Shown here: positions 1 to 64,000 of the stretch, piece by piece
Numbering within the stretch: position 1 is the first letter of the stretch
How the letters are laid out: every line of letters starts with the position of its first letter
DNA from: Blautia sp. Marseille-P3201T
GTDB lineage: Bacteria > Bacillota > Clostridia > Lachnospirales > Lachnospiraceae
DNA: 64,000 nucleotides
Direction of reading: 5' to 3'
NCBI RefSeq assembly: GCF_900120295.1
Contig: NZ_LT635466.1
Coordinates: 1-64,000 of the forward strand
The notes under the pieces: generated by a model
Told to the model about the DNA's origin: nothing
Databases searched by the model: none
What the model saw: only the letters and a program-made list of their open reading frames with translations
Made by a program: the position numbers and the translations under genes

Positions 1-75
1 ATCTGTCAATCCACTTTGACGGCATTCCATGATGAGACGGTATTGTTCTTTGGCAGGTATTCTTTTGCTTCTCAT
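1..75 (-). CDS. tnpA: IS66 TnpA (OrfA), N-terminal 25 residues, cut by the window edge
   Basis: The start codon is the ATG at 75, preceded by a GGAGGTG ribosome binding site at 81-87. The translation MRSKRIPAKEQYRLIMECRQ and following residues match the start of the complete TnpA at 40052. TnpA of IS66 elements is a small helix-turn-helix accessory protein needed for transposition. The gene is incomplete only because the window ends. Confidence 0.9.
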   Translation of the reverse strand, partial: MRSKRIPAKEQYRLIMECRQSGLTD

Positions 76-223
76 GAGCACACCTCCATAAATCGGATAG
101 AGTAAAATGCTCGCATCTATCATTTCTGGCAAGAGAAGATAAAGTGAAATGCTTGCATTTTCTAATGATTATTATGGATTCATTTTTAGGGCAACACAAT
201 CCGTCGAATTATTTTGCGCTTAC
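1..223 (-). mobile_element. IS66-family element, partial (left edge)
   Basis: The sequence is the reverse complement of 39904-40129, the transposon end of the complete IS66 copy on the right. It ends at the terminal inverted repeat (gtaagcgcaaaata, read on the minus strand) at position 223. Only the first part of tnpA and the upstream region lie inside the window; the rest continues to the left. The two copies agree almost base for base, so the transfer is recent or they have been homogenised. The flanking target duplication cannot be checked because the other end is outside the window. Confidence 0.93.
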
Positions 224-255
<32 letters not shown>

Positions 256-320
256 CAATTGATTATTTTCTTTATTTTGCGAAAATGCTTTTTGCAGGAA
301 CTCAAAATTTTTTCATAAAC

Positions 321-357
321 AAAGAGACAACGTCTTAAAACAGTTCATTGTCTCTTT
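321..357 (-). terminator. hairpin 3' of glf
   Basis: Arms aaagagacaa (321-330) and ttgtctcttt (348-357) form a perfect 10-bp stem just downstream of the glf stop codon. The T-tract after the stem on the minus strand is broken (gtttatg, then a run of T), so termination strength is uncertain. It may act in both directions. Confidence 0.6.
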
Positions 358-368
358 CCTAAAATATT

Positions 369-1469
369 TTACTTTAATTCTTTTTCTGCCGCCTGAAGCG
401 CAGCTTCCACAACCTTATCCATGTCATAATACTTATAATTGCCAAGACGTCCGCCAAATATCACATTCGTTTCCTTTTCAGCCAATTTTCTGTATTTCTC
501 AAACAGTGCATTATTTTGCTCGTTATTCACCGGATAATAAGGCTCCATTCCCACTTTCCACTCAGAAGAATATTCTCTAGAAATAACGGTTTTCTCCTGT
601 TTTCCAAATTCAAAGTGTTTATGCTCAATAATTCTTGTGTACGGAACTTCCCTGTCTGTATAATTTACCACAGCATTTCCCTGATAATTATCGGTATCCA
701 GAACCTCTGTTTCAAAACGTACAGAACGGTATTCCAGTGCTCCCAGTTGATATCCGAAATACTCGTCAATCATTCCTGTAAACACCACTTTATCCGCTAT
801 ATTTTCATTCTCTTTTCTGAATGTAAAATAATCCGTATTGGTTTTTACCTCTATGCCTTCCAACATTTTTTCTACAATCACTGTATATCCGCCCTTTGGT
901 ATTCCCTGATAAGTATCATTAAAATAATTGTTATCATAGGTAAAACGAAACGGCAGTCTTTTAATAATAAATGCCGGAAGCTCTGTACACGGACGTCCCC
1001 ATTGCTTTTCCGTATATCCCTTTATCAGCTTTTCATACACATCTGTACCTGCCAAAGAAAGTGCCTGTTCTTCCAGATTTTTAGGCTCTGTAATATGTAA
1101 TTCTTCAATCTGGTGTTCAATCATTTCTTTTGCTTCTTTCGGTGTACGAATTCCCCACATTTTGCTGAATGTATTCATATTAAAAGGAAGATTATATAAT
1201 TCATCTTTATATACTGCAATGGGAGAATTAATATAATTATTGAACTCTGCAAATTGGTTCATATATTCCCATATTGCCTTATTGGAAGTGTGAAAAATAT
1301 GTGCTCCATACTTATGTACATGTATTCCTTCTATATCTTCACAGTAAACATTTCCGGCAATATGAGGTCTTTTATCAATAACAAGACATCTCTTTCCCTT
1401 TTTCTTTGCCTCATGAGCAAACACTGCACCAAATAAACCGGCGCCTACTATTAGATAATCATACCTCAT
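369..1469 (-). CDS. glf: UDP-galactopyranose mutase
   Basis: This flavoenzyme interconverts UDP-galactopyranose and UDP-galactofuranose, the donor for galactofuranose in surface polysaccharides. The 366-residue product is the normal length. It begins with an FAD-binding Rossmann motif (LIVGAGLFGAVFA) and carries the family signatures HIAGNVY, YGAHIFHT, YTEKQWGR, IPKGGYT and, near the end, GRLGNYKYYDMD. The start ATG at 1469 follows an AGGGAGA ribosome binding site. It is cytoplasmic. It has no glycan genes next to it, but a polysaccharide cluster lies at 45.7-59 kb, and the pair of inverted IS66 copies offers a way the two could have been separated; that link is inference. Confidence 0.96.
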   Translation of the reverse strand: MRYDYLIVGAGLFGAVFAHEAKKKGKRCLVIDKRPHIAGNVYCEDIEGIHVHKYGAHIFHTSNKAIWEYMNQFAEFNNYINSPIAVYKDELYNLPFNMNTFSKMWGIRTPKEAKEMIEHQIEELHITEPKNLEEQALSLAGTDVYEKLIKGYTEKQWGRPCTELPAFIIKRLPFRFTYDNNYFNDTYQGIPKGGYTVIVEKMLEGIEVKTNTDYFTFRKENENIADKVVFTGMIDEYFGYQLGALEYRSVRFETEVLDTDNYQGNAVVNYTDREVPYTRIIEHKHFEFGKQEKTVISREYSSEWKVGMEPYYPVNNEQNNALFEKYRKLAEKETNVIFGGRLGNYKYYDMDKVVEAALQAAEKELK

Positions 1470-1576
1470 AAATTTCTCCCTTGTTCTCTCTTTATTTTCA
1501 TTAGCAGAGATAATCTTAGCATATCATTGCCGTTTTTTCAATCCTGTCACAGACTGCTGCCAATATCTTTTTATAA

Positions 1577-2608
1577 TTATTCTGTCTGAAAATTAATTTT
1601 CTGTTTCTCTACATCCACTGTTGCTTCTATTCCAAAAGGAATAATACACCTTGGAAGTGCATGTCCTACATTGACATTATATACAACCGGCAATGCAGGA
1701 TTATCAATAGTTTCTATCAGCACTTTTTTATACTCTTCATAATAAGTTTCATCCATGGGCTTTCCTACCAGCACTCCGTTCACACTCTCAAATACTCCGA
1801 TCTCTTTTAATTTCAAAAGTGCTCGTTTCAGCTTATCCGGTGTCATCTTTTCTTCGCTGGTTTCCAAAAGCAGAATTTTTCCCTCCCACTCATTTTTAGA
1901 CGGAAACAGTTGATATTTACTACAAAGTTCCGGTGAATTTTCATATCGTTCTCCATCAAATATATCAAATATGGTATCCAAACATCCGCCTAAAATTTTA
2001 CCAGAGAAAACAGAACTTCCCTGTAATAGCTCATATCCCCTGTTAAGCTCTTCCGGAAGCTCCACTCCTACCTGATTTTCATCATAATTCGTTCTTCCCT
2101 CATACCACACATCACTTGAAGTAATCTCTTTGATTGTGCCTGTTGTAATCAATTCTTCGAAATATTTCTTTGTATAGGGTAACATTTCTTTCCCTAGTTC
2201 ACAGATATCGGAAAGAAATGCCTGCCCATAAAAAGTATTTAATCCTACTTTATGAAGCATAAGATGGTTCATGGTACTGTCTGAAAATCCCAAAAATATC
2301 TTCTTTGTAACTGCCTTCTGCAACTCTCCATTTTCGAATAGATAAGGAAGCAGTCGATATGTATCATCACCACCGATGGCGCACAATATCATATCGATTT
2401 CCGGATCGGAAAATGCCTGTAAAAGGTCTTCCGCTCTTTTATCAGGATGCTCTTTTAAATAATCAATTCCTTTTAAAGCATGGTCCATAAATTTTACTTT
2501 TAAGCCATAATTTTTTAACCTTTCAATACCTAAATCTAATTCATGCTTTACAAAGTCTTCCCCGATTGTTCCACTTGATAAACTGACAATTCCCACTGTT
2601 TTTACCAT
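1577..2608 (-). CDS. S66-family peptidase (MccF / LD-carboxypeptidase-like)
   Basis: The S66 serine peptidase family includes LD-carboxypeptidases that trim peptidoglycan tetrapeptides and MccF, which detoxifies microcin C. The product is about 343 residues. Visible landmarks are the nucleophile region GFSDST (Ser of the Ser-Glu-His triad), the substrate-strand LLLETSEE with the expected Glu, and NVGHALPR with the expected His. An internal ATG at 2608 with GAGGAGG upstream is a better start than the in-frame codon at 2626. The long insert GRTNYDENQ is typical of the MccF-like branch, so a defensive or cell-wall recycling role is possible; I cannot separate them from sequence alone. Confidence 0.88.
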   Translation of the reverse strand: MVKTVGIVSLSSGTIGEDFVKHELDLGIERLKNYGLKVKFMDHALKGIDYLKEHPDKRAEDLLQAFSDPEIDMILCAIGGDDTYRLLPYLFENGELQKAVTKKIFLGFSDSTMNHLMLHKVGLNTFYGQAFLSDICELGKEMLPYTKKYFEELITTGTIKEITSSDVWYEGRTNYDENQVGVELPEELNRGYELLQGSSVFSGKILGGCLDTIFDIFDGERYENSPELCSKYQLFPSKNEWEGKILLLETSEEKMTPDKLKRALLKLKEIGVFESVNGVLVGKPMDETYYEEYKKVLIETIDNPALPVVYNVNVGHALPRCIIPFGIEATVDVEKQKINFQTE

Positions 2609-2683
2609 ATTCTTCTTCCTCCTCATATATTCAACCTGATTTTTTCACAAATTATATCATAATTTTTATATTTTTAAAGTTTT

Positions 2684-3142
2684 TTAATAATTTTTTCTAA
2701 TTTTTCTATCCGAATATCCTTCTAATTTCCTATATAATTCATCAAGTATGGTCTTTACATGTAAAATTCCAAGCTCTATATCTTCTCTGGCATCTGAAAT
2801 TTTGCTTTGCACCAAATAGTCCGTAATAAATCCATCCAGAAAGAAATCTGCAAATGTAAGGAAATCTCCGATTTCAATCTGTAAATGTAAAGCTTCTCCC
2901 ACATCATTTAATTCTCTTTGAAAAAGCTGCAGTTCTGTTTTCGCCTGCTCCAACAAAGCTTCTGCTTCTTTAATACGGGAATGTTTCATATAACTGCTAA
3001 AGAAGCCTCCTGCAAACATATCGAAAATCCCCCATTTTCCTGCATTTTCTAATTTTTCACTTGCATGATACAGGCTCTGCAAAGCCTGCTCTCCTGCTCT
3101 TATTGCTTCCTGTACTTCTTTTTTCATAATTTGATTACACAT
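2684..3142 (-). CDS. conserved hypothetical, helical 152-aa protein
   Basis: I do not recognise this family. The 152-residue product is predicted mostly helical with heptad-like segments (EALLEQAKTELQLFQREL) and two Gly/Phe-rich turns (FDMFAGGFFSSYMKHS and FADFFLDGFITDYLVQS) that look like an internal duplication of one module. There is no signal peptide. AGAAGGAGG lies six bases before the ATG at 3142. A terminator-like hairpin upstream at 3213-3250 insulates it from genes to the right, so it probably has its own promoter. Confidence 0.75.
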   Translation of the reverse strand: MCNQIMKKEVQEAIRAGEQALQSLYHASEKLENAGKWGIFDMFAGGFFSSYMKHSRIKEAEALLEQAKTELQLFQRELNDVGEALHLQIEIGDFLTFADFFLDGFITDYLVQSKISDAREDIELGILHVKTILDELYRKLEGYSDRKIRKNY

Positions 3143-3212
3143 AATAATCCTCCTTCTGTATCAGCAAATCTCTGTGGAAGAAGTATGAGGGAAGAAATAA
3201 AAGGAATAAAAA

Positions 3213-3250
3213 AAGACCTTTATCATGACCTCTGCCACAATAAAAGTCTT
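3213..3250 (-). terminator. rho-independent terminator candidate
   Basis: Arms aagacctttat (3213-3223) and ataaaagtctt (3240-3250) pair with one mismatch. On the minus strand the stem is followed by a run of seven T. It would end leftward transcription arriving from the small-ORF operon before the gene that starts at 3142. Confidence 0.7.
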
Positions 3251-3268
3251 GCTTTCTCATTTGCTACG

Positions 3269-3545
3269 AGTATCTCTCGATACCGGATGACGATTACAAA
3301 ACCATCTTTCATAACCTATCTATAAAAAATGTTAAGCTACTCCCTTTTACTTTTGCTTGTTAAAAGAATAGCACAGAAGTAAAAGAAATTCAAGAAAAAT
3401 TTTGCAATATCTTATTTCTCATTGATGGCAGCACAGGCTGCTATCAATAGGAAAGATTTTTCAAAAAAGACCTTGAAGCTCTGATTTCTCAAAGTTTCAA
3501 GGTCTTATTTTATGCTTGGACACTTTCACGCTTTCGCATGAATTA
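3269..3545. repeat. ~275-bp intergenic repeat, copy 1 (intact)
   Basis: The sequence from ctctcgatacc to the end at cgcatgaatta occurs again around 39826-42855, where an IS66 element splits it. The two copies differ at only scattered bases. The unit contains the hairpin at 3467-3506 and, on the minus strand, a short reading frame beginning MKDGFVIV in both copies. It has no terminal inverted repeats that I can see. The remainder of the 3251-3676 gap holds nothing else recognisable. Confidence 0.85.
3467..3506 (-). terminator. two-sided terminator hairpin inside the repeat
   Basis: Arms aagaccttgaa (3467-3477) and ttcaaggtctt (3496-3506) form an 11-bp stem. An A-run precedes it and a T-rich tract follows it, so it can terminate in either direction. 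Here it lies downstream of the micro-ORFs at 3677-3866. Confidence 0.75.
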
Positions 3546-3676
3546 AATTATATAAAGCTCTTTTATCCCAGTATATTACTTGTTGTTAATAGCAGCCTGT
3601 TGGGTGCTATATGACTGGCAGTACACCATCCATGTAGGAATTGCCTTATCTTAGGATTTCCCCTGTATTAAAATTG

Positions 3677-3778
3677 TCACTTTCTTCGACTGCGTTTACC
3701 TGTTCTTGATATTTCATACAGAGTAACAATCACTGTAATTCCTTGTAAAAAATACTCAAATAACTTTTCTCGTTTCAT
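3677..3778 (-). CDS. 33-aa small protein, overlaps upstream micro-ORF
   Basis: This micro-ORF starts at the ATG at 3778 behind a strong AGGAGG site six bases upstream. The product begins MKREKLFEYFLQGITVIVTL and ends in a very basic tail (SRTGKRSRRK). It has a short hydrophobic stretch in the middle and could sit at the membrane. The start lies inside the previous micro-ORF, whose stop is at 3756, so the pair should be translationally coupled. Function unknown; a small toxin-like or membrane peptide is possible. Confidence 0.55.
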   Translation of the reverse strand: MKREKLFEYFLQGITVIVTLYEISRTGKRSRRK

Positions 3779-3866
3779 TTTGAATCCTCCTGTATTCTAT
3801 CATCTCTAAAATCAAAATGCAAGTAATTGCTACTGCCATTCCTGTTCCAATCATAATGTATTCCAT
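3756..3866 (-). CDS. 36-aa predicted single-pass membrane peptide
   Basis: The ATG at 3866 follows GGAGG (tggaggaatct). The translation MEYIMIGTGMAVAITCILIL is one hydrophobic membrane segment, followed by a charged tail (EYRRIQNETRKVI). The AGGAGG that serves the next micro-ORF is located inside this reading frame. It lies 12 bases downstream of the stop of the 125-aa gene at 3879-4256, so the three are probably one transcript. No known family recognised. Confidence 0.55.
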   Translation of the reverse strand: MEYIMIGTGMAVAITCILILEMIEYRRIQNETRKVI

Positions 3867-3878
3867 AGATTCCTCCAT

Positions 3879-4256
3879 TTATAAACCAACTCTCTTTTTC
3901 ACATCTTGCTTTCTCATTGGATAGATTAAATAAATCCGTCCTCCCGTTTCTTTAATCCTAATCATATACCCTGACCATTCAAGTTCTGTTCCTTTTGGGA
4001 CTTTAATATCCATTGTGTAATCTTCATCCGTTTCTATTGTATATGGATAGATTCTTAACTCATCACAAATTCCAATCGTATCATTTTTGATTGGGTTCAT
4101 AAAAATAACAACACAATCATGTACTGTAAACTTTTCCTTTTCTATGATTCTTCTTGCTGTTCCTAGTACATCATTTGGCAATTTCTTTTTCCCAAGCAGA
4201 CAGTTTATCTGCCTTAATAGTCTGACTTCACTTTCATTGGTAAGTTTCAAATACAT
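3879..4256 (-). CDS. immunity-like hypothetical protein, paralogue of 11351-11725
   Basis: The 125-residue product is related to the protein at 11351-11725: both begin with an xLxQINxLL segment, then an IP/LP-x-x-(V/I)L motif, a (V/Y)(V/I)xIxxxP strand and a closing strand (RIYLIYPM / KVYAIYSM). Small, divergent paralogues scattered in one accessory island are typical of immunity proteins for contact-dependent toxins, but no toxin is visible here. The start ATG at 4256 has AAGGAGA upstream; an in-frame upstream codon at 4334 lacks a ribosome binding site. The gene follows the severed 3' end of the IS3-interrupted gene. Confidence 0.7.
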   Translation of the reverse strand: MYLKLTNESEVRLLRQINCLLGKKKLPNDVLGTARRIIEKEKFTVHDCVVIFMNPIKNDTIGICDELRIYPYTIETDEDYTMDIKVPKGTELEWSGYMIRIKETGGRIYLIYPMRKQDVKKRVGL

Positions 4257-4320
4257 TATTTTTCTCCTTTTCTTTTGCAATTTAAAAGCCAATATACCTT
4301 TCATCTCTGTACATTGGCTT

Positions 4321-4410
4321 TTATAAAAATACATAGGTATGATTTAACATATCAACATAAATATCCCTATTATTAAAATCTGAGGAGTCATAATGGTGTT
4401 GTATCATAAA
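4321..4410 (-). pseudogene. 3' fragment of the gene interrupted by IS3
   Basis: Read leftward from the left end of the IS3 element, one frame stays open for about 29 codons (FMIQHHYDSSDFNNRDIYVD, then to the stop at 4321). It is in register with the frame of the 5' fragment at 5758-6282 if the two flanks are joined at the inverted-repeat ends. This is therefore probably the missing C-terminus of that gene. It has no start of its own. Confidence 0.55.
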
Positions 4411-4478
4411 AGTTGACACCCTATTCTCAAGGATTTTGATATATAATCATAATCAATACGAGAACAGGAGAAAAACCT

Positions 4479-4820
4479 ATGGCACAGAATCAAAAATCTT
4501 ATGACAATGAATTTAAAGCACAGGCGGTAAAGCTTGCCCAGGAAATCGGCGGTCATAAAGCTGCTCAGGAATTAGGGATTCCAAAGGGTACTATGTACAC
4601 TTGGATAAAAGCCTTCAAAGAGGGGCGTCTCAGTGCAAATGAAGCAGTTCATACGCCCAAGAATGCTTTATCCCTTAACGATGAGCTTATTGAACTCAGA
4701 AAGCGTGTAAAAGAGCAGGATAAGGAAATTCGTCGCTTAAAAGAAGAAAACGAATTCCTTGAGGAAGCAAGTGCTTTTTTCGCAGCCAGCCGTCGGAAGT
4801 CAGCAAAAAACAGAGATTAA
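4479..4820 (+). CDS. IS3-family transposase OrfA (HTH protein)
   Basis: This is the DNA-binding half of the transposase. The N-terminus (SYDNEFKAQAVKLAQEIGGH) begins a helix-turn-helix of the transposase-8 type. The C-terminus is a leucine-zipper-like coiled coil (ELIELRKRVKEQDKEIRRLK). It ends at TAATG, where its stop overlaps the OrfB start. An A6C run at about 4804-4810, just before the end, is a plausible -1 frameshift site that would make the OrfAB fusion transposase. Confidence 0.93.
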   Translation: MAQNQKSYDNEFKAQAVKLAQEIGGHKAAQELGIPKGTMYTWIKAFKEGRLSANEAVHTPKNALSLNDELIELRKRVKEQDKEIRRLKEENEFLEEASAFFAASRRKSAKNRD

Positions 4821-5725
4821 TGTTTATTGCAATCAAAACGGATGACGGCCGGATTAAGGGTAAAATTTCTTTTTATTGCAAAGTGCTTCATGTTTCAAGG
4901 CAGGCATTCAACAAATTCCTAAAAACAAAAGATACCCCTTGGAAATATCAGGCACTGGCAGATGCAATGCTTGATATTTGCAGCGAAGATGAATGCAATG
5001 ACACTTATGGAAGAATCCGTATGTATCAGGCCTTACAACTCAAACAGCCTGAGGGAGTACATATTCCCGGTGAGAGAACTGTTTATCGTGTCATGGCAGA
5101 AATTGGTCTTAATCATAAACCAAAACGTAAGCCGAATGGTATTACCAAAGCTGATAGAGAAGCCAGTAAATCCGACGATTTAATCAAGCGTGACTTCGCT
5201 GCTGAAAAGCCTCTTGAAAAGTGCATGACCGATATGACTGAAATAAAGGCTTCTGACGGGAAGCTCTATGTTTCAGCTATCTTTGACTGCTATGATTTAG
5301 CAGTATTGGGACTTGCTATGGATACAAATATGAGAGCTACCCTATGCGAACAAACCTTAGAGAATGCTTGCAAAGCTTACCCGATGCTCCGTGGAGCTAT
5401 TCTTCACAGTGACAGGGGAACCCAGTATACCAGTGAGCTATATCGTAAAGCTATCAACAGATATGGCATTGTTCAAAGCATGAACAGTGCCGGTGGCAGA
5501 TGCCATGATAATGCCAGATGCGAAAGCATGTGGGCACGCTTCAAAGAGGAATTACTTTATGGTCGTTACGATCCTACCTCAATGACCGTAGAGCAGTTAA
5601 AGACGCTCATCTGGAGATACTTCATCAGCTACTGGAATAATCGGAGGATCTGCTCTGCTAATGGTGGACTACCTCCAATGGTTAAGCGACAACAATACTA
5701 TGCTTCGCTACAGGAGGCAGCATAA
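4820..5725 (+). CDS. IS3-family transposase OrfB (DDE integrase)
   Basis: This is the catalytic half of the transposase, with an rve integrase fold. The DDE residues appear in CMTDMTEI (first Asp), LHSDRGTQYTS (second Asp) and ARCESMWARFKEE (Glu). The length of 301 residues is normal and there is no internal stop, so the element may be active. Its frame is -1 to OrfA; expression by frameshift at the A-run is likely, with possible independent start at the TAATG. Confidence 0.94.
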   Translation: MFIAIKTDDGRIKGKISFYCKVLHVSRQAFNKFLKTKDTPWKYQALADAMLDICSEDECNDTYGRIRMYQALQLKQPEGVHIPGERTVYRVMAEIGLNHKPKRKPNGITKADREASKSDDLIKRDFAAEKPLEKCMTDMTEIKASDGKLYVSAIFDCYDLAVLGLAMDTNMRATLCEQTLENACKAYPMLRGAILHSDRGTQYTSELYRKAINRYGIVQSMNSAGGRCHDNARCESMWARFKEELLYGRYDPTSMTVEQLKTLIWRYFISYWNNRRICSANGGLPPMVKRQQYYASLQEAA

Positions 5726-5757
5726 GGTCGAACATTCTTGAGAAAAAAGTGTAAACC

Positions 5758-6282
5758 AATATTGACAATATCATAATCTGTTTCAAAGGAAATTTGAAAC
5801 GCTTCTTGTGTTTGAAAGCCCTCTTTAGTTAATTTATCTTTTAATCTCTGCAAATATAGCGTTCTTTCTTTTCCGTTCAATCTACAATATTTCAGATATT
5901 CATCAAAGGATAGAATTTTTGTTTCTTCCATTACATAGGCAATCTGATTTTTATATCTAAAACTGTCTGATTTAAAATGAAACCGAAGAAGATTATCTTT
6001 TTCTCCTACCTTCCGCAAATACCCTTCCTCATCTCTGTAAAAATCTAACTCATTACATTTCTGCTGTTTTCGTTTAGAATGAATGGCTTTGTATTCTGAC
6101 AAAACTCTATTCCATTCTTTCGGATAAAGAAAAATAAATGTTGTCATTTCTTTTATCCAATCTTCTAAACTTCCCTCATAAGCACAAGGCTTTTCATTGA
6201 TGTTTTCCATGTTTAAACATTCATGTTCTTTTTCCCACCGTTTCGAAGAAAAAAACCATTCTTCAATATTTATCTTCGTCAT
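5758..6282 (-). pseudogene. hypothetical gene truncated by IS3, 5' fragment
   Basis: The gene starts at the ATG at 6282 with AGGAG upstream and encodes about 175 native residues before running into the IS3 right end at 5757. The open frame continues about 20 codons into the IS and stops at 5698. The product is charged and soluble (EDWIKEMTTFIFLYPKEWNRV; ERTLYLQRLKDKLTKEGFQ); I recognise no family. The surrounding immunity-like genes suggest the same class. The missing C-terminus is probably the open segment at 4321-4410. A shortened protein might still be made. Confidence 0.65.
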
Positions 6283-6339
6283 TCTCTCACACTCCTAAAA
6301 AAATAAGACTGACACATTTTCACATGTCAGCCTTTCGTC

Positions 6340-6777
6340 CTATTGATTTAGTAAATCATGTTTTAATTCTTCCGCTATTGTTTTATCTAAAATCTCAGCC
6401 ACCTTTAACAAAAAAATCCTATCGTTTTTTGTTGTACTCTTTAATTGTTCTTCTATACTTTTCAAAGAAAGCAGACATTTAGAATAGAGCAGTTGCTTTT
6501 TCTTTCTCAATATTCCTTTTGGCGGAAATATGAACGGAAGGATAATTGGTCCTGCTACTATATAAGGATATCCCATTCTCAAAAGTTTGTATTTCTCTGT
6601 ACACACTTTCAAAAAATCATCACATTGTCCTTTCTCCAATACAAAAACATATTTTTTCAAAAAACTATTCTCTATTGTTTTCTTGGGATTTTTTAGAATA
6701 TTCTCAATCTCTGTAATAACCTTTTCTGCATAGGAAAGACATTGTTCATTTGGATAAAATATCATTTTGCCTTGCAC
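6340..6777 (-). CDS. hypothetical protein with central hydrophobic segment; duplicated in part at 8301-8584
   Basis: The family is unknown. The product (~146 aa) has an N-terminal amphipathic part (MIFYPNEQCLSYAEKVITEI), a central hydrophobic hairpin (YPYIVAGPIILPFIFPPKG) that may touch the membrane, and a helical C-terminus. The likely start is the GTG at 6777 behind AAGGGAG; an earlier in-frame GTG at 6795 lacks a good site. It follows the lipoprotein gene at once. The first ~40 codons recur nearly unchanged in the decayed copy at 8301-8584. Confidence 0.6.
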   Translation of the reverse strand: MQGKMIFYPNEQCLSYAEKVITEIENILKNPKKTIENSFLKKYVFVLEKGQCDDFLKVCTEKYKLLRMGYPYIVAGPIILPFIFPPKGILRKKKQLLYSKCLLSLKSIEEQLKSTTKNDRIFLLKVAEILDKTIAEELKHDLLNQ

Positions 6778-6821
6778 AATTCTATCTCCCTTCACGCTCT
6801 AGGAAACCTGTAGCCATTCTG
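6664..6821. repeat. duplicated segment, copy A (partner 8453-8610)
   Basis: About 158 bp covering the last codons of the lipoprotein gene and the first ~44 codons of the next gene. The partner at 8453-8610 differs at about ten bases by eye. The duplication spans a gene junction, so it arose by duplication of a two-gene segment followed by deletion, not by independent gene gain. Confidence 0.9.
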
Positions 6822-8007
6822 TATTACATAACTGCGAACCATCAGGAATAACTTCACTAAATCCGCTAATTGTAATATACCCTGTATTTGTACCACATTC
6901 AAAATGTAATGTGTACTGTTGTCCTTCATATACTGCATGATATGCGTCTGTGAATGTGGCTGTATGTTTCTTAAAGACAAGTTTATAATCTGATGCTTCT
7001 TCATACTGATTAAAAGTCTGTGCCTGATAAATTTCAAAATCAAAACTATTATCTTGTGTGTTGCTGATTTCTATGTAATATCGTGCATATAGTGGAGAAC
7101 GGTCTGCTTCCCAATATGTACCTGCAGGTGGTACTTGTGGAAGCACAATTCTTTGATTTTCACTTTCTTCATTCTCCTGTGAAGATGGTTCTTGTGCAGA
7201 TTCAAATTCGGATATTGGAATATTTTCAGGCTTTTCTATACGTTTAAATTCACCCATGCCACTATTCCAAAATTCCTCACTTCTCCCCTCTCTACTTCCA
7301 ATAGTGTCATTGTTAAAGAGAAGTTCACAATCATATTTCTCCATCTTAAAAGAGTCTATCCCGTTCCATTCAATCGAATAATCAGAGTTTCCCATTGTAT
7401 CAACATCTAAAATATCTAATGTTTTTGCATCTGTTTCAGATTGTTCCATCTGCTCTTTTTCAAAATTCCACCAATAAGAATAATATTCTATTTTCTTATT
7501 TGCCACATCAACCTTAGAAATTTCCATTGCCCATTTTCCATTAGAGAAAAAGCCTGTTCTTTCGCTGGAAAATTCCTTCTCCTCAAAAATCTCTTCTGTT
7601 ACTTTTGTAATTTCTTCTTTGTTCTGCTTCTCCTTTTCCACATAATACTCTGCTATATTCACATTCTCATAGGAATCCTTATAAAATATCAAAATAACCT
7701 CTTTGTCCTCTTTCACATAGGAACATAGAAGATATTCTTCTTTTTCTGAATGTCCATATTGCCATTTATTCACCGAAAATTGAGATGATACAGTTTCTCC
7801 TATCGGTTTATTAGAATAAGCAGATATAGAGCATTTTTTGAACTCTTCTATTTTTTTACTGTCGTCCTGCCATTCTACTGTTTCTAATAAACCAATCTTT
7901 TTTTCTGATTCTTCCTCATTTTCTTTTTGGGAATTAGAACACCCTACCAATACTCCTATGAGCATGACCGTAAGAATCATCAATATTCCTTTTAAATATT
8001 TTCTCAT
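6799..8007 (-). CDS. predicted lipoprotein, ~402 aa
   Basis: The N-terminus is a lipoprotein signal (MRKYLKGILMILTVMLIGVL, lipobox LVGC), so the mature protein is lipid-anchored on the outer face of the membrane. A charged linker (ENEEESEKK) follows, then an unclassified domain, a Ser/Glu-rich spacer and a C-terminal beta-rich domain containing GTYWEADRSPLY, YKLVFKKHTATF and QQYTLHFECGTNTGYITIS. I do not recognise the family. The last eight codons recur as a remnant at about 8585-8610. Confidence 0.75.
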   Translation of the reverse strand: MRKYLKGILMILTVMLIGVLVGCSNSQKENEEESEKKIGLLETVEWQDDSKKIEEFKKCSISAYSNKPIGETVSSQFSVNKWQYGHSEKEEYLLCSYVKEDKEVILIFYKDSYENVNIAEYYVEKEKQNKEEITKVTEEIFEEKEFSSERTGFFSNGKWAMEISKVDVANKKIEYYSYWWNFEKEQMEQSETDAKTLDILDVDTMGNSDYSIEWNGIDSFKMEKYDCELLFNNDTIGSREGRSEEFWNSGMGEFKRIEKPENIPISEFESAQEPSSQENEESENQRIVLPQVPPAGTYWEADRSPLYARYYIEISNTQDNSFDFEIYQAQTFNQYEEASDYKLVFKKHTATFTDAYHAVYEGQQYTLHFECGTNTGYITISGFSEVIPDGSQLCNTEWLQVS

Positions 8008-8089
8008 TTTCTCTCGCCTCTTTAAATTGATAAACGAGCATATAACGTATTGCTATATGCTCGAAATAATATTGCTCTCTCTATTTAAG

Positions 8090-8284
8090 TTAAAATTCAT
8101 CATCAAAGTCTTCGTCGTCTTCCTCATCCTCATCTCTTATGACACCTGAGCCATTACATTCAGGACAAGTATGACGTCCTTCTCCTGAACAAGCAGGACA
8201 ACTTCCGTCTGAAAATCCTATACCTTGACAATAATCACACTCTACAGTCCCCGTTCCTCTACAATACCAACATGGTTCTGGCAT
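8090..8284 (-). CDS. small DnaJ-type zinc-finger protein with acidic tail
   Basis: The 64-residue protein consists of closely spaced zinc-binding motifs CWYCRGTG, CDYCQGIG, CPACSGEG and CPECNGSG, the CxxCxGxG pattern of the DnaJ cysteine-rich domain, followed by a tail of Asp/Glu. It has no J domain. Such domains bind two zinc ions and unfolded peptides. The ATG at 8284 is better spaced from AGGGGGA than the one at 8290. It lies between the lipoprotein and the decayed duplicate, and could be a chaperone-like partner for them (inference). Confidence 0.75.
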   Translation of the reverse strand: MPEPCWYCRGTGTVECDYCQGIGFSDGSCPACSGEGRHTCPECNGSGVIRDEDEEDDEDFDDEF

Positions 8285-8300
8285 TTTCATTCCCCCTGTT

Positions 8301-8584
8301 TTACATAATTAAATCTGCTTCTAATTCATCTATTACCTTTTTCAGCATAATTTCTAAGCCTTTCAAAATATCTTTTCTTTCCTGTGATGCATTTTCATCT
8401 AATTGGATATTTTTGTTTGCTTCTAATATCAATGGATATTTTTTCTTAAAAGACTATTCTCTATTGTTTTCTTAGGGTTTTTTAGAATATTCTCAATCTC
8501 TGTAACAACTTTTTCTGCATAGGAAAGACATTGTTCATTTGGATAAAATATCATTTTGCCCTGCACACTTCTATCTCCCTTCAT
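8301..8584 (-). pseudogene. decayed paralogue of the 6340-6777 gene
   Basis: From the ATG at 8584 the frame matches the first ~44 residues of the 6340-6777 product (MIFYPNEQCLSYAEKVVTEI) and then stops at 8429 after a junction. A second frame continues to the stop at 8301 and reads EANKNIQLDENASQERKDIL and so on, resembling in layout the C-terminal helices of the same protein. The gene has thus lost its middle and is frameshifted. Confidence 0.7.
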
Positions 8585-8610
8585 GCTCTACGAAACCTGT
8601 AACCATTCCT
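8453..8610. repeat. duplicated segment, copy B (partner 6664-6821)
   Basis: This is the second copy of the 158-bp segment that includes the last ~8 codons of a lipoprotein gene (EWLQVS, then stop) and the first part of the following gene. It ends abruptly near 8612, where the 467-aa gene begins its own 3' end. Confidence 0.9.
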
Positions 8611-8624
8611 CGGGTTAGAACACA

Positions 8625-10028
8625 TTACAAATATTCCCGAAAAATTTTATCCGTTTCTTCTAACTCCTGACAAACTTTTTTGTTAATTTCATTATGAATA
8701 AACTCATCTTTAATCTTTGCCATAAATCGAACATCTGTAAACAAATGTGTTATTGTTAAAAGCAAACTTCCTATATCTAGTTTTTTCGGATTTTTCGTAA
8801 TATAAGCATTAAGAATACTACTTGTCGACGCAATTGTATTGGACACTAATAAGATTTTTCTCGTCCTTACGCTGTATAATTTTTGCTCTTCTAACTCGCT
8901 TCGGAACAAACTGTGTACAGAACTGATAATCATATCAATGAATATAGATACAATATAAGAGGTCGTAACAATCTTAACATCACGGGAAAAGCATAAAGCA
9001 TCATACTGTTTCTTATACAAATCACTTGCAAAGGTTTCATTAAAACTTGCAAGCAAGGGAACAGGCAATCCCACCTTTGTGTACTCATCAGATTTTAAAT
9101 GCTGTGCCTGAGCAAAAATTGCAGCTAAGAGATTTAAATAATCTGCCTTAATGACGTGGTAACTTTCCTCGAATAATTTGTCCATTTTTACTTTTTCCCC
9201 TGTTATTCTCATATGGGGTTTTCTTTCTACCCGATAGGAATGAAAGTCATTCATTGTAATCACATCTGTTAAGATATTAGCTGTCCCAAATAACCACCCC
9301 AAAATCGGGTCATGTCCCAGTGTATACATTCTATGATATTTTCCCTGCATATTGATTCCTAAATCTTTTGAACCTTTTGTAATATCATAGGGTGGTGTCT
9401 GATACAGAATATTTATCCAATAACCTTTTCCGTGGGTTTCAGAATGTTTATCTCTAAAACTGTCATTTGCTTCTCTGTGAGCCTTTTCAATGGACTTATC
9501 ATTATGTATCAACCGTTCTGTTTTATCAAAACTTTCCCCATATTTTGCTTTCTCGGCAAAATATGGAAAAAGCAAGACTTTTGTCACCTGTAACGCTGTT
9601 GCAACAGCTAAAAAGCTTAAATCTGTCTTATTTATAATGCTCGTCTTCTGGGAAAATTCTTTATTAATCTCATCTAACTCATTGTATACTCTTGCAATTT
9701 CTTCTTGAGATAAAATATCTTCCAAAAAAGTTTCTTCTGGCACTTCTTTCTCTGCTTTTTGCAAAAGAGCCTCCCACTCTTCCAGCTCTGAGCTATGCTG
9801 TAATTTGGAATCTCTCGTTGTGTTTTGAGTATTTCTTTTCACATTTGAAAGTTCTTTTCCATATCCCAGTTCTTTCAATAATCTTTCAGACGAATTTATA
9901 CTTTCATCTGCACTATTACGTGTTTTTTTGTAGTCTTCCTCATTCAATAAATTTTCTGAAAATTTTTGATTATATTTAAGAACCTTATTTAATTCTTTTT
10001 CTTCCTTAGTATACTGAAATTCGCTCAT
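8625..10028 (-). CDS. 467-aa protein of unknown family, possible membrane-associated effector
   Basis: The family is not recognised. The N-terminal ~120 residues are charged and coiled-coil-like. Several hydrophobic segments follow: SFLAVATALQVTKVLLFPYF, the striking core HDPILGWLFGTANILTDVIT, TSYIVSIFIDMIISSVHSLF and ILLVSNTIASTSSILNAYI. A conserved-looking block lies just before the core (YWINILYQTPPYD; GKYHRMYTLGHDP). It starts 23 bases after the stop of the glycine-zipper gene, and both are read from the divergent promoter region at 10640-10668. A membrane-perturbing defence or toxin role is only a hypothesis. Confidence 0.7.
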   Translation of the reverse strand: MSEFQYTKEEKELNKVLKYNQKFSENLLNEEDYKKTRNSADESINSSERLLKELGYGKELSNVKRNTQNTTRDSKLQHSSELEEWEALLQKAEKEVPEETFLEDILSQEEIARVYNELDEINKEFSQKTSIINKTDLSFLAVATALQVTKVLLFPYFAEKAKYGESFDKTERLIHNDKSIEKAHREANDSFRDKHSETHGKGYWINILYQTPPYDITKGSKDLGINMQGKYHRMYTLGHDPILGWLFGTANILTDVITMNDFHSYRVERKPHMRITGEKVKMDKLFEESYHVIKADYLNLLAAIFAQAQHLKSDEYTKVGLPVPLLASFNETFASDLYKKQYDALCFSRDVKIVTTSYIVSIFIDMIISSVHSLFRSELEEQKLYSVRTRKILLVSNTIASTSSILNAYITKNPKKLDIGSLLLTITHLFTDVRFMAKIKDEFIHNEINKKVCQELEETDKIFREYL

Positions 10029-10051
10029 AATTAAACTTATTTCCCCAATCC

Positions 10052-10603
10052 TTAATAGCTCATGCCAAGGTCATACTCTAAATCTTTGATTGCAGACTGA
10101 AGAAGCGTATTTAAAGAATTCAAATAATCAATTCTTTCTTTGTCTGCATCTGATTCATTCTTTAATGCTTTTATAATCGCATTTTGCTTTCTAACCGCTT
10201 CCCTATAACAAAGTTCCTTTGCTTCTTTTAATTTTTTATTTTTGACATGTGACGCTACTCCTACTCCTGTTGCTCCTAGAACTGCCACTGGAGCTGCTAA
10301 AACTGCTACCCCTGCTGCCATTCCTCCACCTACAAGAGCACCTGCTGCCGCCAGTCCGCTTGTAATTCCTGCCGCACTAAGTCCTACAACAGAACCTCCT
10401 AAATACAATGCCGCAAAACTAAGTGCTCCTCCTGCTCCTGCTCCTAATGCTCCTGCTAACACTTCCGGAATTGCTGATTTTGCAATTGTTCTTGTCCTGT
10501 CATTTAAAGCTTCATTTGCTTCGTCTATGACACTCTGTACTGTCTTCAATGCATCTTGGCTTTGAAATTTCATATCTTTTTTCTTTTTTATGTATTCTCC
10601 CAT
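10052..10603 (-). CDS. glycine-zipper membrane protein
   Basis: The 183-residue protein has soluble, charged helical ends around a long Gly/Ala-rich hydrophobic core of about 80 residues (VLAGALGAGAGGALSFAALY; ITSGLAAAGALVGGGMAAGV; VLAAPVAVLGATGVGVASH). This is the small-xxx-small pattern of glycine-zipper membrane helices, which pack tightly and often oligomerise or form pores. The ATG at 10603 has AGGAGG 9 bases upstream; the open frame further upstream covers the promoter and is not coding. It is the first gene of the leftward pair with 8625-10028. Confidence 0.78.
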   Translation of the reverse strand: MGEYIKKKKDMKFQSQDALKTVQSVIDEANEALNDRTRTIAKSAIPEVLAGALGAGAGGALSFAALYLGGSVVGLSAAGITSGLAAAGALVGGGMAAGVAVLAAPVAVLGATGVGVASHVKNKKLKEAKELCYREAVRKQNAIIKALKNESDADKERIDYLNSLNTLLQSAIKDLEYDLGMSY

Positions 10604-10619
10604 TTCCAAAATCCTCCTA

Positions 10620-10635
10620 GTGTATATATCTACAC
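10620..10635. promoter_or_regulatory. palindromic operator candidate
   Basis: GTGTATATATCTACAC is a near-perfect 16-bp palindrome located just downstream of the -10 element of the leftward promoter, at the predicted transcription start. A repressor bound here would block the glycine-zipper/467-aa pair. The adjacent divergent HTH protein is the obvious candidate ligand. Confidence 0.55.
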
Positions 10636-10639
10636 CATG

Positions 10640-10668
10640 ATAATACCATATATATCCACCGCTTACAA
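10640..10668 (-). promoter_or_regulatory. promoter for the glycine-zipper/467-aa pair
   Basis: On the minus strand TTGTAA (10663-10668) and TATTAT (10640-10645) are separated by 17 bases. The same six bases read TTACAA on the plus strand and serve as the -35 of the divergent promoter. Confidence 0.65.
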
Positions 10669-10691
10669 TAGCAATAGAAATCAAATATGAT
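10663..10691 (+). promoter_or_regulatory. promoter for the HTH regulator
   Basis: TTACAA (10663-10668) and TATGAT (10686-10691) are separated by 17 bases, about 20 bases before the HTH start codon. The -35 is shared with the leftward promoter, so the two promoters should compete for RNA polymerase. Confidence 0.65.
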
Positions 10692-10711
10692 ATAAGCAGG
10701 AGGATTTTGAC

Positions 10712-10942
10712 ATGAACGATTTGGAGTTTGGCACAGTCAAATTGCATTTAAAAGAAATTATGGAAGAACGAGGACTTTCTCTGAGCAAGTTATCTTTTCG
10801 TGCAGAAATGCAGAGAACCCAACTCAAACACTATTATGATGGCTCTATTCAGCGTTTAGATATTGCTGTCCTTTCCCGACTTTGTTATGCCTTAGAATGT
10901 GATTTACATGACTTATTAGAATACATTCCCCCAAGTAAATAA
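10712..10942 (+). CDS. Cro/C1-type HTH transcriptional regulator
   Basis: This 76-residue protein is a bare helix-turn-helix domain of the XRE/YozG type: LKEIMEERGLSLSKLSFRAE, QRTQLKHYYDG, then LSRLCYALECDLHDLLEYIP. AGGAGG precedes the ATG at 10712. It is divergent from the glycine-zipper/467-aa pair, with overlapping promoters and a palindrome between them. The simplest reading is a dedicated repressor of that pair and possibly of itself. Confidence 0.9.
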   Translation: MNDLEFGTVKLHLKEIMEERGLSLSKLSFRAEMQRTQLKHYYDGSIQRLDIAVLSRLCYALECDLHDLLEYIPPSK

Positions 10943-10954
10943 TTGATATTTCAA

Positions 10955-10988
10955 GAGAGAACCTACGCACTTCTAAGTTTGTTCTCTC
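10955..10988 (+). terminator. terminator of the HTH gene
   Basis: Arms gagagaac (10955-10962) and gttctctc (10981-10988) are followed by cttttatt. It lies between two convergent genes and may serve both. Confidence 0.8.
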
Positions 10989-10994
10989 CTTTTA

Positions 10995-11354
10995 TTATCT
11001 CTCATGGGGATACATGATTGTAATTCCATAATCATTCGTCACTATGTATAAATCCGAACACCATTCTGTTTTTTCTGTTACAGGAAAAATGTCTTGAAAC
11101 TCAGCATAACTCTTTTTCAAATTATGTTCTTTCAAAATCTTTTCGTAGTCATCTGAATAATTTTCTTCCACAAGCAAAGCCACATATCCGCCATCAGACT
11201 CTAACGCTCTGTCAACTCCATAGTTCTCGTCTAAAATATGAATAATTCTGAACATCTCTGATGTTATATCTTGTGGAATCTCATACTCAGAACAGCACTT
11301 CTCGATTTCTTCTTTTTGCGTAATCGTCCAAAATTTTTTAATCATCTTTTTCAC
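10995..11354 (-). CDS. immunity-like hypothetical protein, 119 aa
   Basis: The family is unrecognised. The product is small, acidic and soluble (IEKCCSEYEIPQDITSEMFR; SDDYEKILKEHNLKK; YIVTNDYGITIMYPHE). It overlaps the end of the next upstream gene by 4 bases (ATGA junction at 11351-11354), so it is translationally coupled to it. The size and context are those of immunity or antitoxin-like proteins. Confidence 0.7.
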   Translation of the reverse strand: MKKMIKKFWTITQKEEIEKCCSEYEIPQDITSEMFRIIHILDENYGVDRALESDGGYVALLVEENYSDDYEKILKEHNLKKSYAEFQDIFPVTEKTEWCSDLYIVTNDYGITIMYPHER

Positions 11355-11725
11355 TCTCCTACCGTTTTCATGGAATAGATAGCATACACCTTTCCCTGTC
11401 TGTCTAAAAATTCCAAATCATAACTAACCCATCTCCTATTTTCATTCATTGGGTGCTTCTTGTTCTTAATGTCGATTTGAAGAAAATTATTGTCTGGAAT
11501 CCGCACTAAAGTATGGTCAAGATTCAGTTCTTCTAAAACATCTGATGTATCATCTTGAACAGGTGTCAGGATGATAGAAATATAGCCATTTCTTCCTATA
11601 TCCTTATTCTCAAGTAATTCTTCAACCGTATTTAAAATCTCCAACGGAATTTCATTATTAGCCAACAATGGATTTATCTGTTTTAACATTTTCACCGCTT
11701 CCCACGTCTTGATTTTTATGTTCAT
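11351..11725 (-). CDS. immunity-like hypothetical protein, paralogue of 3879-4256
   Basis: The 124-residue product is a diverged paralogue of the one at 3879-4256 (MLKQINPLLANNEIPLEIL; GYISIILTPVQDD; KVYAIYSM). GAGGGGG lies before the ATG at 11725. It overlaps the C-terminal coding region of the DUF1643 gene by 68 bases in another frame. This is an unusual overlap and suggests that the charged tail of that protein was extended over a formerly separate start. Confidence 0.7.
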   Translation of the reverse strand: MNIKIKTWEAVKMLKQINPLLANNEIPLEILNTVEELLENKDIGRNGYISIILTPVQDDTSDVLEELNLDHTLVRIPDNNFLQIDIKNKKHPMNENRRWVSYDLEFLDRQGKVYAIYSMKTVGE

Positions 11726-12380
11726 GACTTTCCCCCTCTGCCTTTCCTTTCTTTTTGGCTGTATTCGTTACTTTCTTCCCTTTCTCTGCCTTGTCACGCT
11801 TTTCACTCTGTACTAAGGCTTCTAAACTTTCTTTTAATGGATAATCCATCAAATTCCATTTCTCTCTTGGATAATGCAACCCTAAGTAGAGCGGATGAAC
11901 CCCAAGGCTTTTCAAACTGATTCCCTCTACCGAAATACATTTTACATTCTTATCCAGTCCTTTTTCCTCCAGCATAGACAACAAATCTATTTTGACATTG
12001 GTTGTTCCTTTATGTGTAAGCAATGAATTTCCCCATGCAATCACAATATCATATGTCTTTATATCCTCCTCTTCCAAAATCTCCTCTATATACGCAAGAC
12101 TGTTTTCTTGTAACTCGCTGACACTCGGCTTCTTTGTAATAACATTTGCATACAGATTGACAATCCGCATTTCTTTCCACCCAAAATCATTCACATGATT
12201 TATCAAGTGCATAGTCGATACATCTAATACTCCACAGTTCTCTACCGAAATAGTCGGGTACAACTCTATCACTAATGCTTTCTTTCCCTCCTCTCCCCAT
12301 TTTCGCCGAATCTCATAAGTACTTTTCCCATCATCTGTTCCAACTGCCCAAATGTTCATATTCACTTCTCCTGTAATCAT
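11658..12380 (-). CDS. DUF1643-family protein with charged C-terminal extension
   Basis: The core (about residues 8-190) shows DUF1643 features: a KALVIELYPTIS strand, CGVLDVSTMHLINHVNDFGW, then IVNLYANV and IVIAWGNSLL. Family members are often near mobile or defence genes; biochemistry is unknown to me. A Lys/Glu-rich tail of about 40 residues (KAEKGKKVTNTAKKKGKAEG) follows and overlaps the next gene. AGGAGG precedes the ATG at 12380; an upstream in-frame codon at 12452 would run through the terminator at 12409-12440 and is unlikely. Confidence 0.82.
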   Translation of the reverse strand: MITGEVNMNIWAVGTDDGKSTYEIRRKWGEEGKKALVIELYPTISVENCGVLDVSTMHLINHVNDFGWKEMRIVNLYANVITKKPSVSELQENSLAYIEEILEEEDIKTYDIVIAWGNSLLTHKGTTNVKIDLLSMLEEKGLDKNVKCISVEGISLKSLGVHPLYLGLHYPREKWNLMDYPLKESLEALVQSEKRDKAEKGKKVTNTAKKKGKAEGESHEHKNQDVGSGENVKTDKSIVG

Positions 12381-12408
12381 GCTCTTTCCTCCTAAAAACA
12401 CGCAAAAA

Positions 12409-12440
12409 AGGACTAATAGATTTCTCGCTCTATTAGTCCT
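12409..12440 (-). terminator. strong terminator after the recombinase remnant
   Basis: Arms aggactaataga (12409-12420) and tctattagtcct (12429-12440) form a perfect 12-bp stem. On the minus strand it is followed by TTTTTT. It separates the recombinase remnant from the DUF1643 gene. Confidence 0.88.
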
Positions 12441-12494
12441 TACCTCTATCATTCATATTCAATATTCCTTATTATCAATTATACGAAATTGCTT

Positions 12495-13120
12495 TTACAA
12501 CTTCTTAATATATACTTCTACAACTAAGTCTTTCCATTGCTTTGCTCTGATGAAATTTCCAAAAGACTTCCGATATGCTTTGGCTTCTTCAAATCCTAAG
12601 GTGAATCTGTCCATCAACACATACTGTTCTTCTTGAAATTGCATTTCCATGTCATAATCTTCCTCTTTTAAATACCATTTAAAAACACCTTCTTCTGTTG
12701 GAGTAACTCTTTCTACAATAGCCTCAATCAGTTCTCCACTAATCTGTTTCTCTTCCAAGTTGCAAGCCTTATCAAGATATTCTTGTATCTTTTGTATTTC
12801 TGCAGTCACATCTACAGGCTCTATCTCTTTACCATCACATTGTAGTTTCTGCAAAGAAATCTCAACCTCTTCAATTCGTACTGTAATTAGATTATATTTC
12901 TTCTGATATTGAGTTTCATCTATCAAATCATCCAGTCGCATATCAACAAGATTATTCTTCCTTTTTTGAAGCCTGTCTAACTCCCTTTGCAACTTTTCTA
13001 CTTCATACCTCTCTGAATGTTCCTCCTTATCGACTGTATAATGTTCTTCAATCGTTCCCATCAGTTCTGCAAGAGAATCTTTTTGATTTTTCCATAATCT
13101 GTGAAAAATTGCTTTTGGTT
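12495..13120 (-). pseudogene. large serine recombinase, C-terminal fragment
   Basis: The frame shows the C-terminal coiled-coil and end domain of large serine integrases: ELDRLQKRKNNLVDMRLDDL, IDETQYQKKYN, then GELIEAIVERVTPTEEGVFK. The catalytic N-terminal domain and zinc ribbon are absent. An ATG exists at 13061, but homology-like sequence continues upstream in the same frame (AIFHRLWKNQKDSLAELM) to about 13120, where it meets the Pro/Glu-rich gene. So this is a stump, not a short gene. It marks the end of a former integrative element. Confidence 0.82.
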
Positions 13121-13491
13121 TCTGGTGCTTCTGGTTCTGGAGTTTCTGGCTCTGGCGTCTGAGGCTGCTCCGGGACTTCTGTTTCCGGTTCCTGGGGCTG
13201 TTCCGGCACTTCTGGCTCCGGTTCCTGGGGCTGTTCTGGCACTTCTGGCTCCGGTTCCTGGGGCTGTTCTGGCTCTTCGATTTCCGGGTTTTCCGGCTCT
13301 TGGACTTCCGGCTCTGGCTCTTCGGTTTCCGGTGTCTGAGACTGCTCTTCTTCCTGCGGTTCTTCTGCTTCCGGCGCTTCTGTCTGGATTTCTATGTTAT
13401 TTGTATTTTCTGCCGCCGAAACACTGGTCGGCGCTATCATAGCTGCTGCCAAAAGCACAGCGATTGTTTTGTTTAATTTCTTAATATGCAA
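13048..13491 (-). CDS. secreted Pro/Glu-rich protein, 3' end lost
   Basis: A TTG start at 13491 behind AGAGGAA gives a signal peptide (KLNKTIAVLLAAAMIAPTSV, cleavage near SAA-EN). The mature part is almost entirely Pro/Glu with PEQPQEPEPEV repeats, an extended wall-spanning stalk. The last ~24 residues (KSNFSQIMEKSKRFSCRTDG...) come from recombinase DNA read in another frame, so the original C-terminus, probably with a sortase signal, has been lost. It is the last gene after sortase B and was probably a substrate or scaffold of the surface complex. Confidence 0.75.
   Translation of the reverse strand: MHIKKLNKTIAVLLAAAMIAPTSVSAAENTNNIEIQTEAPEAEEPQEEEQSQTPETEEPEPEVQEPENPEIEEPEQPQEPEPEVPEQPQEPEPEVPEQPQEPETEVPEQPQTPEPETPEPEAPETKSNFSQIMEKSKRFSCRTDGND
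13171..13269. repeat. three tandem 33-bp repeats
   Basis: Three consecutive 33-bp units encode PEQPQEPEPEV-type 11-mers in the Pro/Glu-rich protein. Units two and three differ at one or two bases, so repeat number may vary between strains. Confidence 0.9.
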
Positions 13492-13524
13492 GGTTCCTCT
13501 ACTCCTTTTCCTTCTGTCTGGTTA

Positions 13525-14322
13525 TCATGTATTTCTCTTAACAAGAACTCCGTGTACCAAAAATCTGACACTTCGGTCACTGGTACAAGTTGACAATGTA
13601 ACAATGCAATCCTTTGTTCCCACTTCAACATCCAGCTTTTCTTCTGAGCGTTTTTTTATATCAGTCAGGAATGTTTCATATTCACCTTCACTTTGGAACT
13701 GTATGGTGAAGCTCTTTTCTGCGGTATCTGCCTCATAATAGGAGAAAATATTATACCGCTGCCAGCCCTGTTCTGTCAGCAGCCAGAAACAAGGGTATTT
13801 CTGAACTGTTCCCTTCTTTCGTATATCACTCAAAGAGCCAAACATGGTGCCATTACGCATATTATGCCCGTAAATAAATGTATTCATATCGGAAAAATCA
13901 CTGCTGTTCCAGGCATCCATAAAAATGCTGCCTGTGCTGTTTTTTTCCCCAACATAAGTATGCTTGATATAATATGTGTTGTCCTCGTCCTGCAAAACAG
14001 GATAGCTGATGCCAGCCGGCTCATAGTAAATCCATCCAATAATGTCTGGATTTTTCTCCTGTAATCCCTTTAAATCCACCTGGATTCCCGGTTCTTCTTT
14101 GGTCTCCTGTTGTTTCTCAGTACTGCTGCTTTCACTATCATCTGTGTCCTCTTCTGTAACATACTGGTTCCGCAGCTTGTCATAGGATTCTTTGGCGCTT
14201 TTATACTGATTCTGAACGGAAATCATATGCCACACGCAGAGCACAATCACCAAGATTCCGCCCAGTATAATCAGGTTCAAAATGCGCTGTTTTTTCTTCT
14301 GTTTTTCTTCTGTCTCTACCAT
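13525..14322 (-). CDS. srtB: class B sortase
   Basis: This membrane-anchored transpeptidase attaches surface proteins to the cell wall. The 265-residue product has an N-terminal membrane anchor (NLIILGGILVIVLCVWHMIS), a Ser/Glu linker and the sortase fold: GWIYYEP, SYPVLQ, the catalytic His in FIYGHNM, the catalytic Cys in LSTCTSDRSVRF and the nearby Arg. TLSTC plus the long helix before it indicates class B. It lies in the corrinoid operon, 17 bases after the S component. The large operon protein at 23262-27953 has a VPKTG sorting signal that it may process. Confidence 0.93.
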   Translation of the reverse strand: MVETEEKQKKKQRILNLIILGGILVIVLCVWHMISVQNQYKSAKESYDKLRNQYVTEEDTDDSESSSTEKQQETKEEPGIQVDLKGLQEKNPDIIGWIYYEPAGISYPVLQDEDNTYYIKHTYVGEKNSTGSIFMDAWNSSDFSDMNTFIYGHNMRNGTMFGSLSDIRKKGTVQKYPCFWLLTEQGWQRYNIFSYYEADTAEKSFTIQFQSEGEYETFLTDIKKRSEEKLDVEVGTKDCIVTLSTCTSDRSVRFLVHGVLVKRNT

Positions 14323-14339
14323 ATTTTTCCTCTTTCTTA

Positions 14340-15209
14340 CTATGTTTCTTCAATCAATCCGTATTTCACCTTAATTCTTTCCAGCTTCTCAATCATAGGG
14401 CGGCTTGCCAGCCAGAGAAAAATCACTGTGGCTGTTGCATGTACCAGATCCACTGGCAAGCCCGACATATAAATAGCCAGTAGATTTTTAGGGGTAATGG
14501 CATAAGACATCATAACCAGGGAAGCCGGATTCATGATTCCGCCATAAATGCACAGCACCGCAAGGAAACCATAGATGCAAAGAGAACCTTTTCGTGCCTT
14601 TAACCACCCTTTTTGAAACAAAATTCCCGCCAGAAAGCCAATGATGCCCATCGCAAGCATCTGCCAGGGCGTCCAGGGTCCCTGACCAAACAGCATGTTG
14701 GAAGCCATCATCGAAATAGCACCTACCAGAAATCCTGATTCTGCCCCAAAACTGACGCCGGCAATAATCGTCACAGCGGCAACTGGTTTAAAACTCTGGA
14801 GCATGAAAAATGCTGCACGCCCCGCCACTGCAATTGCCACCAGCACAGCAATCGTGAGAAGTTCTCTGGCTTTTGGTTTTCTCCCTTCAAACACCATAAA
14901 GAAGGGCAGGATGGTGAACACAGCAAGCACCAGACTGATAACCAGATACTTTCTGTCCGCAAAAAAGGTAACCCCGATCCAGATTGTCAGAGGAATGGCA
15001 ATCAAAATCAAGCCTATGGAAACAAGGGTGCGTTTTGGAAGTTTCCCCTTTCCCTTTGGCACTGCAAGCACAGTCTGGTAATCCCAGAAGCCCTCCTTCT
15101 CTGTCTCTTCTGTTTCCTCTTCCCAGAAATCCGTATCTACAGAAACGGAATCACTTTTTCCGTCCAGAAAAGCATCCAGAAAGGCATCCAGCTTTTCTTC
15201 CTGCAGCAT
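14340..15209 (-). CDS. ECF transporter substrate-binding (S) component, probably corrinoid-specific
   Basis: The membrane-embedded S component of an energy-coupling-factor importer binds the vitamin. The 289-residue protein has an unusual acidic cytosolic extension of about 60 residues (DAFLDAFLDGKSDSVSV; EEETEETEKEGFWDYQ), then six or more membrane segments with VSFGAESGFLVGAISMMASN and GQGPWTPWQMLAMGIIGFLA, typical of the CbrT-like group. Its ATG overlaps the stop of the ATPase gene (TGATG). Specificity for cobalamin is inferred from the riboswitch and DUF4430 neighbours, not from residues. Confidence 0.85.
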   Translation of the reverse strand: MLQEEKLDAFLDAFLDGKSDSVSVDTDFWEEETEETEKEGFWDYQTVLAVPKGKGKLPKRTLVSIGLILIAIPLTIWIGVTFFADRKYLVISLVLAVFTILPFFMVFEGRKPKARELLTIAVLVAIAVAGRAAFFMLQSFKPVAAVTIIAGVSFGAESGFLVGAISMMASNMLFGQGPWTPWQMLAMGIIGFLAGILFQKGWLKARKGSLCIYGFLAVLCIYGGIMNPASLVMMSYAITPKNLLAIYMSGLPVDLVHATATVIFLWLASRPMIEKLERIKVKYGLIEET

Positions 15210-16945
15210 CAGCCCTCACCTCTTTTCCAAGAGCCTACTGCTTCTATTACATCTGAAACTGTTACAGCATCAGGAAACCAGGCTCGTGCCATCCGGTTAG
15301 CAGCAGTGGTATAGAAATTATTACCTGCGAAAAAACTCCGGGCATCCTTACAGGAAACAAGATTCCCCTGGAAAAAAAGCCCGATCCGATCTGCATACTG
15401 GGCACAGAATTCCACATCATGGGAAATCAGGAGAATGGTGACGCCATGGCGGGCAAGGGTGCGAAGAATCTCTCCTAATTCCTGCTTATAATGATTGTCA
15501 ATTCCTTTCGTGGGTTCATCCATAAGCAGGATCCTTGGGCGAAGCAGCAATACCTTTGCCAGAGCCAGACGCTGCTGTTCTCCACCGCTTAAATCATAAG
15601 GATGCCGATCCATCAGCTTCTCCAGTTTTGTCAGCGCCGCTATTCCCTGTATAGCATCTGCTTTTTTCATATCAATGGGATATGCCTTGCTGGTTTTTTC
15701 CCGTTTTCCGTCAATCATCTCATATAAGTCCTCACGAACCGTTTTCTTTACAAACAGGCTCTGGGGATTCTGGGGCATAACGCCCAAAAAGCCATGATAC
15801 AGTTCCTCATCGCTATATTTTCCGATTTCCTTTCCTTCCAGGTAGATTTTACCACGATACGGAAAGCGGATTCTGGCAATCAGACTCATGGATGTACTCT
15901 TCCCTGTTCCATTCCCTCCTACCATGGCAAAAATTTCCCCTTTTTTTACATCCATATTCAGTCCCTTTACCACATCCGGAAGATTTTTCTCATACCGGAA
16001 CCAGACATCCTTAAGACGGATTTCCGGCACCTCCTTATCCTTCTCCTGTTTTCCAACAGGTGACAAATCCAGCATGCTGTTTTCACTTCCCTGTCTAATA
16101 AGAGGTGCTTCCATTCCCACCAGTTCCCGCTTCAGCCAGCGTCTTCCCTGGCTGACCGTCAGCGGACAGTCCAAGGTGCTTTCCACTCCTGCATAAATCT
16201 GCATCGGTGTAGGCATAGCCAGAAACATATCATGCTTCATTTCTTTTAGGGCGCGTCCTATTTCTTCTGGATTGCCCCGGGCGATAATCCGTCCCTCATC
16301 CATCATATAAACCTGATCCGCCCATGGAATGACATCCTCAAGCCGGTGTTCTGTTATAATAACCGTAGTGCCAATATCCCGGTTGATTTTACGCACTGTT
16401 TCCAGGAAATCAGAAGCTGCAATGGGATCCAGTTGGGAAGTTGGTTCGTCCAGAATCAGCAGATCCGGATGCATTGCCATAACAGAAGCCAAGTTCAAAA
16501 GCTGCTTCTGCCCCCCGGACAACTCGGTAACACTTTTCAGAAACCACTCCTGTATGCCAAAGTAGGAGGCCATTTCTGCAACTCTAAGACGGATGGTAGG
16601 CGTGTCATAGCCCAGGCTTTCCAGGCCAAATGCCAGTTCATGCCAGACTTTGTCCGTTACAATCTGATTGTCTGGATTTTGCAGAACATAGCCAATGCCC
16701 TGGCTTTGTTCCCGATGTCCTACCTCTTCTAGTTTTTTCCCCATGTAGCAGATTGTCCCACGCATTTCCCCATGCGGAGACAGTTCACTCTTCATCTGCC
16801 GCAGAAGTGTACTTTTGCCACACCCGCTTTTTCCACAGAGTACCACAAAACTGCCTTCCTCCACAGACATCTGTATATTTATAAGAGCCGGTTTCTCCTC
16901 TCCTGGATATTTGAAACTAAAATTCTCCACTTTTATACATTCCAA
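15209..16945 (-). CDS. ECF transporter ATPase, two ABC domains fused
   Basis: The 578-residue protein contains two ABC ATPase halves. Half one has Walker A GKSGCGKST, signature LSGGQ and Walker B LLILDEPTS. Half two has Walker A GGNGTGKST, signature LSGGEQQ and Walker B ILLMDEPTK. ECF modules usually use separate EcfA and EcfA' subunits; here they are one chain. The start is a TTG at 16945 with GGAGG eight bases upstream. It powers import through the adjacent T and S components. Confidence 0.95.
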   Translation of the reverse strand: MECIKVENFSFKYPGEEKPALINIQMSVEEGSFVVLCGKSGCGKSTLLRQMKSELSPHGEMRGTICYMGKKLEEVGHREQSQGIGYVLQNPDNQIVTDKVWHELAFGLESLGYDTPTIRLRVAEMASYFGIQEWFLKSVTELSGGQKQLLNLASVMAMHPDLLILDEPTSQLDPIAASDFLETVRKINRDIGTTVIITEHRLEDVIPWADQVYMMDEGRIIARGNPEEIGRALKEMKHDMFLAMPTPMQIYAGVESTLDCPLTVSQGRRWLKRELVGMEAPLIRQGSENSMLDLSPVGKQEKDKEVPEIRLKDVWFRYEKNLPDVVKGLNMDVKKGEIFAMVGGNGTGKSTSMSLIARIRFPYRGKIYLEGKEIGKYSDEELYHGFLGVMPQNPQSLFVKKTVREDLYEMIDGKREKTSKAYPIDMKKADAIQGIAALTKLEKLMDRHPYDLSGGEQQRLALAKVLLLRPRILLMDEPTKGIDNHYKQELGEILRTLARHGVTILLISHDVEFCAQYADRIGLFFQGNLVSCKDARSFFAGNNFYTTAANRMARAWFPDAVTVSDVIEAVGSWKRGEG

Positions 16946-16957
16946 GCTTTTGTCCTC

Positions 16958-17899
16958 CTATTCTGCCATATACCAGGGCAGCTTCCGCTCCATACTGGCT
17001 TTTGCTTCCAGGCGCCGGAACACCGCATCTTCCCAGACTCCCATGATAAACGGGAAAAAACAAAACAACGCCCAGGCCAGGTAAGTCACTGCACTCTGCC
17101 AGGTAAGGGGCAGTCCCCCGATTTTGATTACCGGATTATACTGAGCAAAGGCAGTCCCAGATGCAAATCCTACTCCACTGATTCCCAGCAGCAGCAACAA
17201 CATAAGAGACGCTTTTAAATCCCGGCTATCGAACCGGAAGATAGAAAATGCGCTTCGCCCCTTCAGACCATATCCTCTGGCCCGCATAGAGTCAGAGGTT
17301 TCAATGGCATTTTCAAGTGCCCAGGTAATCAGTATAGACAGGATGGTAATTCCATACCGAAGTTTCTGGAACAGATTTCCATTACTAAAATCCCGCCCAA
17401 CCGCTTTCTGTCCATTCCGTATTACTTTTAGCTGTGCGCCGAATCTTGGCACAAACCGAAATACCATAGACAGAACCAGGGACAACGCCGGTATCACCCT
17501 TCCAAACAGATATACAAATTTGTCCGTTGTCATCACTTCGTTATAGCAGGAAAACCATAAGATTGCTATAAACAACATGGACGCCAGCACCACACCATAA
17601 ACCAGCGCCTCCAGCGTTACGGGCCCTGACTTCAAATAAAAAAGAAACGTTACCCCGTAATGATTAAAAGCGGGATTCATAAAAGCTACAATGACCATTG
17701 CCGGCAAGGTATACAAAAGATTAAAACGCAGAATCTTCCTCCAGCCTTTCAGGCGGATGGCATAACATGCCGCCCCCAGAAACGAAATACTAAGAAGCAC
17801 CGGATGGCTCATAAACATGGAAATCAGAATCACAGTCAGAAAATAAAAGAATGCTACCGCCGGATGACAGTCTGTAAAAGCATCTGCATGTTTATTCAT
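16958..17899 (-). CDS. ecfT: ECF transporter transmembrane (T) component
   Basis: EcfT couples ATP hydrolysis by the A domains to toppling of the S component. The 313-residue protein has several membrane helices (FFYFLTVILISMFMSHPVLL; LASMLFIAILWFSCYN) and the cytosolic coupling region with the characteristic Ala-Arg-Gly signature in SDSMRARGYGLKGRS. The best start is the ATG at 17899, which overlaps the stop of the lipoprotein gene (ATGAATAA), indicating translational coupling. Confidence 0.93.
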   Translation of the reverse strand: MNKHADAFTDCHPAVAFFYFLTVILISMFMSHPVLLSISFLGAACYAIRLKGWRKILRFNLLYTLPAMVIVAFMNPAFNHYGVTFLFYLKSGPVTLEALVYGVVLASMLFIAILWFSCYNEVMTTDKFVYLFGRVIPALSLVLSMVFRFVPRFGAQLKVIRNGQKAVGRDFSNGNLFQKLRYGITILSILITWALENAIETSDSMRARGYGLKGRSAFSIFRFDSRDLKASLMLLLLLGISGVGFASGTAFAQYNPVIKIGGLPLTWQSAVTYLAWALFCFFPFIMGVWEDAVFRRLEAKASMERKLPWYMAE

Positions 17900-19088
17900 A
17901 AAAAGAATCCCCCACATCCCGTCCAAGGTCACAGGTATAACGCCATTGAATTACATCTCCGTTGCTGACTTCATACTGGGAGCAGCCATAATTTGGATAC
18001 CAGCCGTTGACGTTATACATCCATCCTGAAAGTTTACCGCAGTCAAATTCATACAACTGGTTAATCCCTTCCACATAATAAGAGCCATACATGGGCGTAT
18101 AACTTGCTTCCATCTGGATTCCAGCCTCCCGGCACACCCTGTAAAGCACATCATAGACCGTCTCCCCCGGTGTGTATTCTACGGTAGATGAATACAGAAT
18201 CCACCCGTCTGCCGGCACAAAATCTGCTTTTTCCTGGTTTAACTGTTCCATATTATCCAGGATTGTCATACAGTCTATGGAAATCGTACACGTATGAGTT
18301 TCCGTCTGGGCATTCTCCCCACTGGAGGTTCCTCCGTCTGCTGTTTCCGGAGTCTGTGCAGCATTTTGTGTACCGGAGGTTTCCGTATTTCCTGACTTTT
18401 GCTTTGCTGTCTTTGTATTGCTGTCCCCGGACTGGGTACTTTCACCGGATGAATTTCCACCGACCAGGTAATACGTGTCCCCCATCTCCGTCACTGCAAA
18501 TGTCAGTACGCTTACTTCTGCTCCGTCTCTTTCTTCTGTGTCAATCTGGACGTCCGTCATTTTCTCAGGAGCCCCGTCTACCATTTTGCACAGAATCACA
18601 GAATCCGCATCCCACTTTTCTGCCAGTTCCAGTTTCAAAGTCACAGGAGCCGCCAGCTTCGTCTTTTCCAGGGTCACTCCAAGACCCACAGACGCCTGGT
18701 TGGCAAGCTCTTTTACTTCTTCCACCTGCTCTTTTGGAAATGCTACTTTTAATTTCTGTTCCACAGCATTTTTGATTTTGCTTCCGTCATAACTCCAGGT
18801 ATAACGAATGCCCGTAGAGGCGTCCTCTCCATAAAATTCATATGTTCCTTCTTTCCCTGCAATCGTTTCTAGCTGTGCCTTTGTAACAAGCCCATTATCC
18901 GGGAGAGCATTGTGCTCTGTTAAAGCCTCCACATCCTCTTCCTGCTTTTCTCCTGAATCCCCGGAAACATCTTCCGTCCGGTCTAATCGGGTAATTTGGT
19001 CTGAACTGATTGTTCCGCCACAGCCTGCCAGGCAAAACAGCAGACAGGCAGTCAATACAGCCAGAAAGTTTCTGTTTTGTTTCTTCAT
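17892..19088 (-). CDS. DUF4430 (transcobalamin-like) lipoprotein
   Basis: A lipoprotein signal (NFLAVLTACLLFCLAGC) anchors this ~398-residue protein to the membrane outer face. The middle is an unclassified domain followed by a Ser/Thr/Gly-rich linker. The C-terminal ~120 residues form a DUF4430 domain, the fold of the C-terminal beta domain of transcobalamin and intrinsic factor: ETVYDVLYRVCREAGIQME, YVEGINQLYEFDCGKLSGWM and NGDVIQWRYTCDLG. It probably hands corrinoid to the ECF transporter encoded directly downstream. GGAGG is best spaced for the ATG at 19088. Confidence 0.88.
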   Translation of the reverse strand: MKKQNRNFLAVLTACLLFCLAGCGGTISSDQITRLDRTEDVSGDSGEKQEEDVEALTEHNALPDNGLVTKAQLETIAGKEGTYEFYGEDASTGIRYTWSYDGSKIKNAVEQKLKVAFPKEQVEEVKELANQASVGLGVTLEKTKLAAPVTLKLELAEKWDADSVILCKMVDGAPEKMTDVQIDTEERDGAEVSVLTFAVTEMGDTYYLVGGNSSGESTQSGDSNTKTAKQKSGNTETSGTQNAAQTPETADGGTSSGENAQTETHTCTISIDCMTILDNMEQLNQEKADFVPADGWILYSSTVEYTPGETVYDVLYRVCREAGIQMEASYTPMYGSYYVEGINQLYEFDCGKLSGWMYNVNGWYPNYGCSQYEVSNGDVIQWRYTCDLGRDVGDSFYE

Positions 19089-19148
19089 ATCCATCCTCCA
19101 TAAACCATGCCAGAAGGGACCCGCCGATGGCGGCTCCCTCTTAGCTCT

Positions 19149-22100
19149 TTATGCTCGTTTTCTTTTCAGGACAATGCAGATTACAATAACTACTACTGCA
19201 CCGGCAATGACGCCTATATAAGGCAGAAATTGCGTTACATCTCCTCCTGCCAAAGCTTCTCTTTCTATATTCTGCCCCTTCTTATCTGTATTGCCGGCTT
19301 TTGCCCCTCCTTCTGTATCAGAAGCAGCTTCTGATCTGCCCCGGTAGGTATCGCCGGTAAAGCTCCATCCGCTTTTCTTCTCTGTATCAGATGTTCCGGC
19401 GCCGGATTTGGTTTTTTCGGTTCCTTTAGTTAAGGATACTCTCTTGCCGCTGGATGTAGAGGTTCCTAAGGAAGGGGCGCTTCCGGAATTGCTTCCCTGA
19501 CCCAGGCTGCTTCCATGAGACATTCCTGAGCCACCGGTGCTGCTGCCGCTATTTTCCAGCCCGGTTCCACTTCCATCTCCTTCTCCGCCTGCCTCCGGTG
19601 AAAGATCTGACATATCATACAGAGAGGTTTTTCCATCCAAAAGTCTCTGGTATGCAACCAATGCGTAAAACGCCTGTTCTGTTGCCATGCCATTGACCTT
19701 GCCTCCCTCGCCTCCGCCATTATTGGAGGCTCCTTTTTTTACATGCATAAATCCGGTATTGCCAACCTGATATGACAGCAGATTTTCCACCGTCCATCTG
19801 CCATTTTTGATAAACCTTGTATCCGTACCGGCATCGATTCCCAAAGAACTGAGTGCAGTGATAACCTGTGCATTTGATTCTGAGGTTTCAGCGCCCATGG
19901 TTCCGTAGCCGCCTGTAGAAAGCTGCATATCTGACAGCTTCTCTAATCCACGATTTACAGCCGCTGTTACATTGTCATACCCTTCTTTCTGATAGTAAGG
20001 AGCCAGAGCCTGCAGCGCCATCCCGCTCATATCCGAATCCGCCTGCTCACCTGACAGGGACCAGCCGCCCCCGGGAAGCTCTGCTTTCAGAACAGTTTCC
20101 AACAGGAGCTGTTCTGTTGTCTGTACCGATACTCCCTTTACTGTAGGAATCTCATAGGCCGGGTTGCTGTTCAGGGCAATCAGCGCCCAGATAGGCCCAT
20201 TAATCCCTTGAGAGCTGACTTTCTCAAAGTCCGCCAAATAAGTGAACAGATTATATCCGGCAATATCTCTGGCATCTTTGCCGATTGCAGTCAAAGCCAG
20301 GATTAGTTTGGAATATTCCGTATAACGGGCTCCCAGATTTCCGTCTTTTTCCTTCAGGTAATTTGCAATATGATTATAATAGGTAGTAAAATAGCTGCTG
20401 TCCGGATCCATGCCATAACGGGCAAGACCAATCACAAACCATTCGCTTCCCTTTGTTGGGTTCGTATCCACAGAAAGCATATAGTCAGAAGCTTCCTTTA
20501 ATGCGGTTTTGACCGACTTGGACAGTGGATTTGCCTTGGAAGTCACTTTCACCTTACATTCTGCCTGGATAGAAGAGTCTGATTTTAAGGAAACCCTGAT
20601 TTTTGTAGTTCCCTCACTGACACCTGTCACAGTTCCCTCCTGGTCCACTGTGGCAATTGTTTCATCCATGCTCTTCCACACCATAGCTTTGTCTTCCGTA
20701 TAATTAGCAGGAACTACCTTAGCATTCAGAGTGACTGTCTCACCTTTGCCAACCTTCTGGCTGGAAGCCAGGGAGATGTCAGACGCCGGTATGGTAAGCC
20801 TTGCCAGGAGAAATTCTCCTACATCTGCGGAAGAAAATACCAGTCTTCCTGTCTCTTTCTCATAGGTGTAATCTATCTTATCCACAGAATTGCCATCTAT
20901 ACGGTACAGGACAGCCAGGGATATACTCTCCCAGTCCTCTGGGACCTGGAGATAGAATTTTACCGGCTTTTCCAGTTGATAGGCATCCCCTGTCCTGATA
21001 TCCGTATAGGTAACTTTTCCGTGTATCAGCGTTTTTGCACTTGCAGCCCCCTCTGCGCGGTTAATCTTTTTCAGAATTTCTGCGTCATCCTCCATGGTTT
21101 CATATGCGGTTTTCGCAAACCAGTAATTGTCCACTGTAACCGCTCCTGCGCTATGGATAACCTCCGCAATCCGCGCTTCTGTTTCCCGACGCTTCTCATT
21201 GGTTCCCTCCGGCATACTTTCCTGGATTTCTCCGTCCATATTTCCATACAGACTGTCTGCTTTTAGAAAATCCTGCATTAACTGGGCATCCAGATCCGGC
21301 AGTTTGTCCTGGGGCACTGCCCAGATTGCCTGGCTGACCAAATCTCTGACCCGTAAAACAGCCCTTTCCAGATGTTTCCCTGTTTCTTCCGGCAAAGAGG
21401 CCTGCTGGCTCTCTGTCAACCCATTATATAATTTCTGCACCTGAAGGACCTCTTCCGCTGCATCCAGGGCAAAACCTTCCGGAATCGCCTGCACAGCCTC
21501 CTCTATTTCCTGAACCTCCTGCTGTAGTTCTTCCAGTCTTTTCAGCACACTGTTCAGACGCTGCAGATCCTTCGTCGCAATCCTGCCCTTTTCTGCGGTG
21601 GAAAGGCTGTCATACTGTTCTTTTGCCTGGTTAATCTGTCCGGCGTCGTCCAGTGTGACCTCCGACAGGGCAGGCAGCGCCCGGATGGCTGCTGTCACCT
21701 GCTGCACCTTTTCCTGCTGTCCTAATATCTTCTCTGCCACCGCATAGATATTTACCAGTTTCTTTTTGCTGCTTTCGGAAAGATAGCCTTTCGCTGCCTC
21801 GGACATCCCTTCGTATTCTTTATACACATCCGCTATCTGGGAAGCATTTTCCCAGGTTACACCAGAAGCAGAATCTGGAAGCTCCTGAATCTTTTTCTCT
21901 AATGCCTCGGCTACTTCTTTCGCACTTCCTACGGTTATCCGGCACTGGGCGCTGATCCCCCCGGACGTAACCGCCCGGATTACCGCTTCTCCTTTTGCGT
22001 GGGCAGTCACCATCCCCTGCGTATCTACAGAAGCAACTTTTTGGTTACTGCTCTCCCAGGAAACCTGTAGCTCTTCCGTAGCATTTTCCGGTTTATAGGA

Positions 22101-23213
22101 AGCAACCGACAACTGCAAGGTCTGCTCTGCCTCCATAGACGCAGAGGACCGGCTAAGAGTGATTTCTTCTATCTTCCGGTGCTGCACAGCTACGTGGCAG
22201 GAAGCAGTAAGCCCATTGGAAGTCATCGCAGTAACCGTTGCTTCCCCGGGTCCCACTGCTGTTACCGTCCCTGCCTCTGATACCTGGGCAACAGACGGAG
22301 TGCTGGTGGACCACTGGAGTGTCTTGTCATCTGCATCTTCCGGCTGTATGTCTGCGGACAGACTGGCTGTGTTCCCAACATACAACTCCAGCTCTGTCTG
22401 GTCCAGGGAAATAGATTCCGGATATACAGGAGCCCGCTCAGGCAAAGCTGCATAAATCTCATTCACACTTTCCTGGGAAGCATCCACAGTCTGGAGAATT
22501 TCCAGAGCCCGGTTATAGTTCTCCTTACAGCCCTCAATAGAGAACCAGGCCTCCTTATTCTGATTAATCTGTGCAATTTTCGCTGTCAGGAGGCTCTTAT
22601 CTGCTACCTGGTATGTCGCATCACTCCCCTCTAAGTCCAGCCCATATCCAAACACCGTAAACTGAACCCGGAAAACATCCCCGTTCTGCGGCACCTTACC
22701 ATCCATTCCCACATCCGGGAACTCATTGTTTACAGAATACATCCATCCGGACATGCTGTTATAGGAATATTCCTGCAAATCCGGTGCATAATCATTGACT
22801 GCACTATTGTTAGGAGGGTATACCTTCTGACCGTTCCAGTCCCGCTGTGGCGGCATATTCCGGATGCAGAGAGGGATGTTTAAATTCCCGGTATCTGCAT
22901 CTTTGATTCCTGACAGGTAAAAACTCCATCCCACGTTCCCTGTATAGGTATAACGGATTCCAAGGCTGTCCATAACCCTGGTAAGAAGTTTCGAATAGTC
23001 ATCCCCTTCCTGAATCTCCACCAGCATGGGCTCTGCCAGGTACCCCTGCCCTAGGGTAAAACGCTCTATTGTCAACGTCACTGTGCCAAGTCCTGATGCT
23101 GCCTTTGCAGGTACAAATCCGGTAAAAATTCCCGTCAGCAGCAAAAGTACAGCTAACAGCAGTGCAGGCAGCCTTCTGCCCATCTTCATTCTTCTATTCA
23201 TACCTTTCACCAC
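19149..23213 (-). CDS. giant surface protein: DUF4430, Ig-like (Big_2) domains and alpha/alpha barrel
   Basis: The 1354-residue protein has a signal peptide (LPALLLAVLLLLTGIFTGFV), an N-terminal DUF4430 domain (residues ~40-190; SGWMYSVNNEFPDVG), Big_2 Ig-like domains at about 265-345, 348-430 and 838-920, helical spacer repeats between them, and at about 930-1225 a terpenoid-cyclase-like alpha/alpha barrel (NGPIWALIALNS; GGWSLSGEQADSDMSGMALQ; NGMATEQAFYALVAYQ). A Ser/Gly-rich stalk and a membrane anchor (IAGAVVVIVICIVLKRKRA) follow. The barrel plus DUF4430 pair is the architecture of intrinsic factor, in reversed order. Start could also be the ATG at 23201. Confidence 0.88.
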   Translation of the reverse strand: MVKGMNRRMKMGRRLPALLLAVLLLLTGIFTGFVPAKAASGLGTVTLTIERFTLGQGYLAEPMLVEIQEGDDYSKLLTRVMDSLGIRYTYTGNVGWSFYLSGIKDADTGNLNIPLCIRNMPPQRDWNGQKVYPPNNSAVNDYAPDLQEYSYNSMSGWMYSVNNEFPDVGMDGKVPQNGDVFRVQFTVFGYGLDLEGSDATYQVADKSLLTAKIAQINQNKEAWFSIEGCKENYNRALEILQTVDASQESVNEIYAALPERAPVYPESISLDQTELELYVGNTASLSADIQPEDADDKTLQWSTSTPSVAQVSEAGTVTAVGPGEATVTAMTSNGLTASCHVAVQHRKIEEITLSRSSASMEAEQTLQLSVASYKPENATEELQVSWESSNQKVASVDTQGMVTAHAKGEAVIRAVTSGGISAQCRITVGSAKEVAEALEKKIQELPDSASGVTWENASQIADVYKEYEGMSEAAKGYLSESSKKKLVNIYAVAEKILGQQEKVQQVTAAIRALPALSEVTLDDAGQINQAKEQYDSLSTAEKGRIATKDLQRLNSVLKRLEELQQEVQEIEEAVQAIPEGFALDAAEEVLQVQKLYNGLTESQQASLPEETGKHLERAVLRVRDLVSQAIWAVPQDKLPDLDAQLMQDFLKADSLYGNMDGEIQESMPEGTNEKRRETEARIAEVIHSAGAVTVDNYWFAKTAYETMEDDAEILKKINRAEGAASAKTLIHGKVTYTDIRTGDAYQLEKPVKFYLQVPEDWESISLAVLYRIDGNSVDKIDYTYEKETGRLVFSSADVGEFLLARLTIPASDISLASSQKVGKGETVTLNAKVVPANYTEDKAMVWKSMDETIATVDQEGTVTGVSEGTTKIRVSLKSDSSIQAECKVKVTSKANPLSKSVKTALKEASDYMLSVDTNPTKGSEWFVIGLARYGMDPDSSYFTTYYNHIANYLKEKDGNLGARYTEYSKLILALTAIGKDARDIAGYNLFTYLADFEKVSSQGINGPIWALIALNSNPAYEIPTVKGVSVQTTEQLLLETVLKAELPGGGWSLSGEQADSDMSGMALQALAPYYQKEGYDNVTAAVNRGLEKLSDMQLSTGGYGTMGAETSESNAQVITALSSLGIDAGTDTRFIKNGRWTVENLLSYQVGNTGFMHVKKGASNNGGGEGGKVNGMATEQAFYALVAYQRLLDGKTSLYDMSDLSPEAGGEGDGSGTGLENSGSSTGGSGMSHGSSLGQGSNSGSAPSLGTSTSSGKRVSLTKGTEKTKSGAGTSDTEKKSGWSFTGDTYRGRSEAASDTEGGAKAGNTDKKGQNIEREALAGGDVTQFLPYIGVIAGAVVVIVICIVLKRKRA

Positions 23214-23261
23214 TAAAACAGACCTAGCCAGAGCTGCTTACGCAGCCCTGGCATACATCTG

Positions 23262-26200
23262 TTACCTGCTCCTTTCCTTTCTTCTGGCTATAATGGCTGC
23301 CAGCGTAATAACTGCTGCTACCGTAAGCAATGCCATACATGCCCCAAGGCTGTCCGCAAGGAAGTCTCCTGTCTTAGGTACTCCAGCAGAGCCGCCTGCT
23401 GTTGTTCCACCTGTATTCTTGGAGCCTGTTGGCGTATTGCCCTTATTGCCGCTGCCTGTGTTAGTCCCGCCTGCGTTATTACCGCCTGCGTTATTTCCAC
23501 CTGCGTTATTGCCACCTGTGTTGTTTCCGCCTGTATTGTTTCCGTCTCCTTTACCATCATCCGGGGCTGCTTTCTCTTTCAATCCCAGCGCATATACGGT
23601 AAGGCTATCTGCTTTAAAGGTCACCTGGCCTTCCCCTGCTGTTACAGTAATATAAGCAACATCGCCATTTTCCTGATACTGACCCACCATGATTTCCTTT
23701 CCTGACAGATTGCTGTCTGTCTTTAAGGTAATGGTAAATCCGCCCTGTGGCGTCCATGCCTGTTGTGCATAGGCCTGCTTCTCTTCATCCCATACCACCT
23801 GGTATGCAGAAATGCGGATTGATTCTGCAATCTCTGCCTTTTTCTTTGACTGTAAAGCGTCTTTTAAGGCTTCATATTCTTTTCCAGATTTCTCCAGACT
23901 GATTTCAACTGTCACATCATAAGGAAGCTTTTCTGCAATGGATGCAAATTCATGCTTCTGAAGCAATTCTGCTTTTGCTCCCTGTATGCGTTCCGGCAAT
24001 GCTGCCAGAGCTGTTTTCAGGTCTGCTGACACCAGATTCTTTGCAGTGACAGAAGCGTCAGCCAGAGCTTTTTCTGCTGTCTTTACTGCTTCTACCGTAC
24101 CGTCCGCAGTCAGACTTTCTTCTGCCCGGTTCAGCGCCTCCTGAATCACCTTCTCTACAGCCACTGCTTCTTCTTTCGCCTTATCATAGTTTGCAATCAG
24201 AAGTTCTACGGTATCTACCTCAGCCATACGGAGCACATAATTCTGTGCATCACTGTTCAGGTTCTCATAAGCAGTCCTGATAGCGCTGACTGCTGCCTGG
24301 GCTGCTTCCCTCTCTTCGTCTGAGGTAATAGAAGAAGGAAGTGCTCCAATCATCTGATCCACTGCCTGGGCGTTTGCCAGGTCTGTATGAACCCTTAAAA
24401 TTTCTGCTTCTATCTGCTGTCTCTTCTCTGCAAATCCTTCCAGGCTGTTCAGATAACTCTGTGCCGCCTCATTGCTTTCATACTGTTCTATCAGCGCCTG
24501 TGCTTTCTCCAGATTTGCTTTCGCTACATTGATATCCGCATTAGTCAGTGGCAGCTCCAGAGCCATGACCTTCTGTACAAATACAGACAGAACTGCTTCT
24601 ATATAGCCGCTGTAAGTCTCTGCTGTCTGCACGTCCAGATAATAGTTATTCATAGCCTCTTCTCCGGCTATTTCCCCTACTTTTGCCTTCTGCTCATTTG
24701 TCAGAGCTTCATAGGTAGTCTGCGCTTCCAAAATACTATTTAACTGCTCTTCTGTCATAACAATGTCAGAACCATCCTCTGCTGTTCCCGTAATCGTATC
24801 ATTAGGCGGAAGCGCCAGGATTTTATCTGCTGCGTCCTTGGCAACCAGTTCTGTGTACATAGCTTCTGCCCGGAACAAAATATCACTGTTTGTCACACGA
24901 TTGCCAAGACCTGCCGCATCCACCTGGTCATACAGCGCCCTTACACTGGCAAGGAACTCTCCATCTTCCAAGGACACATGGATCTCTCCATTCTCATCCA
25001 CCAACTTGTTGATATTGTCAATCACATTCTGGACGGCTGCGTTGTCCTTCAATTCCTGAACCGCCGCTACTGCCTGCTCCAGCTTTTCCTTATATCCTTC
25101 TTTTAAAAGCTCCTGCTTCGCTTCTCCAAGGGCATCGTATGCCTGCTTCGCTTCTATGACTGCCGCTTCATCTTCCAGACTATCGACGGTTCCAATGGCG
25201 TCAATCAGCGCCTCGACCTTTTCCGCATCCTTCAAATCCTCAATTCTCTGTACAATAGCGTCAATCTGGTCTGCATTCTCCAGGGCGTCATACATGTCCT
25301 GTCGCAGCGCTTTAATCTGCTGTTGGAGCGCTTTTGCCTCTTCCTCCTGCGCAGTAGTCAGATTTTCCAGCGGCAGAAGTCCATTGAGTTTTTCCTGGAT
25401 TTGGGCAACCGTTGCTTTATCTGCTGCCAACGCCTTACTTGCGGCTTCCAGGACAGACGCATTTTCTACTTGTTTCTTCTGTTCCTCTGACAGTGCGTCA
25501 AATGCAGCCTGTGCCGCCTGAATCGCCGCTTCTTTCTCCAGAGTTACCTCACCAATGGCAGCAATCAAAGCCTCTGTATCTGCTACCGGTTTCAAAGGAG
25601 CATAAGCTGTTTCCGCCTTGGTCAGTGTTTCCGGGTAGCGTACCGGCATGGATTTTTGTTCTGCTTCGTTCAGCGCATCATAAGCAGTTCTGGCGGTTTC
25701 AATGGCTTTACCGCTTTCCTTATTTACTGTTCCGATAGCATCAATCGCTTTTATCGTTGCTGCTACCGCTTCTGTACCGGTCCATGGCTGTGTGGTATGA
25801 AGATCAAATACAAAGGTCTTCTCTCCCTTATTCTCCAAAAATGCCTTATACGCTGACAGGGCACGAAATGCCTGCTCTGTAGCCATACCATTTTTTCCCT
25901 GACCCTGGATATGTTCAAAGGTTCCATCCTCCAGCATGAAATAATCAATCAGTACGTCCACCAGTCCCAGACCAGAATCTGAGGTAAAGGCCTCCGCTTT
26001 ATTCGGATCCCTTCCCAGAGAGCAAAGAGCTACAATCCACTGGGATATGGTTTCTGAACTGTAATATCCATATCCGGAATAAGGCACCAGACCGGTGGCT
26101 TTATTCTGAACACTGGAAAGATAGCCTAATGCTTTATCCACTGATGCAGTAATCTCTTTATTTTCCCCATACCAGGTAGAAAATGCCTGAATGGACATGG

Positions 26201-27953
26201 CTGTTCCATCTGTGCCGCCGGTATGACTGTCAATATATTCTCCTGTGTCCTTCTGATTCTTGCTCAGTTCCAGGGCTCTTTCCAGCACCAGGTCCTCTCC
26301 CAGATAACTGCGGAAGTTGTCGTCCGCTAAAGCCCACAGACTTGAAAAATTATTCAGGAAATCTTCCTGTACCAGGTTTACCGTTTTGTCACCTACTGGA
26401 AACATGGAAAGCTCATCCAGGGTATAGCCTACGCTCAAAAGTCCCATAACAGCCTTTTCCTGGAAATATCCACCATGATTGTCCCATTTAGAAATCAGTT
26501 CCTGTAATCCTTTGCTGTTCAGATAGCTTTCTTTGGTAATTCCCAATGCTTCCAGATTCTCACCATAGGTCTTCAGTTCCATAATCGTCCAGACAGCATC
26601 TACACTGTTTAAGGTTGAGCCGCTGGAGACTAACCCACGATAAAATTCTGCTGTTTTTTCTGCCCGCTTCAGCAGTTCCTCCTGCGAATGCTTCTGCAAA
26701 ACCTGAATCGTATAAACACCATCCTGATAAAGATCAGAATCTGCATCCGCAGTAGTATAAATCTTAAGCAGCGGCTGACCGCCATCTGTAATAGGTACCG
26801 TTATTTTCCCATTTTTAGGAACATCCTGTTTCTCTCCCTTATCAATCTGATATTGAATAGAAGTGCTATTTTCCGATCCTGATACCCGCACAACGATTTC
26901 TTCTGTCTTTTGATCTACCGCAACCGAATAGTCATAGGTCTCTGGTGCAAAATTTTCAAAAGGCTTGTAAGTGCCTGTAACAGTTATATTTTCCAGCGGC
27001 GCATTACCTTTGATACGTGTAATTGTAAAGGAATACGTACTTGAAGCTTGGTCAAATTCACATCCCTTCTTGGGAACAGTTTCCAGTTGCACACGTTTGC
27101 TTGTCCCTACCTTTTCTAACCCCGGAATGGTTATCCGTCCTTCTGAATCCGGATAGATTGGCTCTCCACCGTCAATCTTACATTCTACGCTTCCTCCCAG
27201 ATGGTAATCTACTGCTGTAGTCATGGTGATATCTTTCCCATTTTTAACATTTGGGTAATACCAGAAAGTATTTTTGTCAAACTGAACTTCCCCTCCATTT
27301 GTATCGGTTGCATTACTAATTTTTACTGAATCCAGAAGCAGTTTTTCTCTTACAGTCTGTGTAACGCCTCCGAAAAACCAGGATTTATCCCCCTTTGCCA
27401 GCTTCTCTGCATCTCTTCCGTATGGCCACCTTACCGTTTTATCCTCCGACTCAGCCGTTTCAACATGAAACTCTGTACCATCTGCTTTATAATACTTACC
27501 GTCCTTTTCTTTTAAAACAATATATACAAAGGGATATCCTTCATATTCACCAGAATAATGTTCTTCTGGTAAAACAAAGACAAACTCCTTGCTCTCTCCT
27601 CCTTGAATCAGCCCAGCCTCATCAAGTCTCTTCGGATTATTCATATTTGTAATCTCATCCTCCTTAAACTTACGGTAATATACCGCATAGCCTTCTTTCG
27701 GAGATATGCTTAACGTTACCGGACCCCCTTTTTTTTCAACTATAGTATCATAAGTACCACTGTAGCCTACATATCCATCTTCTTTCACTTCACATTCCGG
27801 TGATTCAATCTTGAGAACAGAGGACCATTTCATATTCTCATCTATGTCATCTCCGGCCTTAACATTCGTCACGTCCCAAAACAGGATTCCTGTCATCATA
27901 AAAAAACAGAGCAACAATGCCCTTGGGAACACTACCTTTATTCTCATATTCAT
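23262..27953 (-). CDS. giant cell-wall protein with intrinsic-factor-like barrel and VPKTG sorting signal
   Basis: The 1563-residue protein has a signal peptide (ALLLCFFMMTGILFWDVTNV), beta-rich N-terminal domains including a cadherin-like segment (ENITVTGTYKPFENFAPETY), and at about residues 440-740 an alpha/alpha barrel (LNSVDAVWTIMELKTYG; GTDGTAMSIQAFSTWYG; NGMATEQAFRALSAYKAF). About 650 residues of three-helix spacer repeats follow (AYDALNEAEQKSMP and related), then a Gly/Asn repeat, VPKTGD, a hydrophobic helix and RRKERSR, a standard cell-wall sorting signal. The barrel resembles that of cobalamin carriers. It lies between the 28137 and 19149 genes of the same operon. Confidence 0.9.
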   Translation of the reverse strand: MNMRIKVVFPRALLLCFFMMTGILFWDVTNVKAGDDIDENMKWSSVLKIESPECEVKEDGYVGYSGTYDTIVEKKGGPVTLSISPKEGYAVYYRKFKEDEITNMNNPKRLDEAGLIQGGESKEFVFVLPEEHYSGEYEGYPFVYIVLKEKDGKYYKADGTEFHVETAESEDKTVRWPYGRDAEKLAKGDKSWFFGGVTQTVREKLLLDSVKISNATDTNGGEVQFDKNTFWYYPNVKNGKDITMTTAVDYHLGGSVECKIDGGEPIYPDSEGRITIPGLEKVGTSKRVQLETVPKKGCEFDQASSTYSFTITRIKGNAPLENITVTGTYKPFENFAPETYDYSVAVDQKTEEIVVRVSGSENSTSIQYQIDKGEKQDVPKNGKITVPITDGGQPLLKIYTTADADSDLYQDGVYTIQVLQKHSQEELLKRAEKTAEFYRGLVSSGSTLNSVDAVWTIMELKTYGENLEALGITKESYLNSKGLQELISKWDNHGGYFQEKAVMGLLSVGYTLDELSMFPVGDKTVNLVQEDFLNNFSSLWALADDNFRSYLGEDLVLERALELSKNQKDTGEYIDSHTGGTDGTAMSIQAFSTWYGENKEITASVDKALGYLSSVQNKATGLVPYSGYGYYSSETISQWIVALCSLGRDPNKAEAFTSDSGLGLVDVLIDYFMLEDGTFEHIQGQGKNGMATEQAFRALSAYKAFLENKGEKTFVFDLHTTQPWTGTEAVAATIKAIDAIGTVNKESGKAIETARTAYDALNEAEQKSMPVRYPETLTKAETAYAPLKPVADTEALIAAIGEVTLEKEAAIQAAQAAFDALSEEQKKQVENASVLEAASKALAADKATVAQIQEKLNGLLPLENLTTAQEEEAKALQQQIKALRQDMYDALENADQIDAIVQRIEDLKDAEKVEALIDAIGTVDSLEDEAAVIEAKQAYDALGEAKQELLKEGYKEKLEQAVAAVQELKDNAAVQNVIDNINKLVDENGEIHVSLEDGEFLASVRALYDQVDAAGLGNRVTNSDILFRAEAMYTELVAKDAADKILALPPNDTITGTAEDGSDIVMTEEQLNSILEAQTTYEALTNEQKAKVGEIAGEEAMNNYYLDVQTAETYSGYIEAVLSVFVQKVMALELPLTNADINVAKANLEKAQALIEQYESNEAAQSYLNSLEGFAEKRQQIEAEILRVHTDLANAQAVDQMIGALPSSITSDEEREAAQAAVSAIRTAYENLNSDAQNYVLRMAEVDTVELLIANYDKAKEEAVAVEKVIQEALNRAEESLTADGTVEAVKTAEKALADASVTAKNLVSADLKTALAALPERIQGAKAELLQKHEFASIAEKLPYDVTVEISLEKSGKEYEALKDALQSKKKAEIAESIRISAYQVVWDEEKQAYAQQAWTPQGGFTITLKTDSNLSGKEIMVGQYQENGDVAYITVTAGEGQVTFKADSLTVYALGLKEKAAPDDGKGDGNNTGGNNTGGNNAGGNNAGGNNAGGTNTGSGNKGNTPTGSKNTGGTTAGGSAGVPKTGDFLADSLGACMALLTVAAVITLAAIIARRKERSR
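23470..23544. repeat. five 15-bp repeats (NN[T/A]GG)
   Basis: Five consecutive 15-bp units encode the pentapeptide Asn-Asn-Thr/Ala-Gly-Gly in the wall-proximal stalk of the giant protein. Such runs vary in number between strains. Confidence 0.88.
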
Positions 27954-28136
27954 CTTCCTTTTCTCTTTTTACTTTATAAAATTCTCACACATTTCCTCTC
28001 TCCATTGCCAGGGAACCGCAGAACCTGTATAAAATTTCTTTTTCTCCTGAAAAGGGAGAATTCCCTTTTAACAATTATTCAAAACGTGGAATAATTGCTT
28101 AAGAGAATTCTCCACAGGCAAACCGATTTTTAAATC

Positions 28137-28868
28137 TTACTTCAAAATATTTGACAACTCATCAATTTTTTTCGTGAGACCATTCTTCTGGAAATAAGAA
28201 GAGGTATATCCCTCTCCATCATCCTTCTTATTAATAGCGTCATAATACTGCTGTCCTTTAGCCTGTACACTGGCATCAGGAGAAGCAAGCGCCTGATCAA
28301 TCAAATCAAGAAAGGTAAGGTCAAGTGCCGGATAGTCCTTATTAGGTCCAGGAATATAGCTTCCAGTATCAATATCATAAGAACCAGTAATGGTAAATCT
28401 GAAATCAACATCGTCCTGGTCCGTAACAGACTGTAGTCCTAAGGAAGTAGAAGGATACACTCCATTTACACTGCCCATCCATCCGCTCTGTACAGCTCCC
28501 ATTCCAATTAGTAAGCGGCTAGGATCTGTCACTTCCGGTCCCTGGTTGCCAATTGCAGTCACATAGTCCCCATACTCACTGTCCACAACGGTATAGGAAA
28601 AGTTGGTCTGATTGGAAGATGCAGCTTTTAAAGCGTCCAGCATATCAATCTTTCCATTGTTATCCAGGTCTGTTACCTTAACGTTTTCAAAGGTTGTAAC
28701 AGCTCCAGTAATTCCGGCACCCTCAGCCACCTTAGTCTCCAGGGCAAGCGCACGAGTGTCAATGGTTACGTCGCAGGTAACGGTTCCTCCTGCGTCAGCC
28801 ATAACCGATGTTGCCATTCCAAACATCATGATTCCTGCTAATCCCAATGCCAAAATTCGTTTCTTCAT
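28137..28868 (-). CDS. secreted DUF4430 protein with dockerin-like calcium motif
   Basis: This first gene of the corrinoid operon encodes about 243 residues with a signal peptide (MKKRILALGLAGIMMFGMAT, cleavage near VMA-DAGG). DUF4430 features are present: ETKVAEGAGITGAVTTFEN, the SGWMGSVNGVYPSTS motif and DQDDVDFRFTITGSYD. An insert reads VTDLDNNGKIDMLDALKAA, a dockerin/EF-hand-like loop that may bind calcium. There is no anchor, so the protein may be released or bound by the giant proteins. AAGGAG precedes the ATG at 28868; the in-frame codon at 28958 lies in the leader terminator region. Confidence 0.88.
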   Translation of the reverse strand: MKKRILALGLAGIMMFGMATSVMADAGGTVTCDVTIDTRALALETKVAEGAGITGAVTTFENVKVTDLDNNGKIDMLDALKAASSNQTNFSYTVVDSEYGDYVTAIGNQGPEVTDPSRLLIGMGAVQSGWMGSVNGVYPSTSLGLQSVTDQDDVDFRFTITGSYDIDTGSYIPGPNKDYPALDLTFLDLIDQALASPDASVQAKGQQYYDAINKKDDGEGYTSSYFQKNGLTKKIDELSNILK

Positions 28869-28960
28869 AATACGAACTCCTTTCTCCGCATCTCTGTGCG
28901 TATTTTGATTTATTACAACAAAACACTCTGTTTTGCTATAAACGCTTCCGATATCCATAT

Positions 28961-28994
28961 AAAAAGCACCGTACTTCCTATTGGAAATCGGTGC
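28961..28994 (-). terminator. riboswitch expression-platform terminator
   Basis: GCACCG (28989-28994 on the plus strand reads cggtgc) pairs with CGGTGC (28966-28971) around an inner stem, followed on the minus strand by TTTTT. It lies between the cobalamin aptamer and the first gene of the operon, the position of an attenuator. Confidence 0.85.
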
Positions 28995-29040
28995 AAACGT
29001 ATTTATGCACTGCCCTCATCCGGGAATGCCGGATTGGATC

Positions 29041-29246
29041 ACTGAAATAGAGTATCCTGGCTAACGCTTCGGATTGAAACATCCATCGTCCGTTTCCTAC
29101 CTTCCCATGATTTCTCACAGTGGATGACTTTCGTCCACACAGATTGCTCTGTGCTTTGGAACGGCATAACGCTTACAGTACCGTTTCTGTGCGGGGTCTC
29201 TCACCCCATTCCTCCTTCCGCAATGGTGCATTGCGGCCATTTCAGT
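29041..29246 (-). ncRNA. cobalamin riboswitch (classic long form)
   Basis: On the minus strand the RNA shows the cobalamin aptamer signature in order: GGAATGGGGTGAGAGACCCC with GCACAG and CGGTACTGTAAG, then CCACTGTGAG, GGGAAGG and AAGCGTTAGCCAGGATAC. ACTGAAAT and ATTTCAGT pair perfectly as the closing P1 stem at 29246 and 29041. A terminator follows at 28961-28994. It should reduce expression of the downstream DUF4430/ECF operon when corrinoid is plentiful. Confidence 0.9.
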
Positions 29247-29300
29247 TTTTGATTCAATTTTTATAACGCCTGTTTTCCAGAAGCTCCTGGATTTTTTCAC

Positions 29301-29337
29301 AAAAAAAGAAACCTCTCCGTATCTGTAGAGAGATTTC
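29301..29337 (-). terminator. terminator between the two leader RNAs
   Basis: Arms gaaacctctc (29308-29317) and gagagatttc (29328-29337), one mismatch, followed by seven T on the minus strand. It sits after the compact structured RNA and before the classic cobalamin riboswitch, so the leader has two successive attenuators. Confidence 0.85.
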
Positions 29338-29353
29338 TATCTTCACAGCAACC

Positions 29354-29498
29354 TACTATGCACTGCCCTCTACGGATTGACGGATTTCACACCGTATTCC
29401 ATGAGACAGTAGGTCTGCCGGGCTTTACCGGACGTCAGGATGTACTCCTGCCTGGCTCCGGGATTTCACCGGATTTCCTCTTAGTGCTGCACATAGTA
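29354..29498 (-). ncRNA. compact structured leader RNA, possibly a corrinoid aptamer variant
   Basis: The 5' strand TACTATG...CACT and 3' strand AGTGCATAGTA close the element. Inside are AATCCGGTGAAATCCCGG, a hairpin AGGAGTACATCCT, then AAAGCCCGGCAGACC and a second GGTGTGAAATCC hairpin. The GGTGAAA/TCC loop and the GCC-GG-ACC block recall the cobalamin-family core, but the long middle arms are missing. It could be a compact corrinoid class or something else. A terminator follows directly. Confidence 0.5.
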
Positions 29499-29573
29499 CG
29501 CAACTATTTCATGTTCTATTATTTAGATTTTCTAAAAAAACTTTATTTTTTCTTTTTCTCTGAATTTATCTTT

Positions 29574-29602
29574 AGAATAATACAAAATATCTGAATTGTC
29601 AA
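29574..29602 (-). promoter_or_regulatory. promoter of the corrinoid operon
   Basis: TTGACA (29597-29602) and TATTCT (29574-29579) are separated by 17 bases on the minus strand, about 75 bases upstream of the first leader RNA. The -35 overlaps the stop codon of the upstream small membrane protein gene. Confidence 0.7.
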
Positions 29603-29922
29603 CAGTGAATTTCAGCCTTACCTTTCCTTTTTTTTAATTTTAGTCGAATGATATCAAAAAGTTTCAACAGCAAAAAAACAATTAAAAAATTTAATATTGC
29701 GCCTAATGGATTATAGGAAAATACAGGATGAAGATAAGTCGGATATTCACTTAGATGCATAATAACCACAAAAAAGGGACACCCCCATACAATTTCTTCT
29801 ATGTATTCTCCATTTATTTGTTGCAAATTAAGTTCACAAAACATATTGATTGTTGAACCTGCAAGCAGAATAACAAGAGACAGCAAACTAATTATAAATG
29901 TAGATTTCCAACGATACTTCAA
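29599..29922 (-). CDS. small two-helix membrane protein
   Basis: The 107-residue protein starts at a TTG (29922) behind GGAGGTG. It has an N-terminal membrane segment (FIISLLSLVILLAGSTINMF), an extracytoplasmic part, a second segment (LGAILNFLIVFLLLKLFDII) and a strongly basic cytosolic tail (RLKLKKRKGK). I recognise no family. It is the last gene of the riboswitch-preceded operon that starts at 31743. Confidence 0.7.
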   Translation of the reverse strand: MKYRWKSTFIISLLSLVILLAGSTINMFCELNLQQINGEYIEEIVWGCPFFVVIMHLSEYPTYLHPVFSYNPLGAILNFLIVFLLLKLFDIIRLKLKKRKGKAEIHC

Positions 29923-29937
29923 CGTATCACCTCCCTC

Positions 29938-30741
29938 TCACAGATACTCCACCTGTATCTCATGCTTCCTTGCATATGCTTCCATACCGCTTCCCTTGTA
30001 ACAGCGTATGGTACAGTTTTTGTTTGTAATCCAGTCGCCCACATACTTCGGGTCATGATGAATCTCCAGAATCTTTAATCGATCACACCCATGGAACGCC
30101 CATTTTTCTATGGTAGTAACACTGGACGGTATACATACATACTCCAGCTTTTTACATTTCAAAAAGGCGCTGTCCCCTATGTATTCTAATCCTTTTGGCA
30201 GCGCTAACTCTTTAAATCCGCATTGGTAGAAGCCTTTGCTTTCGATTCTTCTCAGGGTTTCCGGCAGTACAAGGGTCTCCAGGCTGTCACATTTATAAAA
30301 AGCTTCTTCTTTGATTTCCTCCAGTTTTTCTGGTAAAAGCACTGTGCTTAAATTACGACACTCTGCAAATACTTGTCGTGACATCACTTTACAATTTTTA
30401 TTTTCAGGAAATACTGCCTTTTGAAGTCTTTTGCATTTTAAAAATGCAGCTTCTCCAACCTGGCGCAGACAAGGGGAAAAAACAGCCTCCTTCAGATTGC
30501 TACAATTTGCAAACGCTTCTTTACCAATCAAATTTGCTTTAGCAAAGTTAGCGTTTTTCATTGCTGTACATCCAAACAATGCCTGCCGCTCAATGGCAAT
30601 AATACTGGTAAGGTCCAGTTTTTTCAGCTTAATATTATTTTTCAGCGCTTCTTTTGCCAGAACAGTATACCTGGAATTCACCACATATTCCTCCTGCACT
30701 TCTTTTAAAGCATTTGACCTGCTCAAAACTCTGTAAACCAT
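29938..30741 (-). CDS. BspA-type leucine-rich-repeat protein, no export signal
   Basis: The ~267-residue product consists of about nine LRR_5 (BspA/Treponema-type) repeats of the form ...L..I...AF..C..L..V.LP, for example LEEIKEEAFYKCDSLETLVL and SSVTTIEKWAFHGCDRLKIL, capped by GSGMEAYARKHEIQVEYL. Most such proteins are secreted, but there is no signal peptide here, so it should be intracellular and act by protein binding. The ATG at 30741 is preceded by GATAGGAGAAAGG; an upstream GTG at 30777 lacks a site. It follows the HNH-repeat gene by about 40 bases. Confidence 0.85.
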   Translation of the reverse strand: MVYRVLSRSNALKEVQEEYVVNSRYTVLAKEALKNNIKLKKLDLTSIIAIERQALFGCTAMKNANFAKANLIGKEAFANCSNLKEAVFSPCLRQVGEAAFLKCKRLQKAVFPENKNCKVMSRQVFAECRNLSTVLLPEKLEEIKEEAFYKCDSLETLVLPETLRRIESKGFYQCGFKELALPKGLEYIGDSAFLKCKKLEYVCIPSSVTTIEKWAFHGCDRLKILEIHHDPKYVGDWITNKNCTIRCYKGSGMEAYARKHEIQVEYL

Positions 30742-30780
30742 ACCCTTTCTCCTATCTACCCCAAATATCTTATACACATT

Positions 30781-31743
30781 TTACTTTTCCACCCTATCAT
30801 ATAGCTGATATAGTGCATTTGCCCATGAGCCACAGCTTTGCTGTAATCTTTTCCTAAGCTCCGGCTCTACTTTCTTCCTATCCGGCATCTTTCCGGTTTC
30901 TTTCCAAATTTTATATAGAGTCTCCAGATCTTTTTCTATCTGAGAATCCCTATTTAGCACCTTGTAATAGCAATGTCTGAAGTCCCTTTGATGATGTTTG
31001 ACATCCTCCTTCATTTCTTTTCCCAGTTCTATACCAGAAAAAGAATGTCTTTGCTTTGAAGGCTCCATTCCTATCTGATAAAGTGCATTCCTGTAGCTTC
31101 CAAATTTCTCAATCAACCGTTTTTTTGTTTTTTCCGGAAGTTCCTGTTTAAAAGGAGCTCTATGTAATTGCCTTGCAATCTCCTGTACCACAGCTAACTC
31201 CTGTCTATCTGCTTCTTCTAAATCTTCTACTTTATAAACCGCATATTTTTGAAAAAACTCCTCGTCAATTCCTGCTTCTAAAATCACCTGTCCCCAGTTG
31301 CTTGCATATTTTGCAATCTGGTTGCTTAACTCCGGCATTTCCTGAGGATGTGGGATTCTGCATAAATCTTTCGCCTTATTTCTGACTTCAGAAAGCAACA
31401 TCTGATACTCTTCCTGCTCTTTCCTGACTTTAGCCAGCGGCTTTCCTCCCTTGCCTGCCGCCTTGCTGAGTCCTGCCGCCTGCAAAGCATAGGGCCATTT
31501 TTGAAACCGTTCCTTTATGTAATCTCTCCAAACCCAGAATATTTCTTTCTGCGAAGGAGATCGTCCAAACTCTTCTGCTTTTTCCTTCAAAATCTGAAGC
31601 AACGCTTCATCCTCTATCTGTTCATAAAACGCTCTTCCTTCCTCTGTCTCAAGTGAATATTTCTGATAAATTTCACACTGGGGATTTTCCATTCCATAAT
31701 TTGTGTCTTTACATTCTTTTGCCATTTGCATCAGTTTTTCCAA
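30781..31743 (-). CDS. multi-repeat protein of HNH-associated (homing-endonuclease repeat) type
   Basis: The ~320-residue protein is built of four to five repeats with the pattern P....(E/L)......GSW..AL...GL, for example KKRLIEKFGSYRNALYQIGM, RKRLQQSCGSWANALYQLY and the variant ISNWGQVILEAGI-like block SNQIAKYASNWGQVILEAGI. This repeat accompanies HNH endonucleases and is thought to bind DNA, but no nuclease domain is present here. GGAGG lies before the TTG at 31743; an earlier TTG at 31767 would be inside the leader terminator. It is the first gene after a riboswitch leader. Confidence 0.7.
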   Translation of the reverse strand: MEKLMQMAKECKDTNYGMENPQCEIYQKYSLETEEGRAFYEQIEDEALLQILKEKAEEFGRSPSQKEIFWVWRDYIKERFQKWPYALQAAGLSKAAGKGGKPLAKVRKEQEEYQMLLSEVRNKAKDLCRIPHPQEMPELSNQIAKYASNWGQVILEAGIDEEFFQKYAVYKVEDLEEADRQELAVVQEIARQLHRAPFKQELPEKTKKRLIEKFGSYRNALYQIGMEPSKQRHSFSGIELGKEMKEDVKHHQRDFRHCYYKVLNRDSQIEKDLETLYKIWKETGKMPDRKKVEPELRKRLQQSCGSWANALYQLYDRVEK

Positions 31744-31764
31744 TTTTTTCCTCCATTCTCCACA

Positions 31765-31801
31765 CAAAAAAAATGCTTACTCTCTACAGAATAAACATTT
31801 T
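31765..31801 (-). terminator. attenuator terminator before the HNH-repeat gene
   Basis: AAATGTTTAT pairs (with G-U) with GTAAGCATTT, followed by eight T on the minus strand. The T-run ends about 20 bases before the TTG start at 31743, so read-through should decide expression of this operon. Confidence 0.85.
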
Positions 31802-31851
31802 TACAAACCAATGTAAACAGACTACGCTTCTATACAGAACTACTTTTCCCT

Positions 31852-31956
31852 GATACGATTCCTGCTGACTTATGCCCTGCATTTACAGCAATTCGTGCCG
31901 GACTTTCACCGGACTTTTGAATTAAGAGTCTCTGCTTTTGCATCCCTCATCGCATC
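31852..31956 (-). ncRNA. compact aptamer-like RNA, corrinoid-riboswitch-like
   Basis: GATGCGAT and ATCGTATC (one G-U) close a 105-nt element. Inside are AAAGTCCGGTGAAAGTCCGG, CACGAATTGCTGTAAATGC and AAGTCAGCAGGAATC, which follow the order of the conserved cobalamin core (GGTGAAA-TCC, then CTGTAA, then AGTCAGGA) but lack the long peripheral arms. A terminator follows. A compact corrinoid riboswitch is the best guess. Confidence 0.55.
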
Positions 31957-32168
31957 TGTTTTTTGTATGAAATTTTTTGTGGATTTCCCTGTTTCCCGGT
32001 CACGGGTCTTGTTTTCTGCGGAGGATGCATTGCCCTGTACGTTGCGGAGTTACAAGGTCAATTTTTGTTTGTAACAGAAATAACAAAATCAGGAAACCGG
32101 GGATTTCCACCTGCCATTTAATCATGCATAATTCTATAAGTTCAGGTTCTTCCCCTTTCACATTCCAT

Positions 32169-32208
32169 AAAAAAATCCGCCTCCTACAAGAAACTGTACA
32201 AAAGCGGA
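32169..32208 (-). terminator. terminator after the upstream cobalamin riboswitch
   Basis: TCCGC (32204-32208) and GCGGA (32176-32180) pair around an inner stem and are followed by TTTTTTT on the minus strand. The 32126-31957 stretch beyond it contains no convincing gene. Confidence 0.75.
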
Positions 32209-32271
32209 CACCTCTGCTGCCCCTAAACAGCAGGTGGGAGTAAACTTTGCACGGAAGTTTTTGCCTTACTA

Positions 32272-32451
32272 CTATTAAGCAGGTTTCCTGACTCATGGTT
32301 CTTTGCTCTACTACTCCTTCTCATACTACTACGTCGTAATACAATGGATTCCCTGTAGTGTTGCTCCCCAAATACAGTGACCGGATCGCTCAGGATTCAC
32401 ACCTGATTCCCTTTTCACCAGTATTCTTCTGAATACGGATGCACTTAATAG
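32272..32451 (-). ncRNA. cobalamin riboswitch (classic form)
   Basis: The minus strand reads in order GGGAATCAGGTGTGAATCCT, GAGCGATCCGGTCACTGTA, GGGGAGC, CAGGGAATCC and GAGTCAGGAAACCTGC, the cobalamin signature. CTATTAAG and CTTAATAG (32444-32451 and 32272-32279) form a perfect closing stem. A terminator follows at 32169-32208. It precedes the operon at 29599-31743, whose products are not known B12 proteins. Confidence 0.92.
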
Positions 32452-32473
32452 GCTTATGGAATTATACAAGTGT

Positions 32474-32503
32474 ATTCTAACACCTGACACCTTCTACAGT
32501 CAA
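32474..32503 (-). promoter_or_regulatory. promoter of the riboswitch / HNH-repeat operon
   Basis: TTGACT (32498-32503) and TAGAAT (32474-32479) are spaced by 18 bases on the minus strand, immediately upstream of the cobalamin riboswitch and just after the DUF2325 gene stop. Confidence 0.7.
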
Positions 32504-32521
32504 GCATTTTCTTAGTTTTCT

Positions 32522-32803
32522 TTAATGGCAGCACTGTTCCAAAATTTCAGTGAGCGCATTTTTACTGCTGGTATGACAGCGCACCACATCTGTTCGTGTG
32601 CTATCCACCTCATCCAATGCTGTTTTCACCATTTTATGAGATACTGTATTGGTAAATAAAACCAACAAGTCCGGACATCCAATCTGTTTATTAAAATCTG
32701 CCCTCATCTGGGTAAATACTTTTACTTTACACTGATAATTTTTACATATTTTCTTATACTGGGCTACCATTCGGTCATGTCCGCCTACGATTACAACACT
32801 CAT
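32522..32803 (-). CDS. DUF2325 protein
   Basis: This 93-residue protein is a complete single DUF2325 domain: MSVVIVGGHDRMVAQYKKIC with the GGHDR signature, then CPDLLVLFTNTVSHKMVKTA and a C-terminal Cys/His pair (EQCCH). Members are small Rossmann-like proteins often found beside metal-homeostasis genes; their biochemical role is unclear to me. A palindromic operator (32825-32838) lies right before it, and the FeoB-associated peptide gene is upstream, supporting a metal-linked role. Confidence 0.88.
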   Translation of the reverse strand: MSVVIVGGHDRMVAQYKKICKNYQCKVKVFTQMRADFNKQIGCPDLLVLFTNTVSHKMVKTALDEVDSTRTDVVRCHTSSKNALTEILEQCCH

Positions 32804-32824
32804 TCACATGCCTCCTTTTTAAAA

Positions 32825-32838
32825 TTAGTTTTAACTAA
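32825..32838. promoter_or_regulatory. operator candidate upstream of DUF2325 gene
   Basis: TTAGTTTTAACTAA has perfect 6-bp arms (TTAGTT / AACTAA) around two bases. Nearly the same site occurs at 33102-33115. The pattern recalls DtxR-family operators (TTAG...CTAA). Confidence 0.6.
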
Positions 32839-32875
32839 CCAACTAATATCAATTTACTCTGACTCCACATGATTG

Positions 32876-33046
32876 TCAATTCTTGTTTTCCACATGACAG
32901 CTACAGGAATGACCTTCCTTTTTATTGCAAGCGCCTCCAAAAGGGCAGCCAATACATTTCGATCCGTTTTTTTTCGCCTTCCTGATATAAGATACTGCCA
33001 GTCCAACTGCCAGAATCAACACCGCAATTACAATAATATCTGCCAT
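32876..33046 (-). CDS. FeoB-associated Cys-rich membrane peptide
   Basis: This 56-residue peptide has one N-terminal membrane helix (ADIIVIAVLILAVGLAVSYI), a basic stretch, then a Cys-rich tail with CIGCPFGGAC and SCSCH. This is the layout of the FeoB-associated Cys-rich membrane proteins that accompany ferrous iron transporters. No feoA or feoB is in the window. The ATG at 33046 has AGAGGA upstream, and an operator-like palindrome lies at 33102-33115. Confidence 0.88.
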   Translation of the reverse strand: MADIIVIAVLILAVGLAVSYIRKAKKNGSKCIGCPFGGACNKKEGHSCSCHVENKN

Positions 33047-33101
33047 AATTTTTCCTCTCTTTCTTCTGAAACCCCTTATAATTAATTATTTATTTCTTTA
33101 A

Positions 33102-33115
33102 TTAGTTTATACTAA
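33102..33115. promoter_or_regulatory. operator candidate between FeoB-associated gene and dtxR
   Basis: TTAGTTTATACTAA has arms TTAGT / ACTAA. It shares AATTAGTTT..ACTAAC with the 32825-32838 site. It lies in the divergent intergenic region, so it could control both the peptide gene and the regulator itself. Confidence 0.6.
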
Positions 33116-33241
33116 CTCCCTATGTTTTGTCAATACTGCTTTTGATTTTCATAAAATTTTTATTCTATAGCTGTCTTATGATAAATATTGCATTTATCGG
33201 CTCAAAATGATAACATATCAGTAAATGAGGAGGAACAGAGT

Positions 33242-33637
33242 ATGGGATATGTAAGTCATAAATCAGAAGAATCCATGGAAGACTACCTGGAGACTATTTA
33301 TGTATTGCGGAAGCGTTTGCCGGTAGTCCGCTCCATTGACATAGCTACAGAACTGGGATATTCAAAACCCAGCGTCAGCGTTGCCATGAAAAATTTAAAA
33401 ACCAGGGGATTTGTTACGGTTTCCCAGGAAGGTTATATTTCCTTTACAGAACAGGGAGAAGCCCTTGCCTCACAAACCTTTGAGCGGCATACAGTTATCC
33501 GTGACTGGCTTATAAGTCTTGGAGTAAATGAGGAAACTGCTTCTGAAGATGCCTGCAAAATAGAACATGACATGAGCAGCGAAACCTTTCAGGCCCTGAA
33601 AAAACGTAAGCGCACCATAGCCGGTACTGCTAATTGA
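33242..33637 (+). CDS. DtxR/MntR-family metal-responsive regulator, C-terminal tip altered by IS66
   Basis: The ATG at 33242 follows GAGGAGG; an upstream in-frame ATG at 33188 has no site. The product begins with the DtxR winged helix (MEDYLETIYVLRKRLPVVRS; DIATELGYSKPSVSVAMKNL) and continues into the metal-binding/dimerisation helices (CKIEHDMSSETFQ). The IS66 element at 33606 cuts it: the last residues RKRTIAGTAN are IS-encoded. Joining the flanks restores ...QALKKHILG and a stop. Only the final few residues changed, so it may still function as repressor of the flanking operators. Confidence 0.9.
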   Translation: MGYVSHKSEESMEDYLETIYVLRKRLPVVRSIDIATELGYSKPSVSVAMKNLKTRGFVTVSQEGYISFTEQGEALASQTFERHTVIRDWLISLGVNEETASEDACKIEHDMSSETFQALKKRKRTIAGTAN

Positions 33638-33640
33638 TTA

Positions 33641-33668
33641 GCCGCTCCAAAAGAGCGGCATTATTTTT
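33641..33668 (+). terminator. hairpin at the IS66 end
   Basis: GCCGCTC (33641-33647) and GAGCGGC (33653-33659) followed by ATTATTTTT. It lies inside the IS end, so it now terminates dtxR transcription and may also shield the transposase genes from outside transcription. Confidence 0.85.
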
Positions 33669-33671
33669 AGT

Positions 33672-35261
33672 CTATTTTCTGCATTCCACTGGCAGTTTAG
33701 CTGACCAAGGGAGCAAATCTTCACAGAAACTTGTATCATGATCATCCATGTGTTTTGGAATCTCCGTCAAAAGATATTCGAAATAATTGTAAGGCTTTAA
33801 ATGATTAGCCTTTGCAGTTTCAGCAATGCTATAAATAATTGCGCTGGCTTCTGCTCCTGCAATGGTATCAATCATCACCCAGTTTTTCTTCCCTACACAG
33901 AATGGTCGAATCGCCTGTTCCGCAGCATTATTGTCAATTGGAACTTCCCCATCTTCCAGAAAAGTTCTCAAATATTTTTCTTGATTTATGGAATAAGTAA
34001 ATCCATTTGCAGTTTTACTTTTCGGTGGAACAGACATGAGATTCTGTTTTACCCATGCAAAATAAGCATCAACTAATGGTTTCACAGTCAGTTGACGATG
34101 TTTCAGGCGTTCTTCAGAATCCATCTTCTCAAGTTTGTTTTCCTCACGATAAATCGCTTGGATCTGCTTCAATGCCAGATATGCCAAAGACATTTTTCGA
34201 TTCGCCTTTGGAAGGGCTTTAACAGCTTCATCATACCTCCGTCTCGAATGAGCCCAGCATCCAGCTATTTTCAGGTCTTCACGCTCTTTTTCAATCGTAT
34301 GGTAGACCTGATATCCATCCGTCAGACAGACTCCTTGAAAATCTTTCAGGAACTTCCTTGGATGACTTGCATTACGAGAGGGCTGATATTCGTACAGGAC
34401 AATCTGATTGTTCAGATACATTTTTCCTGTTCGGTACACCCACATATAATGCTTGTTTCCGGTTGTGCGGTTTTCCTTTGAAACGAGAACCGGAGTTTCA
34501 TCTGCTTGAAGCACATGATAATCATATAGTTTTTCATGCAGATAATCATAAAAGATAGAGAGATATCTCTCTGCACATAGAATTGTCCAATGAGCCATAT
34601 CCGCACGATCAATATTAAGACCCAATCGCTGGAATTCCTGTTCCTGACGATAGAGCGGTGCCGCGTTCACATATTTCGCATTCCAAATACCAGCAAGTAA
34701 AGATGGTGAAACAAGACTATTTCTCAGTAAATAAGCAGGATGATCCGCCTTTTTAAAACGGTTCTCCTTTTTGGACTTATACACAGCGACATGATGTTCC
34801 TCGATTTCAACCTTCATTGGTGTGAAACGATAACGATGATATATTTCATCCTCCAACTGATACCAGCCATCCTCACCAAATTCAGCTGCTAATTCTTCCT
34901 CTGTCATTTTGTGTTCAACTGGAATGATGGGAAGATCTTTGATATCAGCAGCTCGTTTTCCCTTTACTTTTTTACCTCTTGGTTTTACAGATTCTTCTGT
35001 CTCATCAAGAGCAGCAACTGCTTCTGCTTCATTAAAATAAATGATATTACCATCAACTTCTAAGAAGCAGATTTGGTTATCTACTTCCAGTTTCTCAGAT
35101 GATTTCCCAAAGCGATTATTGTTCATTACAGCAATCTGTTCCAATAACAACTGCAGTTTCTGATCAATATCTTTCAGCTGTGATTGTTGTGCCAAAAACA
35201 GCTGGATCACTGTTGTTTTATCAAAATTATTCAGTTGTTCTTCTGTATATTCTATCGCCAT
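33672..35261 (-). CDS. tnpC: IS66 transposase TnpC
   Basis: This is the DDE transposase of the element. The 529-residue product has the N-terminal leucine-zipper-like part (QSQLKDIDQKLQLLLEQIAV), a basic linker, and the catalytic core with QADETPVLV, VCLTDGYQVYH and NNAAEQAIRPFCVGKKNW, which carry the Asp, Asp and Glu. No internal stop is seen, so it is probably intact. Confidence 0.95.
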   Translation of the reverse strand: MAIEYTEEQLNNFDKTTVIQLFLAQQSQLKDIDQKLQLLLEQIAVMNNNRFGKSSEKLEVDNQICFLEVDGNIIYFNEAEAVAALDETEESVKPRGKKVKGKRAADIKDLPIIPVEHKMTEEELAAEFGEDGWYQLEDEIYHRYRFTPMKVEIEEHHVAVYKSKKENRFKKADHPAYLLRNSLVSPSLLAGIWNAKYVNAAPLYRQEQEFQRLGLNIDRADMAHWTILCAERYLSIFYDYLHEKLYDYHVLQADETPVLVSKENRTTGNKHYMWVYRTGKMYLNNQIVLYEYQPSRNASHPRKFLKDFQGVCLTDGYQVYHTIEKEREDLKIAGCWAHSRRRYDEAVKALPKANRKMSLAYLALKQIQAIYREENKLEKMDSEERLKHRQLTVKPLVDAYFAWVKQNLMSVPPKSKTANGFTYSINQEKYLRTFLEDGEVPIDNNAAEQAIRPFCVGKKNWVMIDTIAGAEASAIIYSIAETAKANHLKPYNYFEYLLTEIPKHMDDHDTSFCEDLLPWSAKLPVECRK

Positions 35262-35541
35262 AATGTACCTCTTTTCTGAGGTCTATTATAACAGATACGA
35301 GCAAAAATTGCGAATGCCACTCTGTTTTGAATTCGGCATATTGCCTATAATTCTAAGCTCCTACAAAGAAAGTGCAGACCTCAAAAAACAACGCTTTTTT
35401 TGAAATGATTGAAACAAATTACAACTGCGTAAAAGCGGAATAACGCAGAAATAACGTATGATAACAGACGGACAAGCAAGTATTATTCTCATATCGCAAG
35501 GTAGAATTTAAGTTTTTAAATTTCTACCTTTTGCACAAACA
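35262..35541. other. non-coding spacer between tnpB and tnpC of IS66
   Basis: No gene is visible. The segment holds a hairpin near 35498-35533 (aaggtagaa / ttctacctt arms), which could be a terminator or attenuator within the transposase operon. Confidence 0.5.
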
Positions 35542-35904
35542 TCATGCCATATGTTCCGGTGACTGGATCTCCTGAACGGTTTTCTTTGGAGAAATCGTAA
35601 GCCCTTCCATAAGCCAACGGAACTGCTGACTGGTAAGTGCTCGTACATCAGATTCATTTCTTGGCCACATAAAGTTTCCTTTTTCCAGACGTTTATATAA
35701 CAATAGAAAACCGTCCTTTTCCCAGACGAGCCCTTTGATCCGGTCTGTTTTACGACCACAGAAAAGATATAAAGTATCAGGAACATAAGGTTTGCATCCC
35801 ATTTTTGATTCTATAATAGAAGCCAACGAATCCAAACCAAATCGTAAATCCGTATAGCCACAGACAATATAAACCTGTTTGAAACAAGTGGCATCATTCA
35901 ACAT
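35542..35904 (-). CDS. tnpB: IS66 accessory protein TnpB
   Basis: IS66 TnpB (OrfB) is a ~115-residue helper of transposition. The product shows the usual VYIVCGYTDLRFGLDSLA, LYLFCGRKTDRIKGLVWEKD and RWLMEGLTISPK blocks. The start ATG at 35904 overlaps the end of tnpA, as is normal in the family. Confidence 0.93.
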   Translation of the reverse strand: MLNDATCFKQVYIVCGYTDLRFGLDSLASIIESKMGCKPYVPDTLYLFCGRKTDRIKGLVWEKDGFLLLYKRLEKGNFMWPRNESDVRALTSQQFRWLMEGLTISPKKTVQEIQSPEHMA

Positions 35905-36292
35905 GAGCAAGCACTCCCAAAACTTTTGCAATAAGTGAATTTGATGTTTTCTCTGTAATTCGAAACGATATTCCATGTGAAGATACGTCAATAAAAGATT
36001 CCTCACATATTTGTGGCGTTTCTTTAAGAGAATAATTATCTGATGCCACTAGATTCATTGGAACTGGAACAATTGATTGTTCCGCACCTTCCTCCGGAAA
36101 TGAATCTAAACAAGCTTTACGAACCTGAGCCATCCGATAATAATAGTTAGCTGTCGTAATGGAATTCATTTGGCACCATTCACTGACAGACATTCCAACG
36201 GGTCTGTTGTTGCATTCTTGGAGCATTTGTGCCCACTCTTGTAAACGATAACGACGTGCAACTATAGACGTTTGAGTTTTTATAACAGTCAC
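35894..36292 (-). CDS. tnpA: IS66 accessory protein TnpA
   Basis: The 132-residue protein has the N-terminal helix-turn-helix-like block (WAQMLQECNNRPVGMSVSEW; NSITTANYYYRMAQVRKA) typical of IS66 OrfA. It is the first gene of the leftward transposase operon and overlaps tnpB by 11 bases. Confidence 0.92.
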   Translation of the reverse strand: MTVIKTQTSIVARRYRLQEWAQMLQECNNRPVGMSVSEWCQMNSITTANYYYRMAQVRKACLDSFPEEGAEQSIVPVPMNLVASDNYSLKETPQICEESFIDVSSHGISFRITEKTSNSLIAKVLGVLAHVE

Positions 36293-36468
36293 CTCCTACA
36301 GGTCAAAAATATTTAGGCTAAACATTTTTGACTAAACTTTTTTGACAAGTATTAATTGTTGAGGTAATTATCTCAAATTACTATAATAATGTCTATATAT
36401 GCACTATGGTGCGCTTACGAAAAAACATATTTTAGGATAAGAAAACGTTCCTATAAACTATCTAGAAA

Positions 36469-36512
36469 AATAGCGCTGCCCTTCCAGTGGGGCAACGCTA
36501 TTTTAAACAATC
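36469..36512. terminator. terminator originally shared by dtxR and the DUF4317 gene
   Basis: aaaaatagcg...cgctatttt forms a long stem with TGCCC/GGGCA inside. T-rich sequence flanks both sides. Before the IS66 insertion it stood about 40 bases after the dtxR stop; it also follows the leftward DUF4317 fragment. Confidence 0.85.
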
Positions 36513-36530
36513 TGTATAACCATTTCTTTC

Positions 36531-37071
36531 TTATATCTTTAAAATTCTTTGCAAAAATTCTTCTTCCGGCTGATTTTCTCTTTCCCGAAACACTGCAATG
36601 GAATTAATATCTGCGCTTCTGTCTGTGAAATCCGGAAACAGAAATCCCCATAAGGGCTTTTCCGGTTCATATTCTCCCTTAAGGGGACAGATTCCGCAAA
36701 TAATGTATTCAAAGACTTCTTCCGATTCCCCTTGCCGCTCTTTATCTGTGCCTTTTACCGGCACATCATAACGATCATGAAAAACGAAAATCCCATAAGG
36801 CTCCTTTGAAACATAGTTTTCCATAATGACGTCATAAAAGGTTTCCATTAGAGCATCATTTTTCAGCCCGCAGGATTTCATAGCCATGAAAAGCTGCCAC
36901 ATACTTCCTGCCTGCTGATACTCTTTGCGAAATCTATATTTCTTCAACTGCACGTTGGTCTCAGAAAAAGGAATTGCTTTCGCCAGTTCCAGGTTTTTCT
37001 TCCGTTCTGCCTGGGACAATTTCAGAAAATTGGTATTAAAGCTTCCATCATATTTGTATATTCCATTTAAG
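36531..37071 (-). pseudogene. DUF4317-family protein, N-terminus removed by IS21
   Basis: The frame shows the C-terminal half of a DUF4317 protein: KNDALMETFYDVIMENYVSK, EPYGIFVFHDRYDVPVKG, SEEVFEYIICGICPLKGEYE and WGFLFPDFTDRSADINSIAV. Family members have a ~200-residue N-terminal part starting with a conserved Cys-rich motif, which is missing. The reading frame runs into the IS21 end near 37072, and the missing part is not found on the other side of the element. Function of DUF4317 unknown. Confidence 0.8.
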
Positions 37072-37207
37072 TAGTGCACTTTTTCCGGGAATTCAGAGCA
37101 CCTAAATCCGATATTTCAGAGCAGGTATTTCCGCCCTATAGTGCAATCACCTATAATGAATCCATACACATAAAAATGTGTAAATTCATTACAGGAGGTC
37201 GATAACC

Positions 37208-38758
37208 ATGACTGATTATCGAGAAATCATCAGACTACATAGTCTGAAGTTCAGCAATGTATCTATTGCCAACAGCTTATGCTGCTCACGCAACACAGTT
37301 TCAGAAGTGCTGAAGCTTGCTGAAACACATTCTCTGGAATGGCCTATTCCAGAAACTCTTTCCAACAAAGATATCGAGTATCTGTTTTATCCAAACAGAG
37401 GCAATAATGAGGGAAGAAGACTCCCTGATTATGAGTATGTTTACAATGAGCTGGCCAAGCCGGGTGTAACGCTCTCGCTCTTATGGGCAGAATACTGTGC
37501 CAAATGTGAGGCAGAGCATACGATTCCGTATCAGCATTCACAGTTTAATGACAAGTATCATGCCTATGCTGCATCAAAGAAAGCAACTCTCAGAATTAAG
37601 CGCAAACCAGGAGAAACAATGGAAGTAGACTGGGTAGGCGATACGCTTAAAGTTTATGATGCTGCCAGTTGCTGCGATATACCTGCATATATATTTGTTG
37701 CTGTTCTTCCATGCAGTTTGTATGGATATGCAGAAGCATTCCCAGATATGAAATCCAACCACTGGATAGAAGCTCATATCCATGCGTATTCATTCTTTGG
37801 TGGTGTAACACGTATTCTTGTACCAGATAATCTTAAAACAGGTGTGATTAAAAACACACGGGCAGAGCTTGTACTTAACCGTTCCTACCACGAAATGGCA
37901 GAGCACTATGGAACTGCAATTATTCCTGCCCGACCGGTAAAACCGAAGGATAAACCGAATGCGGAAGGCACTGTAAAAGTTCTTGAAACATGGATTCTTG
38001 CAGCACTAAGGAACCGGAAGTTCTTCACTTTTGAAGAACTCAATAAAGCCATCCATGAAAAGCTTGAGGAATTCAATGCAAAGCCTTTCCAGAAAAAGAA
38101 AGGAAGCCGGTTATCTGCATTTCTTGAAGAAGAAAAGGACTTCCTCATGCCATTACCTGCTTCCCCGTATGAAACGGCTGTCTGGTCAACTGCCACCATA
38201 CAACCTGATTATCTCATAAAAATCGGGGATTGCAAGTATTCTGTTCCGTATGAATTTATTGGCAAGAAGGTCGATATCCGCGCTACGGAAAACAGTATTG
38301 AAGTTTTTTACCATAGCAACCGTATAGCATCGCATGTGCGCAGGTCTTACTCTCCGGAACCGATTTATGTACCGGAGCATATGCCTGAAAACCACAGAAA
38401 ATTTTTGGAATACAACACAGACAGTTTTCTGGACTGGGGAAAGAGTGTTGGCCATTCCACCCTTATTGTAGTAAAACATTTTTTATACATGCATAAGGTA
38501 GAGCAACAGGGATATAAATCCTGTGCATCGCTGATGAAGCTTGCTGACCGCTATGGTACGCAACGTTTGGAAAACGCCTGTATCAAGGCACTTAGTTACA
38601 CACCAAGCCCAAGTTTAAAAAATATCAGTACCATTTTGAAAAATGGTCAGGATAAAGTGGCAGTAGCAAAGGTTGTTTCCAATGCTGCCAATAAAGAGAG
38701 TTCCAAGTATGGCATCACCAGAGGTGCCTCCTACTACGAAGGAGGTGACCGTTTATGA
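37208..38758 (+). CDS. istA: IS21 transposase IstA
   Basis: The 516-residue transposase has an N-terminal helix-turn-helix (RLHSLKFSNVSIANSLCCSR-like start), then the rve core with MEVDWVGD (Asp), ILVPDNLKTGV (Asp) and NAEGTVKVLE (Glu). A C-terminal domain follows. AGGAGGT precedes the ATG. Its stop overlaps the IstB start by 4 bases. It appears intact. Confidence 0.95.
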   Translation: MTDYREIIRLHSLKFSNVSIANSLCCSRNTVSEVLKLAETHSLEWPIPETLSNKDIEYLFYPNRGNNEGRRLPDYEYVYNELAKPGVTLSLLWAEYCAKCEAEHTIPYQHSQFNDKYHAYAASKKATLRIKRKPGETMEVDWVGDTLKVYDAASCCDIPAYIFVAVLPCSLYGYAEAFPDMKSNHWIEAHIHAYSFFGGVTRILVPDNLKTGVIKNTRAELVLNRSYHEMAEHYGTAIIPARPVKPKDKPNAEGTVKVLETWILAALRNRKFFTFEELNKAIHEKLEEFNAKPFQKKKGSRLSAFLEEEKDFLMPLPASPYETAVWSTATIQPDYLIKIGDCKYSVPYEFIGKKVDIRATENSIEVFYHSNRIASHVRRSYSPEPIYVPEHMPENHRKFLEYNTDSFLDWGKSVGHSTLIVVKHFLYMHKVEQQGYKSCASLMKLADRYGTQRLENACIKALSYTPSPSLKNISTILKNGQDKVAVAKVVSNAANKESSKYGITRGASYYEGGDRL

Positions 38759-39534
38759 TTCGTCAGTCAACCATAGACAAGCTGCATGATATGCGATTAT
38801 CTGCAATGTCAGATGCCTTTGAATGCCAGTGCAAGGATCCTGACACCTATCAGGGATTATCTTTCGAAGACCGGTTCGGTATGCTGGTTGATAAAGAATG
38901 GGATAAGCGAAAAAGCACAAAGCTGCAAAAACTTATCCGCAGTGCTGAATTCCGTTATCCCAATGCGTGTATGGAAGATATTGAGTATCATCCTGACCGA
39001 AATCTGGATAAAGGACAGATGCTGGAATTCTCCACCTGCCGGTATATATCTGATGACCACCATATCATTCTAAAAGGAGCATCTGGGAATGGAAAAACAT
39101 ATATCGCATGTGCGCTTGGAATCGCAGCCTGCAGGAACTTTATCAAAGTACGTTATGTGCGCCTGCCTGATCTATTGAATGAGCTGGCTGTTGCACATGG
39201 GGACGGCACGCTGAAAAAAGTAATCAAAGCATATCAGAAGATTGATCTTTTGATTCTGGATGAATTCCTGTTAAGCCCCGTATCCACGGAACAAACACGG
39301 GAACTTCTTGAAATCATTGAAGCCCGTAGTGTGAAAGGCTCTGTAATCTTCTGCACACAGTTTGAACCGAAAGGCTGGTACAGCCGCATTGGAAATGACT
39401 GTGATGCCACTATTTGCGAAGCAATCATCGACCGGATCATTCATAATTCCTATGAGGTGATGCTTGATGGCCGCGTATCCATGAGGGAACGTCATGGCAT
39501 TCATGCTTCCCGGAAAGGAGCTGCCAATGACTGA
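38755..39534 (+). CDS. istB: IS21 ATPase IstB
   Basis: IstB is the AAA+ helper that selects the target for IstA. The 259-residue protein has Walker A (GASGNGKT), Walker B (IDLLILDEF) and the usual N-terminal helical domain (ASMSDAFECQ-like region SAMSDAFECQCKDPDTYQGL). The RIGNDCDATICEAIIDRI block is the expected sensor region. It is translationally coupled to istA. Confidence 0.95.
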   Translation: MIRQSTIDKLHDMRLSAMSDAFECQCKDPDTYQGLSFEDRFGMLVDKEWDKRKSTKLQKLIRSAEFRYPNACMEDIEYHPDRNLDKGQMLEFSTCRYISDDHHIILKGASGNGKTYIACALGIAACRNFIKVRYVRLPDLLNELAVAHGDGTLKKVIKAYQKIDLLILDEFLLSPVSTEQTRELLEIIEARSVKGSVIFCTQFEPKGWYSRIGNDCDATICEAIIDRIIHNSYEVMLDGRVSMRERHGIHASRKGAAND

Positions 39535-39724
39535 TTATTGTGCTTTCAGCCAAGACCATAAATGCGTTAAATTTACGGATTATGAAATAACCCGCCACGA
39601 ATTAGAAGAAGCCGATGAACTGTGTCATGGTAATTGGATAGAAATCCAGCATCTAAGAGAATACATTGACCGTTTACAGGCACTTCTTACAGAGCATGGG
39701 ATAACTATTCCAGATGAATACTAA
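39527..39724 (+). CDS. small IS21-associated protein, 65 aa
   Basis: The ATG at 39527 has AAAGGAG upstream and overlaps the istB stop. The product (MTDYCAFSQDHKCVKFTDYE; LEEADELCHGNWIEIQHLRE) is acidic and helical. I know of no function. Its position in the operon and inside the element ends suggests an accessory or passenger protein of this IS21 subgroup. Confidence 0.65.
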   Translation: MTDYCAFSQDHKCVKFTDYEITRHELEEADELCHGNWIEIQHLREYIDRLQALLTEHGITIPDEY

Positions 39725-39825
39725 TTAAATGACTGCACTCTGCTCCGGAAAGATATGCACTATTTTTCCGGAAAAGGGTGCTCTGAATTTCTGGAAAGCA
39801 TGCACTATTGCATTGGAATACTCAG

Positions 39826-39903
39826 GTACCTCTCGATACCGGGTGACGATTACAAAACCATCTTTCATAACCTATCTATAAAAGATGTTAAGCTACTCCC
39901 TTT
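39826..39903. repeat. ~275-bp repeat, copy 2, left part
   Basis: This is the same unit as 3269-3545, cut by the IS66 element at the ctcccttt duplication (39896-39903). The other part is 42650-42855. Confidence 0.9.
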
Positions 39904-40051
39904 GTAAGCGCAAAATAATTCGACGGATTGTGTTGCCCTAAAAATGAATCCATAATAATCATTAGAAAATGCAAGCATTTCACTTTATCTTCTCTTGCCA
40001 GAAATGATAGATGCGAGCATTTTACTCTATCCGATTTATGGAGGTGTGCTC

Positions 40052-40465
40052 ATGAGAAGCAAAAGAATACCTGCCAAAGAACAATACCGTCTCATCATGG
40101 AATGCCGTCAAAGTGGATTGACAGATCATCAATGGTGTGTGGAACACGACATCAAACCGGGGACTTTTTACAACTGGGTAAAAAGGCTGCGTCAGAAAGG
40201 TTGTGTGGATTTGCCAGCGTCAACCGGACGCAGCTATCGTGCACCGGAAAGCCAGGAAGTTGTCAGAGTGGATTTTCATGATACTGACCCGCTCCCATAT
40301 GAACAGCCATTCAATGTGATTCCGGTAGCTACGGAAAGAAATAACCTTTCCGTAGCAGAGCCAATGAAGCTGTCTGTAGGAAGCTTCCATCTAACAATAC
40401 CAAATGGAACAGATCCTCAGCTTCTGGCTCAAACGCTCCGCATTGTGAAGGAGTTGGAATGTTAG
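40052..40465 (+). CDS. tnpA: IS66 accessory protein TnpA
   Basis: The start is the ATG at 40052 behind GGAGGTG; an earlier in-frame ATG lacks a site. The 137-residue product has the helix-turn-helix region MECRQSGLTDHQWCVEHDIK followed by GTFYNWVKRLR, and a C-terminal segment that ends at the tnpB overlap. Confidence 0.93.
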   Translation: MRSKRIPAKEQYRLIMECRQSGLTDHQWCVEHDIKPGTFYNWVKRLRQKGCVDLPASTGRSYRAPESQEVVRVDFHDTDPLPYEQPFNVIPVATERNNLSVAEPMKLSVGSFHLTIPNGTDPQLLAQTLRIVKELEC

Positions 40466-40803
40466 GGGATATCACAGCCGCCGATGAAATCTATATCGTA
40501 ACAGGCAGAACGGATATGCGGAAATCCATTGACGGGCTGTGTGCTATTGTAGAAGAACAACTCCATATGGATCCAAGGCGAAGCGCCCTGTATCTTTTCT
40601 GTGGAAAACGTTGTGACAGGATCAAAGCTTTGCTCTGGGAGTCTGACGGATTTGTGCTGCTGTATAAACGCATGGAAGTCCAGGGCAGGTTCCGCTGGCC
40701 CAGAAATCAGCTGGAAGTAAAGCAACTGACCTGGCAGCAATTCGACTGGCTCATGTCCGGTCTTGAAATCGAACAGCCAAAGGCATTCAAACCTACGCAA
40801 TGA
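40459..40803 (+). CDS. tnpB: IS66 accessory protein TnpB
   Basis: The 114-residue protein carries IYIVTGRTDMRKSIDGLCAI, LYLFCGKRCDRIKALLWESD and the RFRWPRNQ block of IS66 OrfB. It overlaps tnpA by 7 bases. Confidence 0.95.
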   Translation: MLGDITAADEIYIVTGRTDMRKSIDGLCAIVEEQLHMDPRRSALYLFCGKRCDRIKALLWESDGFVLLYKRMEVQGRFRWPRNQLEVKQLTWQQFDWLMSGLEIEQPKAFKPTQ

Positions 40804-40954
40804 TCGTGTAAAAACTCTATGCCAACCAACAAAAATGGAGAGCTTTCTACACCCTGTATCATGTCTGCAATCCCTTGTAAATACTGGATTTTCTGCTTCT
40901 TTTTCATTGCTTTTTATGGTATAATAAGAGCAATGAAAAAGGAGCAGAAGACAT

Positions 40955-42571
40955 ATGGCCGATAATTCAAAAGATTCAAAAATCCTTGCGTACAAGGACA
41001 TGATCAACCAACTGAATAAGACGATTTCCGCACAGACAGAACTGATCCAGTCTTTACAAAAAACATTGGAAGCAGACCGTCTGGAAAAAGAAAACCTTCG
41101 TCAGCAGATTGAATATCTCACGAAGAAACTCTTTGGTACTTCCAGTGAAAAACGGAAAGATATCGATGGTCAGCTGAATCTTTTTGATGAAGCCGAGCAG
41201 GAGGCAGATCCGACATGGAAACAGGAACTTCCTGATGACATCACTGTTCCGGAACATAAGCGAAAAGCACGACGGACACATGCAGATCTCTTTAAAAATG
41301 TCCCTTCCTGCGACGAGATCATTTCTCTTCCGGAGGAGGAGCGAAACTGTCCAACCTGCGGAACACAGATGGAATGTATTGGGAAAGAATTCGTCCGCCA
41401 TGAATTCCGGTTTACCCCTGCCAAAGGGAAAGTAGTAAATATCTATCGTGAAACCTATAAATGCCCGGAGTGTGCCATATCAGAGGAACACCCGGATGAT
41501 CAGACATTTGTCAAAGCGCCTGTCCAGGAACCATTGATCCCAGAAAGTTATGCATCGGAATCCGTTGTAGGATGGGCAATGCACCAGAAGTACCAGAATG
41601 GTCTGCCATTAAACCGGCAGGAATCGGAATGGAAGCAGCTGGGTGTCCCATTAAGCCGGGCTACGCTTGCTAACTGGATCATTTACTGTGCCGAGAATTA
41701 CCTCTGTCATGTTTATGATTATTTTCACCGTCAGTTACGGATGCGTAAATATCTGATGGCAGATGAAACCCGGGTTCAGGTACTGAATGAGCCGGAGCGC
41801 AATCCTGAAACAGGTTCCTGGATGTGGCTCTTCCGCAGTGGAGAAGATGGGCTTCCGCCGATCCTGCTCTATCATTACACAGAGACAAGGGCAAAGTTCC
41901 ATGCAGCATCTTTCCTGCAGGGGTTCAGCGGATATCTGGAGACTGATGGATACCAGGGTTATAACGATCTGCCGGATATCAAACGATGCTCTTGCTGGGC
42001 ACATGTGAGACGTTACTTCACAGATGCCATACCGAAAGGGAAAGAGTATGATTACAGCCTTCCGGCAGTGCAGGGAGTACAGTTCTGCTCCAAGCTGTTT
42101 GATTGTGAGCGGTACTCAAAAGCAAAAAATCATACTGCGGAGCAGAGAAAACAGTTCCGTCTTGAAAAGGAGAAGCCGATACTGGAGGCATTCTGGAATT
42201 GGCTGGATCAACAGCGTCCAAATAAGGGAACCCGTTTGGCGAAAGCGGTGAACTATGCCCAAAATCGGAAAGACACCCTGATGACCTATCTGGAAGACGG
42301 TCATTGCAGTTTATCCAATAATCTTAGCGAGAATGCAATCAGACCATTCACTGTTGGCCGGAAAAACTGGCTGTTCAGTGCCAGTCCGAAGGGAGCGGCC
42401 TCTAGCGCTATTGTGTATACAATGGTTGAGATGGCAAAAGCGAATGACCTGAATACCTACAAATATCTGACATACCTCTTATCACAGCGGCCAGACGCTA
42501 AAATGTCAGATGAACAGCTGGAACAGCTTGCCCCATGGAGCGAGACTGCGAAAGCGAACTGTCAAAACTAA
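40955..42571 (+). CDS. tnpC: IS66 transposase TnpC
   Basis: The 538-residue DDE transposase has an N-terminal coiled coil, a zinc-ribbon-like part (CPTCGTQMEC; CPECA), then MADETRVQVL, YLETDGYQGY and NNLSENAIRPFTVGRKNW with the catalytic Asp, Asp and Glu. GGAG precedes the ATG at 40955. It is 150 bases after tnpB, separated by a non-coding spacer. It looks intact. Confidence 0.96.
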   Translation: MADNSKDSKILAYKDMINQLNKTISAQTELIQSLQKTLEADRLEKENLRQQIEYLTKKLFGTSSEKRKDIDGQLNLFDEAEQEADPTWKQELPDDITVPEHKRKARRTHADLFKNVPSCDEIISLPEEERNCPTCGTQMECIGKEFVRHEFRFTPAKGKVVNIYRETYKCPECAISEEHPDDQTFVKAPVQEPLIPESYASESVVGWAMHQKYQNGLPLNRQESEWKQLGVPLSRATLANWIIYCAENYLCHVYDYFHRQLRMRKYLMADETRVQVLNEPERNPETGSWMWLFRSGEDGLPPILLYHYTETRAKFHAASFLQGFSGYLETDGYQGYNDLPDIKRCSCWAHVRRYFTDAIPKGKEYDYSLPAVQGVQFCSKLFDCERYSKAKNHTAEQRKQFRLEKEKPILEAFWNWLDQQRPNKGTRLAKAVNYAQNRKDTLMTYLEDGHCSLSNNLSENAIRPFTVGRKNWLFSASPKGAASSAIVYTMVEMAKANDLNTYKYLTYLLSQRPDAKMSDEQLEQLAPWSETAKANCQN

Positions 42572-42649
42572 ACATAGAGTAAAACGCTTGCATCTATCAT
42601 TTTGGTGCAAGCGTGATTCATGGGCAGCGTAGCAATATTTTGCGCTTAC

Positions 42650-42855
42650 CTCCCTTTTACTTTTGCTTGTTAAAAGGATAGCATAGAAGTAAAAGAAATT
42701 CAAGAAAAATTTTGCAATATTTTATTTCTCATTAATGGCAGCACAGGCTGCTATCAATAGGAAAGATTTTTCAAAAAAGACCTTGAAGCTCTGATTACTC
42801 AAAGTTTCAAGGTCTCATTTTATGCTTGGACACTTTCACGCTTTCGCATGAATTA
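42650..42855. repeat. ~275-bp repeat, copy 2, right part
   Basis: This continues the unit split by IS66 and ends at cgcatgaatta about 25 bases before the ppdK stop. It includes the two-sided hairpin at 42777-42815. Confidence 0.9.
42777..42815 (-). terminator. terminator downstream of ppdK (within the repeat)
   Basis: aagaccttgaa (42777-42787) and ttcaaggtct (42806-42815) form the stem, followed by TTTTTT on the minus strand. It is the likely end of the ppdK transcript. Confidence 0.8.
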
Positions 42856-42880
42856 TATAAATTTTTTCACCTTCTGTGAA

Positions 42881-45505
42881 TTATTTCGCATTAATTGCAG
42901 CCTGCGCAGCAGCTAAACGAGCGATTGGTACACGGAATGGTGAGCAGGAAACGTAGTCTAAACCAATCTTATGGCAAAATTCTACGGAACTTGGATCTCC
43001 ACCGTGTTCTCCACAGATACCGATGTGTAATTTGGGATTTACAGGTTTACCTAATTTGATAGCTGTTTCCATTAATTTACCAACACCAATCTGGTCTAAT
43101 TTAGCGAATGGATCATTTTCGAAGATTTTTGCATCATAGTAAGCTTCTAAGAATTTACCAGCATCATCACGAGAGAATCCATAAGTCATCTGTGTTAAGT
43201 CGTTTGTACCGAAGCAGAAGAAGTCAGCATCTTTAGCGATTTCATCAGCTGTTAATGCAGCTCTTGGGATTTCAATCATTGTACCAACTTCGTAGTGTAA
43301 TTCAATACCAGCTGCTGCGATTTCAGCGTCAGCTGTTTCAACAACGAATTTCTTAACGTATGCCAATTCTTTTGTATCTCCAACAAGTGGGATCATGATT
43401 TCTGGGCAAACGTTCCAGTCAGCATGAGCTTTCTGTACGTTAATTGCTGCACGGATAACAGCTTTTGTCTGCATCTTAGCAATTTCTGGGTAAGTAACTG
43501 CAAGACGGCATCCACGATGTCCCATCATTGGGTTGAACTCATGAAGGGAGTCGATGATTGCTTTAATCTGTTCAACTGTTTTGCCCTGAGCATCTGCTAA
43601 TTTCTTGATATCTTCCTCTGTTGTAGGAACGAACTCATGTAATGGTGGATCCAAGAAACGAATAGTAACCGGGTTACCTTCAAGAGCTTCGTATAATTTT
43701 TCGAAATCTCCCTGCTGTTCTGGAAGGATTTTTTCAAGAGCAGCTTCTCTTTCTTCTACTGTTTCAGAACAAATCATTTCACGGAATGCGTCAATTCTGT
43801 CACCTTCGAAGAACATGTGCTCTGTACGGCAAAGACCGATACCTTCTGCACCAAGCTCACGAGCTTTGATAGCATCTGCCGGAGTATCAGCATTTGTACG
43901 AACTTTCATTGTTCTGTATTTATCAGCCCATCCCATAATTCTTCCGAATTCACCAGCGATTGTAGCATCTACTGTTGGGATAATTCCATCATAGATAGCA
44001 CCTGTAGAACCATCCAGAGAAATGCTGTCTCCTTCATGGAATTCTTTACCAGCTAATGTAAATTTCTTGTTTGCTTCATCCATTGTGATATCACCACAAC
44101 CGGATACACAGCATGTTCCCATACCACGAGCAACTACTGCTGCGTGAGATGTCATACCACCACGAACTGTCAGGATACCCTGAGCGCTCTTCATACCTGT
44201 GATGTCTTCTGGTGATGTTTCCAGACGAACAAGGATAACTTTTTCTCCTCTTGCAGCCCATTCAACAGCGTCATCAGCTGTGAATACGATTTTACCGCAA
44301 GCAGCTCCCGGAGATGCTCCAAGTGCTTTGGACATTGGTGTTGCAGCTTTTAAAGCAGCAGCATCAAACTGTGGGTGAAGCAGTGTATCTAAGTTACGTG
44401 GATCGATCATTGCAACTGCTTCTTCTTCTGTTCTCATACCTTCGTCTACAAGGTCACAAGCGATTTTCAGAGCAGCCTGAGCTGTTCTCTTACCGTTACG
44501 TGTCTGTAACATATATAATTTACCGTGTTCTACTGTAAATTCCATATCCTGCATATCTCTGTAATGTGTTTCCAGAGTTTTGCAAACTTCTTTGAACTGA
44601 GCAAATGCTTCTGGGAATTTCTGTTCCATTTCTGAAATGTGCATTGGAGTACGAACTCCGGCAACAACATCTTCACCCTGTGCATTTGTCAGGAATTCTC
44701 CGAACAGACCATTTTCACCTGTTGCTGGGTCACGAGTAAATGCAACACCTGTACCACAGTCATCACCCATGTTACCGAATGCCATCATCTGTACGTTAAC
44801 AGCTGTACCCCAAGAATATGGGATATCGTTGTCACGACGATATACGTTAGCACGTGGGTTGTCCCAAGAACGGAATACGGCTTTAACAGCTCCCATTAAC
44901 TGCTCTTTAGCATCTGCTGGGAATTCTTCACCGATTTTTTCTTTATATTCAGCTTTGAACTGTCCAGCCAGAGTTTTTAAATCTTCTGCTGTAAGTTCAA
45001 CGTCAAGGGTAACACCCTTTTCTTCTTTCATTTTGTCGATAAGTTCTTCGAAGTATTTCTTACCAACTTCCATAACTACGTCAGAGTACATCTGGATAAA
45101 TCTTCTGTAGCAGTCCCATGCCCAACGAGCATTTCCTGATGCTGCTGCCAGAGTTTCAACAACTTCTTCATTTAAACCAAGGTTCAGGATTGTATCCATC
45201 ATACCTGGCATAGAAGCTCTTGCTCCGGAACGAACAGATACAAGAAGTGGATTTTCTTTATCTCCGAATTTCTTTCCTGTTACTTCTTCCATTTTAACGA
45301 TAGCTTCCATGATCTGTTCCATGATTTCATCGTTAATCTTTCTTCCATCTTCATAGTACTGAGTACAAGCATCTGTTGTAATTGTAAATCCCTGTGGTAC
45401 TGGAAGACCTAATTTTGTCATCTCAGCAAGGTTTGCACCTTTACCACCGAGAGTGTTTCTCATGGATGCGTCACCTTCGGTGAACATATAAACCCATTTT
45501 GCCAT
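42881..45505 (-). CDS. ppdK: pyruvate, phosphate dikinase
   Basis: PPDK reversibly converts pyruvate, ATP and phosphate into phosphoenolpyruvate, AMP and PPi; in anaerobes it often runs in glycolysis. The 874 residues are normal length. The ATP-grasp part opens with the VYMFTEGDASMRNTLGGKGA block; the phosphohistidine domain has GGMTSHAAVVARGMG (catalytic His); the C-terminal PEP-binding barrel has GTNDLTQMTYGFSRDDAGKF and CGEHGGDP with the catalytic Cys. AGGAGG lies 10 bases before the ATG at 45505; the in-frame codons farther upstream overlap the leader hairpin. Confidence 0.97.
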   Translation of the reverse strand: MAKWVYMFTEGDASMRNTLGGKGANLAEMTKLGLPVPQGFTITTDACTQYYEDGRKINDEIMEQIMEAIVKMEEVTGKKFGDKENPLLVSVRSGARASMPGMMDTILNLGLNEEVVETLAAASGNARWAWDCYRRFIQMYSDVVMEVGKKYFEELIDKMKEEKGVTLDVELTAEDLKTLAGQFKAEYKEKIGEEFPADAKEQLMGAVKAVFRSWDNPRANVYRRDNDIPYSWGTAVNVQMMAFGNMGDDCGTGVAFTRDPATGENGLFGEFLTNAQGEDVVAGVRTPMHISEMEQKFPEAFAQFKEVCKTLETHYRDMQDMEFTVEHGKLYMLQTRNGKRTAQAALKIACDLVDEGMRTEEEAVAMIDPRNLDTLLHPQFDAAALKAATPMSKALGASPGAACGKIVFTADDAVEWAARGEKVILVRLETSPEDITGMKSAQGILTVRGGMTSHAAVVARGMGTCCVSGCGDITMDEANKKFTLAGKEFHEGDSISLDGSTGAIYDGIIPTVDATIAGEFGRIMGWADKYRTMKVRTNADTPADAIKARELGAEGIGLCRTEHMFFEGDRIDAFREMICSETVEEREAALEKILPEQQGDFEKLYEALEGNPVTIRFLDPPLHEFVPTTEEDIKKLADAQGKTVEQIKAIIDSLHEFNPMMGHRGCRLAVTYPEIAKMQTKAVIRAAINVQKAHADWNVCPEIMIPLVGDTKELAYVKKFVVETADAEIAAAGIELHYEVGTMIEIPRAALTADEIAKDADFFCFGTNDLTQMTYGFSRDDAGKFLEAYYDAKIFENDPFAKLDQIGVGKLMETAIKLGKPVNPKLHIGICGEHGGDPSSVEFCHKIGLDYVSCSPFRVPIARLAAAQAAINAK

Positions 45506-45567
45506 TTTGAACATTCCTCCTAAATGTAGATACTGGAAAAATAAACTTCTAGTTTCTATTTTTCTCA

Positions 45568-45590
45568 GTGCGGGCGAAATGTACCCGCAC
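45568..45590 (-). promoter_or_regulatory. 5' leader stem-loop of ppdK
   Basis: GTGCGGG and CCCGCAC form a perfect 7-bp stem with a 9-base loop starting within a base or two of the predicted transcription start. A hairpin in this position usually protects the mRNA 5' end. Confidence 0.6.
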
Positions 45591-45597
45591 ACAATAT

Positions 45598-45625
45598 ATT
45601 TTAACATAAGAAGTAAGATAGTCAA
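45598..45625 (-). promoter_or_regulatory. ppdK promoter
   Basis: TTGACT (45620-45625) and TAAAAT (45598-45603) with 16 bases between, 93 bases before the ppdK start. Confidence 0.65.
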
Positions 45626-45727
45626 GCAAGAATATTTAAAAAATCCGCAAATTTTAACAATATTTTTTCTGCTTTTGTCAGCATAACTGCCAGAATATCT
45701 TGTTTTTTACTTATATTTTATTTTTTT

Positions 45728-46744
45728 TTATATTTTCCACTGAAACACCGTTTTAAAATTAGTATTCATATCCACACTAAATACTCTATGAATATCTAAT
45801 AATTTTTCTACAGGCTCAGTTTCATAAATTATACTATTTAAACGATTTTGGATTTTTTTATCTTTCATAAAATCAACTGCATTTTCAAAGTCCTCACGTC
45901 CAGAACGGCTGCATCCTACAAAAACAAGCCCCTTTTCTAATATATCCCTAGTATTAATCGGTACTTTTGCTTCTGATACTCCCATCAAAGCAACCACACC
46001 TTGGGGATTGATAAAACGAATAATGTCATCTATGGCATAAGCGCTTCCTTCACCGCCGGCACACTCAAATGCATGGTCTACAGTAAATCCGTCTGTCAAA
46101 TCATCAATCAGATGGATTTCATCTGCAAAAGAAAATTGATTGAGCTTGTCTGCATTTTTTCCCATCACACAAATTTTGCTTGCAGGAAAACGATATTTTA
46201 AGATACTGCTTACTACAAATGCAAGACTTCCGTCTCCCCACACACCAATTCTTTCTTTATAAGAATGTGCAAGTTTACTAAATCGATTTACGCCATGCAT
46301 TCCCACACTGACAAATTCTGTAATTGCAGCAATTTTCCCTTCAATCTCTTTATATGGCACTAGTCGGTCTGGTTTTAGGTTGACAAATTCTCTCATAAAT
46401 CCATCACGTCCACTGCTTAAAAAAGCAGAGCCTTTTCGATAATTCTCAAAAATTTCATCCTCACGGTCTGTACTTAAAACATTGGGAATCATAATCACTT
46501 TTTCACCTGGCTGAAATGTATGAGTTGGATCATATAAAACAGTTCCGCATCCCTCGTGTATCAATGCCATCGGAAGTTTTTTACGGAGAACCTTTGCGTC
46601 CCTTTTTCCCTGATAATATCTCTGATCTGCATGGCAAAGTGCCAGATAATCAGGACGCACCAACACTTCATCCTCAAAACTGATGTCCTGATATTTAATT
46701 GAAATAATTTTCGGGCTAATAAGTTGATATACACTATTTAACAT
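45728..46744 (-). CDS. tarJ: TarJ-like ribulose-5-phosphate reductase (ribitol-5-phosphate dehydrogenase)
   Basis: This medium-chain dehydrogenase makes ribitol 5-phosphate from ribulose 5-phosphate with NADPH. The 338-residue product has the zinc-site region LALCHADQRYYQG, a GVWGDGSLAFVVSSIL nucleotide-binding stretch and the VDHAFECAGGEGS motif seen in TarJ proteins. It is next to the cytidylyltransferase gene, the standard TarI-TarJ pair that makes CDP-ribitol for teichoic-acid-type polymers. Confidence 0.88.
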   Translation of the reverse strand: MLNSVYQLISPKIISIKYQDISFEDEVLVRPDYLALCHADQRYYQGKRDAKVLRKKLPMALIHEGCGTVLYDPTHTFQPGEKVIMIPNVLSTDREDEIFENYRKGSAFLSSGRDGFMREFVNLKPDRLVPYKEIEGKIAAITEFVSVGMHGVNRFSKLAHSYKERIGVWGDGSLAFVVSSILKYRFPASKICVMGKNADKLNQFSFADEIHLIDDLTDGFTVDHAFECAGGEGSAYAIDDIIRFINPQGVVALMGVSEAKVPINTRDILEKGLVFVGCSRSGREDFENAVDFMKDKKIQNRLNSIIYETEPVEKLLDIHRVFSVDMNTNFKTVFQWKI

Positions 46745-46753
46745 AACAGCCTC

Positions 46754-47446
46754 CTAAAGCATTGCCTGAGCCATTTTCATATCATCTACGGTTGTAATTT
46801 TTATATTAGAAATTTCACCTCGTACCAGTTTCACCGATACTCCTCTTACCACACATATTTTACATGCATCTGTAAGGATTTCCTTTTCTTCAATAGAAAG
46901 TTCATAATATAATTTTTTCAGCATACTCATATTAAAAGATTGAGGTGTCTGTCCCTGAAACATATTTTTTCTGTTTGGAATGTCCTTAATAACTTCTCCG
47001 TCTTCTGAAACTACAATAGTGTCGATAGCTGCCACAACAGTGTCACATGCACCATATTTTTTAGCTGCTTCAATATTGTCATGAAGCATGCGCAGTGTTA
47101 CAAAAGGACGTACTGAATCGTGCGTTACAAGAATATGTTCTTCACTTTCCCCATACATTTCCTCAATCCTTTCCACGATATTAAAAATTGTTTCGTTTCT
47201 GTCCTTTCCTCCTGCTACCAAAATCACTTTTTTGTCTGTGTGTATATATTTTGCAAGTAAATCTTCTGTGTAAATCATCCAGTCTGGATGTACACCTACA
47301 AAAATCTGATCCAATTCCTGGCATAACAAAAATTTCTCTACTGTATGGATAATAATTGGCTTTTCTCCCAACATTAAAAACTGTTTTGGTTTATCCAAAC
47401 CCATTCTTGTCCCAGTTCCACCTGCTAATATCGCGCCAAAAACCAT
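46754..47446 (-). CDS. tarI: ribitol-5-phosphate cytidylyltransferase (TarI-like)
   Basis: This enzyme transfers CMP from CTP to ribitol 5-phosphate. The 230-residue product has the nucleotidyltransferase motif AGGTGTRMGLDKPKQF, VTHDSVRPFVTLRML and QGQTPQSFNMSML. IspD is a close relative, but the adjacent tarJ makes TarI the better call. Together they supply CDP-ribitol to the cluster. Confidence 0.88.
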   Translation of the reverse strand: MVFGAILAGGTGTRMGLDKPKQFLMLGEKPIIIHTVEKFLLCQELDQIFVGVHPDWMIYTEDLLAKYIHTDKKVILVAGGKDRNETIFNIVERIEEMYGESEEHILVTHDSVRPFVTLRMLHDNIEAAKKYGACDTVVAAIDTIVVSEDGEVIKDIPNRKNMFQGQTPQSFNMSMLKKLYYELSIEEKEILTDACKICVVRGVSVKLVRGEISNIKITTVDDMKMAQAML

Positions 47447-47447
47447 T

Positions 47448-49028
47448 CTATTTTACCTCCTGAAACTTTTTAGTTTTTCTGACTAATCCCCTTTTTTCTG
47501 TTATTGTCGTCATAACATATCCTAACACAATCCAAAAAATACAGCTGACGATATTTGTAAGAAAAAACAATCCTTGATCGAATATCGATGTAAATAAACC
47601 ATATATTACTATTAACATTCCCATTACGATGACGGGTGGTATTTTTCCTTTATAATACTTTAAGTATACGATTACATCTTTTAAGCATAATATCCAAAAT
47701 CCCAAAAAACACAGCACTCCTATTATTCCTGTTGCTACATAAATTTCTAAATATAAACTATGTGGATGATAAATGGTTCCTTCCTCATACAAATCTGGAT
47801 GAAAATCTTTTATATATTTAACTATATATATATCCGGGTAGTTCTCTGCTATTACTTTTGAATAGTTGCATGGTGATAGCCCAACAAGTCCAATTTTTCT
47901 ATACAGGCGTAAATAATCTCCCCATATTTGGAAGCGATTGTTTGAAATATTTTCTGCACTTATATCCTTTCTATGTAAACTTTCACTCTCAACAGCTATT
48001 TCTCCATCTATTTCTCCATCTATTTCTTCTTCATTTAGGCTTTCTTTTTCCGGCATTTCTGTATATGGTAATTTTCCTATAAACTGTTCATACACTATTT
48101 TTTTATTTTCAAAAATTGAAAATTTAGGCACTGTTTCTAAAACATTTTTCGCTACAGAAACTGCTATCATAATACATATCACCGAAACGACGCTTCCGAA
48201 TAATGATAAAGACCACTTTACAATAACACTCTTTTTCGGCTTTAAATATGAATATATCGCATATATAACATATATCATACCAATAAAAAGAAGTCCATAA
48301 TATGCAGAACGGCTACCTGATAAAATGATATATATAATATCAAAAAACATATTTATAATACAGAAACCTTTAGCATATAACTTTTTTTCTTTACCTAACA
48401 TATAAATAGATATAAGCAATAAAACACCTGACGTAATGGCAGCAACATTTATAGACATAAATACACCAAAAAGCCTATTTTCTGAAAATCCCTGTCGTGT
48501 TAAAGCTTCTGGTGTGTAAGGATTCGTAATAAGTCCATATCCTACATTATACAAAAAACTAATAATTGAAAATATGATTGCCATTAGCCAAATTACAGCA
48601 ATTATATAATATAATTTATGACATATATTTTTAAATCGTTCCATACCACATTTTAAGGAAAACTGATAAAAGATAAAAAACATTATCAGCGTCCAAGCTA
48701 AATTAAATATATTTTTTTTAAATCCATAATTAATTGTCATTACTGAAGAAACTGATGCAATAAAAAGTAGCGCATATAAAAGTAAACTATACTTTTCTCT
48801 ATATATAGTTTTGTTTACTATTATGTCTACTAGTATAATCAATATTCCTATAATCCCAAGATATTTCTGGTAACTGTATAATGGTGTATATTTAATTGCT
48901 GCAACAACTGGAGCAAGTCCACACAAAACATAACACATGATTGTCACAATAACATAATATTCTTCTACCTTATTAACTATTTTCTTTATCCTCAAGCAAC
49001 TTTTCTTCCTTTCTTTAATCATTTTCAT
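47448..49028 (-). CDS. polysaccharide polymerase / O-antigen ligase-like (Wzy-type)
   Basis: The 526-residue protein has about ten membrane segments (IKYTPLYSYQKYLGIIGILI; ITSGVLLLISIYMLGKEKKL; IIYIILSGSRSAYYGLLFIG) and a large extracytoplasmic loop, with the Wzy_C-like SGSRSAYYG and HPHSLYLEIYVATGIIGVL motifs in the expected order. It should polymerise or transfer lipid-linked repeat units outside the membrane. It overlaps the TarI gene region by one base of spacing only, so it is in the same operon. Confidence 0.85.
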   Translation of the reverse strand: MKMIKERKKSCLRIKKIVNKVEEYYVIVTIMCYVLCGLAPVVAAIKYTPLYSYQKYLGIIGILIILVDIIVNKTIYREKYSLLLYALLFIASVSSVMTINYGFKKNIFNLAWTLIMFFIFYQFSLKCGMERFKNICHKLYYIIAVIWLMAIIFSIISFLYNVGYGLITNPYTPEALTRQGFSENRLFGVFMSINVAAITSGVLLLISIYMLGKEKKLYAKGFCIINMFFDIIYIILSGSRSAYYGLLFIGMIYVIYAIYSYLKPKKSVIVKWSLSLFGSVVSVICIMIAVSVAKNVLETVPKFSIFENKKIVYEQFIGKLPYTEMPEKESLNEEEIDGEIDGEIAVESESLHRKDISAENISNNRFQIWGDYLRLYRKIGLVGLSPCNYSKVIAENYPDIYIVKYIKDFHPDLYEEGTIYHPHSLYLEIYVATGIIGVLCFLGFWILCLKDVIVYLKYYKGKIPPVIVMGMLIVIYGLFTSIFDQGLFFLTNIVSCIFWIVLGYVMTTITEKRGLVRKTKKFQEVK

Positions 49029-49038
49029 AATCTAGTTT

Positions 49039-50139
49039 TTAATCTAACATGTCATTAATTTTTTGCATTTGATTTTCTATTGTAAATTTCTCTATAAAGT
49101 CCCGCATTTCCTGATAATCTGGACGGTTTTCAGTGGAAACATACTGTATTATAGCATTCATTGCTTCCTCATCGGTCCTCACTATTTTCCCCATAACTCC
49201 ATCTTGTGAAAGTTCTTTTGCTCCACCTACATCAGTAGATACAAAGGGAACTCCAAGACTTAATGCTTCCACACATGTTCCAGAAAATCCTTCCTGCAAT
49301 GACATTGTAACCAACACCTTCATCTCTTTCAAATACTTATACGGATTAGCCTGATAACCAAGAAAATGTACATATCCCGTCAAATTATATCTTTCTGTCT
49401 TTTCTTTTAACTCCCTTTCTTGTTCACCGGCGCCAATATAGTATATATGATAAGGATATCCTTTTTTGTGCAATTTTCTTATCAATTCTAGTGTTCTATC
49501 TGTTCCTTTTAATTTTTCTATACGCCCAATAGAACATATACTCTTTTCTTCTATTGTAATATCAATCTTTTCTCTAGCCAATTCTCTAATATTTTGAAAA
49601 TTATAACCATTGTAAACAGTAATAATTTTCTCTCTGTAATCAGGAAACACTTCTTCAATAGATTTTCTTGTTTTTTCTGAAATCGCTACAATTGTATCCG
49701 CACTTCCCAGATGTTTTTTGTGCAACTGGCAATACTTCTCATTTTCAGGCATATTTTCAATACTTCCATGAATCCATGCAATTTTCTTTACATCTTTTCT
49801 CTTAGAAAACGGCATAGGTGGGTTCATAATTGTAAAAGAAATTTCTATATCATATATGTCCTTAACTAAATGACGTCTAACCAAATCAGGGCACCAAAAA
49901 CGAAGACGCCACATAAAAGCTTCTATAAGCCGACAATGTTTTTTCAACTTATATGGTTTCAAAACTTTAATATCTTTCCGCAACAAAGGAAATCCTTTAT
50001 CAAAATGCTCTATTTCTAAAATATCTATTTCATATTTATCTGGATCCAAATTGTTTGCAATTGTTGCCAAAATTTTTTCAGCACCGCCACCTAACGAAAA
50101 GGACCATAAATAAAATAATACTTTCTTTTTATTTTGCAT
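49039..50139 (-). CDS. glycosyltransferase family 4
   Basis: This is a cytosolic GT-B glycosyltransferase that adds a sugar to the lipid-linked repeat unit. Visible features are the N-terminal SLGGGAEKILATIAN loop, VYNGYNFQNI, SIGRIEKLKGTDRTLELIR and SLQEGFSGTCVEALSLGVPF with the nucleotide-sugar-binding Glu-x7-Glu region, then VSTDVGGAKEL. The ATG at 50139 (GGAGAG upstream) overlaps the end of the licD-like gene. Donor and acceptor are unknown. Confidence 0.88.
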   Translation of the reverse strand: MQNKKKVLFYLWSFSLGGGAEKILATIANNLDPDKYEIDILEIEHFDKGFPLLRKDIKVLKPYKLKKHCRLIEAFMWRLRFWCPDLVRRHLVKDIYDIEISFTIMNPPMPFSKRKDVKKIAWIHGSIENMPENEKYCQLHKKHLGSADTIVAISEKTRKSIEEVFPDYREKIITVYNGYNFQNIRELAREKIDITIEEKSICSIGRIEKLKGTDRTLELIRKLHKKGYPYHIYYIGAGEQERELKEKTERYNLTGYVHFLGYQANPYKYLKEMKVLVTMSLQEGFSGTCVEALSLGVPFVSTDVGGAKELSQDGVMGKIVRTDEEAMNAIIQYVSTENRPDYQEMRDFIEKFTIENQMQKINDMLD

Positions 50140-50962
50140 TATACTCTCCATGATAATCAAGATAACTTTTTTCTAAATCTAATAGTACAGCATCATGATG
50201 TGCCACCTGTTTATCCTTTGGAGGAGGTGTCATATAATCGCCAAAAGCTGTACTTAAATAACTATCATATCCACATGGTATGGGCATTTTTGTATTCTCA
50301 AACGGAACAAATATACTTTTTTCAAATGCGCCAATAGGATATTTCTTCTTCATATAATATGGTCCTGAACATAATTCAGTAATACCATCACTACTATCTC
50401 TTGTGTACTTTGTCATTTCTTTTTCAGCTTTCTTCCAAATTTTATAGCGCATTTTTCGACTCGGAACTAATCCCAAGAGAATTTTACTTCCGCTTTTTAA
50501 TACTCCTCCATGTTTTTCAGGTATTGTCTGGGCACAAAACAATGAATAAATCATTGCCCATATCACTTGTTTTTTTCTATCACCTTTTTTCTTTGGATAA
50601 AAATCAAGCGGTAATACATCCAAAGCTAAACCATGAGGTATATCAAGATCTATCTGATATGGCTTAACACACGTTGTCTCTTTATCCCTTATTGTAATAA
50701 ATAAATTGCGATCTAAATAGTCTACATTGCTTTTCGACAGAAAATAACGAGAATCAGCCTCTTCATTCCACAACTTAGCAAGCTTTTCATAATCTTTTCT
50801 TGGCATAAAAAAATCCAAGTCGTCATCCCAAGGTATAAACCCACCATGACGAAGGGATCCGATTGCACCGCCACCGCATAAATAACATAGTAAATTATGT
50901 TCATTGCAAAAAGAAACAAAATACTCTGCCATTTCTAAACTTTTTTCTTGTATCGGTTCCAT
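50129..50962 (-). CDS. LicD-family phosphotransferase
   Basis: LicD proteins transfer phospho-substituents such as phosphocholine, or polyol phosphates, from a CDP-activated donor to glycans. The 277-residue product has the catalytic block GSLRHGGFIPWDDDLDFFMP with the Asp triad and the C-terminal FGDYMTPPPKDKQ motif. The CDP-ribitol genes nearby suggest a ribitol-phosphate or similar donor (inference). A second LicD copy is next to it. Confidence 0.9.
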   Translation of the reverse strand: MEPIQEKSLEMAEYFVSFCNEHNLLCYLCGGGAIGSLRHGGFIPWDDDLDFFMPRKDYEKLAKLWNEEADSRYFLSKSNVDYLDRNLFITIRDKETTCVKPYQIDLDIPHGLALDVLPLDFYPKKKGDRKKQVIWAMIYSLFCAQTIPEKHGGVLKSGSKILLGLVPSRKMRYKIWKKAEKEMTKYTRDSSDGITELCSGPYYMKKKYPIGAFEKSIFVPFENTKMPIPCGYDSYLSTAFGDYMTPPPKDKQVAHHDAVLLDLEKSYLDYHGEYNAK

Positions 50963-50982
50963 CTATTTTTTCCTCTCTTATT

Positions 50983-51777
50983 TTACTTATAATACGCATC
51001 AAGCTCATGGGGATTTACCTGTTTCTCAACAGGGGGAAATTCCATATAGTCACCATAGTACTGCCTTAATAATTTGTCATATTCCTTAGGTGCCTTAAGT
51101 CTTAAATTCTCAAAGGATATCTCTATTATTTCTTCAAAAGGATCAAATAATAAAACTTCTTTTTCTTTAAATTTTGAAGCAAGCAGTCCAATATACTTTC
51201 CATTCTGACATTTATATTTTTCAATGACCTTTTCAATTCTACCTGCGAAATATCTTGGTGAAACAGGTTTTAAAAAGAACCAGCACGTACTTCTTATCAT
51301 ATCTTTAATAATACTGTCACCATAAACAATATTATGATGCTTACTAAATGATAAAAGTTTAAAACTTTCTAAATTATAAGTTTTATCTACAACTTTAAGA
51401 TCATTAAATCTGTCCATTGGAAAAATATCAATAAATAACCCTGATTCATATGTTTTATCATTACGATTATCCACAATCGTAGTTTTTGTATCTATAATCT
51501 TAATAAAATTATTGTAATAATTATTATCACTTCTATAGTCTAAAATTTTATATCGTCCATTTTGGGGGAATTTTGTAATTAACATTTCATAATCATCTCT
51601 TGGCATAGATATATCAATATCATCATCCCAAGGTATAAATCCACCATGACGAACCGCTCCGATCAATGTGCCATAGTTTATAATATATTTCAAATTATGC
51701 TCTCTACAAAAACGATCAACATAACTCAAAATATCCAATTCCACTTGTTTAACTTCATCATTTGATAATTTTTTCAT
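50983..51777 (-). CDS. LicD-family phosphotransferase
   Basis: The 264-residue product has GAVRHGGFIPWDDDIDISMP and YYGDYMEFPPVEKQ, the same two landmarks as its neighbour, but is otherwise diverged. Two LicD proteins in tandem suggest two different phospho-modifications or acceptors in the repeat unit. It abuts the glycosyltransferase gene at 51778. Confidence 0.9.
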   Translation of the reverse strand: MKKLSNDEVKQVELDILSYVDRFCREHNLKYIINYGTLIGAVRHGGFIPWDDDIDISMPRDDYEMLITKFPQNGRYKILDYRSDNNYYNNFIKIIDTKTTIVDNRNDKTYESGLFIDIFPMDRFNDLKVVDKTYNLESFKLLSFSKHHNIVYGDSIIKDMIRSTCWFFLKPVSPRYFAGRIEKVIEKYKCQNGKYIGLLASKFKEKEVLLFDPFEEIIEISFENLRLKAPKEYDKLLRQYYGDYMEFPPVEKQVNPHELDAYYK

Positions 51778-52758
51778 TTAATTAATCCCTTTATTTCTCT
51801 TTAAGTCTTCTAACATCAACTTTCTATAAAAAGATACATTAATTTTTAACGCTAATGCTGCGATACGCCGACCTTTTCTAAAAATTGAATTTTTAAATAT
51901 TCTAAAAGCATTCTTTTTTAAAAAATTTATAACAGACGGATAATCCTCTAATTTTTTATAATTATCAACCAATAACATACTATCCAAAACAACAAAATAC
52001 GAATGAGACAGCCTAAAAAAGGCTTCCTGTTTTAAATCAGGATATTCCTTTTCAATATACTTGGCATATTTCGCGTACACCTCTATCGCATCCAATCTTT
52101 TTGAATTATACTTCTCTGTTGTACTACTATTACTTCGATGATAATAATAATAATATGGTTTTGTTGTAACCACATAAGTTTTTGCAATCTTAATTAAATC
52201 TAAATGATAGAAAGCATCTTCATAAATTTTCCCTTCTGGAAAAGATAATTTTTCAGCTATTTCCTTTTTTAATAATTTATTACAGATAGATCCAGGAACT
52301 TTTTCGCCAATGAGTAGCTCCTTCAAAAACTCTTTTTCAGTACATATAAATTGTAACTCTGTATTATTGCACTGAGGAACTTCTTTTGTATTATATACAT
52401 TCATAATCCCGCAAACTGATACATCAGCTTTTGATTTCTTTATTTCTTCATATAAAGATAAAATCATTTCTGGATGAATATAATCATCACTGTCTATAAA
52501 AATAATATAGTCCCCAATCGCTTTTTGAATCCCATAATTTCTCGCTGACGATTGACCACCATTTTCTTTATGATATACAACAATTCTATCATCTATTTCT
52601 TTAAATTCATCACATATTTCACCACTGCCATCTGTTGAGCCATCGTCAACAAGAATAATTTCCAGATTTCTATATTTCTGGTTAATAATAGAATAAATGG
52701 CTTTCTTTAAATACTTCCTGACATTGTAGACAGGAACAATAACACTAATTTTATCCAT
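51778..52758 (-). CDS. glycosyltransferase family 2
   Basis: This 326-residue GT-A enzyme starts MDKISVIVPVYNVRKYLKKA and has LEIILVDDGSTDGSGEICDE, SARNYG and the DxD-type FIDSDDYIHPEM metal site. It has no clear membrane anchor. Its start overlaps the end of the flippase gene (ATG at 52758 within the preceding stop region). Confidence 0.92.
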   Translation of the reverse strand: MDKISVIVPVYNVRKYLKKAIYSIINQKYRNLEIILVDDGSTDGSGEICDEFKEIDDRIVVYHKENGGQSSARNYGIQKAIGDYIIFIDSDDYIHPEMILSLYEEIKKSKADVSVCGIMNVYNTKEVPQCNNTELQFICTEKEFLKELLIGEKVPGSICNKLLKKEIAEKLSFPEGKIYEDAFYHLDLIKIAKTYVVTTKPYYYYYHRSNSSTTEKYNSKRLDAIEVYAKYAKYIEKEYPDLKQEAFFRLSHSYFVVLDSMLLVDNYKKLEDYPSVINFLKKNAFRIFKNSIFRKGRRIAALALKINVSFYRKLMLEDLKRNKGIN

Positions 52759-54223
52759 GTAATCTTTTCCTAATCCTTTCTAATACTTCTACCAAAATTT
52801 TGTCTTTAACAAGGATTAATACAAGAAAATAATAAATTGCACAAACAATAATTGTTACAATAATATTTAATATAAAGTTTGTATCTATAACCATATTTGT
52901 TGGTATAAACCTATTGACCAAAAGAGCTAACGGAACAAATCCTACCACAACACATGTGTATTTTATAAACGGCGCAAAAACTTCTTTTAAATCTGCCAAT
53001 TCATTTTTACGAATAAAACAATATTCTATAAATAGAAGAACATATTCTGACAGCAATGTTGTTAAAACATAGTATTGTGGCTGTACAACACCACATAGAT
53101 ATAAAATACTATTAAAAACAAGATTACACAATCCACCAACAATGTAAAATAATGATAGCTTATTTTCAAAACCTCTAATTAAAATAACCTGTGTTCCCAT
53201 TATAATTTCTAATGCCCACGATATTGTTCTAAACGCAAAAACCTGTGTAACAACTCCACCTGCCATATAACGTGTACCATACATTAAAACAGTTGCCTGC
53301 ACGCCCAAAACAACCAACCCCATTCCAATAGGTGCCATTAAGAAGCTAAACATACTACTGCTTTTATTAATAAGTCGCTGATATGCGCCCTCATCTTCCA
53401 TTCCTATATAATAACTCAACCTAGGAACACTAACACTAATTGCACCGCTAACCACTCCAGAAATAAGCATAATCATCCTTTGTCCATTGGCATAATAAGA
53501 TACTTGTTCTGGAACCCCTACTTTAGATACAAAAGTCAGATCAAGATTTGTATACAACATTCCCGCATTTGACATCAAAAATACTCCCAGTAAAGGTTTT
53601 ATTAGATACTTAAAATTTTCAAGAGGTACTTTAACAAAATGTACCTCTTTTTTTATCCAAAGATAACTAATAAAATAATTTAAAAACTGACTAATAGACA
53701 TAATAAGGGCATATTGAACTATATCGTCAGCTTCTTTAACAAATGTAAATATCGAAACAAGCATTATAATACGAATTAACAAGGTTTTATAAAATAGAAA
53801 CGTATAATTTTCAAAAGCCTCATTAATCCATTCGATATAAAAAATTTGGGCCACTAACTGTATTCCAAGAATAATCATTAATAAATGTACACTTGGCTTC
53901 TTTGTATATATAGGCATAATGACAATATAAAATACTGATGTAACCGCTGTACAAAAAACGGAAGTATAAAATAGCATGGAAAACATTGTATTTATTTTAT
54001 CAATATTGTTTTTAACCTTACTAATCTCCCTTATTCCATAATTATATATTCCCAATGTTGCAAAAGGAATAAACCAATTCAAGTACGTATTAGCAATATT
54101 AAATTCTCCATATAACTGCTTACTCAAAATTCTAGATAGATATGCAGTTGTAATTAACGGAAAAAATATATTCAGTAGCCTGACCAGCGTATTAGCTAAC
54201 GCATTCATTCTAATATCTTTCAT
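52751..54223 (-). CDS. polysaccharide flippase (Wzx-like)
   Basis: The ~490-residue protein has about twelve to fourteen membrane helices and the MATE/Wzx start MNALANTLVRLLNIFFPLITTAYLS-type (LVRLLNIFFPLITTAYLSRI). It should flip the undecaprenyl-linked repeat across the membrane for the polymerase. AGGAGAA is well spaced for the ATG at 54223; an in-frame start at 54256 is weaker. Confidence 0.92.
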   Translation of the reverse strand: MKDIRMNALANTLVRLLNIFFPLITTAYLSRILSKQLYGEFNIANTYLNWFIPFATLGIYNYGIREISKVKNNIDKINTMFSMLFYTSVFCTAVTSVFYIVIMPIYTKKPSVHLLMIILGIQLVAQIFYIEWINEAFENYTFLFYKTLLIRIIMLVSIFTFVKEADDIVQYALIMSISQFLNYFISYLWIKKEVHFVKVPLENFKYLIKPLLGVFLMSNAGMLYTNLDLTFVSKVGVPEQVSYYANGQRMIMLISGVVSGAISVSVPRLSYYIGMEDEGAYQRLINKSSSMFSFLMAPIGMGLVVLGVQATVLMYGTRYMAGGVVTQVFAFRTISWALEIIMGTQVILIRGFENKLSLFYIVGGLCNLVFNSILYLCGVVQPQYYVLTTLLSEYVLLFIEYCFIRKNELADLKEVFAPFIKYTCVVVGFVPLALLVNRFIPTNMVIDTNFILNIIVTIIVCAIYYFLVLILVKDKILVEVLERIRKRLHG

Positions 54224-54273
54224 AAATTCTCCTATTGCTTCACGGCGTATTTTCACATTATGTATAATTCCGT

Positions 54274-55269
54274 TTACTTCTTATATTTCCAAAATGGCAA
54301 TTTTACCATACCCACTAGACTTCCAATTCCGTAACTAACATGTAATAAGAAAAATAGAAACGGAAGTGCTAACTGACACCATGTCTTTTTTACTCCTTTT
54401 ACAGATAAAACAGACATTGCTACTGCAGCAAGCCAGTACATTCCCCACATCAGATAGGCAAGGAATGGAAATCCAAATGCTGCCAGGATGCTTGTACCGA
54501 TAATTCCCAACACAAAGCAAAAAGGCACAAAATGATAAACAGACAAACATTTCGGACAGGCTTTTAAAGTCAGCGCTACCCAATATCCGTTGCCATATTT
54601 CTGTTTCAGCATGGCTTTTAAGGAACTTCTGGTGTGCTGATAAGAAATAATATCAGAGGAATAACATATTTTATATCCTGCCTGTCGAATTCTGTAATGA
54701 ATTTCATTGTCTTCTGTTCTTCCTAACTGCTCATTAAAAAGTCCGACTTTATCAAATACTTCTCTTTTATATGCTCCGTGAAAAACAGACTTTACATACG
54801 TCTTTTTTTCACTTCTTCTATAAGGAGCAATGCTGCTTCCAAACATAGACTGCTCTGCCAAAAGGAGAGTTTCTTTCCATGGAGTACTCTCGTCAATCAT
54901 ATTAGGTCTTACTCCGCCGGATACATATTCCCCGCTTTTAAGAACCTCTGCATTTTTTTGTACGAAATCATGAGGAATTGCAGCGTGTGCATCTACTCGT
55001 ATGATAACATCTCCCTGATAATTCTCTATAGCCACATTCCACCCGGCAGCCTGAATTTTCCTCGGGTTATCTAAAACCTGCACGTTAATAAAATCTTTAT
55101 TCTCATCACGGAATTTCTCCATGATTTTCTTTGTTGCATCTTCAGATTTACTGTCAATCAAAACGACTTCCATCTGGTTATGAGGATAATCCTGACTCTT
55201 TATACACTCTAATAAAGCCGGCAGGGCATTCTGCTCATTATATGCAACCACACAAACTGATATAATCAT
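54274..55269 (-). CDS. membrane-anchored glycosyltransferase family 2
   Basis: The 331-residue GT2 enzyme has SVCVVAYNEQNALPALLECI, VVLIDSKSEDAT, VIIRVDAHAAIP and GRTEDNEIHYRIRQAG (catalytic region), then membrane helices at the C-terminus (FVPFCFVLGIIGTSILAAFG). It resembles enzymes of the succinoglycan/ExoA branch that act at the membrane. Confidence 0.9.
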   Translation of the reverse strand: MIISVCVVAYNEQNALPALLECIKSQDYPHNQMEVVLIDSKSEDATKKIMEKFRDENKDFINVQVLDNPRKIQAAGWNVAIENYQGDVIIRVDAHAAIPHDFVQKNAEVLKSGEYVSGGVRPNMIDESTPWKETLLLAEQSMFGSSIAPYRRSEKKTYVKSVFHGAYKREVFDKVGLFNEQLGRTEDNEIHYRIRQAGYKICYSSDIISYQHTRSSLKAMLKQKYGNGYWVALTLKACPKCLSVYHFVPFCFVLGIIGTSILAAFGFPFLAYLMWGMYWLAAVAMSVLSVKGVKKTWCQLALPFLFFLLHVSYGIGSLVGMVKLPFWKYKK

Positions 55270-55279
55270 CTGAAAACTC

Positions 55280-55960
55280 CTATTTTATTACTGCTGCTAC
55301 TGTCGCAAACATGGTTTTAATATCCTCAAAAAAGCTGAATTTTTCAATGGCTTTTAAATTATATTTCATTTTTTCAGGCAGTACCTGATGAATATAAACC
55401 TCATCTGCATTTTGTGCATCTTCCAGTAACTTTTCTTCGTCTTTATATTCAATACTTGCTCTTGAAGTAACACCTGCAGGAAGTAACAATGTTGCTTTCA
55501 TTTCATCAGTATAATGGGCAACATATTTTTCTACTTCCGGTCTTGTTCCCACAAAAGTCATATCGCCTGCAAGAATATTAAATAACTGAGGAAGCTCATC
55601 TAACCGACAGCCTCTTAACAGTTTTCCCATTCTTGTTACACGCATATCTCCCTTAGTCGTAACCTGTGTACCAATTTTTTCCGCATTTTCTACCATAGTA
55701 CGAAATTTACAAATACGGAATTTTTTTCCATAAGTGGTTACTCGAACCTGTCTGAAAAGCACTGGTCCTTTAGAATCCAGTTTTATCATAATACTTAAAA
55801 CCAAAAGCACCGGAGAAAGCAATATCAGCAGAATACCTGCGACAACAACATCGAAAATGCGTTTGGCCACCAGCCCGGCCTTATGCTTTTCCAGTATCTT
55901 ATAATATTTTCTTACTTCCTCTGTTTGCATTTCCGGAGGAAGTTCTTTCCACTTTTTCAT
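55280..55960 (-). CDS. undecaprenyl-phosphate sugar-phosphate transferase (priming enzyme)
   Basis: This enzyme moves a sugar 1-phosphate to undecaprenyl phosphate, starting the repeat unit. The 226-residue product has one membrane hairpin (RIFDVVVAGILLILLSPVLL) and the conserved GPVLFRQVRV, KFRTMV, RLDELPQLFNIL and FVGTRPEVEKY motifs of the bacterial sugar transferase (PglC/WcaJ) family. The short length means the catalytic domain only. Confidence 0.95.
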   Translation of the reverse strand: MKKWKELPPEMQTEEVRKYYKILEKHKAGLVAKRIFDVVVAGILLILLSPVLLVLSIMIKLDSKGPVLFRQVRVTTYGKKFRICKFRTMVENAEKIGTQVTTKGDMRVTRMGKLLRGCRLDELPQLFNILAGDMTFVGTRPEVEKYVAHYTDEMKATLLLPAGVTSRASIEYKDEEKLLEDAQNADEVYIHQVLPEKMKYNLKAIEKFSFFEDIKTMFATVAAVIK

Positions 55961-55970
55961 TATTCTTTTC

Positions 55971-57164
55971 CTATCTTATACATTCTTTAAAGGATTTAAT
56001 TACATACTCTACTTCTTCATCTGTCAATTTCGTATGCAATGGCAATGTAATTTCATTAGAGAACATTTCATAAGCATTTGGATAATCTGCAATATCGAAT
56101 CCCAGATTTTTATATGCTGTAAGCATTGGAAGAGGTTTAAAATGCACATTTGTGGCAATCCCTTTTTCTGCCATTCTTGTAATAATTTCATTACATTCTT
56201 TTCTTGTTTTTCCTGGCAGTCTGGTAATATATAAGTGACCGCTTGAAGAAAAATCTTTCCCATAATGATGAAGATGTTCTATATTCTCTCCTTCAAAGCT
56301 TTTATCATACATTTTAATCATTTCTTTTCTGCGCGCTAAAATCGCAGGATATCTTTCTAGTTGTGCCAAACCGATAGACGCCATAATATCGGTCATATTA
56401 CATTTAAAATATGGCGCTACAATATCATATTCCCATGCGCCCAACTGAGTCTTAGCCAATGCGTCTTTAGACTGTCCATGAAGTGAGAATAACATAAACT
56501 GCTTATACAGTTCTTCATTATCTATCCCATCAATATCTCGCCATACAAGCGCTCCGCCTTCTGCTGTTGTCAGATTTTTAACTGCATGGAAAGAAAAACT
56601 TGTAAAATCCGCAATCTCTCCGCAATGTTTCCCCTCTCTTGCAGCGCCAAAGGCATGAGCTCCATCTGCCACAACAGCTACTCTGCCTATCTGTCTCTGG
56701 ATTTTATTTGCCGGCTGAAACAGATGTTTCTTTCGTTCTAAAATTTCAAATATTCTTTTATAATCACATACAATACCTGCCAGATCCACAGGAATTACTG
56801 CTTTTGTTTTCTCTGTAATTGCAGCTTCCAGTTTATCATAATCCATTTCGTAAGAATTTTTCCCTGTATCTACAAGAACAAGTTTTGCTCCTACATGACA
56901 GACCACACTTGCAGAAGCTGTATAAGTATAAGCAGAAGTAATAACCTCATCCCCCGGTCCAATGCCTAATGCCCGTAATGCCATCTCTGAACAAGCCGTA
57001 GCTGAATTTAGACATACTGCTTTACTTGTATGACAAAATTCCGCAATATTCTTTTCAAATAATTTTGTTTTCGGACCGGTTGTAATCCAGCCGCTTCTTA
57101 ATGTATCTACTACTTCCGCAATTTCACTTTCTGTAATATCTGGTGGTGAAAATAAAACGTTCAT
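55971..57164 (-). CDS. DegT/DnrJ/EryC1/StrS-family sugar aminotransferase
   Basis: This PLP enzyme aminates a 4-keto nucleotide sugar. The 397-residue product has CLNSATACSEMALRALGIGP, EVITSAYTYTASASVV, VVADGAHAFGA and FSFHAVKNLTTAEGGA with the catalytic Lys. Standing between the CapD-like dehydratase and the priming transferase, it probably makes a UDP-4-amino-4,6-dideoxy sugar, as in the PglF-PglE-PglC route (inference). Confidence 0.95.
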   Translation of the reverse strand: MNVLFSPPDITESEIAEVVDTLRSGWITTGPKTKLFEKNIAEFCHTSKAVCLNSATACSEMALRALGIGPGDEVITSAYTYTASASVVCHVGAKLVLVDTGKNSYEMDYDKLEAAITEKTKAVIPVDLAGIVCDYKRIFEILERKKHLFQPANKIQRQIGRVAVVADGAHAFGAAREGKHCGEIADFTSFSFHAVKNLTTAEGGALVWRDIDGIDNEELYKQFMLFSLHGQSKDALAKTQLGAWEYDIVAPYFKCNMTDIMASIGLAQLERYPAILARRKEMIKMYDKSFEGENIEHLHHYGKDFSSSGHLYITRLPGKTRKECNEIITRMAEKGIATNVHFKPLPMLTAYKNLGFDIADYPNAYEMFSNEITLPLHTKLTDEEVEYVIKSFKECIR

Positions 57165-57183
57165 TGTTTATGCCTCCATGATT

Positions 57184-59064
57184 TTATTTCTTAATACAAT
57201 AAGTAGGAACCAACTGCTGTACTTTTTCTTTAATTCTTTCATCATCATTATAGCAAGCATCTTTCAACTCCGCTAATTCATCAAAAAATGTTTCTTCGTC
57301 CATCTCAATCGGTTTTCCAATATGAATTAACTTATTAGCAGTTTCTTTCATACCTTCTTCTGCCATGAGAAGTTCTTCATACAATTTTTCTCCTGGGCGA
57401 AGACCTGTATATTCAATTTTAATGTCTACGTCTGGTGTATAACCTGAAAGACGAATTAAATTTCTTGCCATATCATCAATTCTGACAGGCGCTCCCATTT
57501 CCAGTACAAAAATTTCGCCTCCCCGAGCATAAGCACCTGCCTGTAAAACTAAAGATACTGCTTCCGGAATAGTCATAAAGTATCTGATAATATCTTTATG
57601 GGTCACTGTAACCGGACCACCTTCTGCAATCTGCTTTTTAAATAACGGAATTACACTGCCATTACTTCCCAGCACATTTCCGAAACGCACTGCCACAAAT
57701 TCTGTCTCTGAAATCTTATCAAAGCTCTGTACAATCATTTCACACAAACGCTTTGATGCTCCCATAATGTTTGTAGGATTTACAGCTTTATCTGTAGAAA
57801 TTAAAACAAATCTCTTCACGCCATATTCGCTGGCCGCCTTTGCTGTTTTATAAGTTCCGAAAACATTGTTTTTAATTGCTTCGTTTGGACTGTCCTCCAT
57901 AAGCGGTACATGTTTATGTGCAGCTGCATGATATACAATATCCGGACGATATTTCTCAAATACAGTTTCAATTCTGTGTGTATTTCTCACAGAACCGATT
58001 AACACCACTAAGTTCAAATCTGGGTAATGTCTTTTTAGCTCCTGCTGAATTTCGTACGCATTATTTTCATATATATCAAAAATAATCAGCTGTTTTGGAT
58101 TATACATGGCAATCTGGCGGCACAGTTCGCTTCCAATAGAGCCACCCCCACCTGTCACCATTACAACTTTCTGTTCTACATATCCCATGATTTCATCCAG
58201 ATTAACCTGTATAGGATCTCTGCCCAGCAAATCTGTAATTTCAACATCTCTCAATTTTCCTATGTTCAGTTCACCGTCAATTAACTGATACATACCTGGC
58301 AATATTTTCAACTCGCACTTAGCCATTTTGCATATCTCAAGAATTTCGCTTCTTTCTTCTTTAGACGCAGAAGGCATTGCCAGTATAATCTTATCGATTT
58401 TGTATTTTTCTACACTTTTTAAAATTGCAGAGCGATCTCCTACAATAGGAATACCATTAATATATCGCCCTTCTTTATTTCGGTCATCATCAATTACACA
58501 GCATACTTTCATTGTAAGAAAACGGCTGTCTAAGATTTCTTTAATAATGACACGGCCTGCATCTCCTGCCCCAATAATCATAACTCTTTTTTGAGGCTGT
58601 CCGCAGCCAAATCGCTGTTCTCTTGCTTCCTTTAAGTATCGGCAAAAACGATAGGAAAATCGTATTCCTACAACCATCACAGTCTGCAACAAAATTTCCG
58701 CAAAAAAATAACTTCTGGGAATAGGATATTGTAACAAATGAAACCCTGTAATCTGCATAAAAAAAGATACGACATTTGCTAACAGGATATACCCTAATTC
58801 ATGAATACTGACAAACTTCCAAAGGCTATGATACATTTTACAAAAATAAAATACCAACAGCGTTGTAACCATATGAATAGGTAAGTAATGATACATGCTT
58901 TCTAAATATTCTGCATCAATGCTGCTATAGGAAAAGTCAAATCTGGCAATCAGTGCCCCCACCGAAGCTATCGCAATAATTGCAATATCTCCTAAGAGCA
59001 GAAGCAATGCCCGCCTTACCCATTGCAAATCTAGTAATCTTTGTTCTTTTATATTCTGTTTCAC
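57184..59064 (-). CDS. CapD/PglF-like nucleotide-sugar 4,6-dehydratase
   Basis: The 626-residue protein has four N-terminal membrane helices (LLLLLGDIAIIAIASVGALI; HMVTTLLVFYFCKMYHSLWK), a CoA-binding-like domain (VMIIGAGDAGRVIIKEIL) and the SDR domain: VTGGGGSIGSELCRQIA, HAAAHKHVPLMEDSP, ISTDKAVNPTNIMGASKR, FGNVLGSNGSVIP. It should convert UDP-GlcNAc to its 4-keto-6-deoxy form. It starts with a GTG at 59064 and is the first gene of the leftward surface-polysaccharide operon. Confidence 0.95.
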   Translation of the reverse strand: MKQNIKEQRLLDLQWVRRALLLLLGDIAIIAIASVGALIARFDFSYSSIDAEYLESMYHYLPIHMVTTLLVFYFCKMYHSLWKFVSIHELGYILLANVVSFFMQITGFHLLQYPIPRSYFFAEILLQTVMVVGIRFSYRFCRYLKEAREQRFGCGQPQKRVMIIGAGDAGRVIIKEILDSRFLTMKVCCVIDDDRNKEGRYINGIPIVGDRSAILKSVEKYKIDKIILAMPSASKEERSEILEICKMAKCELKILPGMYQLIDGELNIGKLRDVEITDLLGRDPIQVNLDEIMGYVEQKVVMVTGGGGSIGSELCRQIAMYNPKQLIIFDIYENNAYEIQQELKRHYPDLNLVVLIGSVRNTHRIETVFEKYRPDIVYHAAAHKHVPLMEDSPNEAIKNNVFGTYKTAKAASEYGVKRFVLISTDKAVNPTNIMGASKRLCEMIVQSFDKISETEFVAVRFGNVLGSNGSVIPLFKKQIAEGGPVTVTHKDIIRYFMTIPEAVSLVLQAGAYARGGEIFVLEMGAPVRIDDMARNLIRLSGYTPDVDIKIEYTGLRPGEKLYEELLMAEEGMKETANKLIHIGKPIEMDEETFFDELAELKDACYNDDERIKEKVQQLVPTYCIKK

Positions 59065-59136
59065 GTCTTTTGTTCCCTTTCAACTTTAATATATTTTACA
59101 ATTACTTTATTTTCCTTTTACCCATACTCTCACAGT

Positions 59137-59165
59137 ATTATATCTCAAACTCCTATATGAAACAA
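59137..59165 (-). promoter_or_regulatory. promoter of the polysaccharide operon
   Basis: TATAAT (59137-59142) with TTGTTT (59160-59165) 17 bases upstream on the minus strand, about 75 bases before the GTG start at 59064. A better-looking TTGACT lies 22 bases from the -10, too far for a standard promoter. Confidence 0.55.
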
Positions 59166-59259
59166 GTCAAAATCTCATTTCAACTATTAAAAGTCTATAA
59201 AACTACCATTCCCTTCTCAAAAAATACTATACTTTTTTATCTTTTAGTTGTCGGAGCAT

Positions 59260-59298
59260 TTTTTATTTCATAGGAAATTCTGTCCTATGAAATAAAAA
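59260..59298. terminator. bidirectional hairpin
   Basis: TTTTTATTTCATAGGA and TCCTATGAAATAAAAA are perfect arms separated by about eight bases. It lies just beyond the BMP-protein terminator, so the intergenic region carries two hairpins in a row. Confidence 0.75.
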
Positions 59299-59340
59299 AG
59301 CATCGCAAAACGGATATATACCAGCCATTTTGCAATGCTT
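59298..59340 (-). terminator. terminator of the BMP lipoprotein gene
   Basis: AAGCATTGCAAAA (59328-59340 complement) pairs with TTTTGCGATGCTT, followed by TTTTTTATTT on the minus strand. Confidence 0.88.
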
Positions 59341-59358
59341 CTTTTAAAAATCGTATAC

Positions 59359-60537
59359 TTATTTTACAACGATATTTTTATAATACCAGTTAATTCCGCC
59401 TGTGATCGTTGCATCATCTAAAGTTTTACCTTCTTCACCAACTGTTTTTCCGTCATTTGTTTCCAGAACACCGTCAAATACGTTAAATCCTTCTTCTACA
59501 ATGCGTTTTCTTGCTTCGTCAACTTTTTCCTGTGTTCCAGGCGCAACTAAGTCTTCGTTTAATGGTGCAATATCCACTAAACCTTCTTTCATACCACCGA
59601 AGTAGTTTTCAGCAGTCCATGTTCCGTCAATAACTTTTTTCGTAGCTTCTGTGTAGTATTTGCCCCAGTTCCAGATAACAGATGTTAAAGTAGCGCCCGG
59701 TGCGTCTTTTTCCATATCAGAGTTGTAACCTACGCCCCATACTCCTGCTGCTTCTGCTTCTGTCTGTGGGTTTGGTGTATCACAATGCTGTCCGATTACA
59801 TCACATCCTTCTGCAATCAGAGCTTTTGCTGCATTTGTTTCTTCTGTAGGAGAAAGCCAGCTGTTTGTAACCTTTACATAAACCTGTGCATCTGGATTAA
59901 CTTCTGCAACACCAATGGCAAACGCATCTGCTCCGCCTGTTACTTCAGAGTTCTCGGAACCCATTGCAGCTACATAACCAATTTTATTTGTTTCTGTTTT
60001 CATACCTGCAACAATACCGGATAAATATCTTGCCTGATAAATTCTTCCGAAATAATTGTTGAAGTTTGTATCATTTGATTTATATCCTGTTCCGTGAGAA
60101 AAGATAACGTCTGGATATTCTTCTGCTAATGCTTCACAAGTATCCATATAGTTAAAACTTGTTGCATAAATAACCTGACAGCCTTCTTCGATACACTCTC
60201 TCATTGCCTGCTCTGTTTTTGTAGGGTCTGCATCCGGAATGTTATTTTTTCTGATAATCTGGCTATCTTCTAATCCTAACTCTTTCTGCATTTCTACAAT
60301 ACCTAAATCATGAGCATAGCTATATCCAGAACCATCTGCAGGATCTCCGATATGAATAACACCAACTTTTAAATCTTCTTTTGCAACCGGTTCAAATTTT
60401 GCATCGCCGCCCTTGTCAGCGCTGTCTTCTTTTTTAGAAGTTTCTTTTTCTGCTTCCCCCTGCTGCTGTCCGCATCCTGTAAATAATGTTCCAATCATGG
60501 CGATGGATAACAATGCACCCAAGATTTTCTTTTTCAT
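59359..60537 (-). CDS. BMP-family substrate-binding lipoprotein
   Basis: This is a periplasmic-type binding protein for an ABC importer; BMP family members usually bind nucleosides. The 392-residue product has a lipoprotein signal (LGALLSIAMIGTLFTGC), a Glu/Lys-rich linker and the core: KVGVIHIGDPADGSGYSYAH, IYATSFNYMDTCEALA, KIGYVAAMGSENSEVTGGAD and DVIGQHCDTPNP. No ATPase or permease genes are adjacent, so its transporter is elsewhere. Confidence 0.92.
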   Translation of the reverse strand: MKKKILGALLSIAMIGTLFTGCGQQQGEAEKETSKKEDSADKGGDAKFEPVAKEDLKVGVIHIGDPADGSGYSYAHDLGIVEMQKELGLEDSQIIRKNNIPDADPTKTEQAMRECIEEGCQVIYATSFNYMDTCEALAEEYPDVIFSHGTGYKSNDTNFNNYFGRIYQARYLSGIVAGMKTETNKIGYVAAMGSENSEVTGGADAFAIGVAEVNPDAQVYVKVTNSWLSPTEETNAAKALIAEGCDVIGQHCDTPNPQTEAEAAGVWGVGYNSDMEKDAPGATLTSVIWNWGKYYTEATKKVIDGTWTAENYFGGMKEGLVDIAPLNEDLVAPGTQEKVDEARKRIVEEGFNVFDGVLETNDGKTVGEEGKTLDDATITGGINWYYKNIVVK

Positions 60538-60621
60538 GATTTTCCTCCTGAAATTTTAAATATTTTAACATCATACGGAACACATCATATCATCATATCC
60601 GCCACTTTTCAACAAAAAACA

Positions 60622-61530
60622 TCATTTTTCTAAATAACTTAAGATATTTTCGTATACCTTCTCTTTTCCTTTTTCATTCAATATTTCATGACGCATATCC
60701 GGGTATATTTTACCTGTTACATTTTCATACCCCATCTGTTTTAAAAATTGCATCTCCTGTACAAATTTTCTGCCGTTTCCAATACAAGGGTCTTTTTCCC
60801 CTCCCAAAAACAGTATCGGAAGCTGTTTATTTTTTAAAAGCCATCCCTTTTTACTGTAAGTTCCCTTTAACAATAAAAATAATCCTTCAAAGGCATCTGC
60901 TGTAAAAATAAAACCACACAGCTCTGACTGATTATACTTATCTACAATTTCTCTGTCCGAACAAATCCACGCCGACTCAGGCTCTCCCTGAAAAATTTTC
61001 TCAAAAGGACCAAATGCCAGTTTCTGGATTTCTTTGCTGCGATATCTGTCACCTTTTATTTTTTTCTGAATTTTTGCCAGCAAAAGCCCCATGTCCACAG
61101 CAGGATTTTTACATGGCGGACCTGTTAAAATCAGTTTTTTGATTTCATTGTCATATTCTTTTATATAATTTCTGGCTACTAAAGTTCCCATACTGTGCCC
61201 TAAAAGATAACAGGGAATATCTGGATATTCTTCTTTTATCCATAACGTAATCTGATGTAAATCTTCTACAATCGCTTTTTCTTTTCCATTATAAAAGAAG
61301 CCCAAATCCTCCTGTTTTTTCACACTTTTCCCATGCCCTCTATGGTCATGAATAACTGCCGAATATCCATGTTCTGCAAGAAATTTCATAAACGGCAGAT
61401 ACCGTTCTTTATTCTCTGCCATTCCATGAGATACCTGAACAACTCCTTTTGGATTTTCACTTTCTACACAAAGTACTTCCAAAGAAAGCCCATCATAATC
61501 CGAAATAATCTGCGCTGTCTTTTCCAGCAT
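60622..61530 (-). CDS. alpha/beta hydrolase, monoacylglycerol-lipase-like
   Basis: The ~302-residue cytosolic hydrolase has VVQVSHGMAENKERY, DHRGHGKS, the nucleophile elbow LLGHSMGTLVARNY, the acid GGEKDPCIG and the base His in DMRHEILNE. This order fits the serine aminopeptidase S33 / monoglyceride lipase group. GGGAGGG precedes the ATG at 61530, five codons after an alternative start. Confidence 0.9.
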   Translation of the reverse strand: MLEKTAQIISDYDGLSLEVLCVESENPKGVVQVSHGMAENKERYLPFMKFLAEHGYSAVIHDHRGHGKSVKKQEDLGFFYNGKEKAIVEDLHQITLWIKEEYPDIPCYLLGHSMGTLVARNYIKEYDNEIKKLILTGPPCKNPAVDMGLLLAKIQKKIKGDRYRSKEIQKLAFGPFEKIFQGEPESAWICSDREIVDKYNQSELCGFIFTADAFEGLFLLLKGTYSKKGWLLKNKQLPILFLGGEKDPCIGNGRKFVQEMQFLKQMGYENVTGKIYPDMRHEILNEKGKEKVYENILSYLEK

Positions 61531-61554
61531 AAACTTCCCTCCCAATTCAAAAAA

Positions 61555-61583
61555 GCAAAAGGGGATGCTCTGACAGCACCCCC
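61555..61583 (-). terminator. terminator of the ferredoxin gene
   Basis: GGGGGTGCT and AGCATCCCC form the stem, followed by TTTT on the minus strand; it lies 20 bases after the ferredoxin stop. Confidence 0.85.
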
Positions 61584-61603
61584 ACTATTCTTATTTTTTA
61601 TAA

Positions 61604-61990
61604 TTAGTCTTCAACAATTTCCAAAACATCTGCAGGACATGCTTTTACACAAATACCACATGCAATACATTTGCTGCTTGTAGGTGCTTCTTCAGCTTTT
61701 ACCATAACACCGAATGGACATGCTTCCACACATTTTCCACAGCCAGTACATTTCTTTTTATTAATCATGTAAACACCTTTTGCATTCTGTGTAATTGCAC
61801 CTTCCGGACATGCTTTTGCACATTTTCCACACTGTACACAGACCATTGGTTTTGCCACATCATTTTTTTCAATAATCTGAATGCAGGATTTGTCCGGATC
61901 AAATTCTTTATAAAAGCTTGTTGAACATGCTCTTACGCACTCCAGACATGCCATACATTTTGCACCTTTTGTAACTTTTAATTTCTTCAT
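61604..61990 (-). CDS. polyferredoxin with four CxxCxxCxxxC motifs
   Basis: The 128-residue protein contains CMACLECVRAC, CVQCGKCAKACP, CTGCGKCVEACP and CIACGICVKACP. It could hold up to four [4Fe-4S] clusters and pass electrons, like the small subunits of formate/CO/hydrogenase-type complexes. No partner oxidoreductase is adjacent, so the acceptor is unknown. No signal peptide, so it is cytosolic. Confidence 0.93.
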   Translation of the reverse strand: MKKLKVTKGAKCMACLECVRACSTSFYKEFDPDKSCIQIIEKNDVAKPMVCVQCGKCAKACPEGAITQNAKGVYMINKKKCTGCGKCVEACPFGVMVKAEEAPTSSKCIACGICVKACPADVLEIVED

Positions 61991-62069
61991 TCTAAATCCT
62001 CCGCTTTCATTGGTAAAGTTTCTTATTTAACTATATTAACATTTTATCCAATATTGCACAAGAAATTTT

Positions 62070-63326
62070 TCAGCCTTTTCCCAAAGCTTCAAACATCCAT
62101 CTTTTATAGGCTTCTACCCCTGGCTGATCAAAGGGATTAACTCCCAAAATACGAGCAGAAACATAGCAGGAAAACAGAAAGAAATAAAATAATTCTCCAA
62201 AAGCATACTCATCTAATCTTTCTATTTCCAAGATTAAACACGGCAGTTTTTCCCTGTGAGCTTTTACTGTAGCATGAAAAGAAGCTTTATTAATTTCCCA
62301 AAATTCCTTTCCATTTAAATAATCAAATCCATCTGCAACCATGTCTGCCACAGGTGCTAAAGAAGCATTCTTTTCCCGAACATCTAAAAATGTTTCAAAA
62401 AGCAACGGCGCTCCGTCCTGAATGTACTGCCCCATAGCATGCAATTCTTCACAAAAATCTCCTGATGACGGAAAAAGTCCTTTGTTATCCTTCCCTTCAC
62501 TCTCTCCAAAAAGCTGTATCCACCATTTATAAAACCAACGAAACTGAGGTTCAAAGCTGGCGAGCATTTCTATTTTATATCCTTTTTTATAATATAAATT
62601 TCTAAGACAGGCATATTGATATGCAGGATTTCCCATCATTTCTCCACTTGTAAGGTATTTTTGCATATCAAGAGCTCCTGAAACCAGCTTCTCAATATCT
62701 ATTCCTGCCACCGCCATAGGAAGAAGCCCTACTGCAGTCATAGCAGAAAATCTCCCCCCTACATCTTCCGGAAATTCCAGAAAAGTATACCCCTGTTCTT
62801 GGCATAATTTTTCCAGCGGGCTTCCCTTTGTGCCTGTTGCAATAATTCTTTCATTGGCTTTTTCCTGATACTTATCAGAAAGGAACTTTCTCAGAACACG
62901 AAAAGAAGCTCCCGGTTCTAAGGTTTCAAAATTTTTCGCTATACAGTCAATGTATACCGATTTTCCTTCCAACTCTTTCAATGCTTTTTGCAGTTCCCAA
63001 GGGGACAGCGTGTTTCCCATATAGACAATCTTTACTTTATCATCCGACTGCAAAGCTTCAATCACGGATCGGGCAGCATTATTGGAACCACCTACCCCAA
63101 CAATCACAAAAACATCTGCTTTTTCCCGAATATGGACAGCCAGTTCCTGTAATTTTTTCACCTCTTTCGGATTTGCCCACTTATCCACAGAAAACCATCC
63201 TAAAGAGTCCACATATTCACTCTCTCCATCTAATACAGAACGAAAAACAGCCTTGTTTTCCTCCATAATTTCATTTAATTCATCTTTTAAATGAGGATTT
63301 TTATCTTCTATTCTTAAATTCAGCAC
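62070..63326 (-). CDS. pgi: glucose-6-phosphate isomerase
   Basis: This interconverts glucose 6-phosphate and fructose 6-phosphate. The 418-residue protein is of the shorter Firmicute type: VIVGVGGSNNAARSVIEAL, VYIDCIAKNFETLEPGASFR, GRFSAMTAVGLLPMAVAGID and VNPFDQPGVEAYKRWMFE. The fingerprint residues (GVGGSN; FDQPGVEAYK with the catalytic Lys) are in place. The motifs are somewhat diverged from bacterial PGI, but no closer alternative is evident. Confidence 0.93.
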   Translation of the reverse strand: MLNLRIEDKNPHLKDELNEIMEENKAVFRSVLDGESEYVDSLGWFSVDKWANPKEVKKLQELAVHIREKADVFVIVGVGGSNNAARSVIEALQSDDKVKIVYMGNTLSPWELQKALKELEGKSVYIDCIAKNFETLEPGASFRVLRKFLSDKYQEKANERIIATGTKGSPLEKLCQEQGYTFLEFPEDVGGRFSAMTAVGLLPMAVAGIDIEKLVSGALDMQKYLTSGEMMGNPAYQYACLRNLYYKKGYKIEMLASFEPQFRWFYKWWIQLFGESEGKDNKGLFPSSGDFCEELHAMGQYIQDGAPLLFETFLDVREKNASLAPVADMVADGFDYLNGKEFWEINKASFHATVKAHREKLPCLILEIERLDEYAFGELFYFFLFSCYVSARILGVNPFDQPGVEAYKRWMFEALGKG

Positions 63327-63376
63327 GTTTTTATCTCCTTTTATTTTTCATCCGGCGCAACTTCCTATGAAACAAT

Positions 63377-63398
63377 AAAAACTGCCGCACTAAGCGGC
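63377..63398 (-). terminator. terminator of the LarA-like gene
   Basis: GCCGC (63394-63398 complement) and GCGGC pair around TTAGT and are followed by AGTTTTTATTG on the minus strand. Confidence 0.8.
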
Positions 63399-63404
63399 AT
63401 TCGG

Positions 63405-63443
63405 AATATTTGTATCAGACCGAACGTAAAATATACAAATATT
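63405..63443. repeat. inverted repeat in the intergenic region
   Basis: AATATTTGTAT (63405-63415) and ATACAAATATT (63433-63443) are perfect 11-bp arms around 17 bases. With the neighbouring TGCCGCATTAG (63457-63467 complement), which can also pair with the terminator arm, it forms an extended 3' structure. Confidence 0.7.
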
Positions 63444-63481
63444 CTCGATATACCCCTAATGCGGCAATTGATTAAAACTCC

Positions 63482-64000
63482 TTATTCCATACATGGATGG
63501 CAGTGTCCGTAAGCGTCCATGCAGTCGTCTTCCGGATTTTTCATACAGAGATGAACGGCTGCCTTTTTGAATGTCATTGGTAATGCAAGAATATTTGGAT
63601 TTTCCCCAACGAATTTCTTCTTTGCATCTTCTAATGCTTCTTCAAATGTAGCTCTTGTCTTTAGTCCCATTCCTCTTGCGTATCCCGGTTCCTGTGCACC
63701 TACAATGTAAATTGCGCTTGTATTCATTTCTGCAATATGACCGCAGGAAATCATGCTGAAGCCGTGGAATGGATGGAATGCATTTGTAAAACGATATTTT
63801 CTGATATATTCTTCATTTGTTGCAAAATATTCGCCATAGCGGTTCATATCCGGCAGTGTATTCATATAATCATGCTGGAACATATCATACATTTCTCTTA
63901 AATATGGCCATAATTCTTCATGGAAGAAACCATTGCAAAGAGAAGAACAGATAATAACACAGTTGTCACTCATAACACGTTTATATCTTAATACCTGTGC
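63482..64000 (-). CDS. LarA-like (DUF2088 / nickel-dependent lactate racemase family) protein, C-terminal part
   Basis: The reading frame stays open to the window edge (AQVLRYKRVMSDNCVIICSS), so an ATG at 63973 is not the true start. About 172 C-terminal residues are seen. The block AIYIVGAQEPGYARGMGLKT, then ATFEEALEDAKKKFVGENPN and NILALPMTFKKAAVHL fits the C-terminal domain of LarA-type proteins. The tail ends with an unusual Cys/His cluster (CMDAYGHCHPCME). Lactate racemase activity itself is not established. Confidence 0.7.
   Translation of the reverse strand, partial: AQVLRYKRVMSDNCVIICSSLCNGFFHEELWPYLREMYDMFQHDYMNTLPDMNRYGEYFATNEEYIRKYRFTNAFHPFHGFSMISCGHIAEMNTSAIYIVGAQEPGYARGMGLKTRATFEEALEDAKKKFVGENPNILALPMTFKKAAVHLCMKNPEDDCMDAYGHCHPCME

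Follow-up and report, generated by a model that had tools for sequence, protein, structure and literature searches.

The operon described here, which runs leftward through positions 29602-13048 (- strand) of a 64,000-nucleotide stretch of the genome of Blautia sp. Marseille-P3201T (hereafter, the window), is, we believe with good confidence, a cobalamin-controlled system for the capture and import of corrinoids. It encodes four extracellular proteins, an EcfT-type T component, a fused ATPase, an S component and a sortase B (Table 1). The leftward run, the gene order and coordinates, the domains of the four extracellular proteins, and the accompanying ECF set and sortase had all been proposed in an earlier note on this DNA and were confirmed here.

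Table 1. Features of the operon and of the unit upstream of it, by position in the window
Feature	Coordinates	Strand	Evidence
Third cobalamin riboswitch, head of upstream unit	32261..32463	-	RF00174, 90.7 bits
HNH_repeat protein, possible further regulon member	30781..31767	-	PF18780, 104.4 bits
Promoter-like site, TTGACA-17-TATTCT	29574..29602	-	consensus match only
Cobalamin aptamer 1 of tandem pair	29391..29523	-	RF00174, 34.9 bits (cut-off 31.5); absent from first window scan
Intrinsic terminator hairpin and T run, 3' of aptamer 1	29307..29338	-	-18.0 kcal/mol, z -4.2
Cobalamin aptamer 2 of tandem pair	29032..29256	-	RF00174, 41.9 bits
Terminator hairpin and T run, 3' of aptamer 2	28966..28994	-	-17.7 kcal/mol, z -4.0; from folding, absent from pattern-scan sites
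D1, secreted, one DUF4430, no anchor	28137..28868	-	PF14478, 30.2 bits
B2, wall-linked	23262..27953	-	signal peptide, cadherin-like domain, alpha/alpha toroid, helical repeats, VPKTG sorting signal
D3, membrane-anchored	19149..23213	-	N-terminal DUF4430 (PF14478, 30.9 bits), Big_2 domains, alpha/alpha toroid, C-terminal helix
D4, lipoprotein	17892..19094	-	C-terminal DUF4430 (PF14478, 67.5 bits), alignment
ECF T component	16958..17932	-	family profile against EcfT 5d3m_D, E 2.6e-13
ECF ATPase, two ABC domains in one chain	15209..16945	-	PF00005 in two stretches; TIGR04520, 344.6 bits (cut-off 315)
ECF S component, CbrT-like	14340..15209	-	match to 6fnp_A
Class B sortase	13525..14322	-	TIGR03064, 186.4 bits (cut-off 153.75)
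Short secreted Pro/Glu-rich ORF, operon end, membership uncertain	13048..13491	-	no Pfam family

The control region is more elaborate than anticipated. A single cobalamin riboswitch had been placed at the head of the operon, and a riboswitch is indeed found there, but the number has to be corrected, with a tandem pair of aptamer-terminator units in its place. Altogether, the window holds three RF00174 matches above the gathering cut-off, the third belonging to the upstream unit, where it is followed by a hairpin with a T run at 32209-32175 (from folding, z -3.0). A further riboswitch noticed by eye near 31850-32000 was dropped, having no RF00174 match at E up to 1. The promoter-like site at the head of the operon should be read against the frequency of such sites in the region (40, compared with a mean of 28.1 in shuffles). 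Under the proposed scheme, the terminators would not form when cellular cobalamin is low, and the operon parts would be made. As for the upstream unit, the idea that its HNH_repeat and LRR genes are chance neighbours has been weakened; one part of that comparison covers 36 of 80 loci, some of them probably from the same genomes as its other part, and an empty result in it has no meaning unless a positive control is included. In one other genome (G021), the relative of the HNH_repeat gene is the first gene 3' of a cobalamin riboswitch, in a run of ECF and DUF4430 genes.

The association of DUF4430 with cobalamin riboswitches extends beyond this operon. In the own genome, 5 of 5 DUF4430 matches lie downstream of a same-strand RF00174 match, at most about 11 kb away. 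Across the family set, a same-strand riboswitch is located within 10 kb upstream of 52 of the 97 DUF4430 matches, in contrast to four matches with a riboswitch downstream, one with a riboswitch on the opposite strand and about 0.4 expected; in 53 genomes of Clostridia outside the family, the same holds for 75 of 128 matches (the DUF4430 rows after removal of G000 and G332, the window's family), with nine downstream, two on the opposite strand and about 0.7 expected, where the chance expectations are calculated for genomes of 2.8 and 2.4 Mb and the stricter Infernal filters used for both sets lose weak riboswitches (6 instead of 7 in the own genome). The linkage is not universal: within 15 kb upstream, no same-strand riboswitch is found for 40 of the 97 matches in the family set and for 50 of the 128 in the class set, and 15 of the 97 have no riboswitch and no S component nearby. 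Among the 8 of 80 loci taken into the Rfam test, only 2 showed a same-strand upstream riboswitch, although some of these stretches may not reach the head of the operon.

The transporter proved to be complete, as proposed, with T recognized by the EcfT profile, A by its two ABC domains and S by its match to CbrT. On its own, the T component has no match in Pfam, the CbiQ model included. The S component alone recovers 6fnp_A from the PDB at E 5.9e-7, followed at a distance by 8v0h_A (E 0.26), and, as a profile, finds 6fnp_A at E 2.1e-16 as the sole match up to E 0.1. The 6FNP structure is the S component of ECF-CbrT, for which, according to the portions of the source paper available to us, binding of cobalamin and cobinamide as well as transport have been demonstrated (PMC5997447). 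Given this CbrT-type S component and the riboswitch linkage both within and outside the family, corrinoid uptake is strongly supported; in the earlier note, corrinoid specificity had been only suggested. It is conceivable, but highly improbable, that the substrate is another tetrapyrrole, such as haem or sirohaem, or another vitamin. S components with a common fold are used for many different vitamins, and by curated models the present one would be riboflavin-like (PF07155, above cut-off) or folate-like (TIGR04518, 34 bits, below the cut-off of 60). Moreover, a haem-scavenging ECF transporter has been reported in Staphylococcus lugdunensis (PMC7299338). Both the cobalamin riboswitch linkage in the family and class sets and the position of CbrT as the only PDB match of the S profile speak against such a substrate.

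The four extracellular proteins carry DUF4430, an alpha/alpha toroid or both, in accord with the original proposal. PF14478 is above the cut-off in D1, D3 and D4 (for D1, the open reading frame spans 28137-28958, with the likely start at the ATG at 28868 behind GGAG, yielding 243 aa), and the Pfam search finds none in B2. Toroids are present in B2 (residues about 425-720; modelled stretch 421-730) and in D3 (residues about 901-1205, by alignment to the toroids of relatives), so that D3 combines both domain types in one chain.

How closely these domains resemble intrinsic factor is a question with two answers. For DUF4430, the likeness to transcobalamin and intrinsic factor is fair: the modelled domain of a relative (the homologue of D3 from locus L102, not a window protein) matches the transcobalamin beta domain 5no0 in Foldseek with E 2.2e-3, rmsd 4.8 and a TM-score of 0.70 by target length, and the Foldseek list of that model also holds whole transcobalamin and haptocorrin. 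At the level of sequence, three profiles (DUF4430, toroid and both) retrieve no transcobalamin or intrinsic-factor chains among solved structures at E up to 1. The barrel that had been likened to the N-domain of intrinsic factor is indeed predicted to adopt the alpha/alpha toroid fold, as modelled for B2 (pLDDT 84.2, pTM 0.86), but the specific likeness fails, with cyclases and prenyltransferases scoring as well or better. In the profile search, the toroid matches squalene-hopene cyclase; among the structural matches of the L102 model, transcobalamin is interspersed with farnesyltransferase and terpene cyclases; and the B2 model recovers terpene cyclases and sugar hydrolases first, with haptocorrin at rank 36 (E 0.015). 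Structure prediction of the protein domains alone comes out in favour of the DUF4430 part, by way of the modelled L102 relative, and against a toroid resemblance specific to intrinsic factor. These are generic alpha/alpha toroids, and the label of a counterpart of intrinsic factor is a fair one for the DUF4430 domain and for the DUF4430-toroid pairing in one protein.

The anchors of the four proteins, as read from sequence, differ: VPKTG followed by a helix and RKERSR in B2, a C-terminal helix and KRKRA in D3, an LAGC lipobox in D4 and none in D1. The predicted places, accordingly the same as those assigned earlier, are the wall for B2, the membrane for D3, a lipid anchor for D4 and the free state for D1. 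Because the four anchors differ, an outside-to-inside relay can be envisaged. In this scheme, the toroid and DUF4430 domains, by analogy with transcobalamin, would bind corrinoids on the extracellular side; sortase B would fix B2 to the wall; B2 and D3 would then hand the ligand on to D4, whose gene adjoins those of the transporter, and D4 in turn to the S component, with T and the fused ATPase providing the drive. The general plan would be that of the Isd haem relay, which likewise possesses a sortase B of its own, except that transcobalamin-like domains would take the place of NEAT domains. On the ordered relay as such, we regard the odds as roughly even.

The gene order in related loci bears on corrinoid capture and import as a whole. 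The search for the same gene set in other Lachnospiraceae, suggested in the earlier note, recovered S and DUF4430 together: DUF4430 is present in 47 of 47 S-component carriers, as against 1 of 8 genomes without an S component, the latter chosen by hand, not at random, from 20 such genomes and all at least 96% complete. It lies within 10 kb of 44 of 48 S-component matches (out of 53 rows, five being dropped as second pieces of the same frame). The locus counts start from 74 of 80 loci with a recovered lipoprotein gene and are further reduced by flank length: T immediately follows the lipoprotein gene in 62 of 68, A and S are present in 48 of 51, and in only 28 of 51 does BLAST detect a toroid gene immediately 5' of the lipoprotein gene, so that the toroid may not be obligatory in this position, or some toroids may be too diverged for BLAST.

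It is also possible, although in our opinion rather doubtful, that the ECF transporter imports corrinoids alone, with the wall and membrane proteins acting as a surface store or keeping B12 from competitors. ECF-CbrT was reconstituted and assayed as S-T-A-A, and no separate extracellular binding protein figures in the available parts of that report (PMC5997447). Two riboswitch loci of the own genome, L043 and L044, hold DUF4430 and toroid proteins without T or S relatives in the stretches read; in L043, two other ABC-type proteins are encoded about 5 kb further on. Furthermore, hoarding is thinkable because the host possesses most of the anaerobic cobalamin synthesis pathway (CbiD, L, F, G, H, J/E/T, A, CobT and CbiB were found, G just below the cut-off), and, for the same reason, import of B12 may not be needed. 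Among the S carriers, the tendency to lack B12 synthesis holds, with 36 of 47 lacking CbiD. The position of the lipoprotein gene directly before T in 62 of 68 loci fits a delivery partner, and the presence of DUF4430 in all S carriers points the same way.

The sortase, identified as class B in keeping with the earlier proposal, can be examined similarly. Proteins ending in VPxTG occupy the position of B2 in L063, L065, L066 and L073, and SrtB is found in 3 of 9 loci with a sorting-signal protein vs 0 of 71 others (Fisher p 0.001), a count to be taken with caution, given the relatedness of the loci and the truncation of many of them at contig ends. We deem it unlikely that B2 and the sortase are adhesion machinery merely sharing the operon. 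B2 lacks DUF4430, and among the matches of its toroid, cyclases and glycoside hydrolases rank ahead of haptocorrin, as such a role would allow; set against this, a toroid or VPxTG protein stands in the place of B2 in L063, L064, L065, L066 and L073, and sortase B is seen only together with such a protein.

In transcobalamin, two domain types sandwich the ligand. A bolder reading, tentative and in our estimate less than probable, is that a split transcobalamin operates here: the toroid-DUF4430 sandwich around the corrinoid might form between different proteins (the toroid of B2, the DUF4430 and toroid of D3, and the DUF4430 domains of D1 and D4), with the ligand handed inward by partner-domain exchange. 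If true, this would amount to an Isd-like B12 relay with its own sortase and to a living relative of the system ancestral to animal intrinsic factor and transcobalamin. Of the 118 Clostridia genomes sampled, the own genome included, 55 contain DUF4430, and therefore a widespread capture system may be at work in Clostridia.

Operons of this kind are not new, and neither is the interpretive idea. In the parts of Burroughs et al. 2007 at our disposal (PMC1796856), Gram-positive operons with transcobalamin-like SLBB and toroid proteins are predicted to scavenge B12 and proposed as the source of animal transcobalamin. Those operons share with the present one the DUF4430-type domain, the toroid fusion, signal peptides, wall anchors, a second paralogue, and a CbiO-like ATPase with a CbiQ-like membrane protein, T being recognized here through the EcfT profile. 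They differ in that the same parts of the paper mention no riboswitches, in-operon sortase or CbrT-type S component, and in that their hosts usually lack key B12 synthesis enzymes, whereas the present host has most of the pathway (PMC1796856). What is added here is the statistics on riboswitch linkage, an S component of the CbrT type, a sortase B within the operon and the occurrence of the system in a host with most of the B12 pathway. In the open-licence PMC literature, we recognized no experimental study of the DUF4430/transcobalamin-like bacterial system, only the 2007 prediction; the portions consulted of PMC7478625 and PMC11477304 name other, BtuCDF-type B12 importers and do not mention it.

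Among characterized systems, ECF-CbrT of Lactobacillus delbrueckii has in common with the operon a T component, a pair of ATPase domains and an S component of the CbrT kind; there, the ECF module serves other S components besides CbrT, and the excerpts at hand mention no extracellular binding protein (PMC5997447), whereas here T, the fused ATPase and S are encoded in one operon with four extracellular proteins. The operon further differs from the animal carriers and Isd, each of which it resembles in part. Isd haem uptake combines a sortase B, a wall protein, a lipoprotein and a membrane importer for a tetrapyrrole-like ligand with NEAT domains and iron control. The first four elements recur here, with an ECF transporter replacing the classical importer and cobalamin riboswitches replacing iron control; no NEAT domains are among the Pfam matches listed for the extracellular proteins. 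BtuG and BtuH of Bacteroides are outer-membrane lipoproteins working with BtuB. Like the proteins proposed here, they are surface proteins capturing B12 for an importer, as described in the sections seen of PMC6143338 and PMC8941943. Finally, animal intrinsic factor, transcobalamin and haptocorrin share with the operon products a beta-grasp DUF4430-type domain and an alpha/alpha toroid, both deployed extracellularly for B12, but the animal carrier, so far as the sources at hand describe it, is a single compact protein of two domains, the toroid coming first, whereas here four proteins share the parts, and in D3 DUF4430 precedes the toroid.

The operon, a leftward run of nine minus-strand open reading frames (ORFs) between 29602 and 13048 in which neighbors lie no more than about 200 bases apart (the window makes up the first 64 kb of contig C6; genome total, 2.94 Mb), is likely a corrinoid uptake system. 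The S component points to the substrate: searched against the sequences of solved structures, it matched 6fnp_A as a single sequence (E 5.9e-7; next match, E 0.26) and as a seven-sequence profile (E 2.1e-16), and this was its one significant match. 6FNP is CbrT, for which binding and transport of both cobalamin and cobinamide are reported (PMC5997447). The gene set described in the earlier note is backed by Pfam and NCBIfam for DUF4430, the ATPase, the S-component fold, and the sortase; the T protein alone gave no Pfam match, and its family profile matched EcfT. The DUF4430 and toroid proteins, with surface anchors predicted from sequence, probably serve extracellular capture, and the ordered relay from the wall to the S component that the note envisaged seems plausible, at about even chances.

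Features of the operon, its surroundings, and comparison loci (L plus number; L043 and L044, other loci of the host genome)
Feature	Position	Strand	Remarks
IS66-like transposase	33672-35261		by eye; within 32876-35261
Iron-dependent repressor gene	33188-33637		beside IS66-like transposase
Small FeoB-associated-like ORF	32876-33046		by eye; beside IS66-like transposase
Third cobalamin aptamer	32261-32463	-	heads upstream unit; own hairpin, z -3.0
HNH_repeat protein	30781-31767	-	
HNH_repeat protein	L148:10618-11652	-	
BspA-type LRR protein	29938-30777	-	between two riboswitch units; no evident signal peptide
Relative of LRR protein (266 bits)	L068:70-990	+	upstream of corresponding operon
Cobalamin aptamer	29391-29523	-	first of tandem pair, operon head
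Hairpin and T run	29338-29307	-	3' of aptamer 29391-29523
Cobalamin aptamer	29032-29256	-	second of tandem pair, operon head
Hairpin and T run	28994-28966	-	3' of aptamer 29032-29256
ORF 1	28137	-	small secreted protein, DUF4430
ORF 2	23262	-	1563 aa, toroid, VPKTG sorting signal
ORF 3	19149	-	1354 aa: DUF4430, Ig-like domains, toroid, C-terminal membrane helix
ORF 4	17892	-	lipoprotein, DUF4430
ORFs 5-7		-	T, two-domain ATPase, S, in that order
ORF 8		-	class B sortase
ORF 9	13048-13491	-	short, Pro/Glu-rich
Serine recombinase-like ORF	12495-13061	-	C-terminal part, by eye; overlaps end of ORF 9
DUF4430/toroid locus	L043:9543-13638	-	riboswitch-linked
DUF4430/toroid locus	L044:8688-14087	-	riboswitch-linked

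The regulatory connection extends well beyond this operon. Both operon-head hairpins are strong, their folds being more stable than those of shuffled sequences by about 4 standard deviations, and the aptamer-hairpin layout is the anatomy of transcription termination upon cobalamin binding. Cobalamin riboswitches are described as OFF switches (PMC11477304), and, going by this general behavior of the class, control here would run in the same direction. In the host genome, all five DUF4430 matches, two of them on contigs other than that of the window, lie downstream of a cobalamin riboswitch on the same strand, at most about 11 kb away. Across 55 genomes of the family, 52 of the 97 DUF4430 matches have a same-strand riboswitch within 10 kb upstream, where about 0.4 would be expected; a riboswitch lies within 10 kb downstream in 4 cases and on the other strand in 1. 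Because these genomes were picked mainly for carriage of the S component, the count was redone on 118 genomes taken evenly across the class Clostridia, 55 of which encode DUF4430. Of these 55, the 53 that do not belong to the family hold 128 matches; 75 are linked by the same definition (about 0.7 expected), with the riboswitch downstream in 9 and on the other strand in 2. The unlinked matches could be due to weak aptamers that escaped detection, to contig ends, or to DUF4430 proteins with other roles.

The earlier note proposed a search in other Lachnospiraceae, probably the family sampled here: the S component is present in 47 of 200 family genomes (the host's included), and DUF4430 in all 47 of these carriers compared with one of eight hand-picked genomes lacking S. 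Species genomes of bacteria and archaea, scanned with the alignment of the lipoprotein's DUF4430 domain, yielded at least 594 confirmed relatives, the best 80 of which, used here, include Blautia, Enterococcus pingfangensis, Acetobacterium paludosum, Eubacterium callanderi, Ruminococcus bromii, and Flavonifractor plautii. Among the loci of these best 80, T directly follows the lipoprotein gene on its 3' side in 62 of the 68 that extend far enough; 48 of 51 contain both A and S, and a recognizable toroid gene directly precedes the lipoprotein gene in 28 of 51. In 30 of 51, S and the tandem ATPase form one A-A-S chain, a fusion seen in many of loci L048-L061 and L085-L141. Sortase B, found in 3 of the 80, each time with a VPxTG protein upstream, is a local addition outside the conserved core. 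Eight of the 80 loci, chosen for named species, were checked with Rfam and contain four cobalamin riboswitches: on the same strand upstream of the toroid-coding part (L080, L125), behind the operon in a stretch lacking the operon head (L063), and on the other strand (L079); none was found in the stretches of L065, L070, L097, and L142.

The structural likeness to the animal cobalamin carriers is uneven. For a homologous DUF4430+toroid protein (L102, residues 30-595; mean pLDDT 81.5, pTM 0.61), Foldseek against the PDB returned farnesyltransferase, transcobalamin, and terpene cyclases interleaved at E < 1e-3, haptocorrin at E 1.6e-3, and the transcobalamin beta domain 5no0 at E 2.2e-3 (TM-score 0.70 by target length). 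The 23262 toroid model (pLDDT 84.2, pTM 0.86) is nearest to terpene cyclases and sugar hydrolases, with haptocorrin at rank 36 (E 0.015); by sequence, the toroids lead to squalene-hopene cyclase, and that search matched no cobalamin carrier. Hence, the superposition on intrinsic factor or transcobalamin holds for the DUF4430 domain of the relative and, for the toroid, in the generic sense only; the proposal of a specifically intrinsic-factor-like toroid is not sustained. The compact DUF4430+toroid proteins of L085, L089, L102, L112, L114, L116, L123, L124, and L130 carry two short Asp/Asn-rich repeats at the C-terminus; by eye, these resemble a dockerin, through which the proteins might attach to a cohesin scaffold.

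The HNH_repeat protein is encoded in 2 of 48 family genomes and in none of 36 genomes behind DUF4430 scan loci (the two sets overlap in part); in each of the two genomes that have it, its gene is the first sizeable ORF 3' of a cobalamin riboswitch, and in the family genome G021, T, A, S, and DUF4430 genes directly follow. It may represent a new component of the B12 regulon. Of L043 and L044, one encodes choline-binding repeats and the other FIVAR, which may attach these proteins to the surface. For the recombinase-like ORF, Pfam gave nothing above cut-off; a mobile element may have changed the operon end.

By NCBIfam, the host encodes CbiD, CbiL, CbiF, CbiH, a CbiJ/E/T fusion, CbiA, CobT, and CbiB, with CbiG scoring just under the cut-off, and, judged by eye, probably CobU, CobS, CobC, CobD, and CbiP; this inventory suggests that it can probably make cobalamin. 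A riboswitch also heads a set made up of CbiM, CbiN, CbiQ, and an ATPase-CbiK fusion, and the B12-dependent enzymes of the host include at least methylaspartate mutase. Import in such a host would spare cost or supply other corrinoids. CbiD occurs in 11 of the 47 S carriers versus 7 of 8 hand-picked non-carriers (Fisher p 0.001), in agreement with the remark that bacteria with such operons usually miss B12 synthesis (Burroughs et al. 2007, PMC1796856), to which the present host is an exception.

The operon belongs to the kind predicted in that 2007 study, and we recognized no experimental test of such a system among the open-licence papers searched. To the prediction, the present analysis adds numbers for the link to riboswitches, an S component of the CbrT type, a core of lipoprotein, T, A, and S that is conserved, a head of two aptamer-terminator units in tandem, a sortase B encoded within the operon together with its VPxTG partner, and a host with most of the synthesis pathway.
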